Source: Actinokineospora enzanensis DSM 44649
GTDB taxonomy: Bacteria; Actinomycetota; Actinomycetes; Mycobacteriales; Pseudonocardiaceae
Direction: 5' to 3'
DNA: 64,000 bases
Assembly: GCF_000374445.1 (NCBI RefSeq)
Contig: NZ_KB894437.1
Span: forward strand, 1 to 64,000
Below are positions 1 to 64,000 of this stretch, in pieces. The translations under genes and the position numbers were made by a program. A model generated the notes under the pieces. It worked only from the letters and a program-made list of their open reading frames with translations. It had not been told where the DNA came from and did no database searches. Within the stretch, counting starts at the first letter, position 1. Each line of letters opens with the position of its first letter.

Positions 1-2
1 CA

Positions 3-169
3 CTAGTGGTGCGACCCAGAACGTCGACCATGTCTCGACCCGCCCACGACGTGCCTGACGGCACCGCCGAAACGACCAAGTACATCCAGTACGAGGCCGT
101 CCCGGCGGCACCGCCAGCCACGCCGTGGACCCGCCGATACACGGCCGACGTTCTGGGTCGCACCACTAG
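3..169. mobile_element. Palindromic MITE-like element, copy 1
   Basis: This 167 bp element begins and ends with CTAG and has perfect 24 bp terminal inverted repeats (3-26 and 146-169). The arms keep pairing inward at about 80 percent to a centre with two GTAC sites, so the whole unit could fold into one long hairpin. Near-identical copies lie at 30190-30357 and 44098-44265. This copy is one base shorter than the others. It has no coding capacity and the window holds no transposase that could be assigned to it. It sits just beyond the 3' end of a TetR gene. Confidence 0.85.
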
Positions 170-182
170 GCGATCTTGCCCG

Positions 183-239
183 CTGTCAATATCCCCCGTT
201 CGAAAACTGTGGACGGATCGAGCGGGCTGTGGACAACTC
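183..239 (+). repeat. DnaA-box repeat family A, copy 1
   Basis: This copy starts with CTGTCAATATCCCCC, followed by two TGTGGAC motifs about 22 bp apart. The second, TGTGGACAA at 228-236, is the complement of the DnaA box TTGTCCACA. Related copies lie at 1991-2049 and 2175-2230. It overlaps the 3' end of the TetR gene and encodes its last 17 residues and stop codon. Confidence 0.7.
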
Positions 240-845
240 GGCCGAAGGCGCAGGCAACAGCCGTTGGAGAGCGCGGCGGGCGCGGGCAGGGGCAGTCGCA
301 TCGTGGTTGAGTTGTAGGAAGTGGTTGAGCGACAGGATCACGCCAGTCAGCTCATAGATCAGCTGCTCGACATCGGTGTCCGCCGAAAGGTCCCCCGAGA
401 CCACCGCGTGCCGGATGTGCAGGGTGAGGTTCCGCTGCCACTGCGTCTGCAACGCGGCAACGGCGTCGCGGATCGGTCCGCCCCGGCCGTCGAACTCGGC
501 CGCCACTGACGTGAAGAAGCACCCGCCGGGAAACACCCCGCGTTCCAGGTACGAGACCCACGCCTCACAAGCCGCGCGCAGGTAGGGGAGGCCGCGACCG
601 GTAGCACGAACGCGGGCGGGTACCTCGCGCGTGAACAGCTCCGCCGCCGTATCGATGACCGCGAGTTGCAGGGTCTCCTTCGTGCCGAAGTGACCGAGGA
701 TGCCCGCCTTGCTCATCTCCATCTCGGCGGCCAGCCTGCCGATGGTCAACCCCTCCAGTCCGTCCACGGACGCGATCGCCACGCCCCGGTCGAGGATGCG
801 CTGCCGGGTCCGTCTGGTCTCGACCGCCGACTTCCGAGGACTCAC
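186..845 (-). CDS. TetR/AcrR family transcriptional regulator
   Basis: This 219-residue protein has a TetR-type helix-turn-helix at roughly residues 14-60, with recognition helix SKAGILGHF. A helical ligand-binding domain follows, containing the PGGCFF motif common in one TetR subgroup. It is divergent from the FabH-like gene at 911, and the 65 bp between them hold a CCGATCGG palindrome, so it probably represses itself and that gene. The last 17 residues (203-219) are encoded by the DnaA-box repeat at 183-239, which suggests the natural C-terminus was replaced or extended when the repeat arrived. The ligand cannot be inferred. Confidence 0.88.
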   Translation of the reverse strand: MSPRKSAVETRRTRQRILDRGVAIASVDGLEGLTIGRLAAEMEMSKAGILGHFGTKETLQLAVIDTAAELFTREVPARVRATGRGLPYLRAACEAWVSYLERGVFPGGCFFTSVAAEFDGRGGPIRDAVAALQTQWQRNLTLHIRHAVVSGDLSADTDVEQLIYELTGVILSLNHFLQLNHDATAPARARRALQRLLPAPSAELSTARSIRPQFSNGGY

Positions 846-910
846 GCTCCCAGCTTAGCTTCCGACCGATCGGTTGCTATATTCGCGGTACCCGACCCGA
901 GGAGCACCCG
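846..910. promoter_or_regulatory. Divergent promoter with TetR-type operator
   Basis: The palindrome CCGATCGG sits in this short gap between divergent genes, followed by TATATT, which could serve as a -10 hexamer for the rightward gene. The position is what one expects for the operator of the adjacent TetR protein. The TTG start at 911 has a GAGGAGCA ribosome-binding site. Confidence 0.5.
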
Positions 911-1861
911 TTGCCTGGATCCCGGATCGCCGCGCTGGGCCACCACCAGCCCGCGAGCGTGCGCACCAACGCCGACCTTGAGGCCATGGTCGACACGAAC
1001 GACGCCTGGATCCGCCAGCGCACCGGCATTGCCACCCGGCGCATCGCCGGAGCCGACGAATCGGTCACCGACCTGGCGGCCGAGGCCGCCGCGAAAGCGC
1101 TTGCCGCGTCCGGCCTGGCGCCCGACGAGATCGGCCTGGTCACCGTCGCCACCTGCTCGGCGATCGACCGCTGCCCGTCGATCGCCGCCCAGGTCGCCGC
1201 GCGCCTGGGTATCCCGAACGCCGTCTGCTACGACCTGAACAACGGCTGCGCTGGTTTCTGCACCGCGCTGGCCTGCGCCGACCACTCGATCCAGGCAGGC
1301 GCCGCCCGGCACGCCCTGGTCATCGGCGCGGAGAAGATGTCCGACATCACCGACTGGACCGACCGCACCACCTGCGTCCTCCTCGGCGACGGTGCGGGCG
1401 CCGCCATCCTGAGCGCCACCGACGACCCCACCACCGCCATCGGCCCGGTCGTCTGGGGCTCCGACCCCACCCGCGCCACCCTCGTCCGTCTCATGGACGC
1501 CTGGCAGCCCCGCTTCGCCCAGGAGGGTCAGGCCGTGTTCCGGTGGGCGACCGGCGAACTCCCCGACATCGCCCGCGAGACCTGCCACCGCGCAGGCATC
1601 CCCCTCACCGACCTGGCGGGCGTCGTCACCCACCAGGCCAACCTGCGCATCATCGAATCCCTTACCCGACGCCTCGATCTCGCCGAGAACACGGTCATCG
1701 CCCGCGACGTCGTCGAGTCCGGCAACACCTCGGCCGCCTCGGTCCCCCTCGCCCTGTCCAAACTGCACGAACGCGGCGACCTCCCCACCGGCCGCCCCGT
1801 CCTCCTGTTCGCCTTCGGCGGTGGCCTCTCCTGGGCAGGCCAGATCATCACCTGCCCGTGA
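911..1861 (+). CDS. Beta-ketoacyl-ACP synthase III family protein
   Basis: This 316-residue thiolase-fold enzyme resembles FabH, which condenses an acyl-CoA starter with malonyl-ACP. The catalytic triad is visible as Cys113 (NNGCAGF), His241 (THQANLR) and Asn272 (GNTSAAS). The N-terminal WIRQRTGI segment is a KAS III hallmark. The start is TTG with a GAGGAGC ribosome-binding site, since no ATG fits. It stands alone, divergent from a TetR regulator and without acyl carrier or malonyltransferase genes nearby. It is therefore more likely a regulated accessory ketosynthase than the housekeeping FabH. Confidence 0.9.
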   Translation: MPGSRIAALGHHQPASVRTNADLEAMVDTNDAWIRQRTGIATRRIAGADESVTDLAAEAAAKALAASGLAPDEIGLVTVATCSAIDRCPSIAAQVAARLGIPNAVCYDLNNGCAGFCTALACADHSIQAGAARHALVIGAEKMSDITDWTDRTTCVLLGDGAGAAILSATDDPTTAIGPVVWGSDPTRATLVRLMDAWQPRFAQEGQAVFRWATGELPDIARETCHRAGIPLTDLAGVVTHQANLRIIESLTRRLDLAENTVIARDVVESGNTSAASVPLALSKLHERGDLPTGRPVLLFAFGGGLSWAGQIITCP

Positions 1862-1990
1862 AACCCGGAACCAGCCCCACCTCGCCCACCCCGATCAGGT
1901 GGCCCCGTCCCCATTTCGCCGCCCCGCGCACAGCAAACGCCCACCCAGGAGGGCGGGCCCACTGGGGAGAACGCTATCCGGTCCAGGCCG

Positions 1991-2049
1991 CTGTCAATAT
2001 CGCCCGACCGAGACCTGTGGACGAATCCGGCAACTTGTGGACAACTCGA
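1991..2049 (+). repeat. DnaA-box repeat family A, copy 2
   Basis: It has the same layout as copy 1: CTGTCAATATCGCCC, a TGTGGACGA motif, then TGTGGACAA at 2036-2044. It lies in the 434 bp gap after the FabH-like gene, where I see no gene. Confidence 0.7.
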
Positions 2050-2174
2050 CGAGCCCGCTCGGACCGGCCGACTCCGATCATGGGTTCGCTCGGCCCACAC
2101 CGGCGACAGGGCAGACCCCGCCCACCCAGGGGCCTCGGAAGCCCCCCACTCATGACGCTACGCGGTCCTGAGAA

Positions 2175-2230
2175 CTGTCAATATCCCCCAGCCGTGACCT
2201 GGGGATGAACCAGCGCACCTGTGGACAACC
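2175..2230 (+). repeat. DnaA-box repeat family A, copy 3
   Basis: It starts CTGTCAATATCCCCC and ends in TGTGGACAA (2220-2228). The first TGTGGAC motif is degenerate (CTGGGGAT). It lies just upstream of the sigma factor gene, so it could fall within or next to that promoter. Confidence 0.65.
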
Positions 2231-2295
2231 CCCACCCCAAGTACCCTCACCCAGACAACGTGCAACGCCGATGACGACGGCGGTGTTCTCCATAC

Positions 2296-2856
2296 ATGTC
2301 TGACCTGTCCGATGACGCGGCCCTACTCGCCGCTCTGAGCGATGATCTCGATGCCGGGTTCGCGGCGCTGGTGCGCGCGCACCAGCGGGTCGTGTACTCC
2401 GTGGCGCTGCGGGTCGGCGGGGTCGATGCGGAGGATCTCGCCGCCGAGTGTTTTCTGCGGGCCTACCGTGCTCTGCGCCGATACGACCGGTCCCGCATCC
2501 TCGCCCTGCGCCCCCGCGCGTGGCTGTTGACGATCCTGCTCAACACCTGGCGCAACACCGTACGCTCGGCCACCCGCCACCCGGCGACGCCCGTGGCGGA
2601 CGTGCCAGAGGAAGCCGCGGGTGGGGCGAGTGTGGAGGAGCTGGTGACCGCCGAGGAGACCCGGCGGGAGCTCGGTGACGCGCTCGCCGGGCTGCCGGAG
2701 AACCAGCGGGTGGCGGTCGTGCTGCGGCACGTCGTCGGGCTGCCGGTGGCGGAGATCTCCGCCGTCATGCGGGTGCCGGAGAGCACCGTGAAGTCCCATG
2801 TCCGCCGCGGCCTGGCCCGGCTGCGCGAGACGTACGCGAAGGAGGCGTTGGCATGA
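2296..2856 (+). CDS. ECF-type RNA polymerase sigma factor
   Basis: This 186-residue protein has sigma region 2 at about residues 20-75 (FAALVRAHQRVVYSVALRV, then DAEDLAAECFLRAYRAL) and region 4 at about 125-180 (ENQRVAVVLRHVVGL, then PESTVKSHVRRGLARL). It lacks sigma regions 1 and 3, as ECF sigmas do. Its stop overlaps the start of an alkyltransferase gene by 4 bp (ATGA), so the two are translationally coupled. The likely role is to switch on repair of alkylated DNA, inferred from this coupling. No anti-sigma gene is adjacent. Confidence 0.9.
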   Translation: MSDLSDDAALLAALSDDLDAGFAALVRAHQRVVYSVALRVGGVDAEDLAAECFLRAYRALRRYDRSRILALRPRAWLLTILLNTWRNTVRSATRHPATPVADVPEEAAGGASVEELVTAEETRRELGDALAGLPENQRVAVVLRHVVGLPVAEISAVMRVPESTVKSHVRRGLARLRETYAKEALA

Positions 2857-3608
2857 GTTTCGACGACCTGGTCGCGGCCGAGCTGGCGGAGCTGTCGGCC
2901 GAACCACCGCGCGACCTGACCACCGCGCTGTTCAGCGACTGGACCCGGGTTCCCGGGCCGGTCGGCGAGCTGTTCGTGGCTTTCACCGACGTCGGGGTCA
3001 GTTATATCCGCACCGCCGAGTCGGTGTCCGACGATGAGGAGCTGTTCCGAGACCGCTTCTACGAGCTCTTCGAGCGCCCGCTGCGCCGCGCCACACATGC
3101 ACCGAGCGGATTGCTCCCCGCGCTCCGATCGCCCGAGACGGCATTGCACGTCCCGGTGGATCTGCGGGTGCTCACCGACTTCGAGCGTGATGTGCTCACC
3201 GCCACCCGTCGCATCCCGGTCGGTCAGATCCGTCCGTACGCGTGGGTCGCGCGCGAGATCGGCCGTCCACGCGCGGTCAGGGCGGTTGGCACCGCGTTGG
3301 GGCACAACCCTGTCCCGGTCTTGATCCCGTGCCACCGGGTCGTGCGCTCGGACGGTCAACTAGGACAGTACGTCTTCGGCGCGCCGCTCAAGGAACGACT
3401 GCTGCGCACCGAGGAAACCAACGTGGACGAGGTCCTGAACTGGGCCTCCGCCAACATCCTGTTCATCGCCACCGGGGCGACGGTCTGCTACCCCACCTGC
3501 GCCCGGGTCCGCGAGTCCACTCAGGACGACCGACGCGGCTTTCGCACACTGGCGTCGGCGCTCAAGGCGGGCTACCGCCCGTGCGAGCTGTGCGGGCCGG
3601 GCACATGA
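2853..3608 (+). CDS. Methylated-DNA--protein-cysteine methyltransferase with C-terminal Ada zinc domain
   Basis: The central part of this 251-residue protein is an Ogt/MGMT domain with the acceptor cysteine in PCHRV (Cys160), which removes alkyl groups from O6-alkylguanine. After it comes an Ada-type metal-binding domain with Cys212-x3-Cys216 and Cys244-x2-Cys247, ending in GYRPCELCGP. In E. coli Ada this zinc module is N-terminal and accepts methyl groups from DNA phosphotriesters; here it is C-terminal and the AraC-type DNA-binding part is missing. The upstream coupled sigma factor may supply the regulatory role. The first 100 residues are poorly conserved. Confidence 0.88.
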   Translation: MSFDDLVAAELAELSAEPPRDLTTALFSDWTRVPGPVGELFVAFTDVGVSYIRTAESVSDDEELFRDRFYELFERPLRRATHAPSGLLPALRSPETALHVPVDLRVLTDFERDVLTATRRIPVGQIRPYAWVAREIGRPRAVRAVGTALGHNPVPVLIPCHRVVRSDGQLGQYVFGAPLKERLLRTEETNVDEVLNWASANILFIATGATVCYPTCARVRESTQDDRRGFRTLASALKAGYRPCELCGPGT

Positions 3609-4048
3609 CCGACGCCGAACTGGCCACCGTCCTGGCCCTGGCTCGTCGCCGGGGCGGTGGCCTGGCCAACGTCGGCCACGGCCGGGATCCCGCGTCGGTC
3701 GCCGCCGCTCGGGCGTTCGTCGCGGCCTGGCCGGGGGAGATCGGAGCAATCGTGTCCTGGCCCGCGACGGCGGCGTCCTGGCTGCGCCCGGCGTGCAGGC
3801 TGGCGGCGGGCAACCCGGACGTGTGGGTGCTGGCCGATCAGGCGGGCGCCTGGCAGGGCATGGGAAACCGCCTCACCCGCATGCCCGAATGGCGGCCGAA
3901 TCGCACCATCGCGTTCTCGGGATTGGCTTGTCCCGCGTTGCCCGACCGGATGGGGGATCTGGACGGCCTCGCGGGCGCCAATCCCGATGGCACCGCTTGG
4001 AGCTTCCACGACGGAAAGCTCCGGGTCACGCCGTCTTCCGAGCGATGA
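3605..4048 (+). CDS. Conserved hypothetical protein in the sigma/alkyltransferase operon
   Basis: A 147-residue protein whose ATG overlaps the alkyltransferase stop by 4 bp, making it the third gene of the operon. I recognise no domain. It has no signal peptide or membrane segment. Visible features are a Gly/His-rich turn (GGGLANVGHG), several tryptophans and a central GAWQGMGNRLTRMPEW stretch. Its 3' end overlaps the convergent methyltransferase gene by 23 bp. The start at 3605 is chosen for the coupling; a longer upstream reading in this frame overlaps the alkyltransferase fully and is a shadow. A role in alkylation damage is only inferred from context. Confidence 0.7.
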   Translation: MTDAELATVLALARRRGGGLANVGHGRDPASVAAARAFVAAWPGEIGAIVSWPATAASWLRPACRLAAGNPDVWVLADQAGAWQGMGNRLTRMPEWRPNRTIAFSGLACPALPDRMGDLDGLAGANPDGTAWSFHDGKLRVTPSSER

Positions 4049-5060
4049 CGATGTCCCGGACGATCGCCTGGTCCACCCGGTGCGAGAACTCCAGATAGGG
4101 GCCGTCATTCAGCGGCGTCAGGTCGGAAGTCGTCAGCGCGTCCACCATCGCCTCGCGCGGCACCACATTCGTGTTCCACGACAAGGCGATCGTCCCACCC
4201 GGCCGAAGCAGCCCGCTCCAGCCGCCGATCGCGGCCGTGACCAGGTCGATCGGCCCCCGGTGCAGGCCGCCGGTCGCCCGACTCCCGTGCTGCACGCCAT
4301 AAGGCGCGTCGGCGACGAGAACGTCGAACGTCCCGGCCCGGTGGAACCTCGGTGATTCGACGGTGTCCGCGTTGACGTAATCGAGGCTCAACGCGTCACC
4401 CGCTTTGTAGCCTTCCTTCGTCGTCCCGATGGAAGCCGTGAACCGGCGCGCGATGACCTTGCCGTCGCGGCGGACCCGGTTGACGTCGGCCTGGTGCTTC
4501 ACCCGTTTCCGCTTGAGCCACGTCTGCAGGAACGTCGAATACGCGTCGAAATCCTTGGTGTCCAGGTCGATTCCGGCCGTGTCCCAGCCGTACAGCAGGG
4601 CCTGGTTGAGCGTGGTCCCGCGCCCGCACAACGGATCGAACACGCGCAGCCGCCGGGTCAGCATGTCCGGACCGGCAGCCGACGACACGACCGCCAGGTT
4701 CAGCATCAGCTTGGTGAAGTGCTCGTTCGTCTTGCCCACGTACTTCTGGATCGTCACCAGGTCGTCGTCGAACTTGTCCAGCGGCGTGAGCGTGACCGGG
4801 GCCAGCAGGTCGCCGCGCAGCTCGAACAGGGCATACGCGGAGGACAGGTTGGCGAGGTAATCCGCGTCGCGGTCGGAGAGATCGGGGCAATCGAACGTCA
4901 GGTAGGGCACGCCGCCGATCCGGGTCGGCTCGATGCCGGTGACCCGGCCGCCCAGGACGTGGGTGCCGAAAACGGCGAGCTCGGCCGCCATGAGGGCCAC
5001 CGACGACTCGGCGTAGACGCGGTTCAGCGCGGGCCGCACGAGCAGCGCGTGGGTGGGCAT
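4026..5060 (-). CDS. TRM11-like SAM-dependent nucleic-acid methyltransferase
   Basis: This 344-residue protein has a SAM-binding motif (FDPLCGRGTTLNQA, residues ~140-153) and a DAPYG motif near residue 255 in place of the usual N/DPPY of amino-methyltransferases. These are typical of the TRM11/RlmK-like group that methylates tRNA or rRNA guanines. The N-terminal third lacks an obvious THUMP domain. A DNA target is possible but there is no restriction partner nearby. The 3' end overlaps the convergent gene by 23 bp. Confidence 0.75.
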   Translation of the reverse strand: MPTHALLVRPALNRVYAESSVALMAAELAVFGTHVLGGRVTGIEPTRIGGVPYLTFDCPDLSDRDADYLANLSSAYALFELRGDLLAPVTLTPLDKFDDDLVTIQKYVGKTNEHFTKLMLNLAVVSSAAGPDMLTRRLRVFDPLCGRGTTLNQALLYGWDTAGIDLDTKDFDAYSTFLQTWLKRKRVKHQADVNRVRRDGKVIARRFTASIGTTKEGYKAGDALSLDYVNADTVESPRFHRAGTFDVLVADAPYGVQHGSRATGGLHRGPIDLVTAAIGGWSGLLRPGGTIALSWNTNVVPREAMVDALTTSDLTPLNDGPYLEFSHRVDQAIVRDIVIARKTA

Positions 5061-5113
5061 GTACTCCCGATCTGCCGGATCTCACGTGGTCAGCGGCATG
5101 GTACGGCGTCCGC

Positions 5114-5158
5114 ACACCGACAACTCGGTTCATCCTTGACAAGAAAAGTTGTCGGTGT
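5114..5158. promoter_or_regulatory. Inverted-repeat operator upstream of ArsR/SRPBCC operon
   Basis: ACACCGACAACT at 5114-5125 and its exact reverse complement at 5147-5158 form a perfect 12 bp inverted repeat. Between the arms lies TTGACA (5136-5141), a good -35 hexamer, and the gene starts 12 bp after the right arm. This fits an autorepressed promoter bound by the ArsR-type protein encoded immediately downstream. Confidence 0.7.
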
Positions 5159-5170
5159 CAGGCTTGCTCC

Positions 5171-5764
5171 ATGTTCGACGTAGCGGTGATCGAGGACCCG
5201 GCCGCGGCCGAGGTCACGCTGGACCCCGTGCGGGCGGCCCTGCTGGCCGCGCTCGCGGAGCCCGGCTCGGCCAGCTCGCTGGCCGCCGTGGTCGGCCTGC
5301 CCCGGCAGAAGGTCAACTACCACCTGCGCGCCCTGGAGAAGCACGGCCTGGTCGAGCTGGTGGAGGAGCGGAGAAAGGGCAATTGCACCGAGCGAGTGCT
5401 CCGCGCCACCGCCGCCTCATACGTGATCTCGCCAGCCGCGCTGTCCGCGGTCGCGCCCGACCCGTCCAAGTCGCCCGACCAGCTTTCCGCGCGGTGGCTG
5501 CTCGCGCTCGCCGCCCGCATGGTGCGCGAGCTTGGCAGGCTCATCGAGGGCGCCACCGCAGCCAAGCAGCGGCTGGCCACCTACGCCTGCGACACCGAAC
5601 TGACCTTCGCCACCGCCGCCGACCGCGCCGCGTTCGCGGGCGAGTTGCAGGACGCGGTCGCCGACCTGGTGCGCAAGTACCACGCGGAGAACGCGCCCGG
5701 CGGCCGTAAGCACCGATTGATCGTCGCCTTGCACCCCAGTCTCAAGTCACCCCAGAACCCCTGA
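5171..5764 (+). CDS. ArsR-type winged-helix regulator
   Basis: This 197-residue protein has an N-terminal winged helix (residues ~15-75; LAAVVGLPRQKVNYHLRALEKHGLVELVEERR) of the ArsR/HTH_20 kind and a helical C-terminal half. It lacks the metal-binding cysteines of arsenic sensors. It precedes an SRPBCC gene by 11 bp. ArsR-SRPBCC pairs are common in actinomycetes, where the regulator controls the pair. A perfect inverted repeat at 5114-5158 is its likely operator. Confidence 0.88.
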   Translation: MFDVAVIEDPAAAEVTLDPVRAALLAALAEPGSASSLAAVVGLPRQKVNYHLRALEKHGLVELVEERRKGNCTERVLRATAASYVISPAALSAVAPDPSKSPDQLSARWLLALAARMVRELGRLIEGATAAKQRLATYACDTELTFATAADRAAFAGELQDAVADLVRKYHAENAPGGRKHRLIVALHPSLKSPQNP

Positions 5765-5775
5765 GGAGAGCAATC

Positions 5776-6483
5776 ATGTCGAAGCAGTTCGAGGTCCGCC
5801 GCGAGGTCGTCCTGGAAGCAACCCCGGAGCAGGTGTTCAACGCCATCGCCGAGAACCACGCGGGCTGGATGTTCCCCACCCCCAACCCGCCCGCCGACGG
5901 CACCCCCGACGACCAGGGCAACCGGGTGACCACCTGGGACCCGCCGGCCGCGGTCGCCTACCGCACCGAGGGCCCGGACGGCTGGTTCAACGCGCTGGAG
6001 CACATCATCGAGGCCCGCGATGGCGGCACCACCGTCCTGCGCTACGTGCACAGCGGCATCTTCACCGGCGACTGGGACACCCAGTACGACGGCGTCGGCG
6101 TGCACACCGACTTCTACCTGCACTCGCTCGGCCAGTACGTGAGGTTCTTCCCCGGCCGGGACGCCACCTACCTCGCCGCCGACGGCCCCGCCGCCTCCAC
6201 CACGGCTGGCTCGGTCGACGTCCTCCGCACCGCGCTCGGCGTCACCGCCGTCGGCGACCGCGTCCGGCTGGAGGTCCCCGGCCTGGACCCGGTGGACGCC
6301 GAGGTCGACTACCTGGACGACCACTTCATCGGCCTGCGCTCCGCCGACGCCCTCTACCGCTTCTACTGCCGCGACCGCTGGGGCGGCCCCGCCTCCGCCG
6401 CGCACCACCTGTTCACCGCCCCGGCCGACGCCGCCAAGACCACCGAGGCCTGGCAGCACTGGCTCGACTCCGTCTTCGCCTGA
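5776..6483 (+). CDS. SRPBCC (START/Bet v1-like) family protein
   Basis: This 235-residue protein begins FEVRREVVLEATPEQVFNAI, the classic first strand and helix of the Bet v1-like/AHSA1 fold that forms a hydrophobic ligand cavity. It is longer than the usual 150 residues. The second half (residues ~150-230) may be a divergent repeat of the fold. It is cotranscribed with the ArsR-type gene and followed by a hairpin terminator. Ligand and reaction are not evident. The ribosome-binding site is GAGGAG. Confidence 0.85.
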   Translation: MSKQFEVRREVVLEATPEQVFNAIAENHAGWMFPTPNPPADGTPDDQGNRVTTWDPPAAVAYRTEGPDGWFNALEHIIEARDGGTTVLRYVHSGIFTGDWDTQYDGVGVHTDFYLHSLGQYVRFFPGRDATYLAADGPAASTTAGSVDVLRTALGVTAVGDRVRLEVPGLDPVDAEVDYLDDHFIGLRSADALYRFYCRDRWGGPASAAHHLFTAPADAAKTTEAWQHWLDSVFA

Positions 6484-6489
6484 TCCTCC

Positions 6490-6516
6490 GGGCTGGGAGT
6501 CCCCACCTCCCAGCCC
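6490..6516 (+). terminator. Hairpin terminator after SRPBCC gene
   Basis: GGGCTGGGAG and CTCCCAGCCC form a perfect 10 bp stem with a 7-nt loop, followed by TTCC. It ends the ArsR/SRPBCC operon. Confidence 0.65.
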
Positions 6517-6779
6517 TTCCGTCCGACACCGACAAGCCGGCAACGGTCACCCTGTCAAGGCCCGCCCGATAGCCGACCTCTCTCTTCCGCGCTGCCAGCC
6601 GTACCTTCCCGAAACTCCCGCAGCCGGCCCGCGTCCGCACCGCGTGATCGACCACACCACGCTCACCGACGTCGACATGCCGACGCGACCACGATCGACC
6701 CCCGCCGCCCCGCTATGGCCGCCTACCGCCAAGGCCCCCGCCGTCAAGATCGACACTCGCCGCGCCCGCCAAGATCAAC

Positions 6780-6935
6780 CCCAAGATCGACGATCTTGCC
6801 CGGCGCAGCCCCCGCCCTTCCCAGGGGCCTTCGTCCCTTTTCGACCCTATCGAGCTTTGACCTGCGTAAACAAGGTCGGCCGCGGGGCCTGTGGACAACT
6901 CGGCGGGGTTGTGGACAGCTCGGGCGCGGCGTCCA
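6780..6935 (+). repeat. Intergenic repeat family B, copy 1
   Basis: This block shares long stretches with 19020-19180: an AAGATCGA segment, GGGGCCTTCGTCCCTTTT, ACCCTATC, TGACCTGCG, AAACAAGG, and then a DnaA-box-like TGTGGACAA (6890-6898) with a near match TGTGGACAG 19 bp on. The rest of the 498 bp gap before the DoxX gene shows no gene. Confidence 0.65.
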
Positions 6936-6981
6936 TGCCCGACCCCCTGCTCGGCGAGAACACTCCCGAAAGGACCGATCC

Positions 6982-7413
6982 ATGATCGACCAGGCCACCA
7001 CCACCACCACCACGACTCCTGTCGACGGCAGGCTGTTCGGCGCCGTCCTGTCCGTCGTCCGAGTCGTCGTCGGCTTCCTGTTCATCTGCCACGGTCTCCA
7101 GGCGTTCGGCTCGTTCGGCGGGATCGACACGCACGGCACCGCCGTAGAGGTCGGGTCCTGGCCGGGCTTCTACGCCGGTCTGATCCAGGTGGTCGGCGGC
7201 GCCCTGGTCCTGATCGGACTGTTCACCCGGGTCACCGCGCTCGTCTGCTCCGGCTCCATGGCCTACGCCTACTTCACCGTGCACGCGCCGCTCGGCCTGT
7301 TCCCGCTGGCGAACATGGGGGAGCAGGCGGCCCTGTTCGCCTGGGTCTTCCTGCTCATCGCCGCCGCGGGTCCGGGCACGTACGCGGTGTCGACGTTGCT
7401 GCGCCGCCGCTGA
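6982..7413 (+). CDS. DoxX family membrane protein
   Basis: This 143-residue protein has four predicted membrane helices and the DoxX signatures RVVVGFLFICHGLQ near residue 30 and a Gly-rich second helix (VVGGALVLIGLFTR). DoxX proteins are small inner-membrane proteins; some take part in thiol or oxidative-stress complexes, but most lack a known role. The start at 6982 is chosen for the AAAGGA ribosome-binding site just upstream; the Thr-rich N-terminus is odd but in frame. A strong terminator follows. Confidence 0.85.
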   Translation: MIDQATTTTTTTPVDGRLFGAVLSVVRVVVGFLFICHGLQAFGSFGGIDTHGTAVEVGSWPGFYAGLIQVVGGALVLIGLFTRVTALVCSGSMAYAYFTVHAPLGLFPLANMGEQAALFAWVFLLIAAAGPGTYAVSTLLRRR

Positions 7414-7424
7414 GTCCAGTCCCC

Positions 7425-7468
7425 GAACGCCGCCGCGACCCGTGCCGGGTCGCGGCGGCGTTCGTTTT
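7425..7468 (+). terminator. Rho-independent terminator after doxX-like gene
   Basis: A perfect 17 bp stem (GAACGCCGCCGCGACCC and its complement, 7425-7463) with a 5-nt loop is followed by GTTTT. It is one of the clearest terminators in the window. Confidence 0.85.
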
Positions 7469-7540
7469 CCGGCGGTGGACCTTTCTTGATCACGGCGGTG
7501 GTGATTTTCACCGCCGTTGTTTGCCGTGCACCCCCGGTGA

Positions 7541-7732
7541 GGTCCTAGGACCTTCCGAATGTCGCCCGGGATGACCGCAAATTGATGTCACCCGGGGAGC
7601 GGTGTCGGCAAAACCCGCTTATCATCAAGCTAACAAAGCAACACAAGCTATCGCTTCCACCGATCCTTGGAGGTTGTGAACCACAGCAGGAGCCCGTAGC
7701 CGAGGAGGATCGCGATGAAAGGTCCTAGGACC
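7541..7732. promoter_or_regulatory. Two copies of palindrome GGTCCTAGGACC
   Basis: The perfect 12 bp palindrome occurs at 7541-7552 and 7721-7732, 180 bp apart. The first lies in the noncoding gap after the doxX-like gene. The second lies inside the small membrane-peptide gene. Two perfect copies of a 12-mer this close suggest a protein-binding site, perhaps with looping. The protein is unknown. Confidence 0.4.
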
Positions 7733-7758
7733 ATTTGCCAGACTTCGCCGGTGCTCAT
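7648..7758 (-). CDS. Small single-pass membrane peptide
   Basis: A 36-residue reading frame whose ATG overlaps the stop of the upstream gene (7755-8105) by 4 bp, the same coupling used by real operons here. It has a short polar N-terminus (MSTGEVWQM), one hydrophobic helix (residues ~10-27) and a basic tail ending KDRWKR, which predicts an inside-positive tail. It resembles many uncharacterised actinobacterial membrane micropeptides in size and layout. Function is unknown; a toxin-like or accessory role is possible given the regulator divergent to the operon. Confidence 0.6.
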   Translation of the reverse strand: MSTGEVWQMVLGPFIAILLGYGLLLWFTTSKDRWKR

Positions 7759-8105
7759 GGGATCCACAGCGTGGTCGGGCGAATCACCAGGCACGGTGCG
7801 CCGGGTTGCCCCGGGGTGGGGAGTTCCAGCAGGTCGGTGACCACCTCGGTGAGGTCGGAGCCGTCCCGCATCCAGACCACGCCGTCGCCGACCAGCCGGT
7901 TGGCCAGGACATGCGTGCGGTCGAAGACGAAAACGGCGTCGGTGTGGCTGTCCGTGCTGTATGTTGCGGCGACCGCCACCAGCCGCTCATTCTCGGTCAG
8001 CAGGTGGAAGCGCCAGGCGCGGTCGCGCAGTTCGACGAGAATGCGTAGCTCGGGAAAGCGGCGGAGCGCTTCCTCGGCGGAGATGGGCGCGTGTGTACCG
8101 GACAT
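7755..8105 (-). CDS. Hypothetical protein, divergent to DUF5753 regulator
   Basis: This 116-residue cytosolic protein has no domain I recognise. It begins with a leucine-rich helical part (EEALRRFPELRILVELRDRAWRF) and has a beta-rich middle (LVAVAATYST, DAVFVFD). It is followed by the overlapping 36-residue membrane peptide and faces a DUF5753 regulator on the other strand. Such regulators often sit next to small genes they control, so this pair is a candidate target. Confidence 0.65.
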   Translation of the reverse strand: MSGTHAPISAEEALRRFPELRILVELRDRAWRFHLLTENERLVAVAATYSTDSHTDAVFVFDRTHVLANRLVGDGVVWMRDGSDLTEVVTDLLELPTPGQPGAPCLVIRPTTLWIP

Positions 8106-8283
8106 GTGAACTCCGCTGGATATGATCTACAATCGGAAACCAGGCGATCCCGAGTCTCGGGCCAAAGGCCGAGTCGGGCGAGTCGTTTGTCATCAGCGGA
8201 TCCGGCGACTTCAGCATGCCGGGTATCGACGCGGGGATGTTGCCGTCTTGTCAACAAGCGGACTTGTCAGCAGGGGAGAGGAC

Positions 8284-9144
8284 ATGCCGAGGACTCCGAA
8301 GGCCGTCGCGCTGGGGCGCGTGCTCCGGCAGGCGCGCGAGGCCGGTGGGCTGTCGCTGCGGGACTTCGCGTTCCGCATCGATCGCGACGCACCCACGCTG
8401 TCCCGGTGGGAGACCGGTGAACGGACGCCAAGGCCGGAGCACGTGGCCAGGATGCTGGCCGTGCTCGGGCTGGCCGGGGCGCGGTTCGAGCAGATCATGA
8501 CGCTGGCCTACGACGTCGACGAGCCGCAGTGGATCGCCACCACCCCGGCCGAGCGGCGCCAGCAGGACGAGGCGTACCTGGAGTACGAACGCCTCGCCTC
8601 GCGGGTCGTGCAGGTGGCGCCATTGGTGCTGCCGAGTCTGTTGCAGCTGCCGGACGTGACCGCGGCCGTGGTCCGGTCCAGCGGCGCGACCACCGACGAG
8701 GTCGACGAACGGGTGCGGATCCGGTTGGAGCGCCAACGGATCCTCGGCGGGCAACGCCCGACCCGGTTCACCGCCCTGATCGGGATGGCCGCGCTCTACC
8801 AGAACGTGGGCGGCGTGGAGACCTCCATCGCCCAGATGGACCACCTGGTGGCCATGGCCCGCCGCCCGCACATCGAGCTGCGCGTCACCCCGTTCGGCCT
8901 TGGCTGGCACCCGGGGCTGGACGGCTCGTTCGCGGTGCTGGAGTCCGAGCGGCTCAACCCGGTCGTGTTCGTGGCGACCCGGCTGTCGACGCTCTGGCTG
9001 CACCGGCCCGACGACGTCCGGGTGTACGAGCGGGACGTGGAGACGATCCGCACCCGCTCGCTGAGCCCGGACGAGTCCATCCGGCTCATCACCGAGCGGG
9101 CCGTCCGGCTGCGCACGCACGGCGCCGAGCCCACACCGTCCTGA
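8284..9144 (+). CDS. XRE-family regulator with DUF5753 (Scr1-type antitoxin-like)
   Basis: This 286-residue protein has an N-terminal XRE helix-turn-helix (residues ~5-65, LRDFAFRIDRDAPTLSRWETG) and a C-terminal DUF5753 domain (~90-275, with QRILGGQRP and GLGWHPGLDGSFAVLE). The family pairs with small DUF397 proteins in many actinomycetes, but no DUF397 gene is adjacent. The ATG at 8284 has a GGGGAGAGG ribosome-binding site; a longer in-frame reading from 8122 lacks one. A paralogue lies at 22069. Confidence 0.88.
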   Translation: MPRTPKAVALGRVLRQAREAGGLSLRDFAFRIDRDAPTLSRWETGERTPRPEHVARMLAVLGLAGARFEQIMTLAYDVDEPQWIATTPAERRQQDEAYLEYERLASRVVQVAPLVLPSLLQLPDVTAAVVRSSGATTDEVDERVRIRLERQRILGGQRPTRFTALIGMAALYQNVGGVETSIAQMDHLVAMARRPHIELRVTPFGLGWHPGLDGSFAVLESERLNPVVFVATRLSTLWLHRPDDVRVYERDVETIRTRSLSPDESIRLITERAVRLRTHGAEPTPS

Positions 9145-9215
9145 CTGGCCTGAGCGGCGCGGCTCGATCCGGGAAGTAGACCGACTTCCCGGATCGAGAC
9201 CGCTAGCGTGGCCGC

Positions 9216-9698
9216 GTGAGCGAACCGTGGGGTGATCCCGTCACGCTGGCGGCGGTGAGCGGGACCGAGGTCCACGCGTGGCCGACCGACCCCGACGCGG
9301 GATGGTCCCCACTCGCGGTCTGGCGCGGTGAAGACCTGGCCGCGGTAGTGCTCGCGCGCCTGCGCAGGGACGGCGGTATCGCGTGCGATCTCGCGTGCTT
9401 CCACCGGGAAGACGGCCGGTGGTGGCCCGCGGCCGCGGTCGGCGGCACGGTCATCGATCCGGCCGGGCCCGGCCATGGCGGCCCGGTGTCGTGGTTCTTC
9501 CACCAGACGGTCACGGTCGGGGAGGAGGAGACCGAGGTGCACGCCAGGCTCGGCATCGCCGCGCCCGGGGTGGCCGAGGTGGTGTCCGACGACGGCGAGG
9601 TCTTCCCGGTCCGGCCACACACCCGGCTGCTGTTGGTGACCGGGCGTCGACCGCTGGTGGCCCGCGACGGTGCGGGACAAGGTCTCGGTCCGGTCTGA
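9216..9698 (+). CDS. Hypothetical protein
   Basis: A 160-residue acidic protein with no recognised domain, signal peptide or membrane helix. It is rich in beta-type segments and tryptophan (CFHREDGRWWPAAAVGG, VSWFFHQTVTVGEEE). The start is GTG. It precedes two hypothetical membrane-protein genes on the same strand and may belong to one transcription unit with them. Confidence 0.65.
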   Translation: MSEPWGDPVTLAAVSGTEVHAWPTDPDAGWSPLAVWRGEDLAAVVLARLRRDGGIACDLACFHREDGRWWPAAAVGGTVIDPAGPGHGGPVSWFFHQTVTVGEEETEVHARLGIAAPGVAEVVSDDGEVFPVRPHTRLLLVTGRRPLVARDGAGQGLGPV

Positions 9699-9737
9699 AC
9701 GGTCGATCATGCGCGGTGCCGCGCGCTAGACTCGGCA

Positions 9738-10271
9738 ATGGGTCGGGGCCTTGGGCGTACTGGTGGGGCGGTCATGGTTGTGCTCGGCAGGCAGTGGCCG
9801 CTCACCCTGGGTTGGTGCGGCCTGTTCCTCCTCGGTCTCCTGATCACGTGGGGGTACCTGGGGGAGATCCACTTCGCCGACGGCGCCGTGGTCGTCCTCG
9901 CGCTGGGCCTGGTGGTCGGCGGGATCGCGGCGATGGCCGTGGCGGGGGTCGCGCTGCTCGACCTCGCCCCGATCCGCGTGCGCGACGGGCGACTGGAGTT
10001 CCGCGTCCTGGGCAGGCGGTGGCGGCTGCGCCCGGACGAGGTGGCCGAGTGGCGGTGGGTCGTGCCGCCCGGCACCGAGAACCGGCGTTTCCCCGTCGGC
10101 TGGCGGGCGCCGTCGCTGCGGCTGACCGACGGGCGGGTGCTCGTCCTGCGGCACCGCGTCAGCAGCCCGATCCGCACACCGCTGCACCGGGCGTTGACCG
10201 AACTGCTCGGCGAGCGCGACCGGCACACGGCACGGTTCGCCAAGCCGCGAGGTGTCCGCGATGGACGCTGA
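9738..10271 (+). CDS. Hypothetical membrane protein with PH-like domain
   Basis: This 177-residue protein has two membrane helices (residues ~19-42 and 50-76) followed by a soluble beta-rich region (~80-145; IRVRDGRLEFRVLGRRWRL). That region looks like the bacterial PH-type domain found after two helices in many small actinobacterial membrane proteins. The domain call rests on layout rather than a firm motif. Its end overlaps the next gene by 11 bp. Confidence 0.6.
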   Translation: MGRGLGRTGGAVMVVLGRQWPLTLGWCGLFLLGLLITWGYLGEIHFADGAVVVLALGLVVGGIAAMAVAGVALLDLAPIRVRDGRLEFRVLGRRWRLRPDEVAEWRWVVPPGTENRRFPVGWRAPSLRLTDGRVLVLRHRVSSPIRTPLHRALTELLGERDRHTARFAKPRGVRDGR

Positions 10272-11019
10272 GGTGCCCGGCACGATCACCGGGTTCGGCC
10301 CGGCGATCACCCGATTACGTCCGGAACTGGCCGACATGTGCGTCACCGGCTACTGGAACGAGGGCTCCTGGTGGGTCTTCTTCGACTCCGGCGAGACCTT
10401 CTACGACGCCATCGCCGCGGGCGACCTGGAGGAGTTCGCGTTCGAGGACCGGGCGGGCTACTACGAGCGCTGGGTGCCGCGCGCCGCCGTGCCGCACGCG
10501 GTGGTGCGGCTGTTCGACGCGCCGGACGGCGTGCCGCACACCAACGGATCACCCGACGACGTCCTGGCGATCGTGGCCGACGCGCTCGGCCGGGCGGCGG
10601 AACCGGTGTCCCGCACGGACATCCGCGACGGCGACGACCTGGTGGTGCGCCTGGAGACCGCGGACATGCTGGAGCTGCGCGTGGGCGCCGAGTCCGTGCA
10701 CATGCGGCTCAACCGCGCGCGCCCGTTGGAATACCTGTACCAGGACGACCGCGGGCTGGTGGACCTCGCGCGGTGCGTGCAGGCGATCTGTTCCGGCGAC
10801 CAGGTTCCGCGCGTGGGACCGGTGCGGGAGTTCCTGAGCGCGTTGGTGACCCTGGCGTTGTTGTTCGTCTTACCGGTGATTCCCACTTTTCTGGTCACGG
10901 TGTTCTTCGAGCCCCTGCTGTCCGCGGCGATGATCGCGCTGGCGGCGGGGGCGGTGTTCGTCGCGGGCCTGATGGTGGTGGGCCTGGTGAGCGGTCGGCG
11001 CAGCGGCCGCTTCGGCTGA
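10261..11019 (+). CDS. Hypothetical membrane-anchored protein
   Basis: This 252-residue protein has a soluble N-terminal part (~1-180, with tryptophan- and acidic-rich GYWNEGSWWVFFDSGETFY) and two C-terminal membrane helices (~185-205 and 212-238). I recognise no domain. The ATG at 10261 is preferred because GAGG lies 9 bp upstream; a GTG at 10252 is an alternative. It overlaps the previous membrane-protein gene, so the two likely act together. Confidence 0.62.
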   Translation: MDAEVPGTITGFGPAITRLRPELADMCVTGYWNEGSWWVFFDSGETFYDAIAAGDLEEFAFEDRAGYYERWVPRAAVPHAVVRLFDAPDGVPHTNGSPDDVLAIVADALGRAAEPVSRTDIRDGDDLVVRLETADMLELRVGAESVHMRLNRARPLEYLYQDDRGLVDLARCVQAICSGDQVPRVGPVREFLSALVTLALLFVLPVIPTFLVTVFFEPLLSAAMIALAAGAVFVAGLMVVGLVSGRRSGRFG

Positions 11020-11100
11020 GCCGCCCGGGCTGAACCTTTCACAGGAGATTGCCGGCTTTCTCGTAGGTGCGCCACAGGGTCCGGGTCGAGCATTGCCGTC

Positions 11101-12264
11101 ATGAGACGTGGGTGGGTCGTGAACGGGCTCCTGGCGGTCGTGCTCGCCGGGGTGTTGGTCGGCGGGTATTTCCTGCTCTTCGGCAGCGGCAGTGAACCCG
11201 CCGCCGCCGCGGCGCAGCGCACCGCCGCGGCCACCACGCGCGATGTCGAGGAGACCGTCACGGCCTCCGGCACCGTGCAGAGCTCCTACTCCGGCGCGGC
11301 CTCGTTCGGCACCTCCGGCACGGTGGCCACGGTGCCGGTCAAGGTCGGCGACGTGGTCACCAAGGGCCAGACGCTGGGCACCCTGGACACCGCGCAGGCC
11401 AAGCTGCAGCTGACCATCGCGCAGAACAACCTCAACCAGGCGGTCACCACGCTCGACGACGCGGAGACCGCGGGCAAGGACACCGCGCAGCCGCAGAACC
11501 AGGTCGACCAGGCCGTCCTGGCCCGCGACCAGGCCAAGGCGACACTCGCCGCGATGACGCTCACCGCGCCCGGCGACGGCACCATCACCGCCGTCAACGT
11601 GACCGTCGGCGCCAAGGCGGGCTCGTCCGGCGGCGGCTCCAGCAGCTCCAGCTCCGGCACCTCGACCACCAGCACCCCGTCCGGCGACTTCGTCATCACC
11701 GACCTGAAGAACCTGACCCTGCACGCCGAGGTCGCCGAGAGCGATGTCAGCAAGCTCAAGGCCGGGCAGACCGCGACCGTCACGATCAACGCGATGCCCA
11801 CCCAGCCCGTGCAGGCCACCGTCGCCGCGATCGACCTGCTGCCGACCACGTCCAACAACGTCGTGCAGTACGGCACCACGCTCACCCTCGCCAACCCGCC
11901 CGCCAACCTGAAACCCGGTCAGTCGGCCAGCGTGTCGATCACCGTGGCCAGCGCCCAGGGTGCGCTGTCGGTGCCGTCCGCGGCGGTGCAGACCGTGGGC
12001 ACCGCCAGCACGGTGACGGTGGTGGTCAACGGGCAGGAGACCCGGCGCACGGTCGAGCTGGGCGTGCGCGGCGACCAGTACGTCCAGGTCACCTCCGGGC
12101 TGTCCGAGAACGACCAGGTGCTGCTGCCGCAGGTGGCCACCAGCGCGGGCACCGGGAACAACAACCGCAACGGCACGGGCGGGTTCGGCGGCGCCGGGTT
12201 CGGTGGCGGCGGGACCGGCGGCGCCGGGCGAGGTGGCGCGGGCGGAACCGGGCCGGGCCGATGA
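11101..12264 (+). CDS. Membrane-fusion/periplasmic adaptor protein, MacA/HlyD-like
   Basis: This 387-residue protein has an N-terminal membrane anchor (~7-28), a biotinyl-lipoyl-like half motif (VPVKVGDVVTKGQTLGTLD), a short coiled-coil hairpin (~95-150), a second lipoyl half (APGDGTITAVNVTVGAK), a Ser/Gly linker and beta-barrel domains. The C-terminus ends in a Gly-rich tail. It starts an operon with an ATPase, an FtsX-type permease, a Gly-rich membrane protein and a two-component system, an actinobacterial MacAB-like efflux arrangement. Its stop overlaps the ATPase start (ATGA). Confidence 0.88.
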   Translation: MRRGWVVNGLLAVVLAGVLVGGYFLLFGSGSEPAAAAAQRTAAATTRDVEETVTASGTVQSSYSGAASFGTSGTVATVPVKVGDVVTKGQTLGTLDTAQAKLQLTIAQNNLNQAVTTLDDAETAGKDTAQPQNQVDQAVLARDQAKATLAAMTLTAPGDGTITAVNVTVGAKAGSSGGGSSSSSSGTSTTSTPSGDFVITDLKNLTLHAEVAESDVSKLKAGQTATVTINAMPTQPVQATVAAIDLLPTTSNNVVQYGTTLTLANPPANLKPGQSASVSITVASAQGALSVPSAAVQTVGTASTVTVVVNGQETRRTVELGVRGDQYVQVTSGLSENDQVLLPQVATSAGTGNNNRNGTGGFGGAGFGGGGTGGAGRGGAGGTGPGR

Positions 12265-13142
12265 CCGCCCGATCAGGCAGCACCCGGGGCGGCAACACCC
12301 GGTCAGGCAACACCCGAGGTGGCGACACCCGGCCCGTCGACACTCGCGCCGTCAACGCCCTGGCGGGAAACTCTCTGGCGGGCAGTGCCCCGACAGGCAG
12401 TGCCTCGACAGGCAGTGCCTCGATAGGCAGTGCCCCGGGTGGCGGTGCGCCGGTCATCGAGGTCCGGGAGCTGCGCAAGACCTACGGCTCCGGCGACACC
12501 GCGGTGCACGCGCTGCGCGGGCTCGATCTGGTCGTCGAGCGCGGCGAGTACCTGGCGATCATGGGCGCGTCCGGCTCCGGCAAGTCGACCCTGCTCAACG
12601 TGCTGGGCTGCCTGGACATCCCGACCTCCGGCCGGTACCTGATCGACGGCATCGACACCTCGGAGTTCGGCGAGGCCCAGCTGGGCCTGCTGCGCAACCG
12701 CAAGATCGGGTTCGTGTTCCAGTCGTTCAACCTGATCCCGCGCACCACCGCGCTGGCCAATGTGGAGCTCCCGCTGGTCTACGCCGGGGTCCGGCGGGCC
12801 GAGCGGCGGGCCCGGTCGATGGCCGCGCTGCGCATGGTCGGCCTGGAAGACCGCGCAGGCCACCGGCCCAACGAGCTGTCCGGCGGCCAGCAGCAGCGCG
12901 TCGCGATCGCCCGCGCGCTGGTCACCGGGCCCGCGATCGTGCTGGCCGACGAGCCAACCGGCAACCTCGACACGCACAGCAGCCAGGAGGTCATGGGCAT
13001 TCTCGACCGCCTGCACGCCAGCGGCCGCACCGTCGTGCTGATCACCCACGAGGACGATGTCGCCGCGCACGCCCGCCGGGTGATCCGGGTGGTCGACGGG
13101 CAGATCGTCGAGTCCCGCACCGCCTGGGGAGTACCGGCATGA
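12261..13142 (+). CDS. ABC transporter ATP-binding protein, MacB/LolD-like
   Basis: This 293-residue ATPase has Walker A GASGSGKST, signature LSGGQQQRV, Walker B IVLADEPTGNLD and the H-loop histidine in LITHEDD. It carries an unusual N-terminal extension of about 65 residues encoded by degenerate 15 bp tandem repeats (TRGGN/TRSGN units, then GSAST-like units). No in-frame start lies between the repeats and the ATPase fold, so the extension should be translated. It is coupled to the adaptor upstream and the permease downstream. Confidence 0.93.
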   Translation: MTARSGSTRGGNTRSGNTRGGDTRPVDTRAVNALAGNSLAGSAPTGSASTGSASIGSAPGGGAPVIEVRELRKTYGSGDTAVHALRGLDLVVERGEYLAIMGASGSGKSTLLNVLGCLDIPTSGRYLIDGIDTSEFGEAQLGLLRNRKIGFVFQSFNLIPRTTALANVELPLVYAGVRRAERRARSMAALRMVGLEDRAGHRPNELSGGQQQRVAIARALVTGPAIVLADEPTGNLDTHSSQEVMGILDRLHASGRTVVLITHEDDVAAHARRVIRVVDGQIVESRTAWGVPA

Positions 13143-14338
13143 GGTTCACCGAGATCCTGGCCTTCGCCGTGCGCGGGGTCACCGCCAACAAGCTGCGCTC
13201 CGCGCTCACCACGCTCGGCATCATGATCGGCGTCGCGTCGGTCATCCTGCTGATCGCGGTCGGCAACGGCGCCTCCCAGTCGGTGCAGCAGAGCATCGCC
13301 GGGCTGGGCACCAACATCCTCACCGTCTCCCCGCAGCGCGCCCAGGCGGGCAGCACGACCAAGCCGCTCACCGTCGCCGACGCCACCGCGCTGGCCGACC
13401 CGGTCGAGGCGCCCGCGGTGAAGTCCGCGTCCCCGGTCGTGTCCGCCTCCGCCACCGCCAGCCACGCCGCCACCAGCTACAGCGTCCAGCAGTTCATCGG
13501 CACCGACCCCGCCTACTTCGGCACCACCAACAGCGAGGTCGCCCAGGGCGCGCTGTTCTCCACCGACGACGTCAGACAGGGCCGCAAGGTCGTGGTCATC
13601 GGCGCCACCGTGGCCACCCAGCTGTTCCCGAGCAGCCAACCGGTCGGACAGTCCATCCTGGTCAACAACATCCCGTTCACCGTCGTGGGCGTGTTGGCCA
13701 CCAAGGGATCCAGTGGCCTGCAGGACGCCGACGACATCGCCGTCGCCCCGCTGAGCACCGTGCAGAACGCGCTCGCGGGCTACGGCAGCCTCTCCCAGAT
13801 CGTCGTCCAGGCCACCAGCGCCGACAAGCTGGCCGACGCCCAAGCCCAGGTCACCACTATCCTGGACGGCAGGCACAAGATCGGCTATGGGCAGACTGCC
13901 GACTACCGCGTGCTCAGCCAGGAACAGCTGCTCAGCGCCCGCACCGCCACCACCGACACGTTCACCGTGCTGCTCGCCTCGGTCGCGGCCATCTCGCTGC
14001 TGGTCGGCGGCATCGGCGTCACCAACATCATGCTGGTCACCGTCACCGAGCGGATCCGCGAGATCGGCATCCGCAAGGCCGTCGGCGCCCGCCGCGGCTC
14101 CATCCTCGGCCAGTTCCTGCTGGAAGCCACCATGCTCAGCCTGTTCGGCGGCGCGCTCGGCGTGGCCGCCGGGTTCATCGGCTCCGGGTTCACCATCGCG
14201 GGCATCACCCCGGTGGTCGTGCCGTCCTCGGTGCTGCTCGCGTTCGCGGTCTCCGCGCTGATCGGCCTGTTCTTCGGCAGCTACCCGGCCAGCCGGGCGG
14301 CCCGCCTGCGTCCCATCGAAGCCCTCCGGCACGAATGA
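13139..14338 (+). CDS. FtsX-type ABC transporter permease, MacB-like
   Basis: This 399-residue protein has one N-terminal membrane helix (residues ~20-42, ALTTLGIMIGVASVILLIAVG), a large extracytoplasmic MacB-core domain (~45-265) and three C-terminal helices with the FtsX motif (IGVTNIMLVTVTERIREIGIRKAVGA). It works with the ATPase upstream in mechanotransmission-type export. The start overlaps the ATPase stop (ATGA). Confidence 0.93.
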   Translation: MRFTEILAFAVRGVTANKLRSALTTLGIMIGVASVILLIAVGNGASQSVQQSIAGLGTNILTVSPQRAQAGSTTKPLTVADATALADPVEAPAVKSASPVVSASATASHAATSYSVQQFIGTDPAYFGTTNSEVAQGALFSTDDVRQGRKVVVIGATVATQLFPSSQPVGQSILVNNIPFTVVGVLATKGSSGLQDADDIAVAPLSTVQNALAGYGSLSQIVVQATSADKLADAQAQVTTILDGRHKIGYGQTADYRVLSQEQLLSARTATTDTFTVLLASVAAISLLVGGIGVTNIMLVTVTERIREIGIRKAVGARRGSILGQFLLEATMLSLFGGALGVAAGFIGSGFTIAGITPVVVPSSVLLAFAVSALIGLFFGSYPASRAARLRPIEALRHE

Positions 14339-14363
14339 GCCGGCACGACCAAGGAGCCCTCCC

Positions 14364-14918
14364 GTGACCACACCCCAGCCCGACCCCGAGCAGCTGCTCG
14401 CCCAGCCGGTCGGCGGCGGCGATCTCGACAAGCAGCTGCACAACGCGGGCAAGGGCGTCAGCAAGACCACGATCGTGCTCGGCGTGGTCGTGCTGGTGCT
14501 GCTCGCCTTCGGCGGCGGCGCGCTCACCTACAAGGCGTTCGGCTCCAGCTCGTCCACCCCGGCGGGCCAGGGAGCCCGCGCGGGCGGCTACGGCGGGTTC
14601 GGCGGCGGTTACGGCCGGGGAACGGGCCAGGGCGGGCAGCCGGGACAGGGCGGTCAGGGCGGCGCGGGTGCCCCGGGTGGCGCGCGGGGCGGCACGGCGG
14701 GCACCATCGACCACGTGGACGGCACCACGGTCTACGTCAAGACCCAGGACGGTAAGGTGGTCAAGGTGTCCACATCGGACTCCACGGTGGTCGACCTGAT
14801 GAGCACCGGCAAGCTGAGCGACCTCGCCCCCGGCGACACCGTCGTGGTGCAGGGCCAGCAGGGCAGCGACGGCACGGTCACCGCGCGCACCCTCACCCGC
14901 AGGCAGGCCGCGGGGTGA
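14364..14918 (+). CDS. Gly-rich membrane-anchored protein with DUF5666-like domain
   Basis: This 184-residue protein has one membrane helix (~36-58), a Gly/Gln-rich linker (~65-108) and a C-terminal beta-barrel-like domain (~110-180; GTIDHVDGTTVYVKTQDGKVVKVS) that resembles DUF5666. It sits between the efflux permease and the response regulator, and its stop overlaps the regulator start. A role as an accessory or sensing component of the exporter is inferred from position. Confidence 0.75.
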   Translation: MTTPQPDPEQLLAQPVGGGDLDKQLHNAGKGVSKTTIVLGVVVLVLLAFGGGALTYKAFGSSSSTPAGQGARAGGYGGFGGGYGRGTGQGGQPGQGGQGGAGAPGGARGGTAGTIDHVDGTTVYVKTQDGKVVKVSTSDSTVVDLMSTGKLSDLAPGDTVVVQGQQGSDGTVTARTLTRRQAAG

Positions 14919-15601
14919 GCGCGCGGGCCTCGCTGCTGGTGGTCGAGGACGACGCGGCCATCCGCGACCTGCTCGCCACCAGCCTGCGTTTCGCGGGCTT
15001 CGAGGTGGAGACCGCGGCCACCGGCACCGAGGCCCTGCGCAAGGCCCAGCGGCGACGCCCGGACCTGGTGCTGCTGGACGTGATGCTGCCCGACCGGGAC
15101 GGCTTCGACGTGCTGCGCTCGCTGCGCGCGGGCGGCGACCTGGTGCCGGTGCTGTTCCTCACCGCCCGGGACGCCAACCACGACAAGGTCACCGGCCTGA
15201 CCATCGGCGGCGACGACTACGTCACCAAGCCGTTCAGCCTGGAGGAGGTCATCGCCCGGGTCACCGCCGTGCTCCGCCGCACCCGCCCGGCAGGCGACGC
15301 CCCGGAACGGCTGCGCGTCGGCGACCTGGAGCTGGAGGTCGACAGCCACGTCGTCCGCAAGGCCGGGCGGGTGGTCGAGCTGTCCCCGACCGAGTTCAAG
15401 CTCCTGCACTACCTGCTGCGCAACGCGGGCCGGGTGGTATCCAAGGCACAGATCCTCGACCAGGTCTGGAACTACGACTTCAACGGCGAGGCGGGCGTGG
15501 TCGAGTCCTACATCTCGTACCTGCGCCGCAAGGTGGACGACGCCCAGCCGCGGCTCATCCACACGGTGCGCGGCTTCGGCTACGTGCTGCGTGCCCCGTG
15601 A
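14915..15601 (+). CDS. OmpR/PhoB-family response regulator
   Basis: This 228-residue protein has a receiver domain (phospho-acceptor Asp55 in LVLLDVMLPDRDGF, Lys in VTKPF) and a winged-helix DNA-binding domain (~130-225; ELSPTEFKLLHYLLRNAGRV). The GTG start overlaps the preceding stop and the gene overlaps the kinase gene by 4 bp. It probably controls the MacAB-like efflux operon it belongs to. Confidence 0.93.
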   Translation: MSARASLLVVEDDAAIRDLLATSLRFAGFEVETAATGTEALRKAQRRRPDLVLLDVMLPDRDGFDVLRSLRAGGDLVPVLFLTARDANHDKVTGLTIGGDDYVTKPFSLEEVIARVTAVLRRTRPAGDAPERLRVGDLELEVDSHVVRKAGRVVELSPTEFKLLHYLLRNAGRVVSKAQILDQVWNYDFNGEAGVVESYISYLRRKVDDAQPRLIHTVRGFGYVLRAP

Positions 15602-17100
15602 CCGGGATCCGCCGCGTCCGCGACGCCTTCGGCCGCCTCCCGCTGCGCGTGCACCTGGTGCTCGTCGTGGTGCTGCTGGCCGCCGCGGGCCTGCTCGGCA
15701 CCTGGGCGATCGGGTCCCAGGTCATGCAGAACTACCTGCTCGGCCAGATCGACACCCGGCTCGACCGGATGAGCGGGCTGGCCGAGCGGATGGCGCTGAC
15801 CGGCGAGGAGCCGTCCGGCTCGAACCGGCGGTTCGTCTCGGCCCAGCTGGAACTGGTCCTGGTCCGCTACCCGGACGGGCACAGCGTCGACCTCGGCCCC
15901 CGCCGCGAGGGCTCGTCCCGGCCCGCCCTCCCCGACTACGGCACCACGACCTCGGGCACCTACCTGACCGTCGACTCGGTCGGCGACAAGGGCCCGCGCT
16001 GGCGCGTCCTGGTCCGCCCGGTCCGCGACGCCTCGGCTGGCTCGCTCGGCGAGGTCGTGGTGGCGGCGGGCCAGGCCGACGTCGACGCCGCGGTCGACGA
16101 CCTCCGCACCACGTTCCTGCTGATCAGCCTGGGTGCCCTGGTACTGCTCGCGGGCACCGGGTACGCCATGGTCCGGGGCAGCATGCGGCCGCTGGAGGAG
16201 GTCGAGGCCACCGCCGAGGCCATCGCCGCGGGCGACCTGGGCCGTCGCGTCCCGGTCCGCCGCCCGGGCAGCGAGGTCGGCAGGCTCGCGGTGTCGCTCA
16301 ACGGCATGCTCGGCCAGATCGAGCAGGCCTTCCACGCCCGCGCCCGCTCCGAGGAGGCCGCCCGCGTCTCCGAGGGCCGGATGCGCCGGTTCGTCGCCGA
16401 CGCCAGCCACGAGCTGCGCACCCCGCTCACCTCGATCCGCGGCTACGCCGAGCTGTACCGGCAGGGCGCGGTCACCGACGTCGGCGAGGTGATGGGCCGC
16501 ATCGAGGGCCAGGCCGAACGCATGAGCACCCTGGTCGAGGACCTGCTGCTGCTGGCCAGCCTGGACCGCCAGCGCCCGCTCAACCTGGCCCCGGTCGACC
16601 TGGCGGTACTCGCCGTGGACGCGGTCACCGACGCCCGCGTCGTCGCCCCCGACCGCGCCATCGGCCTGCACCTGGACGTCGCCGACGAGGGCGCCCTGGT
16701 CCTCGGCGACGAGCTGCGGCTGCGGCAGGTGGTCGCGAACCTGGTCAACAACGCCCTGACCCACACCACCGCCGCGATCGACGTCCGCACCAGGATGTCC
16801 GCCCACTTCGCCATCCTGGAGGTCGCCGACCAGGGCCCCGGCCTACCGCCCGACCAGCTCGACCGCGTCTTCGAACGCTTCTACCGCGTCGACCCCTCCC
16901 GCAGCCAGGACAGCGGCGGCGCGGGCCTGGGCCTGGCGATCGTGGCCGCGCTGGTCGCCGCGCACCAGGGGCACATCTCGGTCACCTCGCCCCCGGGCCA
17001 GGGCACGACCTTCACCGTCACCCTGCCCCGCCTCACCAACGACCCGGCGGGGGCCCGACCCGGCATCACGCCGGATACGTCTGGATCTCCGTGGCCTTGA
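15598..17100 (+). CDS. Sensor histidine kinase
   Basis: This 500-residue kinase has two membrane helices (~16-40 and ~175-195) bracketing an extracytoplasmic sensor, a HAMP domain, a HisKA box with the phosphorylated His271 in DASHELRTPLTSIRGY, and an ATPase domain with N, G1 (VADQGPGLPPDQ) and G2 (GGAGLGLAIV) boxes. It is the partner of the regulator at 14915. The 3' end overlaps the convergent modC by 35 bp. Confidence 0.93.
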   Translation: MTGIRRVRDAFGRLPLRVHLVLVVVLLAAAGLLGTWAIGSQVMQNYLLGQIDTRLDRMSGLAERMALTGEEPSGSNRRFVSAQLELVLVRYPDGHSVDLGPRREGSSRPALPDYGTTTSGTYLTVDSVGDKGPRWRVLVRPVRDASAGSLGEVVVAAGQADVDAAVDDLRTTFLLISLGALVLLAGTGYAMVRGSMRPLEEVEATAEAIAAGDLGRRVPVRRPGSEVGRLAVSLNGMLGQIEQAFHARARSEEAARVSEGRMRRFVADASHELRTPLTSIRGYAELYRQGAVTDVGEVMGRIEGQAERMSTLVEDLLLLASLDRQRPLNLAPVDLAVLAVDAVTDARVVAPDRAIGLHLDVADEGALVLGDELRLRQVVANLVNNALTHTTAAIDVRTRMSAHFAILEVADQGPGLPPDQLDRVFERFYRVDPSRSQDSGGAGLGLAIVAALVAAHQGHISVTSPPGQGTTFTVTLPRLTNDPAGARPGITPDTSGSPWP

Positions 17101-18115
17101 GCACCGCCCACAACCGCGCCCCGACCTCCAGCCGCAGCTCCGCCACGACCCCAGCCGTCACATCGACCAGCACGGACGGCGCGCCTTCCACCATCACCCG
17201 CACCGTGTGCGCGTGCTGTTCCAGTCCCGTGACCACGACCGGCCAGGCGTTCCGTGGACTCCCACCCGGCCGCTCCGCATGCAGACCGATCGACGCGGGC
17301 GAGAACGACACATACACCGGCCCCTGCGCGGGCTCCGCGATGATCAGCGCACCCCCGCCGTCGAGCGCCACGGACGTCCCCGATGCCGCGCCACGACAGA
17401 GGTTCAACCCCACCAGATCCGCGATATACCGGGTCTTCGGCCGCCGCGCGACCTCGACCGGCGACCCGCTCTGCACCACCCGCCCACCCTCCACGATGAC
17501 GAGCCGATCCGCCAACACCATGGCATCCAACGGATCGTGCGTCACCACCACGGTCCCCCCGGCGAACTCCCCGAGATGCCGCCCCAACTCCGCCCGCACC
17601 CGCACCCGAGTGCCCGCGTCCAGGGCCGCCAACGGCTCGTCCATCAACAACAACTCCGGCCCAGCCACCAAGGCCCGCACCAACGCCACCCGCTGCGCCT
17701 GTCCCCCCGACAACCGCCGCGGCCGCTCCTGCGCCTTGTCCCCGAGCCCGACAACCGCCAACCACTCCATCGCCTGTCGCCGCGCCGCGTCCCGCCGCAT
17801 CCCGCGCGCTCTCAGTCCAAACGCGACATTCTCCAGCACCGACATATGGGCGAACAACAGATAGTCCTGGAACACGACACCAACCGGCCGCCGCTCCACC
17901 GGAACGAACGTCCTGGGCGGCTCATCCCAGACGGTGTCGTTGACGCGAATGTGCCCGTCCAGCAACGGAAGCAACCCCGCCAACGCCCGCAACACCGTCG
18001 TCTTCCCCGCGCCATTGGGCCCCAGCAGAGCAACGGTCTCACCCGCTTCGACCGTCAGCCGCAAGTCCACGGTGAACTCACCCCGACCGGTGCGGATATC
18101 AGCATCCAGACTCAT
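17066..18115 (-). CDS. modC: Molybdate ABC transporter ATP-binding protein
   Basis: This 349-residue protein has Walker A LLGPNGAGKTT, signature LSGGQAQRV, Walker B LLLMDEPLAALD and a C-terminal TOBE/mop-like domain (~285-349; LEVGARLWAVLKATEIQTYP), which in ModC binds molybdate or tungstate. The start is placed at the ATG overlapping the modB stop (ATGA). A few upstream residues (from 18127) are possible but lack coupling. It overlaps the convergent kinase gene. Confidence 0.92.
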   Translation of the reverse strand: MSLDADIRTGRGEFTVDLRLTVEAGETVALLGPNGAGKTTVLRALAGLLPLLDGHIRVNDTVWDEPPRTFVPVERRPVGVVFQDYLLFAHMSVLENVAFGLRARGMRRDAARRQAMEWLAVVGLGDKAQERPRRLSGGQAQRVALVRALVAGPELLLMDEPLAALDAGTRVRVRAELGRHLGEFAGGTVVVTHDPLDAMVLADRLVIVEGGRVVQSGSPVEVARRPKTRYIADLVGLNLCRGAASGTSVALDGGGALIIAEPAQGPVYVSFSPASIGLHAERPGGSPRNAWPVVVTGLEQHAHTVRVMVEGAPSVLVDVTAGVVAELRLEVGARLWAVLKATEIQTYPA

Positions 18116-18903
18116 GCGGTGATCCACCGCTCGCGCAGGCCGGCGAGGACCGCGACGGAGACCGCCAGCAGCACCACACTCAGCACGATCGCCGCGTCCG
18201 GATCGGACTCCAGCGCGAGGTAGACCGCGAGCGGCGTCGTCGTTGTCTCACCGGGAAAGTTGCCCGCGAACGTGATCGTCGCACCGAACTCGCCGAGCGC
18301 GCGCGCCCAGCACAACACCGTGCCCGCCACCAACCCCGGCGCGACCGACGGCAACGTCACCCGCCGGAACACCAGCGACCGCGACGCCCCGAGCGTCGCC
18401 GCCGCCTCCTCGAACCGCGGGTCGGCGGCCCGCAGCGCGCCCTCCACCGAGATCACCAGGAACGGCATCGCCACGAACGCCTCCGCCACCACCACACCCG
18501 CGGTCGTGAACGGCAACGACACCCCGAACCAGCTGTCCAACAACTGCCCGACCGGGCCCCGCCGCCCGAGCACCAGCAACAACGCCACACCCCCGACCAC
18601 CGGCGGCAGCACCAACGGCACCGTCACCAACGCCCGCACGAACCGCCGCCCCGGGATGTCCCCCCGCGCCAGCACCCACGCCAACGGCACCCCGAGCAGC
18701 ACGCAGATGACCGTCGCGAGACTCGCGCACACCACCGACAACCGCAGCGCCTGCCCCACCTCGGCACTGAACAACCGCCCCGCCAGGTCCCCCCACGGCG
18801 TGCGCGCGAGCAGCCCGACCAACGGCACCAGCAGGAACGCCAGCCCCACCGCCGCGGGCGCCACCAGCACCCACGGCATCTGCCCCCGTCGCGCCCTCAC
18901 CAC
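18112..18903 (-). CDS. modB: Molybdate ABC transporter permease
   Basis: This 263-residue protein has five to six membrane helices and the EAA loop typical of ModB (EEAAATLGASRSLVFRRVTLP). It forms the channel for molybdate or tungstate with ModC, to which it is translationally coupled. A 287 bp gap with a family B repeat separates it from modA, so modBC may have their own promoter. Confidence 0.93.
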   Translation of the reverse strand: MVRARRGQMPWVLVAPAAVGLAFLLVPLVGLLARTPWGDLAGRLFSAEVGQALRLSVVCASLATVICVLLGVPLAWVLARGDIPGRRFVRALVTVPLVLPPVVGGVALLLVLGRRGPVGQLLDSWFGVSLPFTTAGVVVAEAFVAMPFLVISVEGALRAADPRFEEAAATLGASRSLVFRRVTLPSVAPGLVAGTVLCWARALGEFGATITFAGNFPGETTTTPLAVYLALESDPDAAIVLSVVLLAVSVAVLAGLRERWITA

Positions 18904-19019
18904 TCACCCGAGCCCAACGCCTGCCCCGCCAACGCCCACGGCATCCCACACCTCCCACGCCCGCCCTCTGCTCGACGAGCCCGCCTCGACCTCCCCGCCC
19001 ACCACAATTCCCCCGCCGC

Positions 19020-19180
19020 AACATGCAAGATCGATACCCGCCGCGCACGGCAGCCCCCACCCATCCCGGGGCCTTCGTCCCTTTTTCACCCTATCTTGCC
19101 CTGACCTGCGGAAACAAGGCGAGAGGCGAGCCATGTGGATGGTTCGGCGGGTATGTGGACAACGTGGGTGCAATGGGGGA
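19020..19180 (+). repeat. Intergenic repeat family B, copy 2
   Basis: It matches 6780-6935 through GGGGCCTTCGTCCCTTTT, ACCCTATC, TGACCTGCG and AAACAAGG, then has TGTGGATGG and the DnaA-box complement TGTGGACAA (19154-19162). It lies between modA and modB, so it interrupts what is normally one continuous operon. Confidence 0.65.
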
Positions 19181-19190
19181 CCGGTAGGCG

Positions 19191-19946
19191 TCAGGGGGCG
19201 GCGAAACCGGCGTCGGTGAGGACCTTGCGGCCCTTGTCGGACAGGACGTAGTCGACGAACGCGCGGGCGCCCGCGCTGTTGGGGGCCTTGGCGAGCACGG
19301 CGATGGGGTAGTCGTTGATCGCCTGGGCTGACTCGGCGAAGGGAATGCCCTCGACCGCGTCCCCCGCCGACTTGACGTCGGTCTGGTAGACGAGCGCGGC
19401 GTCGACCTCGCCAAGCCGGACCTTGGTCAGCGCGGCCTTCACGTCCTGTTCGAGCGTGTCGGGCGCCGCGGTGATGCCGGTCGCGGTGAAGACTTTCTTC
19501 GCGGCGGCGCCGCACGGGACCTGCTCCGCGCACAGCGCGATCTTGCGGCCCGCGTCGGCGAAGTCCTTGAGGCCGGTGATGTGGCCGGGGTTGCCCTTGG
19601 GGACGGCGATCTCCAGCTGGTTGCGCACGAACGTCACCGGCGCGACCGCGTCGGTGACCTGCTGCATGTTGGCCGGGGCGGCGGAGGCGAACACGTCGGC
19701 GGGCGCGCCCTGCTGGATCTGCTGGGCGAGCGCCGAGCTGCCCGCGAAGTTGAAGGTGACCTGGGTGCCGGGGTGCGCGGCCTCGAAGTCCTTGCCGAGT
19801 GCGGTGAACGTCTCGGTGAGTGACGCCGCGGCGAACACCGTCACCTTTCCGGTGACCCCGGCGGGGGCACTCCCGCTCGGCTCGGGCGTCGTGCCACAGC
19901 CCGCGAGGGCGAGCACGGCCAGGGCGGTGACGGCCAGTCGGCGCAT
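19191..19946 (-). CDS. modA: Molybdate ABC transporter substrate-binding lipoprotein
   Basis: This 251-residue protein has a lipoprotein signal (MRRLAVTALAVLALAGCG, lipobox cysteine at residue 17) followed by a ModA fold: VFAAASLTETFTALG near the start and LALVYQTDVKSAGD-like late motifs (ALVYQTDVKSAGD). It captures molybdate or tungstate outside the membrane for ModBC. No Moco riboswitch-like structure was apparent in the short 5' region. Confidence 0.93.
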   Translation of the reverse strand: MRRLAVTALAVLALAGCGTTPEPSGSAPAGVTGKVTVFAAASLTETFTALGKDFEAAHPGTQVTFNFAGSSALAQQIQQGAPADVFASAAPANMQQVTDAVAPVTFVRNQLEIAVPKGNPGHITGLKDFADAGRKIALCAEQVPCGAAAKKVFTATGITAAPDTLEQDVKAALTKVRLGEVDAALVYQTDVKSAGDAVEGIPFAESAQAINDYPIAVLAKAPNSAGARAFVDYVLSDKGRKVLTDAGFAAP

Positions 19947-20141
19947 CCGGACCTCCGGTGTCGATGTGGAACCGCGGATTCGGCGTGATCGGGAGTCTAG
20001 TCACGCGAATGCGGAGCTGTCCTGCACAGCGTGAGCAACGGATCACCCATTAGTGGATATCCAGCACCGAGGTGGCGCCTGTCGGCCATCCCGGCCAACC
20101 GACCAGGCTGGACCTCCACATCGGACCCGGGGAGGCGGCCC

Positions 20142-20678
20142 ATGGCCAGCGGATTCCAGCGCGACAAGGTGGCGGCCGTGTTCGCCGCCATGGACCACGA
20201 CGGCGACCAGGTCCTCACCGAGTCCGACTTCGCCGCCCTCGCCGACCGCTGGACCCGCGTCCGCGGCTGCGCCCCCGACTCCGCCGACCACCACCGCCTC
20301 ACCACGGTCATGCTCGGCTGGTGGCACACCCTCCGCACCGCCGCTGCCGCCGACCACGTCACCCTGGACGACGTCCTCACCGTCGTCGACCAGCTCCCCG
20401 CCATGCCCTCCGCCGTCGCCGCGACCGCCGAGGCCATGTTCGACGCCGTCGACACCAACGCCGACGGCACCATCTCCGCCGACGAGTACCGCACCATGAT
20501 CGAGGCCTGGAACGGCCGCCCCGCCGACACCGCCACCACCTTCGCCCGCCTCGACCTCGACTCCGACGGCCACCTCTCCCGCGCCGAGTTCACCACCCTC
20601 TGGACCCAGTTCTGGTCCGGCAACGACCCGACCTCCCCCGGCACCTGGATCTTCGGCGACTTCCCCCGCACCGCCTGA
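20142..20678 (+). CDS. EF-hand calcium-binding protein (calerythrin-like)
   Basis: This 178-residue soluble protein has three clear EF-hand loops: residues 18-29 (DHDGDQVLTESD), 104-115 (DTNADGTISADE) and 138-149 (DLDSDGHLSRAE). A degenerate fourth site may lie around residues 60-75. This four-hand layout with one silent site is that of actinobacterial calerythrin/CabA-type calcium buffers or sensors. The ATG at 20142 is chosen over an upstream GTG (20031) because GGGGAGG lies 6 bp before it. Confidence 0.88.
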   Translation: MASGFQRDKVAAVFAAMDHDGDQVLTESDFAALADRWTRVRGCAPDSADHHRLTTVMLGWWHTLRTAAAADHVTLDDVLTVVDQLPAMPSAVAATAEAMFDAVDTNADGTISADEYRTMIEAWNGRPADTATTFARLDLDSDGHLSRAEFTTLWTQFWSGNDPTSPGTWIFGDFPRTA

Positions 20679-20752
20679 CCGGTACGCCGGACAACCATCG
20701 ATGTAGTGATCGGGCAAGATCAACGGGTACCGTGGCGTACGGGAGGTGCCCG

Positions 20753-21946
20753 GTGGACGAGCAGCAGACTCTTGGCGATCGCATCCGGATGTTCCGCGGG
20801 GGTTTGACGCAACAGGCACTGGCGACCGCCGCCGGTGTATCTGTCGAGTTGATTCGCGCACTAGAACAGAATCGCCGTTCGACGACGTCGATCGGTTCCC
20901 TGCACAAGATCGCCCGGGCGCTCGATGTCGATGCGACGCAGCTCCTGGCCAGAGGGAAACCACAGCCGGGTGATAGCGAGAAAGGCGTCGTGGCCATCCG
21001 CCGAGCGTTGACCTCGGTGGAGGATCTGACCGGCACTGGCCAAGCCGAGCCGGTGTCGCTGGCTGAGGCACGGAACCACGTCACGTACACCTGGGGCGCC
21101 TACTGGAACGGCAAGTTTCAACTGCTGGGCAGCACACTCCCGGTGGCTATCTCTCAGCTGAAGGCCACCGCGCGAAGTAGCTCTGAAAGTGATCGTCCGG
21201 TAGCGCATGAACTTCTGGCCCAACTGCTGTGGGCTACCGGCTGCACTCTTGTGCAGATGGGGCAACCCGATGCCGCGTACTTCGCGATCCGCGAGGCACT
21301 GGAGGCGTCACGACAGGCAAGCGACGAGCTCCTGCATGCGACGTTGCTCGGCAGTCTCGGCTGGCAGCTGCTCGCGCAGGGCCGATACGACGAGGCGACC
21401 GACGTCGCGATCAAGGCGGCCGAAGCGATCCAGCCATACGGTGAAGTGCCGCCCGAGCACCTGTCGTCCTACGGATCGCTTCTCATCACCGCCGGAACAT
21501 CCACCGCTCGCGGAGGCGACGGGCAGTCGGCCCTGGATCTGATCAACCACGCCCGAGAGATCTCGGATCGGATCGGATACGACCGTCTCGACTACAACAC
21601 GGCGTTCGGGCCATCCCAGATCGCCATGCAAACGGTTGATGTTCTTCTGGTCACCGAGAACTACGGCAGGGCACTGAGCGTCGCCCGCGAGATGCCGCCA
21701 GGGAGCACCCTCCCATTGGCGGCGCGCGCACGGCACCTCACGGACAAGGCATTCGCCTTCGCTCGGACCGGACAAGATGACAAGGCCGTCAACGCGCTGC
21801 TCGCGGTCGAGTCGATGGCTCCCGACTGGATCGAGTACCAGGCAAAGCCGCGCCTGATCGTCAGCGAGCTGCTCCAGCGACAACGACGCAAGCTGTCCGG
21901 CGCGCCGATCGGCTCGCTAGCGCGAAAGCTAAAAGTACAGTACTAA
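20753..21946 (+). CDS. XRE-family regulator with TPR-like helical domain
   Basis: This 397-residue protein has an XRE helix-turn-helix (~8-65; LTQQALATAAGVSVELIRALE) followed by about 300 residues of helical repeats with TPR character (ALEASRQASDELLHATLLGS, YDEATDVAIKAAEAI). Such proteins resemble AfsR/BldD-neighbour regulators that sense a ligand or partner through the repeats. The GTG start has GGGAGG upstream. Codon use is somewhat less GC-biased than in its neighbours, hinting at acquisition. Confidence 0.85.
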   Translation: MDEQQTLGDRIRMFRGGLTQQALATAAGVSVELIRALEQNRRSTTSIGSLHKIARALDVDATQLLARGKPQPGDSEKGVVAIRRALTSVEDLTGTGQAEPVSLAEARNHVTYTWGAYWNGKFQLLGSTLPVAISQLKATARSSSESDRPVAHELLAQLLWATGCTLVQMGQPDAAYFAIREALEASRQASDELLHATLLGSLGWQLLAQGRYDEATDVAIKAAEAIQPYGEVPPEHLSSYGSLLITAGTSTARGGDGQSALDLINHAREISDRIGYDRLDYNTAFGPSQIAMQTVDVLLVTENYGRALSVAREMPPGSTLPLAARARHLTDKAFAFARTGQDDKAVNALLAVESMAPDWIEYQAKPRLIVSELLQRQRRKLSGAPIGSLARKLKVQY

Positions 21947-22068
21947 TCGATCACCCGGTCGGACTACGCGACTACTACGTCACGTACTACCGGCGTCAAA
22001 AATGACGGATGTAGCGTTCTTTCCGCAGCATCCTGCTTGTCATTCTTGAGTCCGGACCAAGGAATCCC

Positions 22069-22923
22069 ATGTCTTCGACACCTCGTGCGGTCGCCCTCGG
22101 CGTCACCATCAGGCAGCTCCGCCGGGAAACGAAGCTCTCCCTGCGTGAGCTTGCCGATCGGATAGACCGAGACTTCCCCACCCTGTCCCGCTGGGAAACC
22201 GGCGAACGCATCCCCAAACCCCAACATGTCACGCACATCCTTGCCGCGCTCGGTGTCAACGGCACCCGGTTCCGCCGTGTCATGCGGCTGTGCGACGACC
22301 TCGACCACCCCACGTGGATCGCCACCACCGACGAGGAACACCACGTCCAACGCGACGCCTACCTCGCGCTCGCCACCGTCGCCACCCACGTCACCGAGCT
22401 GGCCCCCAGGGCCATCCCGCCCCTGCTGCGCACCCGCGAGGTCGCCACCGCCATCGCCCAGGCCGGGGAAGTCCCCGCCGACCAGGCAGTCGCCCACGTG
22501 ACCGCGCTGCGCGAGCGCCAACGGATTCTTCTCAACCAGAAGACCACCGAACTGACCATCCTGCTCGGCGCCGCCGCGCTCGACCCACCGGTCGGCGAAA
22601 TCGGCACCATCGCCCAACTCGAATACCTCCTCAGGCTCACCGAACATCCCCGTATCGACCTACGCCTCACACCCGCCGACCCTGACGGAAATCCCGACCA
22701 ACCATTCACTCTCACCCGAACCCACAACGCCACCCTCGCCGTCACCCACACCCGGCGAAGCACCCTCTGGCTCCACCGACGAGAAGAACTCGACAACCTC
22801 GCCGACGACATCCGAGCCGCCCGCGCGAACGCGCTCAGCGCCGACGACAGCACCAAGACGATCACCGAAGCCCTACGGCAGCTGCGCGCCGACACCACCC
22901 GCGACCTCGTCCGGGCAGGCTGA
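22069..22923 (+). CDS. XRE-family regulator with DUF5753 (Scr1-type antitoxin-like), second copy
   Basis: This 284-residue protein has the same layout as the one at 8284: an XRE domain (LRELADRIDRDFPTLSRWETG) and a DUF5753 domain (RQRILLNQKTTELTILLGAAAL). The helix-turn-helix core is nearly identical between the two, so they may bind similar sites. The start has AAGGAA upstream. The 120 bp leader is AT-richer than its surroundings. No DUF397 partner is adjacent. Confidence 0.87.
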   Translation: MSSTPRAVALGVTIRQLRRETKLSLRELADRIDRDFPTLSRWETGERIPKPQHVTHILAALGVNGTRFRRVMRLCDDLDHPTWIATTDEEHHVQRDAYLALATVATHVTELAPRAIPPLLRTREVATAIAQAGEVPADQAVAHVTALRERQRILLNQKTTELTILLGAAALDPPVGEIGTIAQLEYLLRLTEHPRIDLRLTPADPDGNPDQPFTLTRTHNATLAVTHTRRSTLWLHRREELDNLADDIRAARANALSADDSTKTITEALRQLRADTTRDLVRAG

Positions 22924-22952
22924 CCGGCACGCGCCATGACCGCGCCGAAGTG

Positions 22953-23543
22953 TCACGAACCGTGCAAGCGTGGTCGGTAGCCCTGGGCGATGACGGCCAC
23001 TGTGGACGGTGGGGTCAGTACGGCCAGGTCGCCGGTAGGCATTGGTACGCGGTCGGTGTAGCCGGACGGGTTCCAGCGGATTAGGCCGTCGTTCACCAGC
23101 CAGTAAGAGTCAGACCATTCCACGAAAACTCCTCGCGGAATCTTGTCGGCCGCCATCGGCCAAGTCTGCCGCCGCCCATCGACCAATGCTCGTTCGGCGG
23201 CCAACACCGCGTCGATATCCTCCGCCCGAGGCAGGTCCGACACTACCCACAGTGAACGGAACAGCCGGTAGTCCGCGTTTCGGCATTCCGCGCATGGCCG
23301 ATGTCCCGCAGCCAAAGCCACAGCCTCGTCCAGGAAGAACAGTTCCGTATACCGATTGGGCGCCATGATCTCCCGCCGCCGCCCCCGGAACGACAGCTCG
23401 CACACGATCCACCGGCGAACCTGCCCCCGCCGCACGATCACGCCGGACGCGTCATGCAGCACACCCCGGTTACCGAACATCGTGCCCCGCGCACTGCAAG
23501 CCACCAGATCCCCGGCGGGCGTGACCCTGTTCTGTCGCGGCAT
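22953..23543 (-). CDS. Conserved hypothetical protein with CxxC motif
   Basis: A 196-residue protein of a widespread uncharacterised family. Recognisable stretches are the N-terminal RGTMFGNRGVLHD, the central RYTELFFLDEAVALAAGHRP and a CAEC metal-binding-type motif in PCAECRNADY. The GHRPC(A)EC segment recalls the end of the Ada zinc domain, so a zinc site and nucleic-acid role are possible. It is not in an obvious operon. Confidence 0.75.
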   Translation of the reverse strand: MPRQNRVTPAGDLVACSARGTMFGNRGVLHDASGVIVRRGQVRRWIVCELSFRGRRREIMAPNRYTELFFLDEAVALAAGHRPCAECRNADYRLFRSLWVVSDLPRAEDIDAVLAAERALVDGRRQTWPMAADKIPRGVFVEWSDSYWLVNDGLIRWNPSGYTDRVPMPTGDLAVLTPPSTVAVIAQGYRPRLHGS

Positions 23544-23598
23544 GCCAACACCCCACCACCGAGCACGCCGGAAGTCCCGCGGTTTCCCGACATCACCC

Positions 23599-24264
23599 TC
23601 AGTCGGGCGGCGCCGCGTGCGAGCGGTACTCCCCGATCTCGTCCGCGCGGATCAACCCGTCCTCGATCGCCCGCGCCAACAACGCCGTCTTCGTCGGAGC
23701 AGGCCGACCCAGCTTCGCGTACTTCACCCGGGCCCGGTCGATGTACTGCCGGACAGTCGCCTCGCTCAGGTTCATCCGCTTGGCCACCGACGCCTTCGAC
23801 ATCGACTGGAACCACAACAACAACGCCGTCCGCTCACGCTTCGACAGCTGCGGGGCGCGTTCGTCCGACAGCAGCGCGCCCGCCACCGACGGCGTGACAT
23901 ACGGGCGGTCCGTGGCCACGGCGACGATCGTGTCCACGCAGTGCTGCCGCCCCTCGTGCTTGGACAGGAACGCCGACGCCCCCGCCTCCAGCACGGTCAG
24001 GATCGTCTCCGGGTCCTCCAGGCCCGAGTACACGACCACCCGGTGCCCCGCCCCGCACAGGTCCGCCACCCGGTCGGTGACCACGACCTCGCCCAGGTGC
24101 AGGTCCAGCAGGAGCACGTCCGCCTCCCCACCCGGCCCGGACAGCACCGCGTCCACGTCGTCGCCGCTGTCGACCACGACCGCGCGGGACAGCGGGTCGG
24201 ACTCGATCCAGTGGCTCACCCCGTCCACCACCACCGGATGGTCCTCGATGATCGCCACCGTCAC
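23599..24264 (-). CDS. NarL/LuxR-family response regulator
   Basis: This 221-residue protein has an N-terminal receiver (Asp54 in LLLDLHLGEV) and a C-terminal LuxR-type helix-turn-helix (~150-205; LSKRERTALLLWFQSMSKASVAKRMNLSEATVRQY). The GTG start overlaps the stop of the kinase-like gene upstream (GTGA). It is the output of a three-gene two-component operon with an intact and a degenerate kinase. Confidence 0.92.
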   Translation of the reverse strand: MTVAIIEDHPVVVDGVSHWIESDPLSRAVVVDSGDDVDAVLSGPGGEADVLLLDLHLGEVVVTDRVADLCGAGHRVVVYSGLEDPETILTVLEAGASAFLSKHEGRQHCVDTIVAVATDRPYVTPSVAGALLSDERAPQLSKRERTALLLWFQSMSKASVAKRMNLSEATVRQYIDRARVKYAKLGRPAPTKTALLARAIEDGLIRADEIGEYRSHAAPPD

Positions 24265-25358
24265 CGGGCGGCCTGCCACACGGTCTCCAACCACAGCCGT
24301 TCCCCCTCTCGGTCCTGGGTCAGCCGGATGCCGGGCCGGGTCGTGATCGCCACCTCCGGCGCGTCGGCGACCACCCCGATCGCCACCTCGCCGTCGCCTG
24401 CCACCACCGTCACCCGGGCCGTGCCGCGCGCGGTGCTCAACGCCATGATCGGGGCCTCGGTGAGCGCGCGGCGCAGGTCGACCGGCAGGTCCGGCACGGT
24501 GCCGACCACGGCCAACGAGACCACCACCCCCCGCCGTTCGGCGACATCGGCGCCCGCCCGCAGCTCGTGCAGCAGCGGGTCGGGCACGTCGTCGGTCTCG
24601 GCGAGCAGCCTGCGCAGCCGGGCCGCGCCCGCGAGACATCGATACCGCACGTCCGGATCGGCCGGGTCGGCGCCCCCGGCCAACTCGGCCAGCAGTGCGG
24701 ACGTGCTGCGGTGCAGCTCCTGGTAGCGCTGGGCGCGCGCGGCGGCAACGGCCTCGGCGGCGGCCCGGCGCGCGGTCGCCTTGGCGCGCGCGGCCGAGAT
24801 GCGGGCGGCCCAGCGGGCGGCGGCGTGCAGGCCAGGGGCGCCGAAGGCGAACGCCAGCTGCATGGTGACCGCGCCGAACAGCACCATGATCGCGCGCGCC
24901 ACGTTGATGTGGTCGCTGATGCCGAGCACGCCCATCGAGGTGCCCAGCACGGCCGCGTTCAGCACCTGGAACACCATCAGGTGCCAGAACGGCCGCTGCC
25001 AGAACAGGATCACCGCCACCCAGCCGATCGACCCCCACGCCCACCCGGCGGGTTGCAGGATCGTCGCGTCCGGCGTGGCCAGCACCATCAGGCCCGCCAC
25101 CCCGAGCAGCGGCACCGCCAGCGGCCAGGCCCAGTGGGTGGAGCCGGAGTGCAGCACGTCGGCGGCGGCCGCCGCGCCGACCGCGAGCTCGACCAGCCAG
25201 GCCAGCACCGCCGCCCACGGGTGCGCGTAGACGTCGTAGTTCGCGATCGTCATCGGCAGGTCGTAGCCCACGTGCCAGAACCCGGCGATCACCACCGCCG
25301 CCACCGTCGCGCCGTAGGCGTAGCGCTCGGCGACCAGGACCGTCGGCTCGCTGCTCAC
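24261..25358 (-). CDS. Degenerate NarL-type histidine kinase paralogue
   Basis: This 365-residue protein has about five membrane helices (~15-165), a linker helix and a segment RYQELHRSTSALLAEL that lines up with the phospho-acceptor box of the kinase upstream (KLHDTVLATL). The ATPase part is poorly preserved: no DxGxG motif is visible, only APIMALSTARGTARVTVVAGDGEVAI. It probably does not phosphorylate itself and may act as a sensor or partner of the intact kinase. Both ends overlap neighbours by 4 bp (GTGA). Confidence 0.75.
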   Translation of the reverse strand: MSSEPTVLVAERYAYGATVAAVVIAGFWHVGYDLPMTIANYDVYAHPWAAVLAWLVELAVGAAAAADVLHSGSTHWAWPLAVPLLGVAGLMVLATPDATILQPAGWAWGSIGWVAVILFWQRPFWHLMVFQVLNAAVLGTSMGVLGISDHINVARAIMVLFGAVTMQLAFAFGAPGLHAAARWAARISAARAKATARRAAAEAVAAARAQRYQELHRSTSALLAELAGGADPADPDVRYRCLAGAARLRRLLAETDDVPDPLLHELRAGADVAERRGVVVSLAVVGTVPDLPVDLRRALTEAPIMALSTARGTARVTVVAGDGEVAIGVVADAPEVAITTRPGIRLTQDREGERLWLETVWQAAR

Positions 25359-26542
25359 GCGGGCCACCGCAGCAGCACCCGGGTGCCGGTGGCGTCCGAG
25401 GTGACCTCGGCGTCGCCGTCGACCGCGCGCATCCGGCCGACGATTCCCTCGCGCACCCCGTACCGGTGCAGCGGCACCGTGTCCGGGTCGAAACCGCGCC
25501 CGTCGTCGGACACCGTCACCCACACACTGGCCCGGTCGGCGTGCTGGCGTAACCGGGCGGCGGGCACCCCGGCGTGCCGCCCGACATTGGTCAACGCCTC
25601 CGCCGCTGCCTCGGCGAACGCCACCGCCACCCGCACCGGCACCCGGCACGGCACCAGGTCGCACTCCACCGCCACCGGCGCCCGGTCGGCCGCGGCCCGC
25701 AGCTGCAGCCGCAGGTCGACATCCACATCGGACTCCCGGGTCTGGCCTAGAGTCTCGACCACCGCCAGGTCCTCGGCGGCCCGCTTGCGCAGCGACTCCG
25801 AACTCGCCGTGATGCCGCCGGTGCCGACCGTGGTCAGCGTGGCCAGCACGGTGTCGTGCAGCTTTCGGTTGTGCGCGCGCTCATCGGTGCGCCTGGCGCG
25901 CATCACCTCCGCCACCCGCTCGGTCTCGCGCAGGTCGGCCAGCGCGTCATCGGCCAGCGCGGCGGCCTTGCGCAGCACCGTCATCAGCGTCGCGGCGGCG
26001 GTGACCTGCACCAGGTAGATCACCATCGTGCCCGCGCCGGTGCCGGACCCCGCCTGCAGCGTGCCGACCAGGTGCGCCGCGGCCACGCCCAGCCCGGCGG
26101 GCACGGCGGCGCGCGGCCGCCAGGCCAGGCTGGAGATCACGATGGTCATGCTGGTCACCCCGTCCACCCAGCTGACCCCGCCGGTGAGCAGCGGCGGCGA
26201 CACCAGCCACGGCTGCACCAGGCACAGCAGCACGGTGAGCGCGATCTCCACGGCCAGCACCCAGCCGCGCATCCCGCGCCGCAGCACCACCCAGGCGAAC
26301 ACCGCCGACCACACCACGTTCACCGCGACCGCGAACCACACCCGGTCCGCCGTCGCGGGCGGGTCGACCCCGGCGATCGCGGCGAACCCGCCGGACACCG
26401 CGACCGCCACCCGCATCGCGGCCGCGCACCAGGCGATCACCCGGTTCAGCGCGGCCTCCGCGGCGGGCGCGTCCGGGCGCGCGGTGAGGATGCCGGGCAC
26501 CTCGCTGAGATCGGGCTCGCCGCCACCCGTTTTCCGCTCCAA
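25355..26542 (-). CDS. NarL-type sensor histidine kinase
   Basis: This 395-residue kinase has four to six membrane helices (~38-190), a dimerisation box with the likely phospho-acceptor histidine in NRKLHDTVLATLTTV, and an ATPase domain with an N box (EALTNVGRHAG) and G box (VSDDGRGFDPD). It belongs to the HisKA_3 class that partners LuxR-type regulators. It is first in the operon with the degenerate paralogue and the regulator at 23599. Confidence 0.9.
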   Translation of the reverse strand: MERKTGGGEPDLSEVPGILTARPDAPAAEAALNRVIAWCAAAMRVAVAVSGGFAAIAGVDPPATADRVWFAVAVNVVWSAVFAWVVLRRGMRGWVLAVEIALTVLLCLVQPWLVSPPLLTGGVSWVDGVTSMTIVISSLAWRPRAAVPAGLGVAAAHLVGTLQAGSGTGAGTMVIYLVQVTAAATLMTVLRKAAALADDALADLRETERVAEVMRARRTDERAHNRKLHDTVLATLTTVGTGGITASSESLRKRAAEDLAVVETLGQTRESDVDVDLRLQLRAAADRAPVAVECDLVPCRVPVRVAVAFAEAAAEALTNVGRHAGVPAARLRQHADRASVWVTVSDDGRGFDPDTVPLHRYGVREGIVGRMRAVDGDAEVTSDATGTRVLLRWPA

Positions 26543-26666
26543 CCCCGTCCTCCCGCCCGCTCGCGGTGACCCCCGCTCGGCCGTCAGCCGAACAGCCGTC
26601 GTTCGCCACCGGCCCGACCGGCTCTACTCTGCCGGGTTCAGGGGCGGTTCGGGCAGGGGGATCCGC

Positions 26667-26966
26667 GTGGTCACCGATCTGGAGGCACACGTCATCGCCG
26701 CGCTGGCCGCCGCCATCCGCACCGCCGCGCTCACCTCGCCCGCCTTCGGCCCGGCCGCCGAGGTCGCCCGCACGTTCACCGGCATCGCCCGCGCAGGCGG
26801 CCTGACCACGGGTTTGGTGTGGCTCACCACGGTCATCCGGGCCACCCCCGACCACGCCGGGCTGACCGCGGTGCTCGACGGCCTGCGCGCGGCCGTCGAG
26901 TCAGAGGAGTCGCCGGAGGTCATCCGGCGGGCCCTGGCCGAGATCCAGTCCGCCGTGCACCGGTGA
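26667..26966 (+). CDS. Hypothetical small helical protein
   Basis: A 99-residue, Ala-rich, mostly helical protein with no recognised domain. It starts with GTG after a GCAGGGGG ribosome-binding site and is divergent from the kinase operon. It has no signal peptide or membrane helix; the amphipathic helices (LEAHVIAALAAAIRTAAL, GLTAVLDGLRAAVESEE) suggest a helical bundle. Confidence 0.6.
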   Translation: MVTDLEAHVIAALAAAIRTAALTSPAFGPAAEVARTFTGIARAGGLTTGLVWLTTVIRATPDHAGLTAVLDGLRAAVESEESPEVIRRALAEIQSAVHR

Positions 26967-27098
26967 ATTCCCAGTCGCGCCGGAAAACAGTGGGGGTCAA
27001 CGGAAACCTTCCGGTTCCCGGGACCGATGCAGGGGGTTAGCCGCGCGCGGCCGGGGGCGTTCCGGACCATTCGCGGCCATGTCCAGGAAAGGACCGGA

Positions 27099-27473
27099 GT
27101 GGCCCGCTTCCAGTGCTATCAGGTCGACGGTTCCGGCATCCGGTGGCGGCTGCTCGGCGGCAACAACCGGGTACTCGGCCTCGGCGTCGGAGAGTTCGGC
27201 GACCTGGACCGGGCGTTAGCCGAGATCGACCGCGTCCGCCGGATGGCCGGGGCCGCGCGGATCGAGGTCCAGCACGCGGAAACCGGCCAGTGGTGGTGGC
27301 GACTACGCGGCGAGACGGGCGAAGTGTCCCAGTCCGGACAGGGATTCGCGCGCCGGATCGACGCCGAACAAGCAGCCGCCCGATTCCGCAACGGGGCGCC
27401 GGGTGCCGCGGTGACGGCCGCGGTGGCGGTGTTCAACCAGAACCGGCGGGGCCGGGTCGCGCGATACGGGTGA
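27099..27473 (+). CDS. YegP-like (DUF1508) protein
   Basis: This 124-residue protein contains a DUF1508/YegP module in its second half (QWWWRLRGETGEVSQSGQGF, then RIDAEQAA) and a weaker repeat in the first half (IRWRLLGGNNRVLG). YegP proteins are small beta-hairpin proteins of unknown function, sometimes linked to stress. The GTG at 27099 is chosen for the AGGAAAGGA ribosome-binding site; an ATG at 27027 lacks one. A terminator follows at 27588. Confidence 0.75.
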   Translation: MARFQCYQVDGSGIRWRLLGGNNRVLGLGVGEFGDLDRALAEIDRVRRMAGAARIEVQHAETGQWWWRLRGETGEVSQSGQGFARRIDAEQAAARFRNGAPGAAVTAAVAVFNQNRRGRVARYG

Positions 27474-27587
27474 CCGCTACTTCCGGTGAACACCCGGCCA
27501 CGCGCGGAGTTCGCCGCCGAACTCTCTCATGCGGGTCACCCCGTTGCCGAAGGTGCATTTGGTCGCCACAGGCGCCGCTCCGGGGGT

Positions 27588-27629
27588 GACCACGGCGGTC
27601 GGGATGCTCTCCGACCGCCGTGGTCCTTT
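27588..27629. terminator. Strong hairpin terminator between convergent genes
   Basis: A perfect 15 bp stem (GACCACGGCGGTCGG, 27588-27602, with its complement at 27611-27625) and an 8-nt loop are followed by CTTTAT. It ends the YegP-like gene and lies 1 bp before the 3' end of the convergent isomerase gene. Confidence 0.8.
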
Positions 27630-27630
27630 A

Positions 27631-28563
27631 TCAGCGGACCAACGGCCCGAGGGTCTGCACGGCGATGAGCAGGCCCTCCTTCGTCCTCGCCAGATCACCG
27701 CCCCACACCGGGTCCTCGTGCTCCACGGCGATGGAACCCGCGTATCCGGCGCTGTAGAGCATGTCGACGATCCGGTTCCAATCCAGCGAACCGCGCCCCG
27801 GCACCCGATAACGCCACCAACCGACGTCGGTCGGACTGGTCCTGCTCACTGTCTTGCCGAACACGCCGTAACGAGTGCGCGCGCGGGTATCGATCTCGAT
27901 GTCCTTGGCCTGGAAATGCGCCACGATCCCGCGCTCCAACGCGAACGAAAGCGCGTCGATCGGGTCGATTCCCAGCCAGGGGAGGTGGGATGGGTCATAG
28001 GTGAGACCGAAGCCCAGATCGGTCATCCAGTCCCACAGCTCCGGTGAATACGCAAGGTTTCCCGGGTAGCCATCCGGGTGCCAACCCTCCATGGGGCAGT
28101 TCTCCGCGAGCAGCCGCACTCCTCGGTCTCGCGCGTAAGTGATCAGCGGAGTCAGTTCCTGCTCGGCCAGAACCAGGTTCTGGGCGACGGAACGGGTGAT
28201 GTCCCGGCCGATGAACGTGCCCACGAACGGCACACCCAGGGTGGCGGCCGTGTCGACGCAGGCACGGAGGTGGCGGTGGATCCGGGCGCGGGTCTCGGGG
28301 TCGGCGTGCAGGTTGTTGTCGCAGTAGGTGACGGCGGAGATGGTGAGGTCGTTCGCGGCGAGAAGGGCGTGGACGTCGTCCGCGGCGGACCGGGTGAACG
28401 CGGCGACATCGAGGTGGGCGGCCTGGTGGATGTGGTCGCTGTCGGTGGGCCAAGCGGCGACCTCCAGCGTCCGGTAGCCGGCAGCGGACGCCCAGGGGGC
28501 GAGTTCGGGGAGGGTGAGCCAGGGCAGACAGGCGGTCAGCAGGCCGAGCTTCATCGCGGGCAT
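27631..28563 (-). CDS. TIM-barrel sugar-phosphate isomerase/epimerase family protein
   Basis: This 310-residue protein has the AP-endonuclease-2-type TIM barrel of IolE/IolH-like enzymes: KLGLLTACLPWLTLPELAPWA at the start, then PFVGTFIGRD, LLAENCPMEGWHP, GLTYDPSHLPW and a late VAHFQAKDIE metal-ligand segment. These enzymes act on sugars or inositols with a divalent metal. It stands alone, so the substrate is unknown. The ATG at 28563 has GGTGGG upstream; MKLG at 28554 is an alternative. Confidence 0.85.
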   Translation of the reverse strand: MPAMKLGLLTACLPWLTLPELAPWASAAGYRTLEVAAWPTDSDHIHQAAHLDVAAFTRSAADDVHALLAANDLTISAVTYCDNNLHADPETRARIHRHLRACVDTAATLGVPFVGTFIGRDITRSVAQNLVLAEQELTPLITYARDRGVRLLAENCPMEGWHPDGYPGNLAYSPELWDWMTDLGFGLTYDPSHLPWLGIDPIDALSFALERGIVAHFQAKDIEIDTRARTRYGVFGKTVSRTSPTDVGWWRYRVPGRGSLDWNRIVDMLYSAGYAGSIAVEHEDPVWGGDLARTKEGLLIAVQTLGPLVR

Positions 28564-28733
28564 ACCCACCAGGATCGTGATCTTCCTCGACGGCTGTCCA
28601 GCATCCGGCCTGCGCGAGTTGCCCACGGGATCCCGATGCCAGTTCGGCTATGTGACGGACGCGAGCACGGTCCGCCGTGCTCGACCCCGACTTCGCCTCT
28701 CAGGTGAACCTCGCGCGCCCGTCCTCCGGGCTG

Positions 28734-28850
28734 TGTCAAGAGCGGGCCGCCGCCTGTGGATGGTTCGAAGGGGATGTGGACAACCGCCCGGGGGACCCCC
28801 GGTTTCAATCCTGCCGGCAACCGCGTGTGGCGTGCTCGGGTTTGTCCACA
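28734..28850 (+). repeat. DnaA-box repeat family C, single copy
   Basis: In order this copy carries TGTCAAG, TGTGGATGG, TGTGGACAA (28775-28783), the near-palindrome CCGGGGGACCCCCGG type core, a TTTCAATCCTGCCGG stretch and a reverse-oriented DnaA box TTGTCCACA (28842-28850). It matches, inverted, the tandem units at 30711-31150. The remaining 320 bp gap between the isomerase and the SDR gene shows no gene. Confidence 0.65.
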
Positions 28851-28883
28851 GGGCAGGGGGAGTTGGTCGATCGGTCTCCGGGG

Positions 28884-29660
28884 TCAGCGGCGGAAGCCGC
28901 CCTCGGAGTGGAGGACCTGGCCGGTGACCCATTCCGCGTCGTCGGTGGTCAGCCAGGCGATGAGGCGGGCGGGGTCGTCCGGGCGGCCCCAGCGGCCGGT
29001 GGGGAAGCGGTGGCGGACGCGGTCGAGGTCGGCGGGGGAGGCGTAGCCGGTGTCGACCGGGCCGGGGTTGACGGCGTTGACCGTGATGGCCCGGTCGGCG
29101 AGGTGGTCGGCCAGGCTGGGGGTGATCGAGGCGAGCGCGCCCTTGCTGGCCGCGTAGGCGATCTCGTCCGGCATCGGGCCCCGGTCCTGGCCGGAGGTGA
29201 GCAGCACCACCCGCCCGCCGGGGCGGCCGTCGTGCCGGTCGGCGAAGGCCTGGACGAGCAGGATGGATGAGCGGGTGTTGACCGTCCAGTGCGCGTCCAG
29301 CATCGCCGCGTCGAGGGCGCCCAGCGGGCCGTCGCCGCCGCTGCGGGCGTGGTTGCACACGAGGATGTCCAGATGCCCCAGCGCCGCGCAGGCCGCGTCG
29401 ACGAGCCGGTGCGGCGCGTCGGGGTCGGCCAGGTCGACGCCGAGGTGCGGGGTACCCGGGGCGAGCCCGTCGGCGAGCGCGGCGGACCCGTCCGGGTCGG
29501 CGCCCCACGGCTGGTCGGCGTCGTGGGCCACGTGGTGTTGCAGGAACACCCGCGCACCCAGCCCGACCAGCCGCCGGGCGACCGCGTACCCGATGCCCGC
29601 CCGCCTGCTCACCCCGGTGACCAGTGCCCCGCGCCCGGCCAGAGGAAGATCGTCCACCAC
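28884..29660 (-). CDS. SDR-family oxidoreductase
   Basis: This 258-residue Rossmann enzyme has a variant cofactor motif TGVSRRAGIG near residue 15, catalytic YAASK, and the NxGPVDTG loop after the active site; the usual NNAG is replaced by CNHARSG. It reduces or oxidises a carbonyl/hydroxyl using NAD(P). The altered motifs place it near the atypical FabG-like/3-oxoacyl reductases. The start is GTG. Gene context gives no substrate. Confidence 0.87.
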   Translation of the reverse strand: MVDDLPLAGRGALVTGVSRRAGIGYAVARRLVGLGARVFLQHHVAHDADQPWGADPDGSAALADGLAPGTPHLGVDLADPDAPHRLVDAACAALGHLDILVCNHARSGGDGPLGALDAAMLDAHWTVNTRSSILLVQAFADRHDGRPGGRVVLLTSGQDRGPMPDEIAYAASKGALASITPSLADHLADRAITVNAVNPGPVDTGYASPADLDRVRHRFPTGRWGRPDDPARLIAWLTTDDAEWVTGQVLHSEGGFRR

Positions 29661-29700
29661 TCCTGTGTACCGAACGGCGAGGTCGGCCGCGTGCTCGGGG

Positions 29701-30015
29701 TCAGCCCGGGTGCCGTGGCCGTGGCTCGACCATCACCGGCACCACCCCCAGGTACGGCGTGTCGTCGAGCTCGACCCGGGCAGGCGCGGACCCGGTGAGG
29801 GTGAGCGCCCAGAAATGGTCGACATCGACATCCTCGTTGCAGGCGTTGCACGACACCCGTACCACACCCTCCAGCTCACTGGCCTGCGCGCGGTAACCGA
29901 CCCGCGCCAGCGAGTGGGTGCCCACCTTGCAGGTGGCGGGGAGGATCGCGACCCGCTCCCCGATGCTGCTTACCCGATAGCGAACCGCCATGTCCGGCGG
30001 ACGGTCGTCGTACAT
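29701..30015 (-). CDS. Hypothetical protein with CNAC motif
   Basis: A 104-residue protein, cytosolic, with cysteines in CNACNEDVDVDHFW that could hold a metal with Cys29 (ATCKVG). It is mostly beta-strand and I recognise no family. It lies 40 bp from the SDR gene on the same strand, upstream of it. Copy 2 of the palindromic element lies 174 bp beyond its start. Confidence 0.55.
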   Translation of the reverse strand: MYDDRPPDMAVRYRVSSIGERVAILPATCKVGTHSLARVGYRAQASELEGVVRVSCNACNEDVDVDHFWALTLTGSAPARVELDDTPYLGVVPVMVEPRPRHPG

Positions 30016-30189
30016 GCCGCCACCCTAGCGGCTCTATCGAACTCATGTTCGGTTCGGGCTAGTCCGATCACCTGACCGGGTGGCGTCTGTCTGTCCTGTA
30101 TGGACGATCAAAATCCACTGCAGGCTCAGGGATCGCTTCGCGGCGGGCCGGTGCAGATTCCTCCGAGCCGGGGACGGTCCGAAGTGGAT

Positions 30190-30357
30190 CTAGTGGTGCG
30201 ACCCAGAACGTCGACCGCGTCTCGACCCGCCCACGACGTGCCTGGCGGCACCGCCGGAAACGACCGAGTACATCCAGTACGAGGCCGTTCCGGCGGCACC
30301 GCCAGCCACGCCGTGGACCCGCCGATACACGGCCGACGTTCTGGGTCGCACCACTAG
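30190..30357. mobile_element. Palindromic MITE-like element, copy 2
   Basis: This 168 bp copy has the same 24 bp perfect terminal inverted repeats (30190-30213 and 30334-30357). It abuts trxA: the final CTAG of the element supplies the TAG stop of trxA on the minus strand. I see no long flanking direct repeat here, unlike copy 3. Confidence 0.85.
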
Positions 30358-30692
30358 CGCAGCGCGTCCGCCAGCTCCGCGACCAGCCGCACCTTCGGCC
30401 GCGCCCCCACATACGACCGCACCGGCACCCCATCCCGGAACACCATGAGCGTCGGCATCGACATCACCTGGTAATCCCGCGCGATCCCGGGATTCTCATC
30501 AGCGTTGACGGTGCACACCCGCAACGTGTCCACCTGCTCGGCCGCGATCTCCGCCAACACCGGCGCGATCATGTGGCACGGCGGGCACCACTGCGCCCAG
30601 AAGTCCACCAGCACCGGCTTGTCCGACCCCAACACCACCTCCGCGAACGTCTCCTCCGTCACGACGGTCACCAGGTCGCTCGTCACTGCCAT
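30354..30692 (-). CDS. trxA: Thioredoxin
   Basis: This 112-residue thioredoxin has the active site WCPPCHM (Cys36, Cys39), so Pro replaces the Gly of the usual WCGPC, and the cis-proline loop MSMPTLMVF. It reduces disulfides in the cytosol. Its stop codon is inside the palindromic element, which directly follows the coding end; length is near normal, so little or nothing is lost. Upstream lie a GGAAGGGGA ribosome-binding site, a large DnaA-box repeat array and a MerR-type regulator on the same strand that may control it. Confidence 0.93.
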   Translation of the reverse strand: MAVTSDLVTVVTEETFAEVVLGSDKPVLVDFWAQWCPPCHMIAPVLAEIAAEQVDTLRVCTVNADENPGIARDYQVMSMPTLMVFRDGVPVRSYVGARPKVRLVAELADALR

Positions 30693-30710
30693 CTCTGTCC
30701 CCTTCCTCGG

Positions 30711-31150
30711 TTATCCACAGCCAAGATCATCACTACCCCCGACCGCCGAGCCCTCCCGGTAGAATGGAACCCGGGGGTCCCCGACGAGTTGTCCACATCG
30801 GGCCGAACCATCCCCAACCTCACCGACCGGCTTGACACCCCCGGTCTCCCACCCGCCTTCGCTGGCTCCAACCCGCTTGTCCACAGGCAAGATCATCGGC
30901 GCTCGCGACCCGGCTGTTCACCCAGGTAGAATGGAATCTCGGGGGATCCCCTGGCGAGTTGTCCACAGCCATGTCGATCCATCCCCAGGCGCGCAGAGCG
31001 GCTTGACATTCCCGCCGCCGCAGGTTGTCCACAGGCAAGATCAGCTGTGCTCGCGGACTTCCCCCGCCTCCAGATAGAATGGAAATCCGGGGATCCCCCA
31101 AAGGTTGTCCACAATCCCGCAAACCATCCACAGGACACACCGGCCGACTT
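30711..31150 (-). repeat. Tandem array of three DnaA-box repeat units (family C)
   Basis: Three units of about 150-165 bp (from ~30711, ~30877 and ~31024) share an order of motifs: a DnaA box, AAGATCA, GTAGAATGGAA, a GC-rich CCGGGGG/CCCC palindrome, a second DnaA box, CCATCC and CTTGACA-like ends. DnaA boxes are TTATCCACA at 30711 and TTGTCCACA at 30789, 30877, 30959, 31025 and 31105, plus a near match at about 31126. This array fills the gap between the MerR gene and trxA. No gene lies in it. Confidence 0.8.
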
Positions 31151-31163
31151 GACCGCACCGGCG

Positions 31164-31556
31164 CTACATCTCGTCAGCCTCGCCGACCCCACACGTCCCC
31201 GGCTGCCGCGCCAACGCCCGCGCGAGTTTCCCCAGCAGCTCCGCCCGCACCTCCCCCAACCGCGCCAAACAGTCCTCCACCTCGGCCAGCTTCTGCCGAT
31301 ACACCGCCACCGAGTCCGCGCACGCGTCCCCCGCCGCGTGCCCCGCCTGCAGGCAGGCCACGAACGGCCGGGTCTCCTCGACGCTGAAGCCGACGCTGCG
31401 GAGAGTCAGGATCTCGTTGACCAGGCGGAGTTCGGCGGGGCCGTAGTCGCGGTAGCCGTTGGGGTCGCGGGGGGCGGTGAGGAGGCCCTGGGACTCGTAG
31501 AAGCGCAGGGCGCGGGTGGTGGTGCCGGTGTGTTTGGCCAGTTCGCCGATCCGCAT
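31164..31556 (-). CDS. MerR-family transcriptional regulator
   Basis: This 130-residue protein has the MerR winged helix (IGELAKHTGTTTRALRFYESQGLL, residues 3-27, with NGYRDYGPAE) and a dimerisation coiled coil. Cysteines in FVACLQAGHAAGDACAD (~83 and ~94) and near the C-terminus (GTCGVG) could sense redox or metal. The preceding gap carries a 16 bp inverted repeat suited to MerR proteins. The next gene on its strand is trxA, beyond the DnaA-box array, which makes a thiol-stress role plausible. Confidence 0.9.
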   Translation of the reverse strand: MRIGELAKHTGTTTRALRFYESQGLLTAPRDPNGYRDYGPAELRLVNEILTLRSVGFSVEETRPFVACLQAGHAAGDACADSVAVYRQKLAEVEDCLARLGEVRAELLGKLARALARQPGTCGVGEADEM

Positions 31557-31572
31557 ACCCGCACGGTAGACA

Positions 31573-31588
31573 TTGACCTGAGGGTCAA
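31573..31588. promoter_or_regulatory. MerR-type operator
   Basis: TTGACCTGAGGGTCAA is an inverted repeat of TTGACC with a 4-nt centre. On the minus strand it reads CTTGACCCTCAGGTCAA, a very common operator of MerR regulators in which TTGACC doubles as the -35. It lies between divergent starts and probably serves autoregulation. Confidence 0.75.
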
Positions 31589-31616
31589 GGCAAGGGTCGG
31601 GCAGACTTGGTCACAT

Positions 31617-32123
31617 GTGGGGGCGGGTCTGGTTGGCGGTCGTGGTGTTGTCGGCGCGTGCGGGCTGCCCGCGCCGCCACAGTCGGATCCGATTATCACG
31701 TCCAGGGTGCCGGTGTGTCCGGTGGAAGGCGTGCGGATCGAGCCGGGGGTGGACGACGCGGCGATGGGGCTGCGGGTCGCGACCGTGCGGATGATCAACT
31801 GCGGGACCGGGGTCTACCGGGTCAACGGGTATCCGGCGGTCAAGGTCGTGGGCGGCGAGACGACGGTCAGGCACGGGTCGGCCGGGATCGCCGTGGTGGA
31901 CGGTTTCGACGCGCCGCCCGCGCCGGTGGTGTTGCAGCCGGGGGAGATCGCGACCACCGGGTTGATGTGGCGCAACACGGTCACCGATGTGAACACGCCG
32001 CCCACCGTGGGTAGTGGAGTGGATGTCGCCCCGCTGCCGGGAAAGGGGTGGCAGCGGGTCACGATGACGATCGACCTGGGCACCACCGGCGAGCTAGGCG
32101 TGCGCGCCTGGACCAAGCCCTGA
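31617..32123 (+). CDS. DUF4232-like exported protein, possibly frameshifted at its signal peptide
   Basis: The 168-codon frame encodes a DUF4232-type beta-sandwich: CPVEGVRIEPGVDDAAMGLR, RMINCGTGVYRVNGYP with the conserved cysteine pair, and an end in DLGTTGELGVRAW. The likely signal is unclear. The in-frame GTG start gives a poorly charged leader ending VVGAC. The ATG 2 bp upstream, in another frame, gives a better lipoprotein signal (MWGRVWLAVVVLSARAGC) that would join the domain if one base were added near 31672. It is divergent from the MerR gene. Confidence 0.6.
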   Translation: MGAGLVGGRGVVGACGLPAPPQSDPIITSRVPVCPVEGVRIEPGVDDAAMGLRVATVRMINCGTGVYRVNGYPAVKVVGGETTVRHGSAGIAVVDGFDAPPAPVVLQPGEIATTGLMWRNTVTDVNTPPTVGSGVDVAPLPGKGWQRVTMTIDLGTTGELGVRAWTKP

Positions 32124-32477
32124 ACAGCTGTAGTGCGCGGCGACCCGGGTGACCCGCCGGTCCGGCCCGACGGTCAGTACCTCGGCGACGGTGTTGCCGC
32201 CCGCGCCGACCATCAGGATCGTCACGCCGTCCGTGCCGCGCAGCACGTCCAGGACCTCGAACCGCAGGTCCGGGTACCGCCGCAGCGCCGCCGCGAAGTA
32301 CTCGCGCAGTGCCGCGCGGCCGGACACCACCTCGCTGCCGGTCACCGCCTCGGCGAGCGGGGAGGTCAGCACCGCGTCCTCGGCGTAGAGGTCGAGGATG
32401 TGGTCCAGGTCGTGGTCGTTCCACGTCTCGATGTGGTGCGCCACATAAGCGACCGCGTCCGCCGCACTCCAGCCCAT
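32094..32477 (-). CDS. SnoaL/NTF2-like protein
   Basis: This 127-residue protein has the NTF2-like cone fold: an initial helix with AVAYVAHHIETWNDHDLDHILDLYAEDAVLTSP, then strands ending RVTRVAAHYSC. Such proteins are small ligand-binding or isomerase-like proteins. The ATG at 32477 is chosen for AAAGGGA upstream. Its 3' end overlaps the convergent DUF4232 gene by 30 bp. Two other SnoaL-like genes lie at 37669 and 45074. Confidence 0.82.
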   Translation of the reverse strand: MGWSAADAVAYVAHHIETWNDHDLDHILDLYAEDAVLTSPLAEAVTGSEVVSGRAALREYFAAALRRYPDLRFEVLDVLRGTDGVTILMVGAGGNTVAEVLTVGPDRRVTRVAAHYSCSGLGPGAHA

Positions 32478-32523
32478 GACGTTCCCTTTCGCTCGACACC
32501 ACATTCAACAGGGCGACACCGAG

Positions 32524-33759
32524 TCACTCGGCTGTTTCCGCGCGGTGGCGGCGGAAAGCCGGGAGGCTGCAACCGATCATGATGAGGGTGGCCACGGTCA
32601 CCAGGCCGCCGCTCGCCGCGCTGAACGTGGACGAGGTGGCCGAGCCGAGCGCGCCCGCGCGGAAGCTGCCCAGCTGCGGGCAGCCCGAGCCGACCACGTA
32701 CTCCGCCGCGCCGACCCGGCCGCGCAACCCGTCCGGGGTACCGGTCTGCACCATGGTGGAACGGAAGATCACGCACAGCGAGTCGAGCGCGCCCGCCAGG
32801 GCCAGCAGGGCGATCGACAGCATCAGGTCGTGGGACACCCCGAACCCGGCGATCAGCAGGCCCCACACCACGCCGAACGTGAGCTGCGCGCGGCCGGGTC
32901 GTGCGGTGCGGCCGACCGGGCCGGAGGCGAGTGTGCCGAGCAGGCCGCCGATCGCGGTGGCGGCCGCGAGCCAGCCAAGGGTGAGCGCGCCGCCGCCGAA
33001 CCGCTCGGCGTTGATCGCCGGGAACAGGGCACGCGGCACGCCCAGCGTGGTGACGGTCATGTCGACCAGGAACGTGCCGCGCAGCACCGGCTCCCGCCAG
33101 ATCAGGCGCAGCGCCTCGCCGACCGCGCGGGCGCCGGGCCGGGCGATCGAGCCCTCCGGGCGCATGGCGGGCAGCCGCGCCACGCCGTTGAGCGCGGCGG
33201 CGAAGGTCAGCACGTCGATCACGTAGCAGGTCTGCAGGCCACCCGCCGCGATGACCAGGCCCGCCAGCATCGGTCCGGTGATCGCGGCCAGGTGCATGGC
33301 CGAGACGTTCCACGCGATCCCGGCCGGGACCAGCGGTTTCGGCAGCAGCCGGGGCAGGAAGGTGCGACGGGCGGGCACGTTCAGCGCGCCGAGCATGGAC
33401 TGGACCACGACCAGCGCGTACAGCAACCACAGCTGCCGGAGGCCGACGAACGCCTGCACCGCCAGCACCACCGACACCAGGGTCTGCCCGCTGGTGGCCG
33501 CCAACACCAGCCGCCGCCGGTCGACCGCGTCCCCGATGGCCCCGCCGAACAGCGCGAACGTCACGATCGACAACGCCGTGCACAGGCCGACCGCGCCCAC
33601 CGCCAGCGAGCTGCCGGTCAGCTGGAACACCTGTAGCGCGACGGTGAACGTCGTCATCTGCCCGCCGATATAGGAAACGGTCATACCGGCCCAGAGCGTG
33701 CGAAACTCGGGTGATTCACGCAGTGGGCGTGCGTCGATGAGCAGACTTTTGAGCGCCAT
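32524..33759 (-). CDS. MFS transporter (EntS-like)
   Basis: This 411-residue protein has about twelve membrane helices and the MFS_3 hallmarks: FRTLWAGMTVSYIGGQMTTFTVALQV at the first helix and GGAIGDAVDRRR (motif A) after the second. The family exports siderophores, macrolides or other small molecules by proton antiport. It is divergent from a second MFS gene at 33901, with a 141 bp AT-rich region between them. Confidence 0.9.
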   Translation of the reverse strand: MALKSLLIDARPLRESPEFRTLWAGMTVSYIGGQMTTFTVALQVFQLTGSSLAVGAVGLCTALSIVTFALFGGAIGDAVDRRRLVLAATSGQTLVSVVLAVQAFVGLRQLWLLYALVVVQSMLGALNVPARRTFLPRLLPKPLVPAGIAWNVSAMHLAAITGPMLAGLVIAAGGLQTCYVIDVLTFAAALNGVARLPAMRPEGSIARPGARAVGEALRLIWREPVLRGTFLVDMTVTTLGVPRALFPAINAERFGGGALTLGWLAAATAIGGLLGTLASGPVGRTARPGRAQLTFGVVWGLLIAGFGVSHDLMLSIALLALAGALDSLCVIFRSTMVQTGTPDGLRGRVGAAEYVVGSGCPQLGSFRAGALGSATSSTFSAASGGLVTVATLIMIGCSLPAFRRHRAETAE

Positions 33760-33900
33760 GGTTCCCCCGGATCAGCGGCTGGTCGCCCCACCATCGCACA
33801 CGGTCTCGTGGTCCGGGTAATTAATTAGCGCCTTCGATTAATAATTCGCATGTCGAAGAATCCTGCTACGGTGGCCGCTGCGAATCAGGGGAGGCTGTTC

Positions 33901-35094
33901 ATGCGCGCGCTGTCGCTCATTCGACGTGACCCGGAGTTCCGACGTTTCTGGTCCGGGATGCTCCTTTCTCGGACCGGCGACGCGTTCACCACCGTGGCCC
34001 TGTCGTGGCTGGTGCTGGGCATCGCCGGACCGGCCGAGCTCGGCGTGGTGCTGCTCTGCTCCGGCCTTCCGCGCCTGGTCAGCGGCCCGATCGCGGGCCA
34101 CCTGTTGGACCGCTGGCAGCCGCGAGTGCTGCTCGGCTGGGACAACCTCGCTCGCGCGGTCCTGATCGGGGTCATTCCGTTGCTGCACGTTCTCGGTATT
34201 CGGAGTATCGCGGTGATCTGCGTGGTCGCGGCCTGTTCCGCTGTTTCCTCCGCGCTCACCGAGGTCGCCGAGAGCGCCCTGGTGCCGCGCCTGGTGGATG
34301 ACGACGAATTGGAGACGGCGAACACGCTGCTCGGCGTCAACTGGGAGATCGCGGCGATCGCGGGACCGCCGTTGTCGGGGTTCATCGTCGCCTGGACCGG
34401 GCCGACGGCAGCGCTTGTGGTCGACGCGGTGTCGTTCGCGGTGATGAGTGCGATCTGTTTCCGGCTACCGGAGTTCCACGTCGACCGGGCGCCTCGGCGG
34501 CTGGGGTTCGGTGCGTTGGGGAAGCTTCCCACGGTGGTCGTGCTTACGTTGACGACTGTGGGGTTCCTGTTTCTTCAGGGTATGGCGGAGGTCTTCTATC
34601 CGGTCTTCAGTCGCGACGGGCTGGGGGCGGGGCCTGGGGCGTATGGGTTGTTGATCGGGGCTACTGGGGTGGGTGCCTTGCTGGGGGTTGCCTGTGGGCG
34701 TGCGATTCACGGTGGACTCGCTCCGATGCGGCGGATCGCGGTGGTTCTCATCGGTGGCGCTCCGCTTTTCGGTGCCCTTGCCTTTGTCCGCGACTTGCCT
34801 GTGGCGGTCGTGCTGACGGGGTTGGCGTCGTTCCTCTGGGGACCGTATTACGTGCTCGAACGGTCGCTGGTGCAGCGGTTGACGCCGGGGGATGTGCGAG
34901 GGCAGGTCATGGGTGCCCGTACGGCTGTCTCGTCGCTGGGCTTTCCGCTCGGTAGCGCGACGGCGGGTCTGCTCCTTGCCCACGTCTCGCTGCCTACGGC
35001 GGTTCTTGTCATGGCTGCCGCGTATGTGATGTTGGGTCTTGCCCCGCTTTTCTTGCGCCTGCCACGACTTGTTGCGGTTGTGCGGGAAAGTTGA
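33901..35094 (+). CDS. MFS transporter (EntS-like), second copy
   Basis: This 397-residue twelve-helix transporter starts MRALSLIRRDPEFRRFWSG, like its divergent neighbour, and has GPIAGHLLDRWQPR as motif A. The ATG at 33901 follows GGGGAGG and is preferred to one at 33850. The second half uses many T-ending codons, unlike neighbouring genes, which hints at a different history. The 5' gap contains TTAATTA and ATTAATAATT, unusually AT-rich for this genome. A terminator follows at 35119. Confidence 0.88.
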   Translation: MRALSLIRRDPEFRRFWSGMLLSRTGDAFTTVALSWLVLGIAGPAELGVVLLCSGLPRLVSGPIAGHLLDRWQPRVLLGWDNLARAVLIGVIPLLHVLGIRSIAVICVVAACSAVSSALTEVAESALVPRLVDDDELETANTLLGVNWEIAAIAGPPLSGFIVAWTGPTAALVVDAVSFAVMSAICFRLPEFHVDRAPRRLGFGALGKLPTVVVLTLTTVGFLFLQGMAEVFYPVFSRDGLGAGPGAYGLLIGATGVGALLGVACGRAIHGGLAPMRRIAVVLIGGAPLFGALAFVRDLPVAVVLTGLASFLWGPYYVLERSLVQRLTPGDVRGQVMGARTAVSSLGFPLGSATAGLLLAHVSLPTAVLVMAAAYVMLGLAPLFLRLPRLVAVVRES

Positions 35095-35118
35095 AACGGG
35101 GGCGCGGTTACAGCGAAA

Positions 35119-35150
35119 ACGGGGGTGGGGGACGAATCCCCCACCCCCGT
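35119..35150. terminator. Bidirectional hairpin terminator
   Basis: ACGGGGGTGGGGG and CCCCCACCCCCGT form a 13 bp stem with a 6-nt loop between two convergent genes, with a short A-run (GCGAAAAC) on the left. It likely stops both. Confidence 0.75.
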
Positions 35151-35163
35151 CATCAGTCCCCGG

Positions 35164-37254
35164 TCAGCCTTCGACGCGGTGTTGGGCCCAGAACGAGGTC
35201 AGGTCGCGTGACCCGGCCGCGGCCTGGGCGGCGGCCTTGAACTCGGCCGTGGTGGAGATGCCGTACCAGTGCGACTGGGCGTAGCTCTTGAGCAGGTTCG
35301 CCATCGCGGTGTCGCCGATGAGGCGGCGGAGGTCGTGCAGCGTGCACTTGCCGTAGTTGTAGATGACCGGCGAGTAGCGCGAGGAGTGCGCGTCCCAATA
35401 GGCCATCGAGTCGGTCAGCTTCTCCGCGCTCGACTGCCAGGTGATGCTGCAGCCCTGGCCGTTGATGCCCCGGTAGAGATCCGTGGCGTAGTCGGTGAAG
35501 CTCTCGTCCAGCCAGGGCGCGTTGTACTCGTCGTCGCCGACGATGCCGTAGAACCACTGGTGGGCCAGCTCGTGCGGGAGGGCCGTGGTGGAGACCAGGT
35601 CCATCACGAAGCCCGGGTACTCCATGCCGCCGAACCAGAAGTTGTTGTCCAGTACGACGTCCACCTCCTGGTACGGGTAGTCGCCGAAGCGTCCCGAGTG
35701 GACGTCGATGGCGTCCCTGGACAGGTTGAGCATGGAGTTCGCGTCCGCGGTGGAGATGCCGCTGACGCCGTAGACGTTGACCCGGACGCCCTTGCCCGAG
35801 GTGCCGGACACCTTGGAGAACGGGCCTGCCGACCAGGCGAAGTCGCGCACCTTGATGGCGGTGGCGTGCGTGGTGGTCGTGCCGCCGCTGGTCGTCTCGG
35901 TGGACGTGCCGGTGGCCGGGGTGAGCAGCGATGTCGGGTGCACCAGAGTCACGTCGAAGTCGCTGATCACGGTGTAGAACGACTCGCCGTTGTTGGTGTA
36001 CGGGTCCAGATGCCAGCCCGCGCCGTCACGGATGGCCAGCACCGGCAGTGCGTTGCCGACCATGTTGTACGCGCCGTCGTGGCCGAACCGGTCCGCGCCG
36101 CTGGGCACGACGATCTTCAGGTCGAACGCGATGGTGCCCGACTGGCCCTGTGCCAACGGCGTCGGCAGGGTCACCTTCATGGCCGTGCAGCTCACCGTCA
36201 GCGCCGACGCGGTGCCGCCGGTCACGTTGGTGACGGTGATCGGCGTGGTCGGGCAGCTGCCGTGCGCGTTGTCCCACAGCCGCAGGTAGACCTCGGGCAG
36301 CGCGGTCGGCGAGGCGTTCGTGAAGCTCACCGACTGGTGCCCGGTCCAGGTGTCGCCGGTGCTGTTGGACGTCAGGGTGACCGTGTACGCCGGGTTGACC
36401 GGGGTACGCGAGGTGTCGCCGGGCGGCGTGACGCCGGTGACCGTCCAGGTGAAGCTCGCGCTACCGGTGTTGCCGCCCGGGTCGGTCGCGGTCACGGTGA
36501 CCGACGAGGTGCCCGCGGTGGTGGGCGATCCGGTGATCCGGCCGGTGCTCGCGCCGATCGACAGCCCGGCAGGCAGGCCGGTCGCGCTGTAGGTCAGCGT
36601 GTCGTTCTGCGGGTCGGACGCCTGGACCTGCACCGACACCGCCTGGCCGACCTGGGTGCTCTGGTTGCCGGGGCCGGTGACGGTCGGGTTCTGCGGACCG
36701 CCGCCGCCACCCGCGGTGGTGACCGCGACGTCGTCGAGCACGAAATCGGTGGCCAGCGCGGAATCCTCGATCCCGGTGGCCTTGAACGTCACGGTCTGGC
36801 CGAGATAGCGGGAGACGTCGACGGTCTGCTGGACATAGCCGTTCGCCGCGTCCAGATTGGAGAAACTGGCGACGGTGTCCGAACCGACCTGGACATCCAG
36901 GGTGTCGTATTTGACCGACGTCGTCGTCTCGTTCGTCTTGACGTGCAGCCAGTAGGTGAGCGTGGCCGAGGTGCAGCCAGACGGCAACGCGACCGACTGG
37001 GACAGGGAGTCGGTGTGCGTGCTGCCGTAGCCGTCCAGCCAGGCCATCGAGCCACCGGCGTGCGCGGGCTGGTCCTGGGTGCTTGCGGAGATCACCCCGT
37101 TGGTCTGGGTCCACGAAGAGGTGCCGTTCTCGAAGCCGCCATTGGCCACGAGCTGGTCACCGCACTGGGCCGCCTGCGCGGCCGGGGTGGTCAGCGCCAC
37201 CCCGAGCAGGCCGACGGCGAGCGCGAGCGCGGCAGGGAGCGCTCTTGTTCTCAT
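35164..37254 (-). CDS. Secreted M1-family metallopeptidase with carbohydrate-binding-like and Ig-like domains
   Basis: This 696-residue protein has a Sec signal (residues 1-30, ending PAAQAA), a jelly-roll/CBM-type domain (~33-180; NGGFENGTSSWT), a Gly linker, a cadherin/PKD-like domain (~190-270; NQSTQVGQAVSVQVQASDPQND) and an M1 aminopeptidase-like domain. Zinc ligands are His561 and His565 in HELAHQW and Glu584 in DESFTDY, spaced as in M1 enzymes. GGMEYP replaces the usual GAMEN. It acts outside the cell on peptides. The ribosome-binding site is GGAAAGGA. Confidence 0.9.
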   Translation of the reverse strand: MRTRALPAALALAVGLLGVALTTPAAQAAQCGDQLVANGGFENGTSSWTQTNGVISASTQDQPAHAGGSMAWLDGYGSTHTDSLSQSVALPSGCTSATLTYWLHVKTNETTTSVKYDTLDVQVGSDTVASFSNLDAANGYVQQTVDVSRYLGQTVTFKATGIEDSALATDFVLDDVAVTTAGGGGGPQNPTVTGPGNQSTQVGQAVSVQVQASDPQNDTLTYSATGLPAGLSIGASTGRITGSPTTAGTSSVTVTATDPGGNTGSASFTWTVTGVTPPGDTSRTPVNPAYTVTLTSNSTGDTWTGHQSVSFTNASPTALPEVYLRLWDNAHGSCPTTPITVTNVTGGTASALTVSCTAMKVTLPTPLAQGQSGTIAFDLKIVVPSGADRFGHDGAYNMVGNALPVLAIRDGAGWHLDPYTNNGESFYTVISDFDVTLVHPTSLLTPATGTSTETTSGGTTTTHATAIKVRDFAWSAGPFSKVSGTSGKGVRVNVYGVSGISTADANSMLNLSRDAIDVHSGRFGDYPYQEVDVVLDNNFWFGGMEYPGFVMDLVSTTALPHELAHQWFYGIVGDDEYNAPWLDESFTDYATDLYRGINGQGCSITWQSSAEKLTDSMAYWDAHSSRYSPVIYNYGKCTLHDLRRLIGDTAMANLLKSYAQSHWYGISTTAEFKAAAQAAAGSRDLTSFWAQHRVEG

Positions 37255-37564
37255 CGGATCGTCCTTTCCCGGCCCGGGAATCGGGTGGGCCAGGCACAGG
37301 GTCGACCGGCTCGCGCGCGCGGTTCAACGAGCGGTTTTTCCCTGGGAACGACTTTGTCGGAATTGTCGCGGTGAAATGCACCTTCGCTGCTCAAACCGGG
37401 CGTGACGATAATTCCGGGCCACTTGGGACTCTCGATCGAGCGGGTGACCCGCACCACATCGACGGGTCGGTGCGCGGGCCTCGATGGGCGCGTCACGGGC
37501 TGTGACCGCACGGCGCGCGCCGGTCTCTGGCGGTGACGGGGACGTCCATGCCTTGTCGAAAGAT

Positions 37565-37581
37565 ATTACCCACGAGGTAAT
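37565..37581. promoter_or_regulatory. Inverted repeat ATTACC-N5-GGTAAT
   Basis: A perfect 6 bp inverted repeat in a GC-rich genome, about 90 bp upstream of the SnoaL-like start and facing the peptidase gene. It resembles TetR or MarR operators. The rest of the 413 bp gap (37255-37668) has no gene or other structure I can name. Confidence 0.4.
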
Positions 37582-37668
37582 CGACTTCCGGTGAGTGCCC
37601 ATATGAGACTTGTCTGGCAAGGTGATCCGGGTTTCCGGACAATGGGTCTCGTATTCGAGGAGTTCGCC

Positions 37669-38037
37669 GTGGCTGATCTCGACGCTGTTGTCGACGCGTA
37701 TCTGGATGTGTGGAACGAGACCGACGCGGGCGCGCGTGCGCGGATGATCGACGAGTTGTGGGCCGCGGACGGCGTTTACACCGATCCGCTCGTCTCGGTT
37801 CGTGGTCGGGCCGGGCTCGACCAGGTCGTGGCCGGGGCGCAGGCGCAGTTCCAGGGGCTGCGGTTCGTGCGGGGAGCGACTTTCGACGCGCACCACGACA
37901 TCGTCCGGTTCACCTGGGATCTCGTCCCGGCCGACGGGGCGGAAGCGGTCGTGATCGGGTTCGACGTGATCGTGCTCGACGAGACGGGGCGGATCAAGGG
38001 GGTCTACGGGTTCATCGACAAGATGCCCGCTGCCTGA
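37669..38037 (+). CDS. SnoaL/NTF2-like protein
   Basis: This 122-residue protein has an NTF2-like fold: LDAVVDAYLDVWNETDAGARARMIDELWAADGVYTDP at the start and later strands GAEAVVIGFDVIVLDETGRIKGVYGFID. The GTG at 37669 is chosen because GAGGAG lies 6 bp upstream and the protein then begins at the usual first helix. Upstream ATGs (37591, 37642) would add residues not typical of the family. It ends right against the convergent XRE gene. Confidence 0.82.
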   Translation: MADLDAVVDAYLDVWNETDAGARARMIDELWAADGVYTDPLVSVRGRAGLDQVVAGAQAQFQGLRFVRGATFDAHHDIVRFTWDLVPADGAEAVVIGFDVIVLDETGRIKGVYGFIDKMPAA

Positions 38038-38847
38038 TCAAATGGGACCGAGGCGCCCGGTCCCGCCCGATCGCAGGTACTTCTCGGTTGCCGCGTCGGC
38101 CGGGTAGAAGTTCTCGACGTGCAATTCCTCCACCGTGATATCGCGTGGAGTGCCGAATGTGGTCACCGTGCTGAACAATGACAACTCGTGGCCGTCGTGC
38201 AGTATTCGCACCGGCATCAGCACATCGGCGGCATCCGGGTCGACGCCGTCCTCGTGGTCGACCAGGTCGTTGGTTGCCGGATAAGCCGCCAACTCCCGAT
38301 GCAGCCCGACCAACCGGGAATCACCCGCCGCGCGCATCTGGCGTTCCAGCCGGATCAGCACGTGGTCGCGCCACTGCGCCAGGTTCACCATCCGCGCGGC
38401 GAGACCGCGCGGGTGCAGGCTGTAGCGCAACACGTTGAACGGCGGCGCCAACAGATCCTCCGGCGCGCCCTCCAGCAACACTGCCACGCCCGAGTTCGCC
38501 TCGACCAGGTCCCAACCGCCGTCGACCACCAGGGCCGGGTACGGCTCGTGCCCGGTGAGGACGCGCCGGATCGCCGCACGAACCAGCGACAACCGGGGCG
38601 TGTCCAGCGCACCCTCCGCGAACTCGGGCGCGTACCCGGCGGCGAGCAGCAACCGGTTCCGCTCCCGCAACGGCACGTCCAACCGCTCGGCGAGCCGCAG
38701 CACCATGGCCCGGCTCGGCGCCGACCGCCCGGTCTCCACGAAACTCAGGTGCCGGGTGGAGACATCGGCCCGCAGCGCGAGATCGATTTGACTGATCTCG
38801 CGCTGCTTGCGCCATTCCCGGATCAGGTCCCCCACCGTACGTTTCAT
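38038..38847 (-). CDS. XRE-family regulator with MmyB-like ligand-binding domain
   Basis: This 269-residue protein has an XRE helix-turn-helix (~8-62; [28 protein letters not shown]) and a PAS-like MmyB domain (~90-265; [24 protein letters not shown], ending [18 protein letters not shown]). MmyB-type domains bind a fatty acid or similar lipid. It is adjacent to a SnoaL-like gene, convergent with it. The ATG is set at the conserved [16 protein letters not shown] start. Confidence 0.88.
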
Positions 38848-38993
38848 CGCGACCGATAATACGGGCCTTTTCGACGCCGTTGGCCGGTTTCGCCCGATAC
38901 CGCATCGTGCCTGGTCACAGCACTCGCCACAGCCGCTTTCCTGCCGTAGCATGGCGGTGCGGCGGCAGGCGCCGCGCGAGTCGGAGGAGCACG

Positions 38994-39161
38994 ATGCTCA
39001 GCAACGGCCTGGGGTGGCCACACCTTCTCATCATCGCCGCCGTGTTCATGCTCTTCTTCGGCGCGAAACGCCTCCCGGAGGCGGCCCAATCACTGGGCAA
39101 ATCGCTGCGCATCCTCAAGAAGGAAATCACCAAGCCCAACGGCGAGGACCAGTCCGACTGA
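38994..39161 (+). CDS. tatA: Twin-arginine translocase subunit TatA
   Basis: This 55-residue protein has a short N-terminus, one membrane helix (~10-24, [20 protein letters not shown]), the TatA phenylalanine-glycine hinge (FFGAKRLP) and an amphipathic helix ([16 protein letters not shown]) followed by a polar tail. It forms the pore for folded proteins with TatC. It is shorter than typical TatA and stands alone without tatBC, so it is probably an extra copy. The ribosome-binding site is GGAGGAGC. Confidence 0.88.
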
Positions 39162-39429
39162 CTGTCCGCCTCCCCGGATCTTTTGGAAGTGGTTGCGTTG
39201 CGCGTTGCCGCTGCGACCCAGGGTCACCATGGGCAAGTTCCGCCACGGTACCCCTGGGGTGCGGTCGCGTTGGTCGATGCAGCCACGCTTGAGTCGAGGT
39301 TGGACACCGGTGGGCCGAGACGCGGCCGTTGGCCTGGCTGCACTGTGATGTCACCGATCAGGCCGGACAGGCGGCATGTCCGGGATGCCCAGTTGTCCGT
39401 GTTGCCGGTTACCGGCAGCGATGTTGGCG

Positions 39430-39560
39430 GGCAAGGGCGGCTGGGCTGCTGTGGATGGGTTTCGGGGGATGTGGACAACCCGGTGGGGGACCCCCGGATT
39501 TCATTCTACCGGGGGTGAAGGCGCAGGTGGAAGCTGTGCCGGTGGGCGCCTGTGGATAAC
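39430..39560 (+). repeat. DnaA-box repeat family C, single copy
   Basis: This copy has TGTGGATGG, TGTGGACAA (39470-39478), the GGGGGACCCCCGG core, ATTTCATTCTACCGG and TGTGGATAA (39551-39559, complement of TTATCCACA). It is a good match, inverted, to the tandem units at 30711-31150. It lies in the 480 bp gap after tatA, which shows no gene. The gap ends in GCGCACCACTAG, like the end of the palindromic element. Confidence 0.7.
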
Positions 39561-39641
39561 TCGGGCGGCACGGCTAGGGCGTGCGCGGTTCGCGCCAGCC
39601 AGCGGTGTAGGCATGGTGGACGTTGTGTTGGTGGCGCACCA

Positions 39642-40454
39642 CTAGGGCGTGAGGAGTTCGCGTAGCCGGGCGGCGTAGGCGCGGGGGTGTGCGGTGTTTC
39701 CGTTGTGCCCACCGGGGAATTCGACGACGTCGGCGCCGAGCAGATCCGCCAGGGCGACCGCGCACCGGTAGTCGAACACCGTGCGGGGCGTGGTCCGTCC
39801 GACGGCCGGGATGATCCGGGTCGGAGCGCCGGGCAGCCCCGCGGGGTCGATCGGGTCCTGGATGACGGCGGTGAAGTCATGGGCCACGAAGAAGTCGAAG
39901 TTGCGGATCCGTTGAGGCGTCATGGGTTGCGGGGTGAGGTCCGGCTCAACGTCCATCGCGGCCGGGTCGATGCCGAGTACCCGGGTGACCGCCTTGAGGG
40001 TCGCGGTCAGGCCGTGTTCGAGGTGAATCTTCTGGATCTCCAGCAGTTCCGCCTCGTGGTGCGCGCGCTCGGCGGTCGGAAGCAGGCGCGGTGTCACGGG
40101 TTCGTGTGCGATAAGGGTGTGGACCTGGTCCGGGTGTTCGATGACCAGGTTCAGGCCGATCGACGCGCCGAGGCTGCAGCCGAGCATGGCGACCGGTTCG
40201 TCGGCGAGCTCGGCCAGCAACCGATGCACGTCGTCGGCGTGCTGGGGGAGGGTGACGGCCCAGGCGGGGTCGTCGAGGGTGCTGCGGGAGAGGCCGCGAC
40301 GGTCGTAGGTGATCACGGTGTGCGTGTCGACGAGCCGGTCGACCAGGTCGGTGCTGCGGTCCGCGTCGCCCTCGCCGCTCTGCGCGATCAGCAGGGTCGG
40401 GCCGGTGCCGCGGACCTCGTAGTACAGGGTCGCGCCGGGGACGGGCAGGTACAT
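39642..40454 (-). CDS. Alpha/beta hydrolase
   Basis: This 270-residue protein has the alpha/beta hydrolase fold with nucleophile Ser94 in GCSLGAS, an oxyanion region RGTGPTLLIAQSGEG and a late histidine in FPGGHNGNTAHP. The substrate is unknown. It is divergent from a MarR regulator, whose operator-like repeats lie in the shared promoter. The stop codon TAG lies in a CTAG followed on its strand by TGGTGCGC, like the ends of the palindromic element. Confidence 0.88.
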   Translation of the reverse strand: MYLPVPGATLYYEVRGTGPTLLIAQSGEGDADRSTDLVDRLVDTHTVITYDRRGLSRSTLDDPAWAVTLPQHADDVHRLLAELADEPVAMLGCSLGASIGLNLVIEHPDQVHTLIAHEPVTPRLLPTAERAHHEAELLEIQKIHLEHGLTATLKAVTRVLGIDPAAMDVEPDLTPQPMTPQRIRNFDFFVAHDFTAVIQDPIDPAGLPGAPTRIIPAVGRTTPRTVFDYRCAVALADLLGADVVEFPGGHNGNTAHPRAYAARLRELLTP

Positions 40455-40484
40455 CGTGGACTCCTTCGCGTCGGGCGTGGTCCA

Positions 40485-40535
40485 CGATAATGCATCAGAA
40501 TTGATGTATCAAAAGTGATGTATCAGTTCTGATGT
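40485..40535. promoter_or_regulatory. Repeated TGATGTATCA operator in divergent promoter
   Basis: TGATGTATCA occurs twice as a direct repeat with a 5-nt spacer (from 40502 and 40517), flanked by the related ATGCATCA and CTGATGTAG. The string of TGATG/CATCA half-sites suits dimers of the MarR-type protein encoded just downstream. Confidence 0.65.
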
Positions 40536-40546
40536 AGTATCGGCGG

Positions 40547-41002
40547 ATGGACGGAGTCGAGCTGTTCCTGCTGGGTCGCACGCTGATGAAGATCGGCGAG
40601 GAGGCGTTGCCCACCGCGGGCCTCGGCGACCAGCCGACCAACGTCCGCAGCGTGCTGATCGTGGTCAGCGACATCCGCGCGCACCCGGGCAGCGCCGTCG
40701 GCGAGATCGCCGCGCGCACCGGCCTGCCGCAGAGCGCCGTCTCCGCCGCGGTGTCCCGGCTCCGCACGGCGGGCGCGATCGTGGCCGAACCCGACCCCCG
40801 GGACCGACGCCGACTGGTCATCCAGCCCGCGCCGACGGTCTCCGACCGGGTCGGCGAGGTCCGCTCGACCACCATCGACACCGCCCTGGCCAAGGCCCTC
40901 GACACCGATCCGGGGAACGTGGCCGACGTCGTCGACCTACTGGAACGCCTCGCCACCTACCTCACACCGGAAGCCCTTACCCGCCTACGCGACGAGAAGT
41001 AG
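40547..41002 (+). CDS. MarR-family transcriptional regulator
   Basis: This 151-residue protein has a MarR-type winged helix (~50-105; GEIAARTGLPQSAVSAAVSRLRTAGAIVAEPDPRDRRR). The wing motif DPRDRRR is diagnostic. It is divergent from the alpha/beta hydrolase gene and likely represses both from the repeated half-sites between them. Its 3' end lies 9 bp from a convergent kinase gene. Confidence 0.9.
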   Translation: MDGVELFLLGRTLMKIGEEALPTAGLGDQPTNVRSVLIVVSDIRAHPGSAVGEIAARTGLPQSAVSAAVSRLRTAGAIVAEPDPRDRRRLVIQPAPTVSDRVGEVRSTTIDTALAKALDTDPGNVADVVDLLERLATYLTPEALTRLRDEK

Positions 41003-41011
41003 GACCGAGCC

Positions 41012-42070
41012 TCAACCGCCCGCACGTGGAGCGGACGGCAATGTCACGTCCACCCACAGACCACCCTGCTCGCCAGGCCGCGCCGACACCGTCCCATGGT
41101 GGGCCGCCACGATCGAGCGCACGATCGACAACCCCAACCCGGCCCCGTCACGCTGCCGCGTCCGCTCGGCCGTCAACCGCCGGAACGGTTCGAACAGCGA
41201 CGACACCTCGTTGGCGGGCACGACCTGCCCGGTGTTGCGCACCGACAGCATCTCCCCGACCACGATCTCCACCCGTCCACCAGGCTCGTTGTACTTGATC
41301 GCGTTGTGCACCAGGTTGCCGACCAACCGCTCCAACAGCACCGGATCACCCGAGACCGTCCGCGGCGTCACGCTCCGACGCAGCTCCACCCCGTGCTCCG
41401 CCGCCGACTTCTCGTACCCGCCGACCACCTCCGTGACCAGCTGGTCCAGCCGCACCGGGACCGTGCTCGGCAGGCCCCGGTCGCTCTCGGCCAGTACCAG
41501 CAGTCCCTCGATCAGCCGTTCGTTGCGCTCGTTGACCAGCAGCAGCTGCGCGCCCAGCCGGTCGATCTCCGGGTCGCCGCGGCCGGTGACCATGGCGACC
41601 TCGATCAGGGTGCGCTGCACGGCCAGCGGGGTGCGCAGCTCGTGCGAGGCGTTGGAGGCGAACCGGCGCTGGCTCTCGAAGCTCACCACCATCCGGTCCA
41701 GCATCTCGTCCACGGCGTCGGCCAGCGCGCGCAGGTCGTCGCGCCTGCCGCCGCGTCGGATGCGTTGGCCCAGGTTGTGCGGGCCGAGGCCGCGCACGAC
41801 CCCGGCCATCGCGCGCAGCGGTGTCAGCGCGCGGTTCGCGGTCCACCAGGCCAGGTAGCCCGCCGAGAGCGGCAGCAGGACCATGGCGGCGACCCACACG
41901 GCCGTGTCGAAGGTGTCGTAGGGGACGCAGTTGGTGTAGTTGCACCCGCTGAGCAGCGAGGTCAGGCCGTCGCGGAACTTCCCCCAGGTCGCCCGGCCGA
42001 TCACCACCCCGACCACGAGCATCAGGCCGTGCGTGAGCCACACCCGGCCGCGCAGCGACGGCGGCCTCAC
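41012..42070 (-). CDS. Sensor histidine kinase
   Basis: This 352-residue kinase has two membrane helices (~12-33 and ~62-85) with a short loop containing CNYTNC between them, a HAMP domain, a HisKA box (NASHELRTPLAVQRTLIE) and an ATPase domain (NLVHNAIKYNE; GAGLGLSIV). The GTG start overlaps the stop of its regulator (GTGA). The cysteine pair in the outer loop could form a disulfide. No target genes are obvious. Confidence 0.92.
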   Translation of the reverse strand: MRPPSLRGRVWLTHGLMLVVGVVIGRATWGKFRDGLTSLLSGCNYTNCVPYDTFDTAVWVAAMVLLPLSAGYLAWWTANRALTPLRAMAGVVRGLGPHNLGQRIRRGGRRDDLRALADAVDEMLDRMVVSFESQRRFASNASHELRTPLAVQRTLIEVAMVTGRGDPEIDRLGAQLLLVNERNERLIEGLLVLAESDRGLPSTVPVRLDQLVTEVVGGYEKSAAEHGVELRRSVTPRTVSGDPVLLERLVGNLVHNAIKYNEPGGRVEIVVGEMLSVRNTGQVVPANEVSSLFEPFRRLTAERTRQRDGAGLGLSIVRSIVAAHHGTVSARPGEQGGLWVDVTLPSAPRAGG

Positions 42071-42729
42071 GGTCCGAACCGGTAGCCCGCCCCGGGCACG
42101 GTGTGGATCACCGGCGGCTCGCCCAGCTTGCGGCGCAGCGTCATGACCGTCACCCGTACCGTGTTGGTGAACGGGTCCACGTTCTCGTCCCATGCCTTCT
42201 CCAGCAGCTCCTCGGCGCTGACCACGATGCCCGCCTCGGCCCGCATCAGCACCCGGAGCACAGCGAACTCCTTGGGCGAGAGCGCCAACGGCCGCCCGTC
42301 CCTGGCCGCGTACCGCTTCGCCGGGTCCAGCTGCACCCCGGCCCGGTCCAGCACCGGCGGCACCGCCCGGTGCGCCCGCCTGCCCAGCGCCTCCACCCGC
42401 GCGACCAGCTCGGCGAACGCGAACGGCTTGGTGAGGTAGTCGTCGGCGCCCAAGCCGAGACCGTCCACCCGCTCGCGGATGCTCGCCGCGGCGGTGAGCA
42501 TCAGCACCCTGGTCTCGCCGCCGTCGGCCACCAGGCGCCTGCACACCTCGTCGCCGGGCACCCGGGGCAGGTCACGGTCCAGGACCACGACGTCGTACCG
42601 GTTCACCGCGACCCGCTCCAGGGCCGCGTCGCCGTCGTAGCAGACGTCCACGGCCATGTGCAGGTGTCGGAGACCGGCGGCGATGGCGTCCGCCAGCAGC
42701 TCCTCGTCCTCGACCACCAGCACCCGCAT
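42067..42729 (-). CDS. OmpR/PhoB-family response regulator
   Basis: This 220-residue protein has a receiver with Asp51 (VVLDRDLP) and Lys in LTKPF, and a winged helix ending PPVIHTVPGAGYRFGP. It is first in a two-gene operon with the kinase at 41012. The short 5' gap to the GT87 gene is AT-rich (TTATACTGC), so both may be driven from there. Confidence 0.92.
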   Translation of the reverse strand: MRVLVVEDEELLADAIAAGLRHLHMAVDVCYDGDAALERVAVNRYDVVVLDRDLPRVPGDEVCRRLVADGGETRVLMLTAAASIRERVDGLGLGADDYLTKPFAFAELVARVEALGRRAHRAVPPVLDRAGVQLDPAKRYAARDGRPLALSPKEFAVLRVLMRAEAGIVVSAEELLEKAWDENVDPFTNTVRVTVMTLRRKLGEPPVIHTVPGAGYRFGP

Positions 42730-42841
42730 GCGTCCCCTTCCTCGGGCACGGTTATACTGCGGTGTTTACGCCAACCGGGTTAAAAAGGGGATAAAGGCCG
42801 TTCTTATGCGCCGCGAACCGACGTTCAAGTATACATAGCCC

Positions 42842-43975
42842 ATGCGAGTCCTCGCCGTTTCGGCCGCACTGCTCACGGGCGTCTGGATATTCTTCGTCGC
42901 CAAGCAGTACCACCTCGACCTGGACGTGTACCGCATCGGCGTGAATGTCTGGTTATCCGGTGGTGACATGTACGGGACACTGCCCGCCACCGACGCGGGA
43001 ATCGTGCTCCCGTTCATCTACCCGCCTTTCTCGGCGATCGCGATGGTGCCTCTGACGGTGATCCCGTTCGGGCTGGCCAGCACGATTCTTGCGGTGCTCA
43101 CCGTCGGCCTGACCGGCGTCACTCTTGCCGTGCTGCTCTCCTCGGTGAACCTGCCGGTGCAGTGGCTGATGCTGCTGCCTGTCGCACTGTTCCTGGAGCC
43201 GTTCCGCGAGACGATGTCCTATGGCCAGATCAACGTGATCCTGATGGCGTTGGTCGTGGTGGACTGCCTGGTCCGCAAACCGCGCTGGCCGCGGGGCGCA
43301 CTGGTCGGCATCGCTGCCGCGCTGAAATTGACACCGGCCGCGTTCGTGCTGTTCTTCCTGCTGCGCCGGGACTGGAAGTCGCTCAGCACGGCGGGGATCT
43401 CGTTCGTGGTCACCACCGGCCTGGGTTTCGCCCTGGCCTGGGACCGCTCGGTGGACTTCTGGACCAACGCGGTGTTCACCACCGACCAGAAGGTCGGCGT
43501 CGGCTACATCTCCAACCAGTCGATCATGGGCCTGCTCACCCGCGCCGACGCCAAGTGGCTGTACCCGATCCTGGCGCTGGTGGTCGTCGTGCTCGCGGTC
43601 CTGGCCATGCGCCGCACGCTGCACCTGCCGACCACGGCCTTCGCCCTCAACGCGCTGGCCATGCTGCTGGTGTCACCGATCTCCTGGTCGCACCACTGGG
43701 TCTGGTGCCTGCCGGTGATCGTCGCGTTCGCCGTGCAGGGCTTCCCGGTGATGGCGTTCCTCGGCGCGGCGGTGTTCATGGTGGCGCCGCACTGGCTGTC
43801 GGTACCCGTGCTGGTCGACGCCTACTTCGGGTATGCGGTGCTCGCCCTGGCGGTGCCGCTGATCAAGAAACGGGTCGAGGCGCCGGAGCTGACGATGGCC
43901 GGGGTCCCGGATGTCCGGGGTGGCCTCCGCTCGCTCTTCCGACCGGCGGAACCGGCGCTCAACTCCGGCGGCTGA
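42842..43975 (+). CDS. GT87-family polyprenyl-phosphate-dependent mannosyltransferase-like protein
   Basis: This 377-residue protein has about ten membrane helices and the GT87 (DUF2029) features: an acidic loop motif DLDVYRIGVNVWLSGGDMYG after the first helix, and PFIYPPFSAI and SYGQINVILMALVVVDCL segments. GT-C enzymes of this group (PimE-like) transfer mannose from polyprenyl phosphate outside the membrane to lipids or glycans of the actinobacterial envelope. The ATG at 42842 follows an AT-rich promoter region. Confidence 0.88.
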   Translation: MRVLAVSAALLTGVWIFFVAKQYHLDLDVYRIGVNVWLSGGDMYGTLPATDAGIVLPFIYPPFSAIAMVPLTVIPFGLASTILAVLTVGLTGVTLAVLLSSVNLPVQWLMLLPVALFLEPFRETMSYGQINVILMALVVVDCLVRKPRWPRGALVGIAAALKLTPAAFVLFFLLRRDWKSLSTAGISFVVTTGLGFALAWDRSVDFWTNAVFTTDQKVGVGYISNQSIMGLLTRADAKWLYPILALVVVVLAVLAMRRTLHLPTTAFALNALAMLLVSPISWSHHWVWCLPVIVAFAVQGFPVMAFLGAAVFMVAPHWLSVPVLVDAYFGYAVLALAVPLIKKRVEAPELTMAGVPDVRGGLRSLFRPAEPALNSGG

Positions 43976-44080
43976 CCGCCGGGTCTTCCGTTCGTGACAA
44001 GTTCTCGACTGGCAAGGCGGTTCTCGCCACGGCCGCTGACGTTATGTCAGGGCCGGGCGAGTACCTCCGAGCCCGCGCCC

Positions 44081-44284
44081 GAGTGGGCGCATGGTCACTA
44101 GTGGTGCGACCCAGAACGTCGACCATGTCTCGACCCGCCCACGACGCGCCTGACGGCACCGCCGGAAACGACCAAGTACATCCAGTACGAGGCCGTCCCG
44201 GCGGCACCGCCAGCCACGCCGTGGACCCGCCGATACACGGCCGACGTTCTGAGTCGCACCACTAGAGTGGGCGCATGGTCACTA
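44081..44284. repeat. Perfect 20 bp direct repeats flanking element copy 3
   Basis: GAGTGGGCGCATGGTCACTA occurs at 44081-44100 and 44265-44284, immediately either side of the inserted element, and differs in the bases just beyond. This is best read as a target-site duplication of unusual length. The right copy contains the ribosome-binding-like GAGTGGG and the ATG and first codons of the methyltransferase gene. Confidence 0.8.
44098..44265. mobile_element. Palindromic MITE-like element, copy 3
   Basis: This 168 bp copy matches copies 1 and 2 except for a few changes, including one base in the right terminal repeat (GAGTCGC for GGGTCGC). It interrupts the 5' end of a methyltransferase gene and is flanked by 20 bp direct repeats. 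The 299 bp gap before the methyltransferase otherwise holds no gene. Confidence 0.88.
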
Positions 44285-45072
44285 CGTCGGAACCGCACCA
44301 GCACCGCCGCCTGGCCGAGTCGTTCGGCGTCGATCCCGCGCGCTACGACCGGACCCGCGCGGCCTACCCCCAGGCAGTGATCGACCGCATCGTGTCCACC
44401 GCCCCCGGCCCGGACTTCCTGGACGTCGGCTGCGGCACCGGCATCGAGGCCCGCCAGTTCACCGCCGCGGGCCGCGTCGTACTCGGCGTCGAGCCCGACC
44501 CCCGGATGGCCGAGTTCGCCCGGGGGACCGGCGTCGAGGTCGAGGTCGGGACCTTCGAGACCTGGGAGCCCGCAGGCCGCGCCTTCGACGCGGTCGTGTG
44601 CGGCACCGCCTGGCACTGGATCGACCCCGTCGCGGGCGCAGCCAAGGCCGCCCGGGTCCTGCGCCCCGGCGGCGTGCTGGCCCCGTTCGGCCACGTCTAC
44701 GAGCTGCCGCCCGCCGTGGCCGCCGCTCTGGCCGCGGCCTACGACCGGGCGGTCCCCGACTCGCCGATGCGGTTCGCCCCCGGCTCCGGCACCTCGATCC
44801 TCGACGCCTACCAGGGGCTTTACCGCAAGGCCGCGGACGGTATCCGCGCGGCGGGCGGCTTCGCCGAACCGACCCTTTGGCGCCACGACTGGGCCCGCGC
44901 CTACACCCGCGACGAGCTGCTGGACCTGGTGCCCACCTCCGGCGGCCTCACCACCCTGCCGCCGGACAAGCTCGCCGAGGTGCTGACCGCAGTGGCCGCG
45001 GCGATCGACGAGCTGGGCGGGGTGATCACCCTGCCCTACGCGACCTGGGGCCTCACCGCCGTCAGGGAATGA
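44275..45072 (+). CDS. Class I SAM-dependent methyltransferase
   Basis: This 265-residue protein has a classic SAM motif I (FLDVGCGTGIEARQF), motif II acid in VLGVEPDPRM and AFDAVVCGTAWHWID as post-motif region, a type often acting on small molecules or in ubiquinone-like methylation. The start is supplied by the right copy of the duplicated 20 bp, so translation survives the insertion; the left copy would open only a 20-codon frame ending inside the element. The original promoter is now at least 184 bp upstream of the start. Confidence 0.88.
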   Translation: MVTTSEPHQHRRLAESFGVDPARYDRTRAAYPQAVIDRIVSTAPGPDFLDVGCGTGIEARQFTAAGRVVLGVEPDPRMAEFARGTGVEVEVGTFETWEPAGRAFDAVVCGTAWHWIDPVAGAAKAARVLRPGGVLAPFGHVYELPPAVAAALAAAYDRAVPDSPMRFAPGSGTSILDAYQGLYRKAADGIRAAGGFAEPTLWRHDWARAYTRDELLDLVPTSGGLTTLPPDKLAEVLTAVAAAIDELGGVITLPYATWGLTAVRE

Positions 45073-45073
45073 C

Positions 45074-45523
45074 TCACGGCTGCGGCAGCTGGCCACCGAG
45101 CCACACGATGTGGTACCGCTGCTCCCGGAACCGCCACCCGTCGGCCGTGCGCACGACCTCGCCCTCGTAGTACCCGCCGGACACGAACGGCACGTCGAAC
45201 GGCGTCCCGCCCAGCGGCAGGTGCGTCTGGATCGCGTTCCATCGGACGTTGGCCCGATCCCCGTCCACGTCGACGAGGTAGTTGCTCCCGGCGTGCTGGG
45301 TCGCCCCGAACCGGCTCATCCCGTCGGCCAGCGCCGCGACAATCTCGGACAGACCTCGGTGTTCTCCGATGGGAAAGGCGACGTGGGCGTCCTCGGTGAA
45401 GACCGTGCGCCCCCAGGCCAGGTCCAGTCCGCGCTCGTCGAGGGCCCGGAAGAAGCGGTCGATGAGCGTGGTGATCTCGACCCGGTCGGTCAATGCCCGG
45501 AGCTGATCGGTGGAAGTCGTCAT
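45074..45523 (-). CDS. SnoaL/NTF2-like protein
   Basis: A protein of 149 residues with an NTF2-like fold: RVEITTLIDRFFRALDERGLD, then WGRTVFTEDAHVAFPIGEHRG and a C-terminal RTADGWRFREQRYHIVW. The pattern is that of ring-hydroxylating-dioxygenase-beta-like SnoaL_4 proteins. It starts at an ATG whose ribosome-binding site is weak; an ATG five codons upstream is possible. It is convergent with the methyltransferase. The 252 bp upstream of it, before serS ends, hold no clear gene. Confidence 0.78.
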   Translation of the reverse strand: MTTSTDQLRALTDRVEITTLIDRFFRALDERGLDLAWGRTVFTEDAHVAFPIGEHRGLSEIVAALADGMSRFGATQHAGSNYLVDVDGDRANVRWNAIQTHLPLGGTPFDVPFVSGGYYEGEVVRTADGWRFREQRYHIVWLGGQLPQP

Positions 45524-45775
45524 ATCGCCATGGTGCAATCTCGACCATGGTGGAGGTCAACGAGTCCTGATCAACCCGGTGACATGAGTGGATCCGTTGA
45601 GCTGTCCGAAATGGACGACGCGGCGCGCGGGAGCCCGGCGCAGACCGAGACTGCTCAGCGCCGGATCGAGGGCCTCTCGCTCGGGCGGGCGTGCGGCGGC
45701 CGCGTCGGGACGGCCACGACCGCGACGGTGGAACCGCGCGGCCGTGGCCGGACTGGCTTTCCGGCGCCCAGGTCC

Positions 45776-46999
45776 TCAGGCGCCCAGGGTTTCGCGGCCG
45801 CCGAGGTACGGGCGGAGCGCCTCCGGGACGTGGATCGAACCGTCCGGGCGGACGTGGTTCTCCAGCATGGCCAGCGCCGCCCGGTCGGTGATGCCGGTGG
45901 ACGAGATGGTGTGCGGGTGCACCATCTTGCCGTCGCGCCGGAACCGGATCTTGAAGCGGCGGGCCTGGTAGTCGATCAGGTTGCTGTTCGAGTGCGTCTC
46001 GCGGTAGTCGCCGAAGGACGGGAACCAGGTCTCGGTGTCGTACTTCTTGTACGCGGGCGCGCCCAGGTCGCCCATGCACACCCGCACCACCCGGTGCGGC
46101 AGTTCGAGGCCGGTGAGGATGTCCTCCACATTGCGCTGACACTCGTCGAGCCAGTGCTCCGAGTCCTCCGGCTTGCAGATCACGATCTGCTCGACCTTGT
46201 GGAACTGGTGCACCCGGTAGCCACCCCGATTGTGCCGACCGGCACTGCCCGCCTCGGTGCGGAAGCACGGGCTGAACGAGGTCAGCTGGATCGGCAGCTC
46301 GTCCAGGTCGATGACCATGTCGCCGTAGTAGCCGATCAGCGTCTGCTCCGAGGTGCCGATCAGCGACAGGTCGGTGTTCTGCACCCGGTACAGCTCTTCC
46401 TCGAAGAACGGCAGGTAGCCGGTGCCGAAGAAGGTGCGGTCACGGGCCATCAACGGCGTCAGCATGGGCACGAAGCCGCGCTTGCCGAGCAGGTCCTGGG
46501 TGTAGGAGAAGATCGCCCAGGCCAGCCGGGCACCGTCGCCGCGCCAGTAGTAGAAGCCCGAGCCCGCGACCTCCGCGCCGCGAACCATGTCGAAGATCCG
46601 CAACCGCTCGCCGATCTTGTCGTGCGCCCGCTCCTCGTCGACGGGAGTCTGCTCGCCCGCCCGCCGCAGCTCGACGTTGCCGCCGTCGTCATCACCCAGC
46701 GGGGTGTCCTCGGCAACCAGATTGGGCACCCGCACCCACAGCGCGTCACGCTCCTGTTCGAGCGCGCGCGCCTGCTCGGTGGTCTCCTTAAGCTCTTCCT
46801 TGACCGCGACCGCCACATCCCGAGGCGTGTCCTTGCCGAACTGCTTCTGCTGGTGCCGCAGCCCCTCCGCGTGCGTGGTCAACCGCCGCAACTCGGAGTC
46901 CACCCAGATCAACCGCTCGACGTCGAGGTCAGATCCCCTGGCCTGGCAGGTCTGCCTGACCAGGTCGGGATTCGTCCGCACAAGCGCGATGTCGATCAT
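45776..46999 (-). CDS. serS: Divergent seryl-tRNA synthetase
   Basis: This 407-residue class II synthetase has an N-terminal helical tRNA-binding arm (~27-110), motif 2 with Arg247 (FRTEAGSAGRHNRGGYRVHQFHKVEQ is split by no gap) and a motif 3 arginine at 373. It charges tRNA-Ser. Two regions depart from the usual form: ETHSNSNLIDYQARR replaces EISSCSN-type sequence, and TGITDRAALA replaces the GLAVGR motif 3 core. Such a copy beside a biosynthetic locus may be a resistant duplicate or a supplier of seryl-tRNA for biosynthesis; it could also be the only copy. The start has GGAAGG upstream. Confidence 0.85.
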   Translation of the reverse strand: MIDIALVRTNPDLVRQTCQARGSDLDVERLIWVDSELRRLTTHAEGLRHQQKQFGKDTPRDVAVAVKEELKETTEQARALEQERDALWVRVPNLVAEDTPLGDDDGGNVELRRAGEQTPVDEERAHDKIGERLRIFDMVRGAEVAGSGFYYWRGDGARLAWAIFSYTQDLLGKRGFVPMLTPLMARDRTFFGTGYLPFFEEELYRVQNTDLSLIGTSEQTLIGYYGDMVIDLDELPIQLTSFSPCFRTEAGSAGRHNRGGYRVHQFHKVEQIVICKPEDSEHWLDECQRNVEDILTGLELPHRVVRVCMGDLGAPAYKKYDTETWFPSFGDYRETHSNSNLIDYQARRFKIRFRRDGKMVHPHTISSTGITDRAALAMLENHVRPDGSIHVPEALRPYLGGRETLGA

Positions 47000-47321
47000 C
47001 GTTGGCCTTCCGGGTAACGTGCGTAGGCCAATGATCCTATCGGTAGCCCCGGCCACCTCGCGGTCGGGACCGAGCCGCCCCGGCCGGTCGAATGCCGTGG
47101 TCCACCCGTCCGAGTATGCCCCGAGCGGCTCGCGGCCGCCCCTGTGTGCTGTGCCTGCCGTCACACCGTTTCGGCTGGCCGGACACCGGCTCCCGACGGC
47201 GGCCGGTGTCCATCGTGGTGCGTGCGCCTTTCGGTGACCCCTACCGGCAGCCGGAAGCGGCCGCCGAAGTCCACTTGGAACTCACCGTCGAGCTGGTCCC
47301 CACCGGCGCGTCGGGCAGGCC
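47000..47321 (+). other. Gap with coding-like sequence of unknown status
   Basis: On the plus strand the frame through about 47092-47340 has strong G/C at third codon positions and a protein-like stretch (VSIVVRAPFGDPYRQ, then HLELTVELVPTGASG), but has no good start and runs into the 3' end of the carrier-protein gene. It may be a gene remnant. No T-box leader is visible upstream of serS. Confidence 0.3.
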
Positions 47322-47573
47322 TCAGCATCGTCGGGCGGTGCCGATGCCGTTCCAGAGCGACTGCGGGGTGGCCAGCAGGTCGTGGCCGAGCATGTCGTCC
47401 GGGAAGCTCACTCGGTAGCGGTCCTCCAGGGCGAACAGCACCTGGATCGACTTGAGCGAATCCATCCCCAGGGTCGCGAGGTCCGCGTCCGGGCGCAGCG
47501 GCTGGTCCGCGGGCAGGCCGGTGAGCGCGGTGCGCAGGATGCGGTCGAAGTCGGCGTCCCAGTCGTGCGGCAC
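47322..47573 (-). CDS. Free-standing acyl/aminoacyl carrier protein
   Basis: This 83-residue protein has a carrier-protein fold with the phosphopantetheine serine Ser39 in LGMDSLKSIQVLFALED. It is the third gene of an operon with an AMP-dependent ligase and a decarboxylase/dehydrogenase fusion. I infer that it carries the amino acid loaded by the ligase while the fusion acts on it. The GTG start has AAAGGGA upstream. Confidence 0.88.
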   Translation of the reverse strand: MPHDWDADFDRILRTALTGLPADQPLRPDADLATLGMDSLKSIQVLFALEDRYRVSFPDDMLGHDLLATPQSLWNGIGTARRC

Positions 47574-47599
47574 GGTCGGTTCCCTTTCGTCGGATCGGC

Positions 47600-49957
47600 T
47601 CAGGCGAGGGTGATGGCGCGGTCGGCGAGGGTCAGTACCCCGTTGGCGCGCAGGAGCCAGTCGTTCGAGCAGTTCATCGCGGCCGACCGGAGGTCGCGCA
47701 GGTTGCGTTCGAGCGGCAGGGACGAGCCCCGCTGGTAGCCCTGACCGAGCCCGGCCAGCTGGACGCACCGGTCGACCGCCCGGTAGGTGAGCTCCGCGGC
47801 CGTCACCTTGAGGCAGGTCAGGTGTGCCTGCAGGGCGCCGCCCGCCGGGTCGTCGCCACGGGCGCGGCACAGCTCCACCTCGTCGACCACGCGGCTGAGG
47901 TAGCCGCTCACCAGTTCCAGGTCGTGCCGGATGACGGCCACCCGCTCGTGGACCAGGTGCGACGACAGGTCCGCGCCCGCGGGACGCCCGGGGGAGCGGA
48001 ACAGGCCGACGACGTCGCGAAGCGCTTGGTGCGCGGTGCCCAGCCAGCACGCGGCCCACCCGATCATGCCGATCGGCGTGAACGAGGCCACCGCCACGTC
48101 CCGGAACCGGCCCGGGACGCCCACCACCTGGTCCGCCGGGACCCGGGCGGTCAGCCGCAACGGCGCGCTGGCGGTCGCCCGCATGCCCAGTGGGTCCCAG
48201 CCGCCGGTCGCGGCCACGGTGGCCTGGGCGCGTGCGATATACACCAACGAGACGGAGGTCTCCGGGGCGTCGTCCGCCGACCGCATGGTCACCAGGTAGC
48301 CGTCGGCGTGCGCGCCGCCGGTCACCACGGGCGCGTCCCGCTCGACGACCAGCTCCTCGCCGTTGCGGCGCAGCGGGGCGTGCGCGGTGAACAGGTCCCC
48401 GCCGGTCGAGCGCTCCGAGGTGATCGAGGCCAGGTACACCTCGCCCGCCGCGACGCGCGGGAGCACGCGGTCGCGCAGGGCCGCCGAACCGAACCGCACC
48501 AACGCGTCCACCTGCTGGCAGTGCATGGCGAACGCCATGGCGGTGGATGTGCACGCACCGGCCAGGACGCGCACGACGTCCGCCAGCCGGGCAGGTCCGA
48601 GGCCGAGGCCGCCGTACGCGCGCGGCACGAGTAGACCCATGAGCCCGCCGCTTCTCAGCGCCGCGAGGCTCTCCAGCGGGAACTCGGCCTTCTCGTCCGT
48701 CGGGCCCGCGCAGGCGCGCAGCACCGGGACGACCTTCTCGGCGGCGGCGACCGGGTCCGGGGACCGCACGACGTGCCGGGTCATCTCCTGCCGGGTGGCC
48801 GAGACGACCGTGTCGCCGCGGACCACGATCTCCGCGGGCAGTGCCCGCCCGAGAAACCCGACCAGGCTCGCGGACAGACCGTAGGCGCCGGTGTTCGGCA
48901 CCGCCAGCACGTCGCCGGGCGCGGGCAGGGGCATGCGGACATCGCGGGCGAGCACGTCGGCGGGTGTGCACAGTGGACCTATCAGGGTCACCTGGGCCTC
49001 CGGGCCACCGCCGGTCACCACCTCGGCCCGGATCCGCGGCGGCAGCATCCGCCGCAGGCCGGTGAGACCGCCGAGGTGGTTGATCCCCGAGTCCAGCACC
49101 ACATGCGTGCCCGCGCGCGCCTCCCGCACATCGAGCACGGTGGTCACCAGGGTGCCGCACGAACCGACCAGGTAGCGGCCGGACTCGAAGGCCAGCCGCG
49201 TCCTGGCCGGGAGGGCGAACGCGGCGATGGCGGCGGCGAGACCCGGGTACGCGGGCCGTGCTCCCGGCGTGGCGTACGGGGTCGCGAACCCGCCGCCGAG
49301 GTCGAGCAGGTCCAGGGGCAGGCCGTGGTCGGCGTGCAGTCGCGCGGCGGTCGTGAGGTTGGCGCGGAACTCCGTGATCAGGGCTTCCTCGCCGCGCGCG
49401 TTGCTGGCGGTGAACAGGTGCAGGCCGACCAGCGTGACATCGGGCTCGGCGAGCGCGGCGGGCGCCCATTCGTCCGCTCGGTCCGCGTCGAGGCCGAACG
49501 CGGCGGCGCCCCCCATGCGGATGCCCGCGTCCCCGTCGGAGGTACCCGGGTCGATCCGCAGCAGGCAACGCGGAACCACGTGCGCGGCGCGGCCCGCCTC
49601 GGCGACGCGGCGCAGCTCGACGAGCGACTCGGCGGAGAACAGGACCACTCCCGCGGCGAGCGCGTCGGCGATCTCCGCCGCCGTCTTGCCCGGACCGGTG
49701 AACAGGCATGCTTCCGGCGTGAACCCGGCGGCCAGCGCCGCGGCGAGCTCGCCACCGGAGCTGATCTCGGCCCGGCAGCCCAGGCGGGCGAGTTCCGTCA
49801 GCACAGCGGGGTTGGCGTTGGCTTTCAGCGAGTAGAACAACAGCGCGGACCCCGGCAGGTGCTCGCGCAGGTCGGTGACGGCGTCGGTGACCTCGGCCAG
49901 GTCGTAGACGTAGAGCGGGCTCCCGTGCTCGGTGACCGCCGCGGCGAGTCCGGTCAC
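47600..49957 (-). CDS. Fused fold-type III PLP decarboxylase and acyl-CoA dehydrogenase
   Basis: This single 785-residue frame joins two enzymes. Residues 1-390 are an alanine-racemase-fold PLP decarboxylase: Lys45 in YSLKANANP, ESGRYLVGSCG, catalytic Cys330 in GPLCTPADVL and NTGAYGLSAS. Residues ~395-785 are a flavin acyl-CoA dehydrogenase: GLLVPRAYGGLGLG, TSERSTGGDLF and a C-terminal GQGYQRGSSLPLERNLRDLR. No stop separates them; Met392 has AGGAG directly adjacent, too close for efficient initiation. Relatives decarboxylate carrier-bound amino acids (BtrK, VinO) and desaturate carrier-bound amino acids (PltE, RedW). The GTG start overlaps the ligase stop. Confidence 0.9.
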   Translation of the reverse strand: MTGLAAAVTEHGSPLYVYDLAEVTDAVTDLREHLPGSALLFYSLKANANPAVLTELARLGCRAEISSGGELAAALAAGFTPEACLFTGPGKTAAEIADALAAGVVLFSAESLVELRRVAEAGRAAHVVPRCLLRIDPGTSDGDAGIRMGGAAAFGLDADRADEWAPAALAEPDVTLVGLHLFTASNARGEEALITEFRANLTTAARLHADHGLPLDLLDLGGGFATPYATPGARPAYPGLAAAIAAFALPARTRLAFESGRYLVGSCGTLVTTVLDVREARAGTHVVLDSGINHLGGLTGLRRMLPPRIRAEVVTGGGPEAQVTLIGPLCTPADVLARDVRMPLPAPGDVLAVPNTGAYGLSASLVGFLGRALPAEIVVRGDTVVSATRQEMTRHVVRSPDPVAAAEKVVPVLRACAGPTDEKAEFPLESLAALRSGGLMGLLVPRAYGGLGLGPARLADVVRVLAGACTSTAMAFAMHCQQVDALVRFGSAALRDRVLPRVAAGEVYLASITSERSTGGDLFTAHAPLRRNGEELVVERDAPVVTGGAHADGYLVTMRSADDAPETSVSLVYIARAQATVAATGGWDPLGMRATASAPLRLTARVPADQVVGVPGRFRDVAVASFTPIGMIGWAACWLGTAHQALRDVVGLFRSPGRPAGADLSSHLVHERVAVIRHDLELVSGYLSRVVDEVELCRARGDDPAGGALQAHLTCLKVTAAELTYRAVDRCVQLAGLGQGYQRGSSLPLERNLRDLRSAAMNCSNDWLLRANGVLTLADRAITLA

Positions 49958-51438
49958 GGTGCCACCGAGGCCGTCACGGCGGCCCGGTCGACCTTGCCGG
50001 TGGCCGTCTGCGGGAACGCCGCCATGACCACGACGACGTCCGGTCTGCGGTCCGGATCGAGCAGCCTAGCCAGGCCGGACATGACCTCCTCCGGCCGCAC
50101 CGCCCCGGCGACCACCAGGACCAGCCGGTCGTCCTCGGTTGGCGGGACCGCGATCGCCGCGCGCACGCCCGGGAGCTCCTCGGCCGCCGCCTCGATCTCG
50201 GCGATGCTCATTCGCGTCCCCTTGTGCTTGAAGATCCCGTCGCGCCTGCCGGTGAAGTGCAAGGTCCCGTCCGCGTCGGCAAACCCGTAGTCGCCGGTGC
50301 GTAACGACCGTGCGCCCGAGGCGTCCACGGTGAACCGTTCGGCCGTGGCTCCGGCGTCGCCGAAGTAGCCCGCCATGACGTGCGGGCCGGATACCACGAT
50401 CTGCCCGATCACTCCCGGCGGCAGCGGTTCGCCCGCGTCGTCGACGATCCGGACCCGGGTGCCGGGCAGCGGTCTGCCGACCGACCCCGGACGGGCCAGG
50501 TCTTCGTCGGGATCGGCGATGCTGACGCGCTTGCACTCGGTCAACCCGTACATGGCGACGACGGCTGCCCGCGGGAACGCGGTCCGCAGCCGCCGGGCCG
50601 TGCGCGGGACCAGTGCCGCGCCGGTGTTGGTGATCAGACGCACCACGGTGTCGGCAGGTCTGCGCTCGGCGATCTCGGCGATCAGGCCCGCGAGTGTGGG
50701 GACGACGGGGAGGACGGTGGCCCGGCTGGTGGCGATCTCGCGCAGGAGGGCGGCCGGGGTGGCGGTCGACAGCCACACCGCCGCGCCTGCGGCGCAGCCG
50801 AGCAGCAGTTGGTAGAGGCCGTAGTCGAACGAAAGCGGGAGTCGGACGAAGATCCGGTCCCCGGGTCGGTACCGCAGACGGTCGCCGATGGCCGTTGTGG
50901 CGAACAGGACACCGGCATGCGGGCAGAGCACGCCCTTGGGCGCCGATGTGCTTCCGGACGTGTACAGGAGCAGGGCATCGCCGTTCCGGTCGGCGCCTGC
51001 TGCTGAATTGACCGGATCGGTCGCCGTCGCCACCAGCAGATCCCGTTCGGACAGTGACGGAGCCGGAACCGGGGACTCGGCTGTGATCACGAGGGCCGGG
51101 CGGGCGTCGGCGAGGATCACGCGTAGTCGCTCGGGGGGAAGGGACGGGCTCAGCGGGACGAACACGGCTCCTGCCCGTGAACAGGCATAGAGCAGCATGG
51201 CAGTGGTGACACTGTTCGGTAGCGTCGCGGCGACCCGGTCCCCCGGCATGATTCCGTTATCACTCAACAACTCCGCGCATCGGAGGCTACGCAGGCGCAG
51301 CTCCGCATACGTCCACTTCTCCTTGGCGTCGCATACGGCCGACGACGACGGCCATCTCGCCGCCGCGGTGTCCAGTAGCTCATGCACGAAGCGCGGAGTG
51401 GTCACCGCGGGCGCGGTGGAGATGGTCGATTTTGCCAT
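49954..51438 (-). CDS. AMP-dependent acyl/aminoacyl ligase
   Basis: This 494-residue ANL enzyme has the P-loop LLLYTSGSTSAPKGVL, an A5-type MYGLTECKRVS, A7 RTGDYGF and a C-terminal lysine in QTATGKVDR. It resembles the ligases that pair with a PLP decarboxylase and an acyl carrier protein in exosortase-associated and macrolactam starter pathways. Here it starts an operon with exactly those two partners. It most likely adenylates an amino acid and loads the carrier at 47322. It is divergent from the A-domain gene at 51626. Confidence 0.9.
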   Translation of the reverse strand: MAKSTISTAPAVTTPRFVHELLDTAAARWPSSSAVCDAKEKWTYAELRLRSLRCAELLSDNGIMPGDRVAATLPNSVTTAMLLYACSRAGAVFVPLSPSLPPERLRVILADARPALVITAESPVPAPSLSERDLLVATATDPVNSAAGADRNGDALLLYTSGSTSAPKGVLCPHAGVLFATTAIGDRLRYRPGDRIFVRLPLSFDYGLYQLLLGCAAGAAVWLSTATPAALLREIATSRATVLPVVPTLAGLIAEIAERRPADTVVRLITNTGAALVPRTARRLRTAFPRAAVVAMYGLTECKRVSIADPDEDLARPGSVGRPLPGTRVRIVDDAGEPLPPGVIGQIVVSGPHVMAGYFGDAGATAERFTVDASGARSLRTGDYGFADADGTLHFTGRRDGIFKHKGTRMSIAEIEAAAEELPGVRAAIAVPPTEDDRLVLVVAGAVRPEEVMSGLARLLDPDRRPDVVVVMAAFPQTATGKVDRAAVTASVAP

Positions 51439-51518
51439 GGTCGCGTCCCCACTCTGAACCCTGGCCGCAGCCTAGCCAACCGACCACTCGTCCGGCTGTC
51501 ACCAGAATCGGTTACAGG

Positions 51519-51553
51519 CCAAGGTCATCCATAGTCGGCCCGGATGTCCTTGG
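51519..51553. promoter_or_regulatory. Inverted repeat in the divergent biosynthetic promoter
   Basis: CCAAGGTCATCC at 51519-51530 pairs with GGATGTCCTTGG at 51542-51553 (11 of 12 positions) across an 11-nt spacer. It lies in the 187 bp between the two divergent ligase operons and could be the operator that controls both. No regulator gene lies inside the locus in this window. Confidence 0.5.
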
Positions 51554-51625
51554 ACCAAGTAGGTTCGACGCGGGGACCGGGTACGCGGTCTTCGAGCGGT
51601 ATCCGTTTCTGCGAGGTCGGCCATC

Positions 51626-53086
51626 GTGACTGCATCCCGTGAAGGGCTCCTGCACGCGCCATTCCTGGGCGTGCTGGATGATGGCGCGCCCGCGATCCGC
51701 GATGGCGATGTCGTTTGGACTTACGGCAGGCTGCATGAGACGGCGCTGCACTGGGCGGGTCGCGTCGCGGACACCGTGTCGGGTCCGCCGCGCGCGGTCG
51801 CGGTGCTCGCCCGGCACCGGCGCGTCGCGTACGCGGCTCTGCTCGCCGCCCTCTACACGGGCGCGTCCGTCGTCCCGATCAGTCCGTCGGTCCCGGCGGC
51901 GACGCGGGACGCGATGCTGCACGCTGCCCGGGTCGACGCGATGATCACCGACACGGCGGTGTCGGGCCACTCCGTGGTGCGAGTGCACCCTGACGACCGC
52001 GGTCGGGGACTGGCCGAGCCGTTCGCCGTGCGCCCGGATTCCACCGCCTACATCCTGTTCACCTCCGGCAGCACCGGGGTCCCCAAGGGAGTCCCGGTCG
52101 CGCATTCCGCGGCCGCGCACTACTTCGACCACGTCGCCCGCCGTTACGACTTCGGCCACGGGGACGTGTTCTCCCAGACTTTCGACATCGGCTTCGACCT
52201 GGCCCTGTTCGACCTGTTCGCGGCCTGGGGCGCGGGTGCGACAGTGGTCGCCGTGCCGCCGCAGGCGTTGCGCGACATCGCCGGGTTCGTCACCCGCGCC
52301 GGGATCACGGTCTGGTTCTCCACACCCAGTGCCATCCCGTTGGCGGCGCGGACCGGCGGACTGCGCCCGATGCCTTCCCTCCGGTGGAGCCTGTTCTGCG
52401 GTGAACCCCTGCCGGTCGACGACGCCGAGCGCTGGCAGCGGTGCGCACCGGGTTCGCGGCTGGAGAACCTGTACGGGCCTACCGAGCTGACGATCTCGTG
52501 CACGGCCCACCGGTACACGCGCGCCGACATCGAATCCCCCCAGGGGATAGTGCCGATCGGCGACCTGCACGACGGGCTGTCCGGGCTCGTGGTCGACACC
52601 GACGGGCACGTGGCCGCGGAGGGCGAGCTCTGTGTCGCGGGCCCGCAGACCTTCGGGGGCTACCTCGACCCGCGTGACGACGCCGGGCGCTTCCTGGACG
52701 CGGACGGTCGCCGCTGGTACCGCACCGGTGACGTCGTCCGCAGCAGGGCCGACGGCTTCGTCTTCCTCGGCCGCGTCGACCGGCAGGTGCAGATCCGCGG
52801 CGCCCGCGTCGAACCCGGCGAGATCGAACACCGCCTGCGCGCCGCGCCCGGTGTCGATGCCGTAGCGGTGGTCGCCCCACTCGGCGCCGCTGGTCGCGTC
52901 CTGGTCGCCTTTTACAGCGGGAAGGAGCGCCCCGCGGCCGAACTGCGGAACTTCGTGGCCGCCCGCCTACCGCCCGCGTCCACTCCCGACCACTACGTGC
53001 ACGTTCCGGACCTGCCGCGCACCAGCCGCGGCAAACTCGACCGTCCAGCGCTGCTGGCGCGAGCGGGAAGTCTCGTCGCGGCGTGA
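51626..53086 (+). CDS. Free-standing NRPS-type adenylation domain
   Basis: This 486-residue protein has adenylation core motifs: A3 YILFTSGSTGVPKGVPV, A4 FDIGFDLALFDLFAAW, A5 NLYGPTELTIS, A7 YRTGDVVR, A8 FLGRVDRQVQIRGARVEPGEIE and A10 RTSRGKLDR. It lacks condensation and carrier domains, so it loads an amino acid on a carrier protein in trans. The aspartate in A4 (FDIGFD) suggests alpha-amino acid binding. It is first of three genes on this strand. The GTG start follows GAGG. Confidence 0.92.
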   Translation: MTASREGLLHAPFLGVLDDGAPAIRDGDVVWTYGRLHETALHWAGRVADTVSGPPRAVAVLARHRRVAYAALLAALYTGASVVPISPSVPAATRDAMLHAARVDAMITDTAVSGHSVVRVHPDDRGRGLAEPFAVRPDSTAYILFTSGSTGVPKGVPVAHSAAAHYFDHVARRYDFGHGDVFSQTFDIGFDLALFDLFAAWGAGATVVAVPPQALRDIAGFVTRAGITVWFSTPSAIPLAARTGGLRPMPSLRWSLFCGEPLPVDDAERWQRCAPGSRLENLYGPTELTISCTAHRYTRADIESPQGIVPIGDLHDGLSGLVVDTDGHVAAEGELCVAGPQTFGGYLDPRDDAGRFLDADGRRWYRTGDVVRSRADGFVFLGRVDRQVQIRGARVEPGEIEHRLRAAPGVDAVAVVAPLGAAGRVLVAFYSGKERPAAELRNFVAARLPPASTPDHYVHVPDLPRTSRGKLDRPALLARAGSLVAA

Positions 53087-53117
53087 GCTGGGTGGTCCAT
53101 CCGAAGGGAAGCTGGGT

Positions 53118-54839
53118 TTGATTACCGATCACGCGCGGATCACCACTGCGGGACTGCTCGACTGGTGGGCGCATCACTTTCCCGACGACATCGCGCACAT
53201 ATTGCCCGACGGTCGCGATCTCCGATATGTCCAGTGGGCACGGCGAAGCGCGGAAGTCGCGGCTGCGTTGCACGCACGTGGTGTCGCCGTGGGAGAGTGC
53301 GTCGGCTTGGCGTTTCCGCGTGCGGCTATCGACGAGTTCGCCGTGCTGCTCACGGCGTTGCATCGGTTGGCGGCTGTGGCCGTGCTATTGCCCGCGGACG
53401 AGACCGGGCCCGGATTCGGCAGACTGGTCGCGGAGGGGCGGGTCACCCGGATCGTGGGTCCCCGTGCGTGGACCGTCTCCGCTCCGGTGTCGACCGTTCC
53501 CGTTCTCGCCGCGGAAGACCTGGTCGCCGACGGGGAACTCCCGGGACATGTGGTGCGACCCGGGGACACCGCCACGGTGGTGTTCACGTCCGGTACCACG
53601 GGTGAACCCAAGGCGGTCGCCGTCCCGCATGGCGACATCATGTTCGGGATGGCCGACCGGTTGCCGGAGTTCGCCGATGGTCCCGGTGGGCGAACCCTGT
53701 TGCACGCGTTCCCGCTCTCGGTCCCGGTCGGTCAGTGGGCGGCCCTCGCGCCGCTGTTGGCGGGCTTGCGCGTGGTCACGATGGCGCGGCTCGACCCGGG
53801 GCTGTTCCTGGAACTGGTCGACCGGCACGGTGTCACGGACACGGCCATGGTGCCCGCCACGGCGGCAGCCTTGCGCGACGCCCGGCCCCGGCCGGGGACG
53901 ATGCGGCGGGTGATCGTGGGGTCGGCGCGAGCCCCGATGCCCGCGCTGCGCACCCTCCGCGCGCTCTTCCCGGCGGCCGAGCTCGTGGTCGACTACTCCA
54001 GCACCGAGTCGGGGTGGGCCGGTGCGTCCACTGTGGTCGGCGACGGCCACCGGCCCGGTCTGGTCGGCGCGCCGAACGCGGGCTGCGCCGTGCGGATCAC
54101 CGACGAGCATGGCGCCCCGCTCGGCCCCGGCGAGACCGGGGTCGTCGAGCTGCGGCTGCCGCCCGGCATCCCCGTCCGCCACTACCCGAACGACCCGGCG
54201 GCGACCGCGGCGACGTTCCGCGGCCGCTGGGTCCGCATGGCCGATCTGGGCAGGCTCGACGACGAGGGCAGGTTGCACCTGGTCGCCCGTACCAAGGACG
54301 TGGTCAGCGTAGGTGGGCGCAAGGTCTCCTGTCCCGAGGTGGAGGCCGCGTTCGAGGCTCACCCGGCGATCCGGGAGGCGGCCGCCTTCCCGGTCGCCGA
54401 CCCGATCCTGGGCGAGGAACTCGTGATCGCGCTCGTCGCCGACCGTGTGGTGACCGAACCGGAACTGCGGGCCCACGTCGTCGAACTGCTGGCACCGCAC
54501 AAGGTCCCCGCGCGCGTCGTCATCGTCGACGACCTCCCGCGCACCCGCTCCGGCAAGGTGCGCAAGTCCGACCTGCCTGCCCTGCTGGCTCCCGCCGCAC
54601 GCGAGGAGGGCTCGATCACCGGCCTCCTCACCCGAGCCGTGGCCGACGTCCTCCGGCTGGACGACGTCGGACCCGACCGCACGCTCGCCGACCTCGGCGC
54701 CTCCTCGATCCAGGTGATCCGGGTCTACCGCCGCCTCAGCGATTCCCTGGCCGCAGACTTCGACGTCACCCTTCTCTTCGAACCGGTGCCACTGGCCACC
54801 ATCGCCGACCGTTTGACCGACACCATCCAGGCCCCGTGA
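53118..54839 (+). CDS. AMP-dependent ligase fused to a C-terminal carrier domain
   Basis: This 573-residue protein has an ANL ligase (~1-485; VVFTSGTTGEPKAVAV, DYSSTESGW, VRMADLGRLDDEG, RTKDVVSVGGRKVSCPE, PRTRSGKVRKSDL) and a carrier domain (~495-573) with phosphopantetheine Ser530 in LGASSIQV. The ligase could load its own carrier with an acyl or aryl acid. It follows the adenylation-domain gene by 31 bp. The TTG start has GAAGGGAA upstream. Substrate is not evident from sequence. Confidence 0.9.
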   Translation: MITDHARITTAGLLDWWAHHFPDDIAHILPDGRDLRYVQWARRSAEVAAALHARGVAVGECVGLAFPRAAIDEFAVLLTALHRLAAVAVLLPADETGPGFGRLVAEGRVTRIVGPRAWTVSAPVSTVPVLAAEDLVADGELPGHVVRPGDTATVVFTSGTTGEPKAVAVPHGDIMFGMADRLPEFADGPGGRTLLHAFPLSVPVGQWAALAPLLAGLRVVTMARLDPGLFLELVDRHGVTDTAMVPATAAALRDARPRPGTMRRVIVGSARAPMPALRTLRALFPAAELVVDYSSTESGWAGASTVVGDGHRPGLVGAPNAGCAVRITDEHGAPLGPGETGVVELRLPPGIPVRHYPNDPAATAATFRGRWVRMADLGRLDDEGRLHLVARTKDVVSVGGRKVSCPEVEAAFEAHPAIREAAAFPVADPILGEELVIALVADRVVTEPELRAHVVELLAPHKVPARVVIVDDLPRTRSGKVRKSDLPALLAPAAREEGSITGLLTRAVADVLRLDDVGPDRTLADLGASSIQVIRVYRRLSDSLAADFDVTLLFEPVPLATIADRLTDTIQAP

Positions 54840-54892
54840 TGACCACGAGCGTGTCCGGGGCGGCTGCCGCGGGTGACCGTCGAAGGAGCGCG

Positions 54893-55768
54893 ATGTACCT
54901 GAGCGGGTTCGAGGTCGAGTTCGGTGCCCGGGTGCCGGTGGCGGAGCTGGCCGAGTTCGTCGGCGCGCGGGACGAGGTGGAGCTGCTCCTCGACGAGGGT
55001 GTCCGGTACGGCCTGGTCGCCGACCGGCCCGCGGAGGTCCTGGCGGCCGCCAGTGCGGTACGGACCCTGGCGGGCACGCGGCCGCTGGCCGCCGTGTACT
55101 GCTGCGAGACGATCGGTGCCCGCCCGCCCGCCTCGGCCGCCACCGCTTTCGCCGTGGCGGCCGGTATCCCCGATGTGCCGGTGTTCACCGTCGGCGGGGC
55201 GGGCTGTGGCAACCTCGGACCGGGACTTCGGGTGGCCAGGGGGCTGCTGGCCGCGGAGGGGCCGGGCTCGGTGCTGCTCGCCGTGGCCGACCGCGCCCCC
55301 GGCCCGCGCTACCTGCCCGGCGACCTCACCGTGCTGTCCGACGGCGCCGCCACCTGCCTGGTGTCGACATCGCCCGCCAGGCCGGGGTTCCGGCTGCTGG
55401 GCAGCGCCGCCGTCACCGCGGCTGATCGGGCTGGTGCGCGACCGGGGCTGGCTGCCGCCAAGGCCGCGGCCGCGGGTGTCGCCGCGGCGGTCGGCAGGGT
55501 GCTCACCGAGGCGGACACCGCGGTCGACGAGTGCGCCCTGCTCCTGGTCGGCAACTACGGTGCCTCGGTGCGAGCGATGCTGGCCGCCGCCGCGGGATTC
55601 CCTTCCCGGACCGTGCACGCCCCGAACGTCGCCGACGGGCACTGCTTCGCCGTCGACCTGCTGCACGGCCTGCGTTCCCTCGAACCATCCGATATGGACC
55701 GAATAGTGCTGGTGGCCACCGGGCCGCACGCCTGGACCGCGCTCCTGCTGGAGTACCGCGCCTGCTGA
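54893..55768 (+). CDS. Divergent KAS III-like condensing or acyltransferase enzyme
   Basis: This 291-residue protein keeps thiolase-fold features: a cysteine at the nucleophile position (Cys105 in GGAGCGNLGPG) and a GDLTVLSDGAATCLV segment like the FabH DGAGA region. The usual HxxAN and GNTSAA sites are replaced by GNYGASVRAM and DGHCFAVD, so the His-Asn pair for decarboxylative condensation is missing. It may transfer an acyl group rather than extend a chain. The ATG at 54893 has GAAGGAGCG upstream; an ATG at 54839 overlapping the prior stop is an alternative. Confidence 0.75.
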   Translation: MYLSGFEVEFGARVPVAELAEFVGARDEVELLLDEGVRYGLVADRPAEVLAAASAVRTLAGTRPLAAVYCCETIGARPPASAATAFAVAAGIPDVPVFTVGGAGCGNLGPGLRVARGLLAAEGPGSVLLAVADRAPGPRYLPGDLTVLSDGAATCLVSTSPARPGFRLLGSAAVTAADRAGARPGLAAAKAAAAGVAAAVGRVLTEADTAVDECALLLVGNYGASVRAMLAAAAGFPSRTVHAPNVADGHCFAVDLLHGLRSLEPSDMDRIVLVATGPHAWTALLLEYRAC

Positions 55769-55771
55769 GGT

Positions 55772-56569
55772 TCAGCGGTCCAGGCCGCCGGTGCGGCGCG
55801 CGTTCTCCAGCAGCAGGTGCATCGCGAGACCCGCCACGGCCAGCCAGCCCACGCCCACCAGCAGCTCGGCGCCCGCCGCGCCCACGATCCCCGCCCAGTC
55901 CCCACCGGACAGCAGCGCGCGCACGGCCGCGAGACCGTGGGTCACCGGAAGCCCGTCGGCCAGCGTGGCGACCGGTCGCGGCCAGTACGACACCGGCACG
56001 TTGACCCCGGCGAAGGCCATGATCGTCAGATAGGACACGTTCAGGGCGGGCCACGCCAGGGTCGGGAAGCGCATCACCAGGGCGCTGAAGAGCAGGCCGT
56101 AACAGTAGGTCGTGAGCGCGCAGATCAACACAAGCGGGATCAGCAGGAGCGTGCGCGCCCCCGGCAGCGGGATGTCGAACACCGGGGCCACCACCAGGAA
56201 CACCACAGTGGAGCTGAGCAGGCCGCCGACCGGTGCATTGAGACTGCGAGCGGCCAGTGCCACCAGGTGGCTGCCGGGCGCGGCCATCAGCAGCGGCAGC
56301 TTGCCACCGCGCCGCTCCCCGGCGACGAACGCCATGGCGCCGACCGACTCCATCGTCATCACCGCGACCACGTTGCCCACGGCCAGGTAGCGCACCGTGT
56401 CCGCGTTCCCGACCACCAGGCCCACCGAGGTGAAGAACACCACCTGGAAGGTCAGCCGCAGCGCCCAGCCGCCCAGCCAGGAGCGGACCGTGTAGTGCGC
56501 CCGGTACTCGGCGAGGCCGATCCGCGCGGCCGCGGGGATGATCCGCAGCTGCGCGCGCAGCGTGCTCAT
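55772..56569 (-). CDS. ABC-2 type transporter permease
   Basis: This 265-residue protein has six membrane helices in the ABC-2 arrangement (YTVRSWLGGWALRLTFQVVFF, then paired central helices and a re-entrant GVNVPVSYWPRP segment). It is last of an exporter operon with a second permease (coupled by ATGA) and an ATPase. Because the operon lies within the biosynthetic block, export of or resistance to the product is likely. It ends 3 bp from the convergent KAS III-like gene. Confidence 0.88.
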   Translation of the reverse strand: MSTLRAQLRIIPAAARIGLAEYRAHYTVRSWLGGWALRLTFQVVFFTSVGLVVGNADTVRYLAVGNVVAVMTMESVGAMAFVAGERRGGKLPLLMAAPGSHLVALAARSLNAPVGGLLSSTVVFLVVAPVFDIPLPGARTLLLIPLVLICALTTYCYGLLFSALVMRFPTLAWPALNVSYLTIMAFAGVNVPVSYWPRPVATLADGLPVTHGLAAVRALLSGGDWAGIVGAAGAELLVGVGWLAVAGLAMHLLLENARRTGGLDR

Positions 56570-57327
56570 CCGACCAACACCCGCCCGTCCTCGCGGACTC
56601 GACGCACCACCGCGCGGGTCAGTGCCGCTCCCACGACGAGGTAGCCGCCGCCGAGGACCACGAGCGCGCTCAGCGCGGGCCATGGGTTCAGCGGCGCGGC
56701 AGCGGTGGCGGCGCGCAGCAGGTCCGCGCTCCAGGACAGGAAAACCAGGCGGGACAATGGTTCCAGCCAGTCCGGCAGCAGCCCGGTGGGGAGGAACACC
56801 CCGCCGAGCACGTACACCGGGTAGGTCAGCGAGTTCCGCACCGACGACGCCTCCCGGCCGAGTACGAACACCGTGCTCAACACCAGTACCGCGCCTGCCA
56901 TCGCGAGGCAGGTGGCCAGTACGCCCACCACGAACAGCACCGGGTGGCCGAACTCCAGGCGCACCCCGAGCGCCACCGCCACCAACCAGGCCTCCACGAA
57001 CACGACCAGTCCCGTGATCGAGACCGCGGCCGATCGGCCGAGCAGCACCCGGAAGAACGACGCGCGGGAGACCAGCACGTGTTCGAGCACGCCGTCCCAT
57101 CGGTCGCCCTCGACGATGCCCGCCGCCAGTCCCAGGCCCAGCGTCCACATGCCGATCAGCGCGGGCGCCAGCAGGGCGTGCGTGTCCAGGTCGACCCGGC
57201 CGCCGTGCCGGGTGATGGACAGCAGCACCAGCACCTGGAACGGCAGCGCCACCAGGGCCGCCACCCGGCCGATCCCGGTGCCGAACACCGCCAGCTGCAG
57301 GCGGAACGCCTGCGCCACGACCCGCAT
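56566..57327 (-). CDS. ABC-2 type transporter permease
   Basis: This 253-residue protein has six membrane helices and an LTYPVYVLGGVFLPTGLLPDWLEPLSRL stretch, the characteristic ABC-2 extracellular helix region. It pairs with the permease at 55772 and the ATPase at 57332. Heteromeric ABC-2 exporters of this kind carry antibiotics (DrrB-like). It starts 4 bp after the ATPase stop. Confidence 0.88.
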   Translation of the reverse strand: MRVVAQAFRLQLAVFGTGIGRVAALVALPFQVLVLLSITRHGGRVDLDTHALLAPALIGMWTLGLGLAAGIVEGDRWDGVLEHVLVSRASFFRVLLGRSAAVSITGLVVFVEAWLVAVALGVRLEFGHPVLFVVGVLATCLAMAGAVLVLSTVFVLGREASSVRNSLTYPVYVLGGVFLPTGLLPDWLEPLSRLVFLSWSADLLRAATAAAPLNPWPALSALVVLGGGYLVVGAALTRAVVRRVREDGRVLVG

Positions 57328-57331
57328 CGGG

Positions 57332-58306
57332 TCAGACCTCCAGTTCGCGGTGGCCGACCATGCGCAGGTAGATGTCCTGCAGCGACATCCGGTCGGTCCG
57401 GATGGTGGTGACCCCGGCCGCGACCAGCCTGGTCAGCACGTCGTGGGTGGTGCCCTCGGCGACCACCCGCACCCGGATCCCGCCGCGCTCGCCCGGTTCC
57501 ACGCCGTCGACGCCGGGCAGGTCGGCGAGCTCGGCCACCAGACCGGGCGGCACGCCCTCGGCGTCCACGTACTCATACCGGGTCAGCCAGCCACCGAGCG
57601 TGTGCGGCGCCTCGGTGGCCAGCACCCGGCCGCCGTCGACGAGCGTGACCCGCTCGCACAGCTGTTCGGCCTCGGCCATGTCGTGCGTGGCCAGCAGCAG
57701 TGTGCGGCCCTCGCCCTGCAGTTCGCGCACCACGTCCCGGAAGGCCAGCGCCGCCACCGGGTCCATGCCGTTGGTCGGCTCGTCCAGGATCAGCACGGCG
57801 GAGTCGCCGACCAGCCCGCGGGCCAGGTGCAGGCGCTGGCGCATGCCGCGGGAGAAGGTCTCGGTCGGCGAGTCGGCCCGCTCGGCCAGGCCGAACCGCT
57901 CCAGCAGCAGATCCACCCGGCGCGCGGCCGCTCGCCCGTCCAGGCCCGCCAGCGTCGCCCAGTACAGCAGGTTGCGCCGGGCACTGAGGCTGCCGTAGAG
58001 GCCGTTGTCCCCGCCCAACACCAGGCCGATCACCTCGCGCACCCGGCGGTGCTCGCCGACCACGTCGTACCCGAGCACCCGCGCCTGGCCCGAGGTCGGC
58101 ACCAGCAGGGTGGCGAGGATCTTCATGAGGGTCGTCTTGCCCGCGCCGTTCGGGCCGAGCAGCCCGTGCGTCTCGCCCCGCTCGACCCGCAGGTTCACCC
58201 CGTCGAGCGCGACCCGCTCGGTGCGCGCCCGGCGGGGGCCGCGCCGGGTGACGAAGGTCCGGCGCAGGTCCCGGACCTCGACGGCGGGTACCGCTGCCGT
58301 GCTCAT
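57332..58306 (-). CDS. ABC transporter ATP-binding protein (DrrA-like)
   Basis: This 324-residue ATPase has Walker A GLLGPNGAGKTTL, signature FSRGMRQRLHLARGL, Walker B AVLILDEPTNGMDP and H-loop LLATHDM. A C-terminal extension (~235-324) is typical of DrrA-type drug exporters. The GTG/ATG start region overlaps the aldehyde dehydrogenase stop (ATGA-type), putting the enzyme and the exporter in one transcript. Confidence 0.92.
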   Translation of the reverse strand: MSTAAVPAVEVRDLRRTFVTRRGPRRARTERVALDGVNLRVERGETHGLLGPNGAGKTTLMKILATLLVPTSGQARVLGYDVVGEHRRVREVIGLVLGGDNGLYGSLSARRNLLYWATLAGLDGRAAARRVDLLLERFGLAERADSPTETFSRGMRQRLHLARGLVGDSAVLILDEPTNGMDPVAALAFRDVVRELQGEGRTLLLATHDMAEAEQLCERVTLVDGGRVLATEAPHTLGGWLTRYEYVDAEGVPPGLVAELADLPGVDGVEPGERGGIRVRVVAEGTTHDVLTRLVAAGVTTIRTDRMSLQDIYLRMVGHRELEV

Positions 58307-59772
58307 GCCGGGTACCCCACGACCTTGGTCGTCAGGAAGTCGGCCAGCGCCGCACCGCCGCCGTGGTGCCCGTTGCCGCTGCCGCGGCGGGCCGCGAACG
58401 GGGCGTCCGGCCCGTACGGCAGGCCGCCGTGCACCGACACGGCGCCTGCGCGCAGGCGGGCCGCCACCGCTCGGGCCAGTTCCGGCGGGCCGCCGCTGAC
58501 CGCCGCCGAGAGCCCGTACGCCGGTCCGTCGGCCAGCGCGACCGCGTGGTCCACGTCGTCGTAGGGCAACGCGACCAGCGCAGGCCCAGGTAGCTCGTGG
58601 CGGGCCAGGTCGGTGTCGGGGGACAGGTCGGCGATCAGCACCGGTTCGACGTAGAACCCGCCGCCCGCGGGCAACGCGCGGCCCGCGCGGATGACGCGCC
58701 CGCCTGCCCGCTCGGCCTGCCCGGACACGGCGAGCACCCGGTCCCGCAGCTCTGCGCTCACCAACGGGCCCATCAGCACGTCCGGGTCCGCCGGGTTGCC
58801 GATCGGGACCTCGGCCATCCCGTCGGCGAGCAGCTCCAGCGCCTCGGCGTACCGCGCACGCGGCACCAGGACTCGTTTGTAGAGACTGCAGGCCTGCCCG
58901 GCGTGGAAGCAGACGCGGGCACCCGCCGCGGCGATGTCGCCGTCGTCGGCCCCGTCCAGCACGACATGCGCCCCGGCCCCGCCCAGGTTCAGCACCAGGC
59001 GCTTCAGCGTGGCCGCCGCGGCGTAGGCCACTGCCCGGCCTGCGGCCGTCGACCCGGTCAGGCCGACGAGGTCGACCGACGGGTGCGCGGCGAGCACCGT
59101 ACCGAGGTGTGCGGGGTGCGCGGAGCTCACCACGTTGAGCACTCCCGGCGGGAAGCCCGCCGCCACAGCGTGCGCCCCCACCGCGAGCCCCGCCAACGGG
59201 GTGTGCGGGGACACCTTCAGCACGACCGTGTTCCCGGCCCCCAGGGCGAGCACGAGGCTCCGCAGCAGCAGCGCCAGCGGGAAGTTCGCCGGGGTGATCA
59301 GCGCGACCACGCCGACCGGCTCCGCACGCACCTCCCGGCCACTGCTGAACCCGTGGAAGCCGCGGGTGGGCAGGTCCACCAGCCACCGGTGGCGTTCGAC
59401 CAGGTCACACAGCGACCCGGCCTCGTCGAGGGCGCCGTCGAGCTGGATGGACCTGGTCAGTCGGACCGGCACCCCACCCTCGCCGACCAGCAGCTCCCGC
59501 AGCCGTTCCCGGCTCGCGCGCAGCCCCGCGACCAGGGCGCGCAGGCAGGCCACCCGGCATGCCGGGTCACGGACCCAGTCGCCGCGGTCGAACGCGTGTC
59601 GGGCCGCCCGCACCGCCTGGTCGAGGTCCTCCACGGTGGCGTCCGGGACCGCGGCGAACGGCTCGCCGGTCGCGGGCGCCACATCGGGGTACGTGCGCCC
59701 GCCCGCGGCGGGCCGCGACTCGCCGTCCACCAGCAGGGCGGCGGTCATGTCGATCGTCGCCGCGTCGATCAT
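58303..59772 (-). CDS. Aldehyde dehydrogenase family protein with altered general base
   Basis: This 489-residue protein has the ALDH fold with Asn163 (TPANFPLAL), Lys186 (VVLKVSPHTP), a GSTAAG cofactor turn and nucleophile Cys295 (HAGQACSLYKR). The general base, normally Glu in ELGGKSP, is Asn262 here (LNLGGAGAH). Loss of this base usually slows deacylation, so it may make a thioester or act on another substrate, or be impaired. It starts the exporter operon within the biosynthetic block. Confidence 0.88.
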   Translation of the reverse strand: MIDAATIDMTAALLVDGESRPAAGGRTYPDVAPATGEPFAAVPDATVEDLDQAVRAARHAFDRGDWVRDPACRVACLRALVAGLRASRERLRELLVGEGGVPVRLTRSIQLDGALDEAGSLCDLVERHRWLVDLPTRGFHGFSSGREVRAEPVGVVALITPANFPLALLLRSLVLALGAGNTVVLKVSPHTPLAGLAVGAHAVAAGFPPGVLNVVSSAHPAHLGTVLAAHPSVDLVGLTGSTAAGRAVAYAAAATLKRLVLNLGGAGAHVVLDGADDGDIAAAGARVCFHAGQACSLYKRVLVPRARYAEALELLADGMAEVPIGNPADPDVLMGPLVSAELRDRVLAVSGQAERAGGRVIRAGRALPAGGGFYVEPVLIADLSPDTDLARHELPGPALVALPYDDVDHAVALADGPAYGLSAAVSGGPPELARAVAARLRAGAVSVHGGLPYGPDAPFAARRGSGNGHHGGGAALADFLTTKVVGYPA

Positions 59773-59952
59773 CAGTCGGCTCCCCGCTCACCTGTTCCCG
59801 CCGGTCGCGGGCGTTCTCGACGCTACTGGTCGACGCGGGCGATCCCGGGGTGCGCGATGTCCCATAATCCGGGCACACGGCGTCGTGCCGTCACCGGTCG
59901 TGTTCGGGGCGGGACCACGCCGTCATTGCTGCTCCGTTAGCATTCCGGGAGA

Positions 59953-59979
59953 TTCCCGGCTCGGCCCTTGAGCCGGGAA
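59953..59979 (+). promoter_or_regulatory. Leader hairpin upstream of leuS
   Basis: TTCCCGGCTC and GAGCCGGGAA form a perfect 10 bp stem with a 7-nt loop, 25 bp before the LeuRS start. No T-tract follows, so it is an operator or leader structure rather than a terminator. A T-box is not apparent. Confidence 0.4.
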
Positions 59980-60004
59980 GCACTGACCCGGGCAGGAACG
60001 AAAA

Positions 60005-62479
<2,475 letters not shown>

Positions 62480-62618
62480 TCGCCGACCGGGTGCTGCCCG
62501 CGTGGCAGTACCCGGTTTCGGGGACGTGCGTGCCGGATCGGTGTGAGTGATGCTGATCTCGTCATGCACACGCCGTGGCCGTCCGATGTGGATGGTCGCG
62601 CCGACCACGGGAGATCCC

Positions 62619-62780
62619 ATGTCCCAGCACGATATCTCGGAGGCGGCGGACATCGAGTCCGACGCCAAGCCGGAGGGGCCCGCGTCCGCCCCCGAGCAGA
62701 CCGGGGACGGCGCCGCCGCCACCCCGCGCCGGTCCAAGGTCCGGGTTCTGCAGTACTCCCGGTCCGACCTGCTGATCTGA
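62619..62780 (+). CDS. Small peptide, candidate RiPP-type precursor
   Basis: A 53-residue frame starting MSQHDISEAADIE and ending YSRSDLLI. The first 37 residues are acidic and Ala/Pro/Gly-rich, like a leader. The last 16 are basic then hydrophobic (RRSKVRVLQ and onward), like a core or recognition end. GGGAG lies 5 bp before the ATG. It sits between leuS and a radical SAM gene, the usual place for a peptide modified by such an enzyme. The match to known precursor families is not certain. Confidence 0.6.
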   Translation: MSQHDISEAADIESDAKPEGPASAPEQTGDGAAATPRRSKVRVLQYSRSDLLI

Positions 62781-63061
62781 TCCCACTCCCACCTGTCACC
62801 CGGGGGACCTGACCAACCTGGGTGACGTGCGCGGCGCCGCCCCCGTGGCGCGCACCTCGCGCACCGAGGAAGCAGCGCCGTGCGGCAGGCGGCTGCGCTG
62901 GGTGGCAGTCTCGGTCGGCGTAGCCGCTGTCGTTCCTCGGCCCCCGGCCCGTCAACTTCTCGTTCCCCTCCCGGACGTGTGTGCGCACCCGGTACCAGCC
63001 CACGGCGGTCCGGGCGATCCCGCGCGCCCAGGCGAACTCCCACCACGCGAAGGGGTGACCA
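62781..63061. other. Gap between peptide and radical SAM genes
   Basis: I see no convincing gene here. A minus-strand frame gives tryptophan-rich readings but overlaps the radical SAM start and lacks a ribosome-binding site. CACCCGGGGGAC near the peptide stop may be part of a weak stem. Confidence 0.35.
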
Positions 63062-64000
63062 ATGGCGACGCGCGCCGCGGTCCAGCCGAGCGGAACCGAC
63101 CGAGCGGTGCCGCTGGGCCTGCCCGGATGGATGGCACCGCAGGTCCCGGAAGTGGACCAGTGGAACATCATCCTGACCAACCGGTGCAACCTGCACTGCA
63201 TCTCCTGCTCGTACCCCGACCAGCGGCCGTTCCGGTATGTCCGGCGCGAGACCATCGCCCGCTACCTGCCGCGGATGCTCGACCACGGCGTCCGTCGCGT
63301 CATGCTGACGGGCGGCGAACCCTGCATGCACCCCGACTTCGACGACATCGTCGACGACCTCGCGGCCGCGGACGTGGACATCACGCTGGTCACCAACGGC
63401 ACCTACCTCGGCCGCAAACTCCCGCGCCTGGCCGGGAAACTGGCGCGGCTGATCATCTCCCTGGACTCGGACACCGCCGACGGCTATGCCAGCATCCGCG
63501 GCGCCTCCGCCTTCGACCACCTGACCGGGTTGCCCGCCCGGTTCCGCAAGGAGTCACCCGACACGCACCTGACCCTGTGCGTGCTCACCCAGCGGCTCAA
63601 CTTCCGACGCCTGCCCGAGTTCGTCGAGCTGGCCGCCGGGCTGGGCGTCGACCACGTGTCGTTCCTGGTGCCCGATGTGGCGGGCATGGTCGCGCCGACC
63701 GAGCGTGGCGGCGCGTTCGGGCACGTGGCGGCGCTGCCCGACGACCGCGTGGAGCAGGTGGCGCTGACCGATGCGGAGGTCGAGGAGTTCCGCGAGCGGG
63801 TCATCCCCGCGGTGGAGGCTGCCTGTGCCAGGCATCCGGAGCTGACCAGCAGCTCACTGGACCTGTTGCGCGACTTCGCCGACTACTTCGCCGCGTTCCG
63901 CACCGGCCGCGCCCGCCCGGAGCGGCGCCGCTGCGCGCTGCCGTTCCGTGAGGTGGTGCTGGACGAGCAGGAGCGGTTCCGGTTCTGCTTCTTCATGCCC
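63062..64000 (+). CDS. Radical SAM protein (truncated by window end)
   Basis: The first 313 residues show a radical SAM enzyme: Cys42-x3-Cys46-x2-Cys49 (TNRCNLHCISCSYPD) for the 4Fe-4S cluster, LTGGEPCMHP for SAM, and LVTNGTYLG. A late RRCALPFREVVLDEQERFRFC looks like the start of a SPASM/twitch cluster region. An in-frame stop just before the ATG fixes the start; AAGGGG lies upstream. It probably modifies the peptide encoded before it or a carrier-bound intermediate. The C-terminus is outside the window. Confidence 0.85.
   Translation, partial: MATRAAVQPSGTDRAVPLGLPGWMAPQVPEVDQWNIILTNRCNLHCISCSYPDQRPFRYVRRETIARYLPRMLDHGVRRVMLTGGEPCMHPDFDDIVDDLAAADVDITLVTNGTYLGRKLPRLAGKLARLIISLDSDTADGYASIRGASAFDHLTGLPARFRKESPDTHLTLCVLTQRLNFRRLPEFVELAAGLGVDHVSFLVPDVAGMVAPTERGGAFGHVAALPDDRVEQVALTDAEVEEFRERVIPAVEAACARHPELTSSSLDLLRDFADYFAAFRTGRARPERRRCALPFREVVLDEQERFRFCFFMP

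What the first reader, a model, noticed from the sequence alone, without database searches (positions are those of the whole stretch)
45776..64000. Candidate new biosynthetic system mixing carrier-protein chemistry, aminoacyl-tRNA synthetases and a radical SAM peptide
Three adenylating enzymes, two carrier domains, a decarboxylase/dehydrogenase, a divergent KAS III-like enzyme, an altered aldehyde dehydrogenase and an ABC-2 exporter lie between two unusual aminoacyl-tRNA synthetases, with a small peptide and radical SAM gene next. No condensation domain, thioesterase or polyketide synthase is present. The set does not match a known cluster type that I can name.
Basis: inference. Interest (0 to 1): 0.82.

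Follow-up and report, generated by a model that had tools for sequence, protein, structure and literature searches.

The report
Hybrid peptide cluster with replacement synthetases
A soil-type actinomycete carries a rare gene cluster that appears to join a heavily modified ribosomal peptide to a carrier-protein-built unit, and the cluster's own leucine and serine tRNA-charging enzymes seem to have taken over from the bacterium's original ones, which hints at an antibiotic aimed at those enzymes.

Summary
It holds SerRS; a VinN/VinM/VinO/VinL-like beta-amino-acid cassette with a fused acyl-CoA dehydrogenase; ligase-ACP; two KAS III-like proteins; ALDH; exporter; LeuRS; a 53-aa peptide; five radical SAM genes. 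It is one system: Plantactinospora alkalitolerans has homologues of 16 of these 23 genes within 25 kb, LeuRS included. The peptide's last 13 residues (VRVLQYSRSDLLI) are identical there despite 8 nucleotide differences, all synonymous. The carrier half matches the dehydro-beta-alanine route proposed for bolagladins.

The synthetases seem to have displaced the native ones. Native leuS is gone from between its two conserved neighbours; native serS keeps its place but differs at 26 of 145 residues invariant in 21 orthologues. Pfam showed no condensation domain and no LanB/PEARL-type enzyme in this locus.

Best reading: a RiPP-carrier-protein hybrid whose product poisons LeuRS (here perhaps SerRS too), with the cluster synthetases as insensitive replacements. 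Product, chemistry and target are inferred, not shown.

The parts
45776..46999 (-). Seryl-tRNA synthetase (g49, 407 aa), foreign type that coexists with a fast-changing native serS on contig C13
   Evidence: TIGR00414 386 bits over cut-off 301.65; 75% identical to the only SerRS found in G302, 34-36% to own C13 copy
47322..47573 (-). Stand-alone acyl carrier protein (g50), VinL/BolC-like, Ser in LGMDSL
   Evidence: PF00550 5.6e-08; 38% homologue in P. alkalitolerans
47600..49957 (-). Fused PLP decarboxylase (BtrK/VinO-like) and acyl-CoA dehydrogenase (g51)
   Evidence: PF02784, PF00278, PF02771; closest solved chains BtrK 2j66/7ru7; same fusion, 50%, in P. alkalitolerans
49954..51438 (-). VinN-like adenylating enzyme (g52), predicted aspartate beta-carboxyl loader
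   Evidence: best PDB match 3wvn 4.8e-110; Asp230 and Arg331 positions kept, Ser299 position Thr
51626..53086 (+). VinM/IdnL7-like adenylating, amide-forming enzyme (g53); no counterpart in the P. alkalitolerans cluster
   Evidence: best PDB matches 8k4r 1.2e-131 and 6akd 3e-121; enzyme names of these entries recalled
53118..54839 (+). Acyl-CoA-ligase-like adenylating enzyme with C-terminal carrier domain (g54)
   Evidence: PF00501, PF13193, PF00550; 48% homologue in P. alkalitolerans
54836..55768 (+). KAS III-like acyltransferase candidate (g55); Cys kept, catalytic His absent, catalytic Asn position His
   Evidence: alignment of four homologues and a normal KAS III; fold search; 41% homologue
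55772..56569 (-). ABC-2 permease (g56)
   Evidence: PF01061 2.6e-06
56566..57327 (-). ABC-2 permease (g57)
   Evidence: PF01061 6.1e-14
57332..58306 (-). ABC transporter ATPase (g58), DrrA-like
   Evidence: PF00005 8.3e-30
58303..59772 (-). Aldehyde dehydrogenase without general-base Glu (g59)
   Evidence: PF00171 7.5e-101; 51% homologue that lacks it too
60005..62479 (+). Leucyl-tRNA synthetase (g60, 824 aa), the only LeuRS found in this genome
   Evidence: PF13603 and PF00133; one match in own genome with LeuRS as query; HMGH and KAMSKS motifs present; 71% homologue inside the P. alkalitolerans cluster
62619..62780 (+). 53-aa RiPP precursor (g61), core VRVLQYSRSDLLI at the C-terminus
   Evidence: 13 of 13 core residues identical in P. 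alkalitolerans with 8 synonymous changes
63062..64000 (+). Radical SAM protein g62 (continues to C35 64150), first of five; g63-g71 follow to C35 77302
   Evidence: PF04055 2.6e-18; 70% homologue

Best explanation
One rare biosynthetic cluster makes a hybrid of a ribosomal peptide and a carrier-protein-built acyl unit. Shown by sequence: the peptide has a strictly conserved C-terminal core VRVLQYSRSDLLI and is followed by five radical SAM genes (two with B12-binding matches, one of them over the cut-off of a RiPP C-methyltransferase family), an unknown conserved protein and an amidohydrolase. Inferred: these methylate, cross-link or otherwise modify the core and trim it. In parallel g52 loads aspartate through its beta-carboxyl on the carrier g50, g51's first half decarboxylates it to beta-alanyl-ACP, a KAS III-like enzyme (and here VinM-like g53) N-acylates it with the acyl group that g54 activates on its own carrier domain, and g51's second half desaturates it to an N-acyl-dehydro-beta-alanyl thioester. 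The second KAS III-like enzyme (or the stand-alone condensation domain in the relative) would join this unit to the peptide or to a peptide fragment. LeuRS, and in this strain SerRS, are not part of the chemistry: they are insensitive replacements for the enzymes that the product or its precursor poisons. Because native leuS is gone and native serS changes fast, the toxic effect may pass through the native enzymes themselves (for example mis-charging by an analogue), or resistance made them redundant.
For: Co-occurrence of 16 of 23 genes in P. alkalitolerans. Core with 0 replacement and 8 synonymous changes in 13 codons; 2 of 200,000 random placements do as well. g63 over the TIGR03975 cut-off (294.2 vs 281.85). 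VinN, VinM/IdnL7 (names recalled) and BtrK as closest solved relatives. In bolagladin work (PMC7756342, passages read) BolO, BolC, BolN and the dehydrogenase BolQ are assigned to dehydro-beta-alanine, with KAS III proposed for N-acylation. LeuRS lies inside the relative's cluster while that genome keeps a native long LeuRS. The cluster LeuRS of both genomes and that of G211 group at 100/99. Native leuS is absent between its syntenic neighbours. Native serS pN/pS 0.33-0.37 against 0.07-0.20 among four orthologues, while a neighbour gene is normal.
Against: No product, assay or expression data. Only two clusters known, so co-occurrence rests on one comparison (protein identities 37-74%). SerRS is absent from the relative's cluster, so its link to the product is weaker than LeuRS's. 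The native serS frame is open, and its synonymous differences are raised too (pS 0.48-0.55 against 0.20-0.37), so decay is not proven. G211, a same-genus genome, carries a LeuRS of the same clade beside an IleRS in a different, shikimate-type gene neighbourhood, with no g64 relative at 1e-40; this LeuRS clade may therefore be a general mobile replacement. Which molecule joins which (peptide to acyl unit, or neither) is not shown. g65 gave no confident model.
Confidence: 0.55

Rival explanations
1. One hybrid cluster as above, but the synthetases are donors: Leu-tRNA (and here Ser-tRNA) is spent by an unrecognised tRNA-dependent transferase, perhaps g65 or a KAS III-like enzyme, that adds Leu or Ser to the peptide or the carrier-bound unit.
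For: A synthetase gene sits in each half; LeuRS is present in both clusters; g65 is conserved (47%) and matches no family.
Against: No family of known tRNA-dependent ligases (LanB/PEARL, FemX, CDPS, Aat) appears in the Pfam results for g49-g71. A supply role does not explain why native leuS was lost and native serS changes fast. The relative's cluster has no SerRS.
Confidence: 0.17
2. Two neighbouring clusters: a RiPP cluster and a dehydro-beta-alanyl metabolite cluster, with separate products, kept together by chance or co-regulation.
For: The beta-amino-acid cassette is common alone: 66 of 297 family genomes, own genome included, match one or both halves of g51 at 1e-60. Of the 11 such loci printed, 6 hold an ORF over 1,000 aa that looks like NRPS or PKS. 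Several directions of transcription.
Against: In P. alkalitolerans ALDH, ligase-ACP and KAS III follow the radical SAM genes on the same strand without a break, and the cassette lies in the same 25 kb. The only strong relative of the RiPP half that was found carries both.
Confidence: 0.15
3. The synthetases are ordinary housekeeping genes that were horizontally replaced and merely landed in the same genomic island beside a tRNA-Arg; they have nothing to do with the product.
For: tRNA-Arg(ccg) near the right edge and variable DNA upstream of g72 in relatives. Short-type LeuRS is the only LeuRS match in six order-level genomes. G211 has the same LeuRS clade elsewhere.
Against: An independent genome has the same LeuRS clade inside the cluster as a second copy beside its native one. 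Two different synthetases flanking one cluster is hard to get by chance.
Confidence: 0.13

Closest known systems
Bolagladin pathway (BolO, BolC, BolN, BolQ, KAS III BolM/BolP; PMC7756342, passages read)
   Same: VinN-like ligase, free ACP, BtrK-like decarboxylase, acyl-CoA dehydrogenase and KAS III homologues for an N-acyl-dehydro-beta-alanine unit
   Different: There it starts an NRPS; here no NRPS, decarboxylase and dehydrogenase are fused, and a radical SAM peptide and LeuRS are in the cluster
Vicenistatin-type beta-amino-acid starter cassette (VinN, VinO, VinL, VinM; PMC11284099, passages read)
   Same: Four enzyme types have counterparts g52, g51 N-half, g50, g53
   Different: No PKS; no VinK-type transferase or VinJ-type hydrolase recognised; extra dehydrogenase
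Nosiheptide side-ring loading NosI/NosJ/NosK (PMC5585349, passages read)
   Same: Adenylating enzyme and carrier protein feed a group into a RiPP that has radical SAM enzymes
   Different: NosK is alpha/beta-hydrolase-like, here KAS III-like; no thiopeptide genes recognised here
RiPP C-methyltransferase clusters, TIGR03975
   Same: g63 passes the family cut-off; small precursor nearby
   Different: Five radical SAM genes; precursor matches no family; combined with carrier chemistry
Synthetase self-resistance, e.g. albomycin SerRS2, agrocin 84 LeuRS (PMC9032320, passages read)
   Same: Divergent synthetase gene inside a biosynthetic cluster
   Different: Here native leuS is lost and native serS changes fast, so the cluster copies look like the working enzymes; two synthetases, not one

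Membership tests
RiPP (ribosomal peptide) cluster | Gene-encoded precursor with conserved core and variable leader | tested here: met
   13/13 core residues identical, leader diverged, 8 synonymous changes; two sequences only
RiPP (ribosomal peptide) cluster | Adjacent maturases of a known RiPP family | tested here: met
   g63 over TIGR03975 cut-off; the other four radical SAMs below every cut-off in the rows shown (25 of 47 and 25 of 70 rows shown for g62 and g66, 25 of 29 for g67, all 15 for g64)
RiPP (ribosomal peptide) cluster | Mature peptide product isolated | not testable with these tools
   no metabolite data
Dehydro-beta-alanine cassette (bolagladin type) | VinN-like ligase with Asp230 and Ser299/Arg331 determinants, ACP, BtrK-like decarboxylase | tested here: met
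   Asp and Arg kept; Ser299 position is Thr, as in all 9 sequences aligned, the own-genome vicenistatin-like locus included
Dehydro-beta-alanine cassette (bolagladin type) | Acyl-CoA dehydrogenase and KAS III partner | tested here: met
   fused dehydrogenase; g55, g71 and two in the relative
Dehydro-beta-alanine cassette (bolagladin type) | Feeds an NRPS | tested here: not met
   no condensation domain in g49-g71; a stand-alone one in P. alkalitolerans
Macrolactam polyketide cluster | Type I PKS | tested here: not met
   no PKS domain among g49-g71
PEARL / aminoacyl-tRNA-dependent ligase cluster | LanB-like or other known tRNA-dependent ligase | tested here: not met
   no such Pfam match for g49-g71; g65 remains unassigned
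Synthetase self-resistance | Cluster-linked synthetase distinct from the native one | tested here: met
Synthetase self-resistance | Cluster enzyme insensitive to the product | not testable with these tools
   product unknown

The most novel reading that the evidence does not exclude
A new RiPP class: five radical SAM enzymes convert the core VRVLQYSRSDLLI into a leucine-like warhead, which KAS III transferases with an altered catalytic triad fuse to a carrier-built dehydro-beta-alanyl enamide. The product is lethal through LeuRS (and, in this strain, SerRS) in a dominant way, so the producer had to delete or silence both native synthetases and run all of its protein synthesis on the cluster's copies.
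Probability: 0.25. Interest if true: 0.93.

Novelty: new variant of a known kind. Interest (0 to 1): 0.8.

Why it matters
It gives a strictly conserved 13-residue core, a small gene set shared by two actinomycetes that are very probably of different families, and a candidate target, so a product and its action become directly testable. It suggests an unusual join between ribosomal peptides and beta-amino-acid carrier chemistry, and a genome in which two essential synthetases have apparently been displaced by cluster-borne ones: a natural mark for synthetase-directed antibiotics. It also suggests that looking for lost or decaying native synthetases, not just second copies, can reveal such clusters.

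Tried and rejected
Rejected: LeuRS as an extra copy in this genome (with LeuRS as query it is the only match at 1e-30; a second short editing-domain match on C26, E 1.5e-7 was not identified but did not reach that level; the native locus lacks leuS). C35 as a contaminant contig (g72 is 87-89% identical to orthologues in six same-genus genomes, and native leuS is gone while native serS changes fast). SerRS as part of the conserved core (absent from the relative's contig; that genome's only SerRS match is 43% identical). A T-box or other known RNA upstream of leuS (Rfam at gathering thresholds gave one tRNA only). tRNA genes inside the cluster (none in the window or L009). VinK/VinJ/PKS or NRPS partner in C35 (none recognised among g49-g71). 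An exchanged His/Asn pair in the KAS III-like proteins: an earlier count said His-to-Asn in 4 of 4, but on re-reading the alignment the His position is Gly in three and Asn in one, with an invariant Asn one residue on; the report is corrected.

Led nowhere: g64 in 297 family genomes and in genome contigs. g63 in 394 class genomes gave two distant relatives of 31-34%. g63 and g66 in plasmids gave 77 and 105 records, all under 60% identity; the ten and five listed rows are below 30%. The g65 single-sequence model has pLDDT 36. No PDB sequence match for g55 and only chance-level ones for g65. A KAS III profile of g55/g71 found nothing at E 1 in the gene calls of 25 loci. Profile comparison of g55/g71 with a normal KAS III was weak (probability 5.8). 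Ten paper searches gave, in the listings seen, no described cluster with this make-up; only the open PMC library was searched.
Full report
WHAT IS THERE. The window is contig C35 positions 1-64000 of an unnamed 8.1-Mb, 87-contig actinomycete genome; the contig is 82,590 bp. I called genes on all of C35 and scanned g49-g71 with Pfam and most of them with NCBIfam. Left to right: g49 SerRS (-), g50 ACP (-), g51 PLP decarboxylase fused to acyl-CoA dehydrogenase (-), g52 adenylating enzyme (-), g53 adenylating enzyme (+), g54 adenylating enzyme with carrier domain (+), g55 KAS III-like (+), g56-g58 ABC-2 exporter (-), g59 ALDH (-), g60 LeuRS (+), g61 53-aa peptide (+), g62 radical SAM, g63 and g64 radical SAM with B12-binding matches (g64's below the Pfam cut-off), g65 unknown 233 aa, g66 radical SAM, g67 radical SAM/SPASM, g68 amidohydrolase (best NCBIfam match Xaa-Pro dipeptidase, below cut-off), then g69 LuxR-type (-), g70 PPDK_N plus PEP-utiliser domain (best NCBIfam match the prodigiosin-type ligase RedH, below cut-off) and g71 KAS III-like. 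Each radical SAM protein has a C-x3/4-C-x2-C motif.

ONE SYSTEM. Searches of 297 family genomes with g64 (1e-40) and of 394 class genomes with g63 (1e-50) found no close relative beyond the own genome. A g63 scan of the GTDB species collection found one: Plantactinospora alkalitolerans, 72% identical, in Micromonosporaceae by NCBI. Its contig carries, in order, the peptide, g62-g68 homologues (43-74%), ALDH (51%), ligase-ACP (48%), KAS III-like (41%), then LeuRS (71%), a stand-alone dehydrogenase (52%), a second KAS III-like (37%), a stand-alone condensation domain, the decarboxylase-dehydrogenase fusion (50%), ACP (38%) and VinN-like ligase (45%). That makes 16 of the 23 genes g49-g71 (17 with g53, whose 29% hit I drop because it is the g52 homologue); missing are SerRS, g53, the three exporter genes, LuxR and g70. 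Of the other 49 C35 genes, 4 match the contig, outside the cluster.

THE PEPTIDE IS REAL. The two precursors end in the same 13 residues, VRVLQYSRSDLLI, while the leaders are diverged. The 13 codons differ at 8 nucleotides, all synonymous; random placement of 8 changes left the residues unchanged in 2 of 200,000 trials. No NCBIfam or Pfam family matches either precursor, and no paper in the open library holds the strings YSRSDLLI or VLQYSRSD.

THE CARRIER HALF. g52's closest solved relative is 3wvn (4.8e-110), g53's are 8k4r and 6akd, and g51's first half is nearest to BtrK. I recall 3wvn as VinN, 8k4r as VinM and 6akd as IdnL7; the PDB table itself names the first two only as non-ribosomal peptide synthetase and the third as an AMP-dependent synthetase and ligase. 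The residues that the bolagladin paper names for recognising the amino and carboxyl groups (Asp230, Ser299/Arg331) are Asp, Thr and Arg in g52; the same trio stands in all 9 sequences aligned, g52 included. VinM activates Ala, Ser and Gly and forms Ala-beta-aminoacyl-ACP (PMC11284099 passages). In bolagladin biosynthesis the same set plus an acyl-CoA dehydrogenase and KAS III homologues is proposed to give N-acyl-dehydro-beta-alanine, with deletion evidence for the dehydrogenase and decarboxylase (PMC7756342 passages). The cassette is widespread: 66 of 297 family genomes, own included, match one or both halves of g51 at 1e-60. I fetched 20 such loci of 14-20 kb; none showed a SerRS or LeuRS match at 1e-8. 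Of the 11 printed, 6 hold an ORF over 1,000 aa; in one of them a condensation domain was confirmed by Pfam, and the own genome's C3 locus looks like a vicenistatin-type set. So the cassette is known; its use beside a radical SAM peptide is what is new.

KAS III-LIKE ENZYMES. In all four homologues (two per cluster) the nucleophile Cys is kept and the position of the catalytic Asn is His. The catalytic His is absent: its column holds Gly in three and Asn in g71, followed by an Asn that is invariant in the four (against a normal KAS III on the same contig; catalytic roles recalled). The moderate model (pLDDT 58) matches FabH and the acyltransferases ChlB3, NatS and CerJ at TM-scores of about 0.5-0.6. 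Transfer rather than condensation is my inference.

THE SYNTHETASES. LeuRS: with the C35 enzyme as query the own genome has one match. Of 15 other same-genus genomes, 14 have one match at the level of the long type, and G211 has a 72% relative of the C35 enzyme. The genus leuS locus is present in this genome: 12 of the 16 genes called in the G236 stretch match, among them both immediate neighbours, but leuS does not, and about 115 bp lie between the neighbours. P. alkalitolerans keeps a long LeuRS elsewhere and has the cluster LeuRS as a second copy. C35, P. alkalitolerans-cluster and G211 LeuRS form a clade (100/99) apart from the short-type enzymes of six order-level genomes. SerRS: two copies. 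The C13 copy is the vertically inherited one by synteny and tree, with branch length 0.45 against 0.01-0.11 in the nine genus relatives of that clade. It differs at 26 of 145 residues that are invariant in 21 orthologues; leaving out each orthologue in turn gives 0-8. pN/pS against four orthologues is 0.33-0.37, among those four 0.07-0.20, and for a flanking gene of this genome 0.16-0.19; pS is also raised (0.48-0.55 against 0.20-0.37). Its frame is still open, so it may be decaying or changing role. The C35 SerRS is 75% identical to the only SerRS match of G302. I conclude that the cluster's synthetases probably do the cell's work now.

WHY REPLACEMENT. An added insensitive copy is enough against a simple inhibitor. 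Loss of the native enzyme fits better if the native enzyme turns the compound into the poison (mis-charged tRNA), or if long use of the new copy made the old one useless. Both remain open. LeuRS and SerRS also share tRNAs with a long variable arm (recalled), a possible common point that I could not test.

LIMITS. One relative only; no chemistry; the order of assembly and the acyl group of g54 are unknown; g65 is unassigned. The exact cluster edges are not fixed: the left edge is near 45.8 kb, and the right edge lies between 77.3 kb and the tRNA-Arg at about 79.8 kb, in DNA that varies among relatives.

Noticed in passing
L054 (own genome C3:276001-296000), 4493-19999: A vicenistatin-like set: VinL, VinM, VinN and VinO homologues with an alpha/beta hydrolase, an AT-like gene, a mutase-like pair and a very long PKS-like ORF (the last ones by eye, not scanned).
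   Followed up: partly
L098 5936-12002 and L134 (G211 contig C25): In a same-genus genome the same LeuRS clade sits divergently beside an IleRS-like gene, near a chorismate-binding/GATase gene and a carboxylic acid reductase (Pfam) and genes that look by eye like DAHP synthase, isochorismatase and SAM synthetase; no long LeuRS match there either.
   Followed up: partly
L106 8367-10710 and L109 6692-8919: Second SerRS of another clade directly after a KAS III gene in two same-genus genomes, in L106 with genes upstream that look by eye like acyl-CoA carboxylase: maybe another SerRS-linked cluster.
   Followed up: no
C35 68189-68890 (g65; L009 12189-12890): 233-aa protein with no family match, 47% identical to its counterpart in P. 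alkalitolerans; possible peptide-binding or transfer protein.
   Followed up: partly
window 47600-51438: The best NCBIfam matches of g51 and g52 are the exosortase-A-associated decarboxylase and ligase families (TIGR03099, TIGR03098, both below cut-off), so those families may also handle carrier-bound amino acids.
   Followed up: no
L010 3776-3848: tRNA-Arg(ccg) beside conserved g72 with variable DNA upstream in relatives: likely island insertion site.
   Followed up: partly
L147 11019-12263: Stand-alone condensation domain in the P. alkalitolerans cluster where the own cluster has a VinM-like ligase: possible exchange of two amide-forming routes.
   Followed up: no
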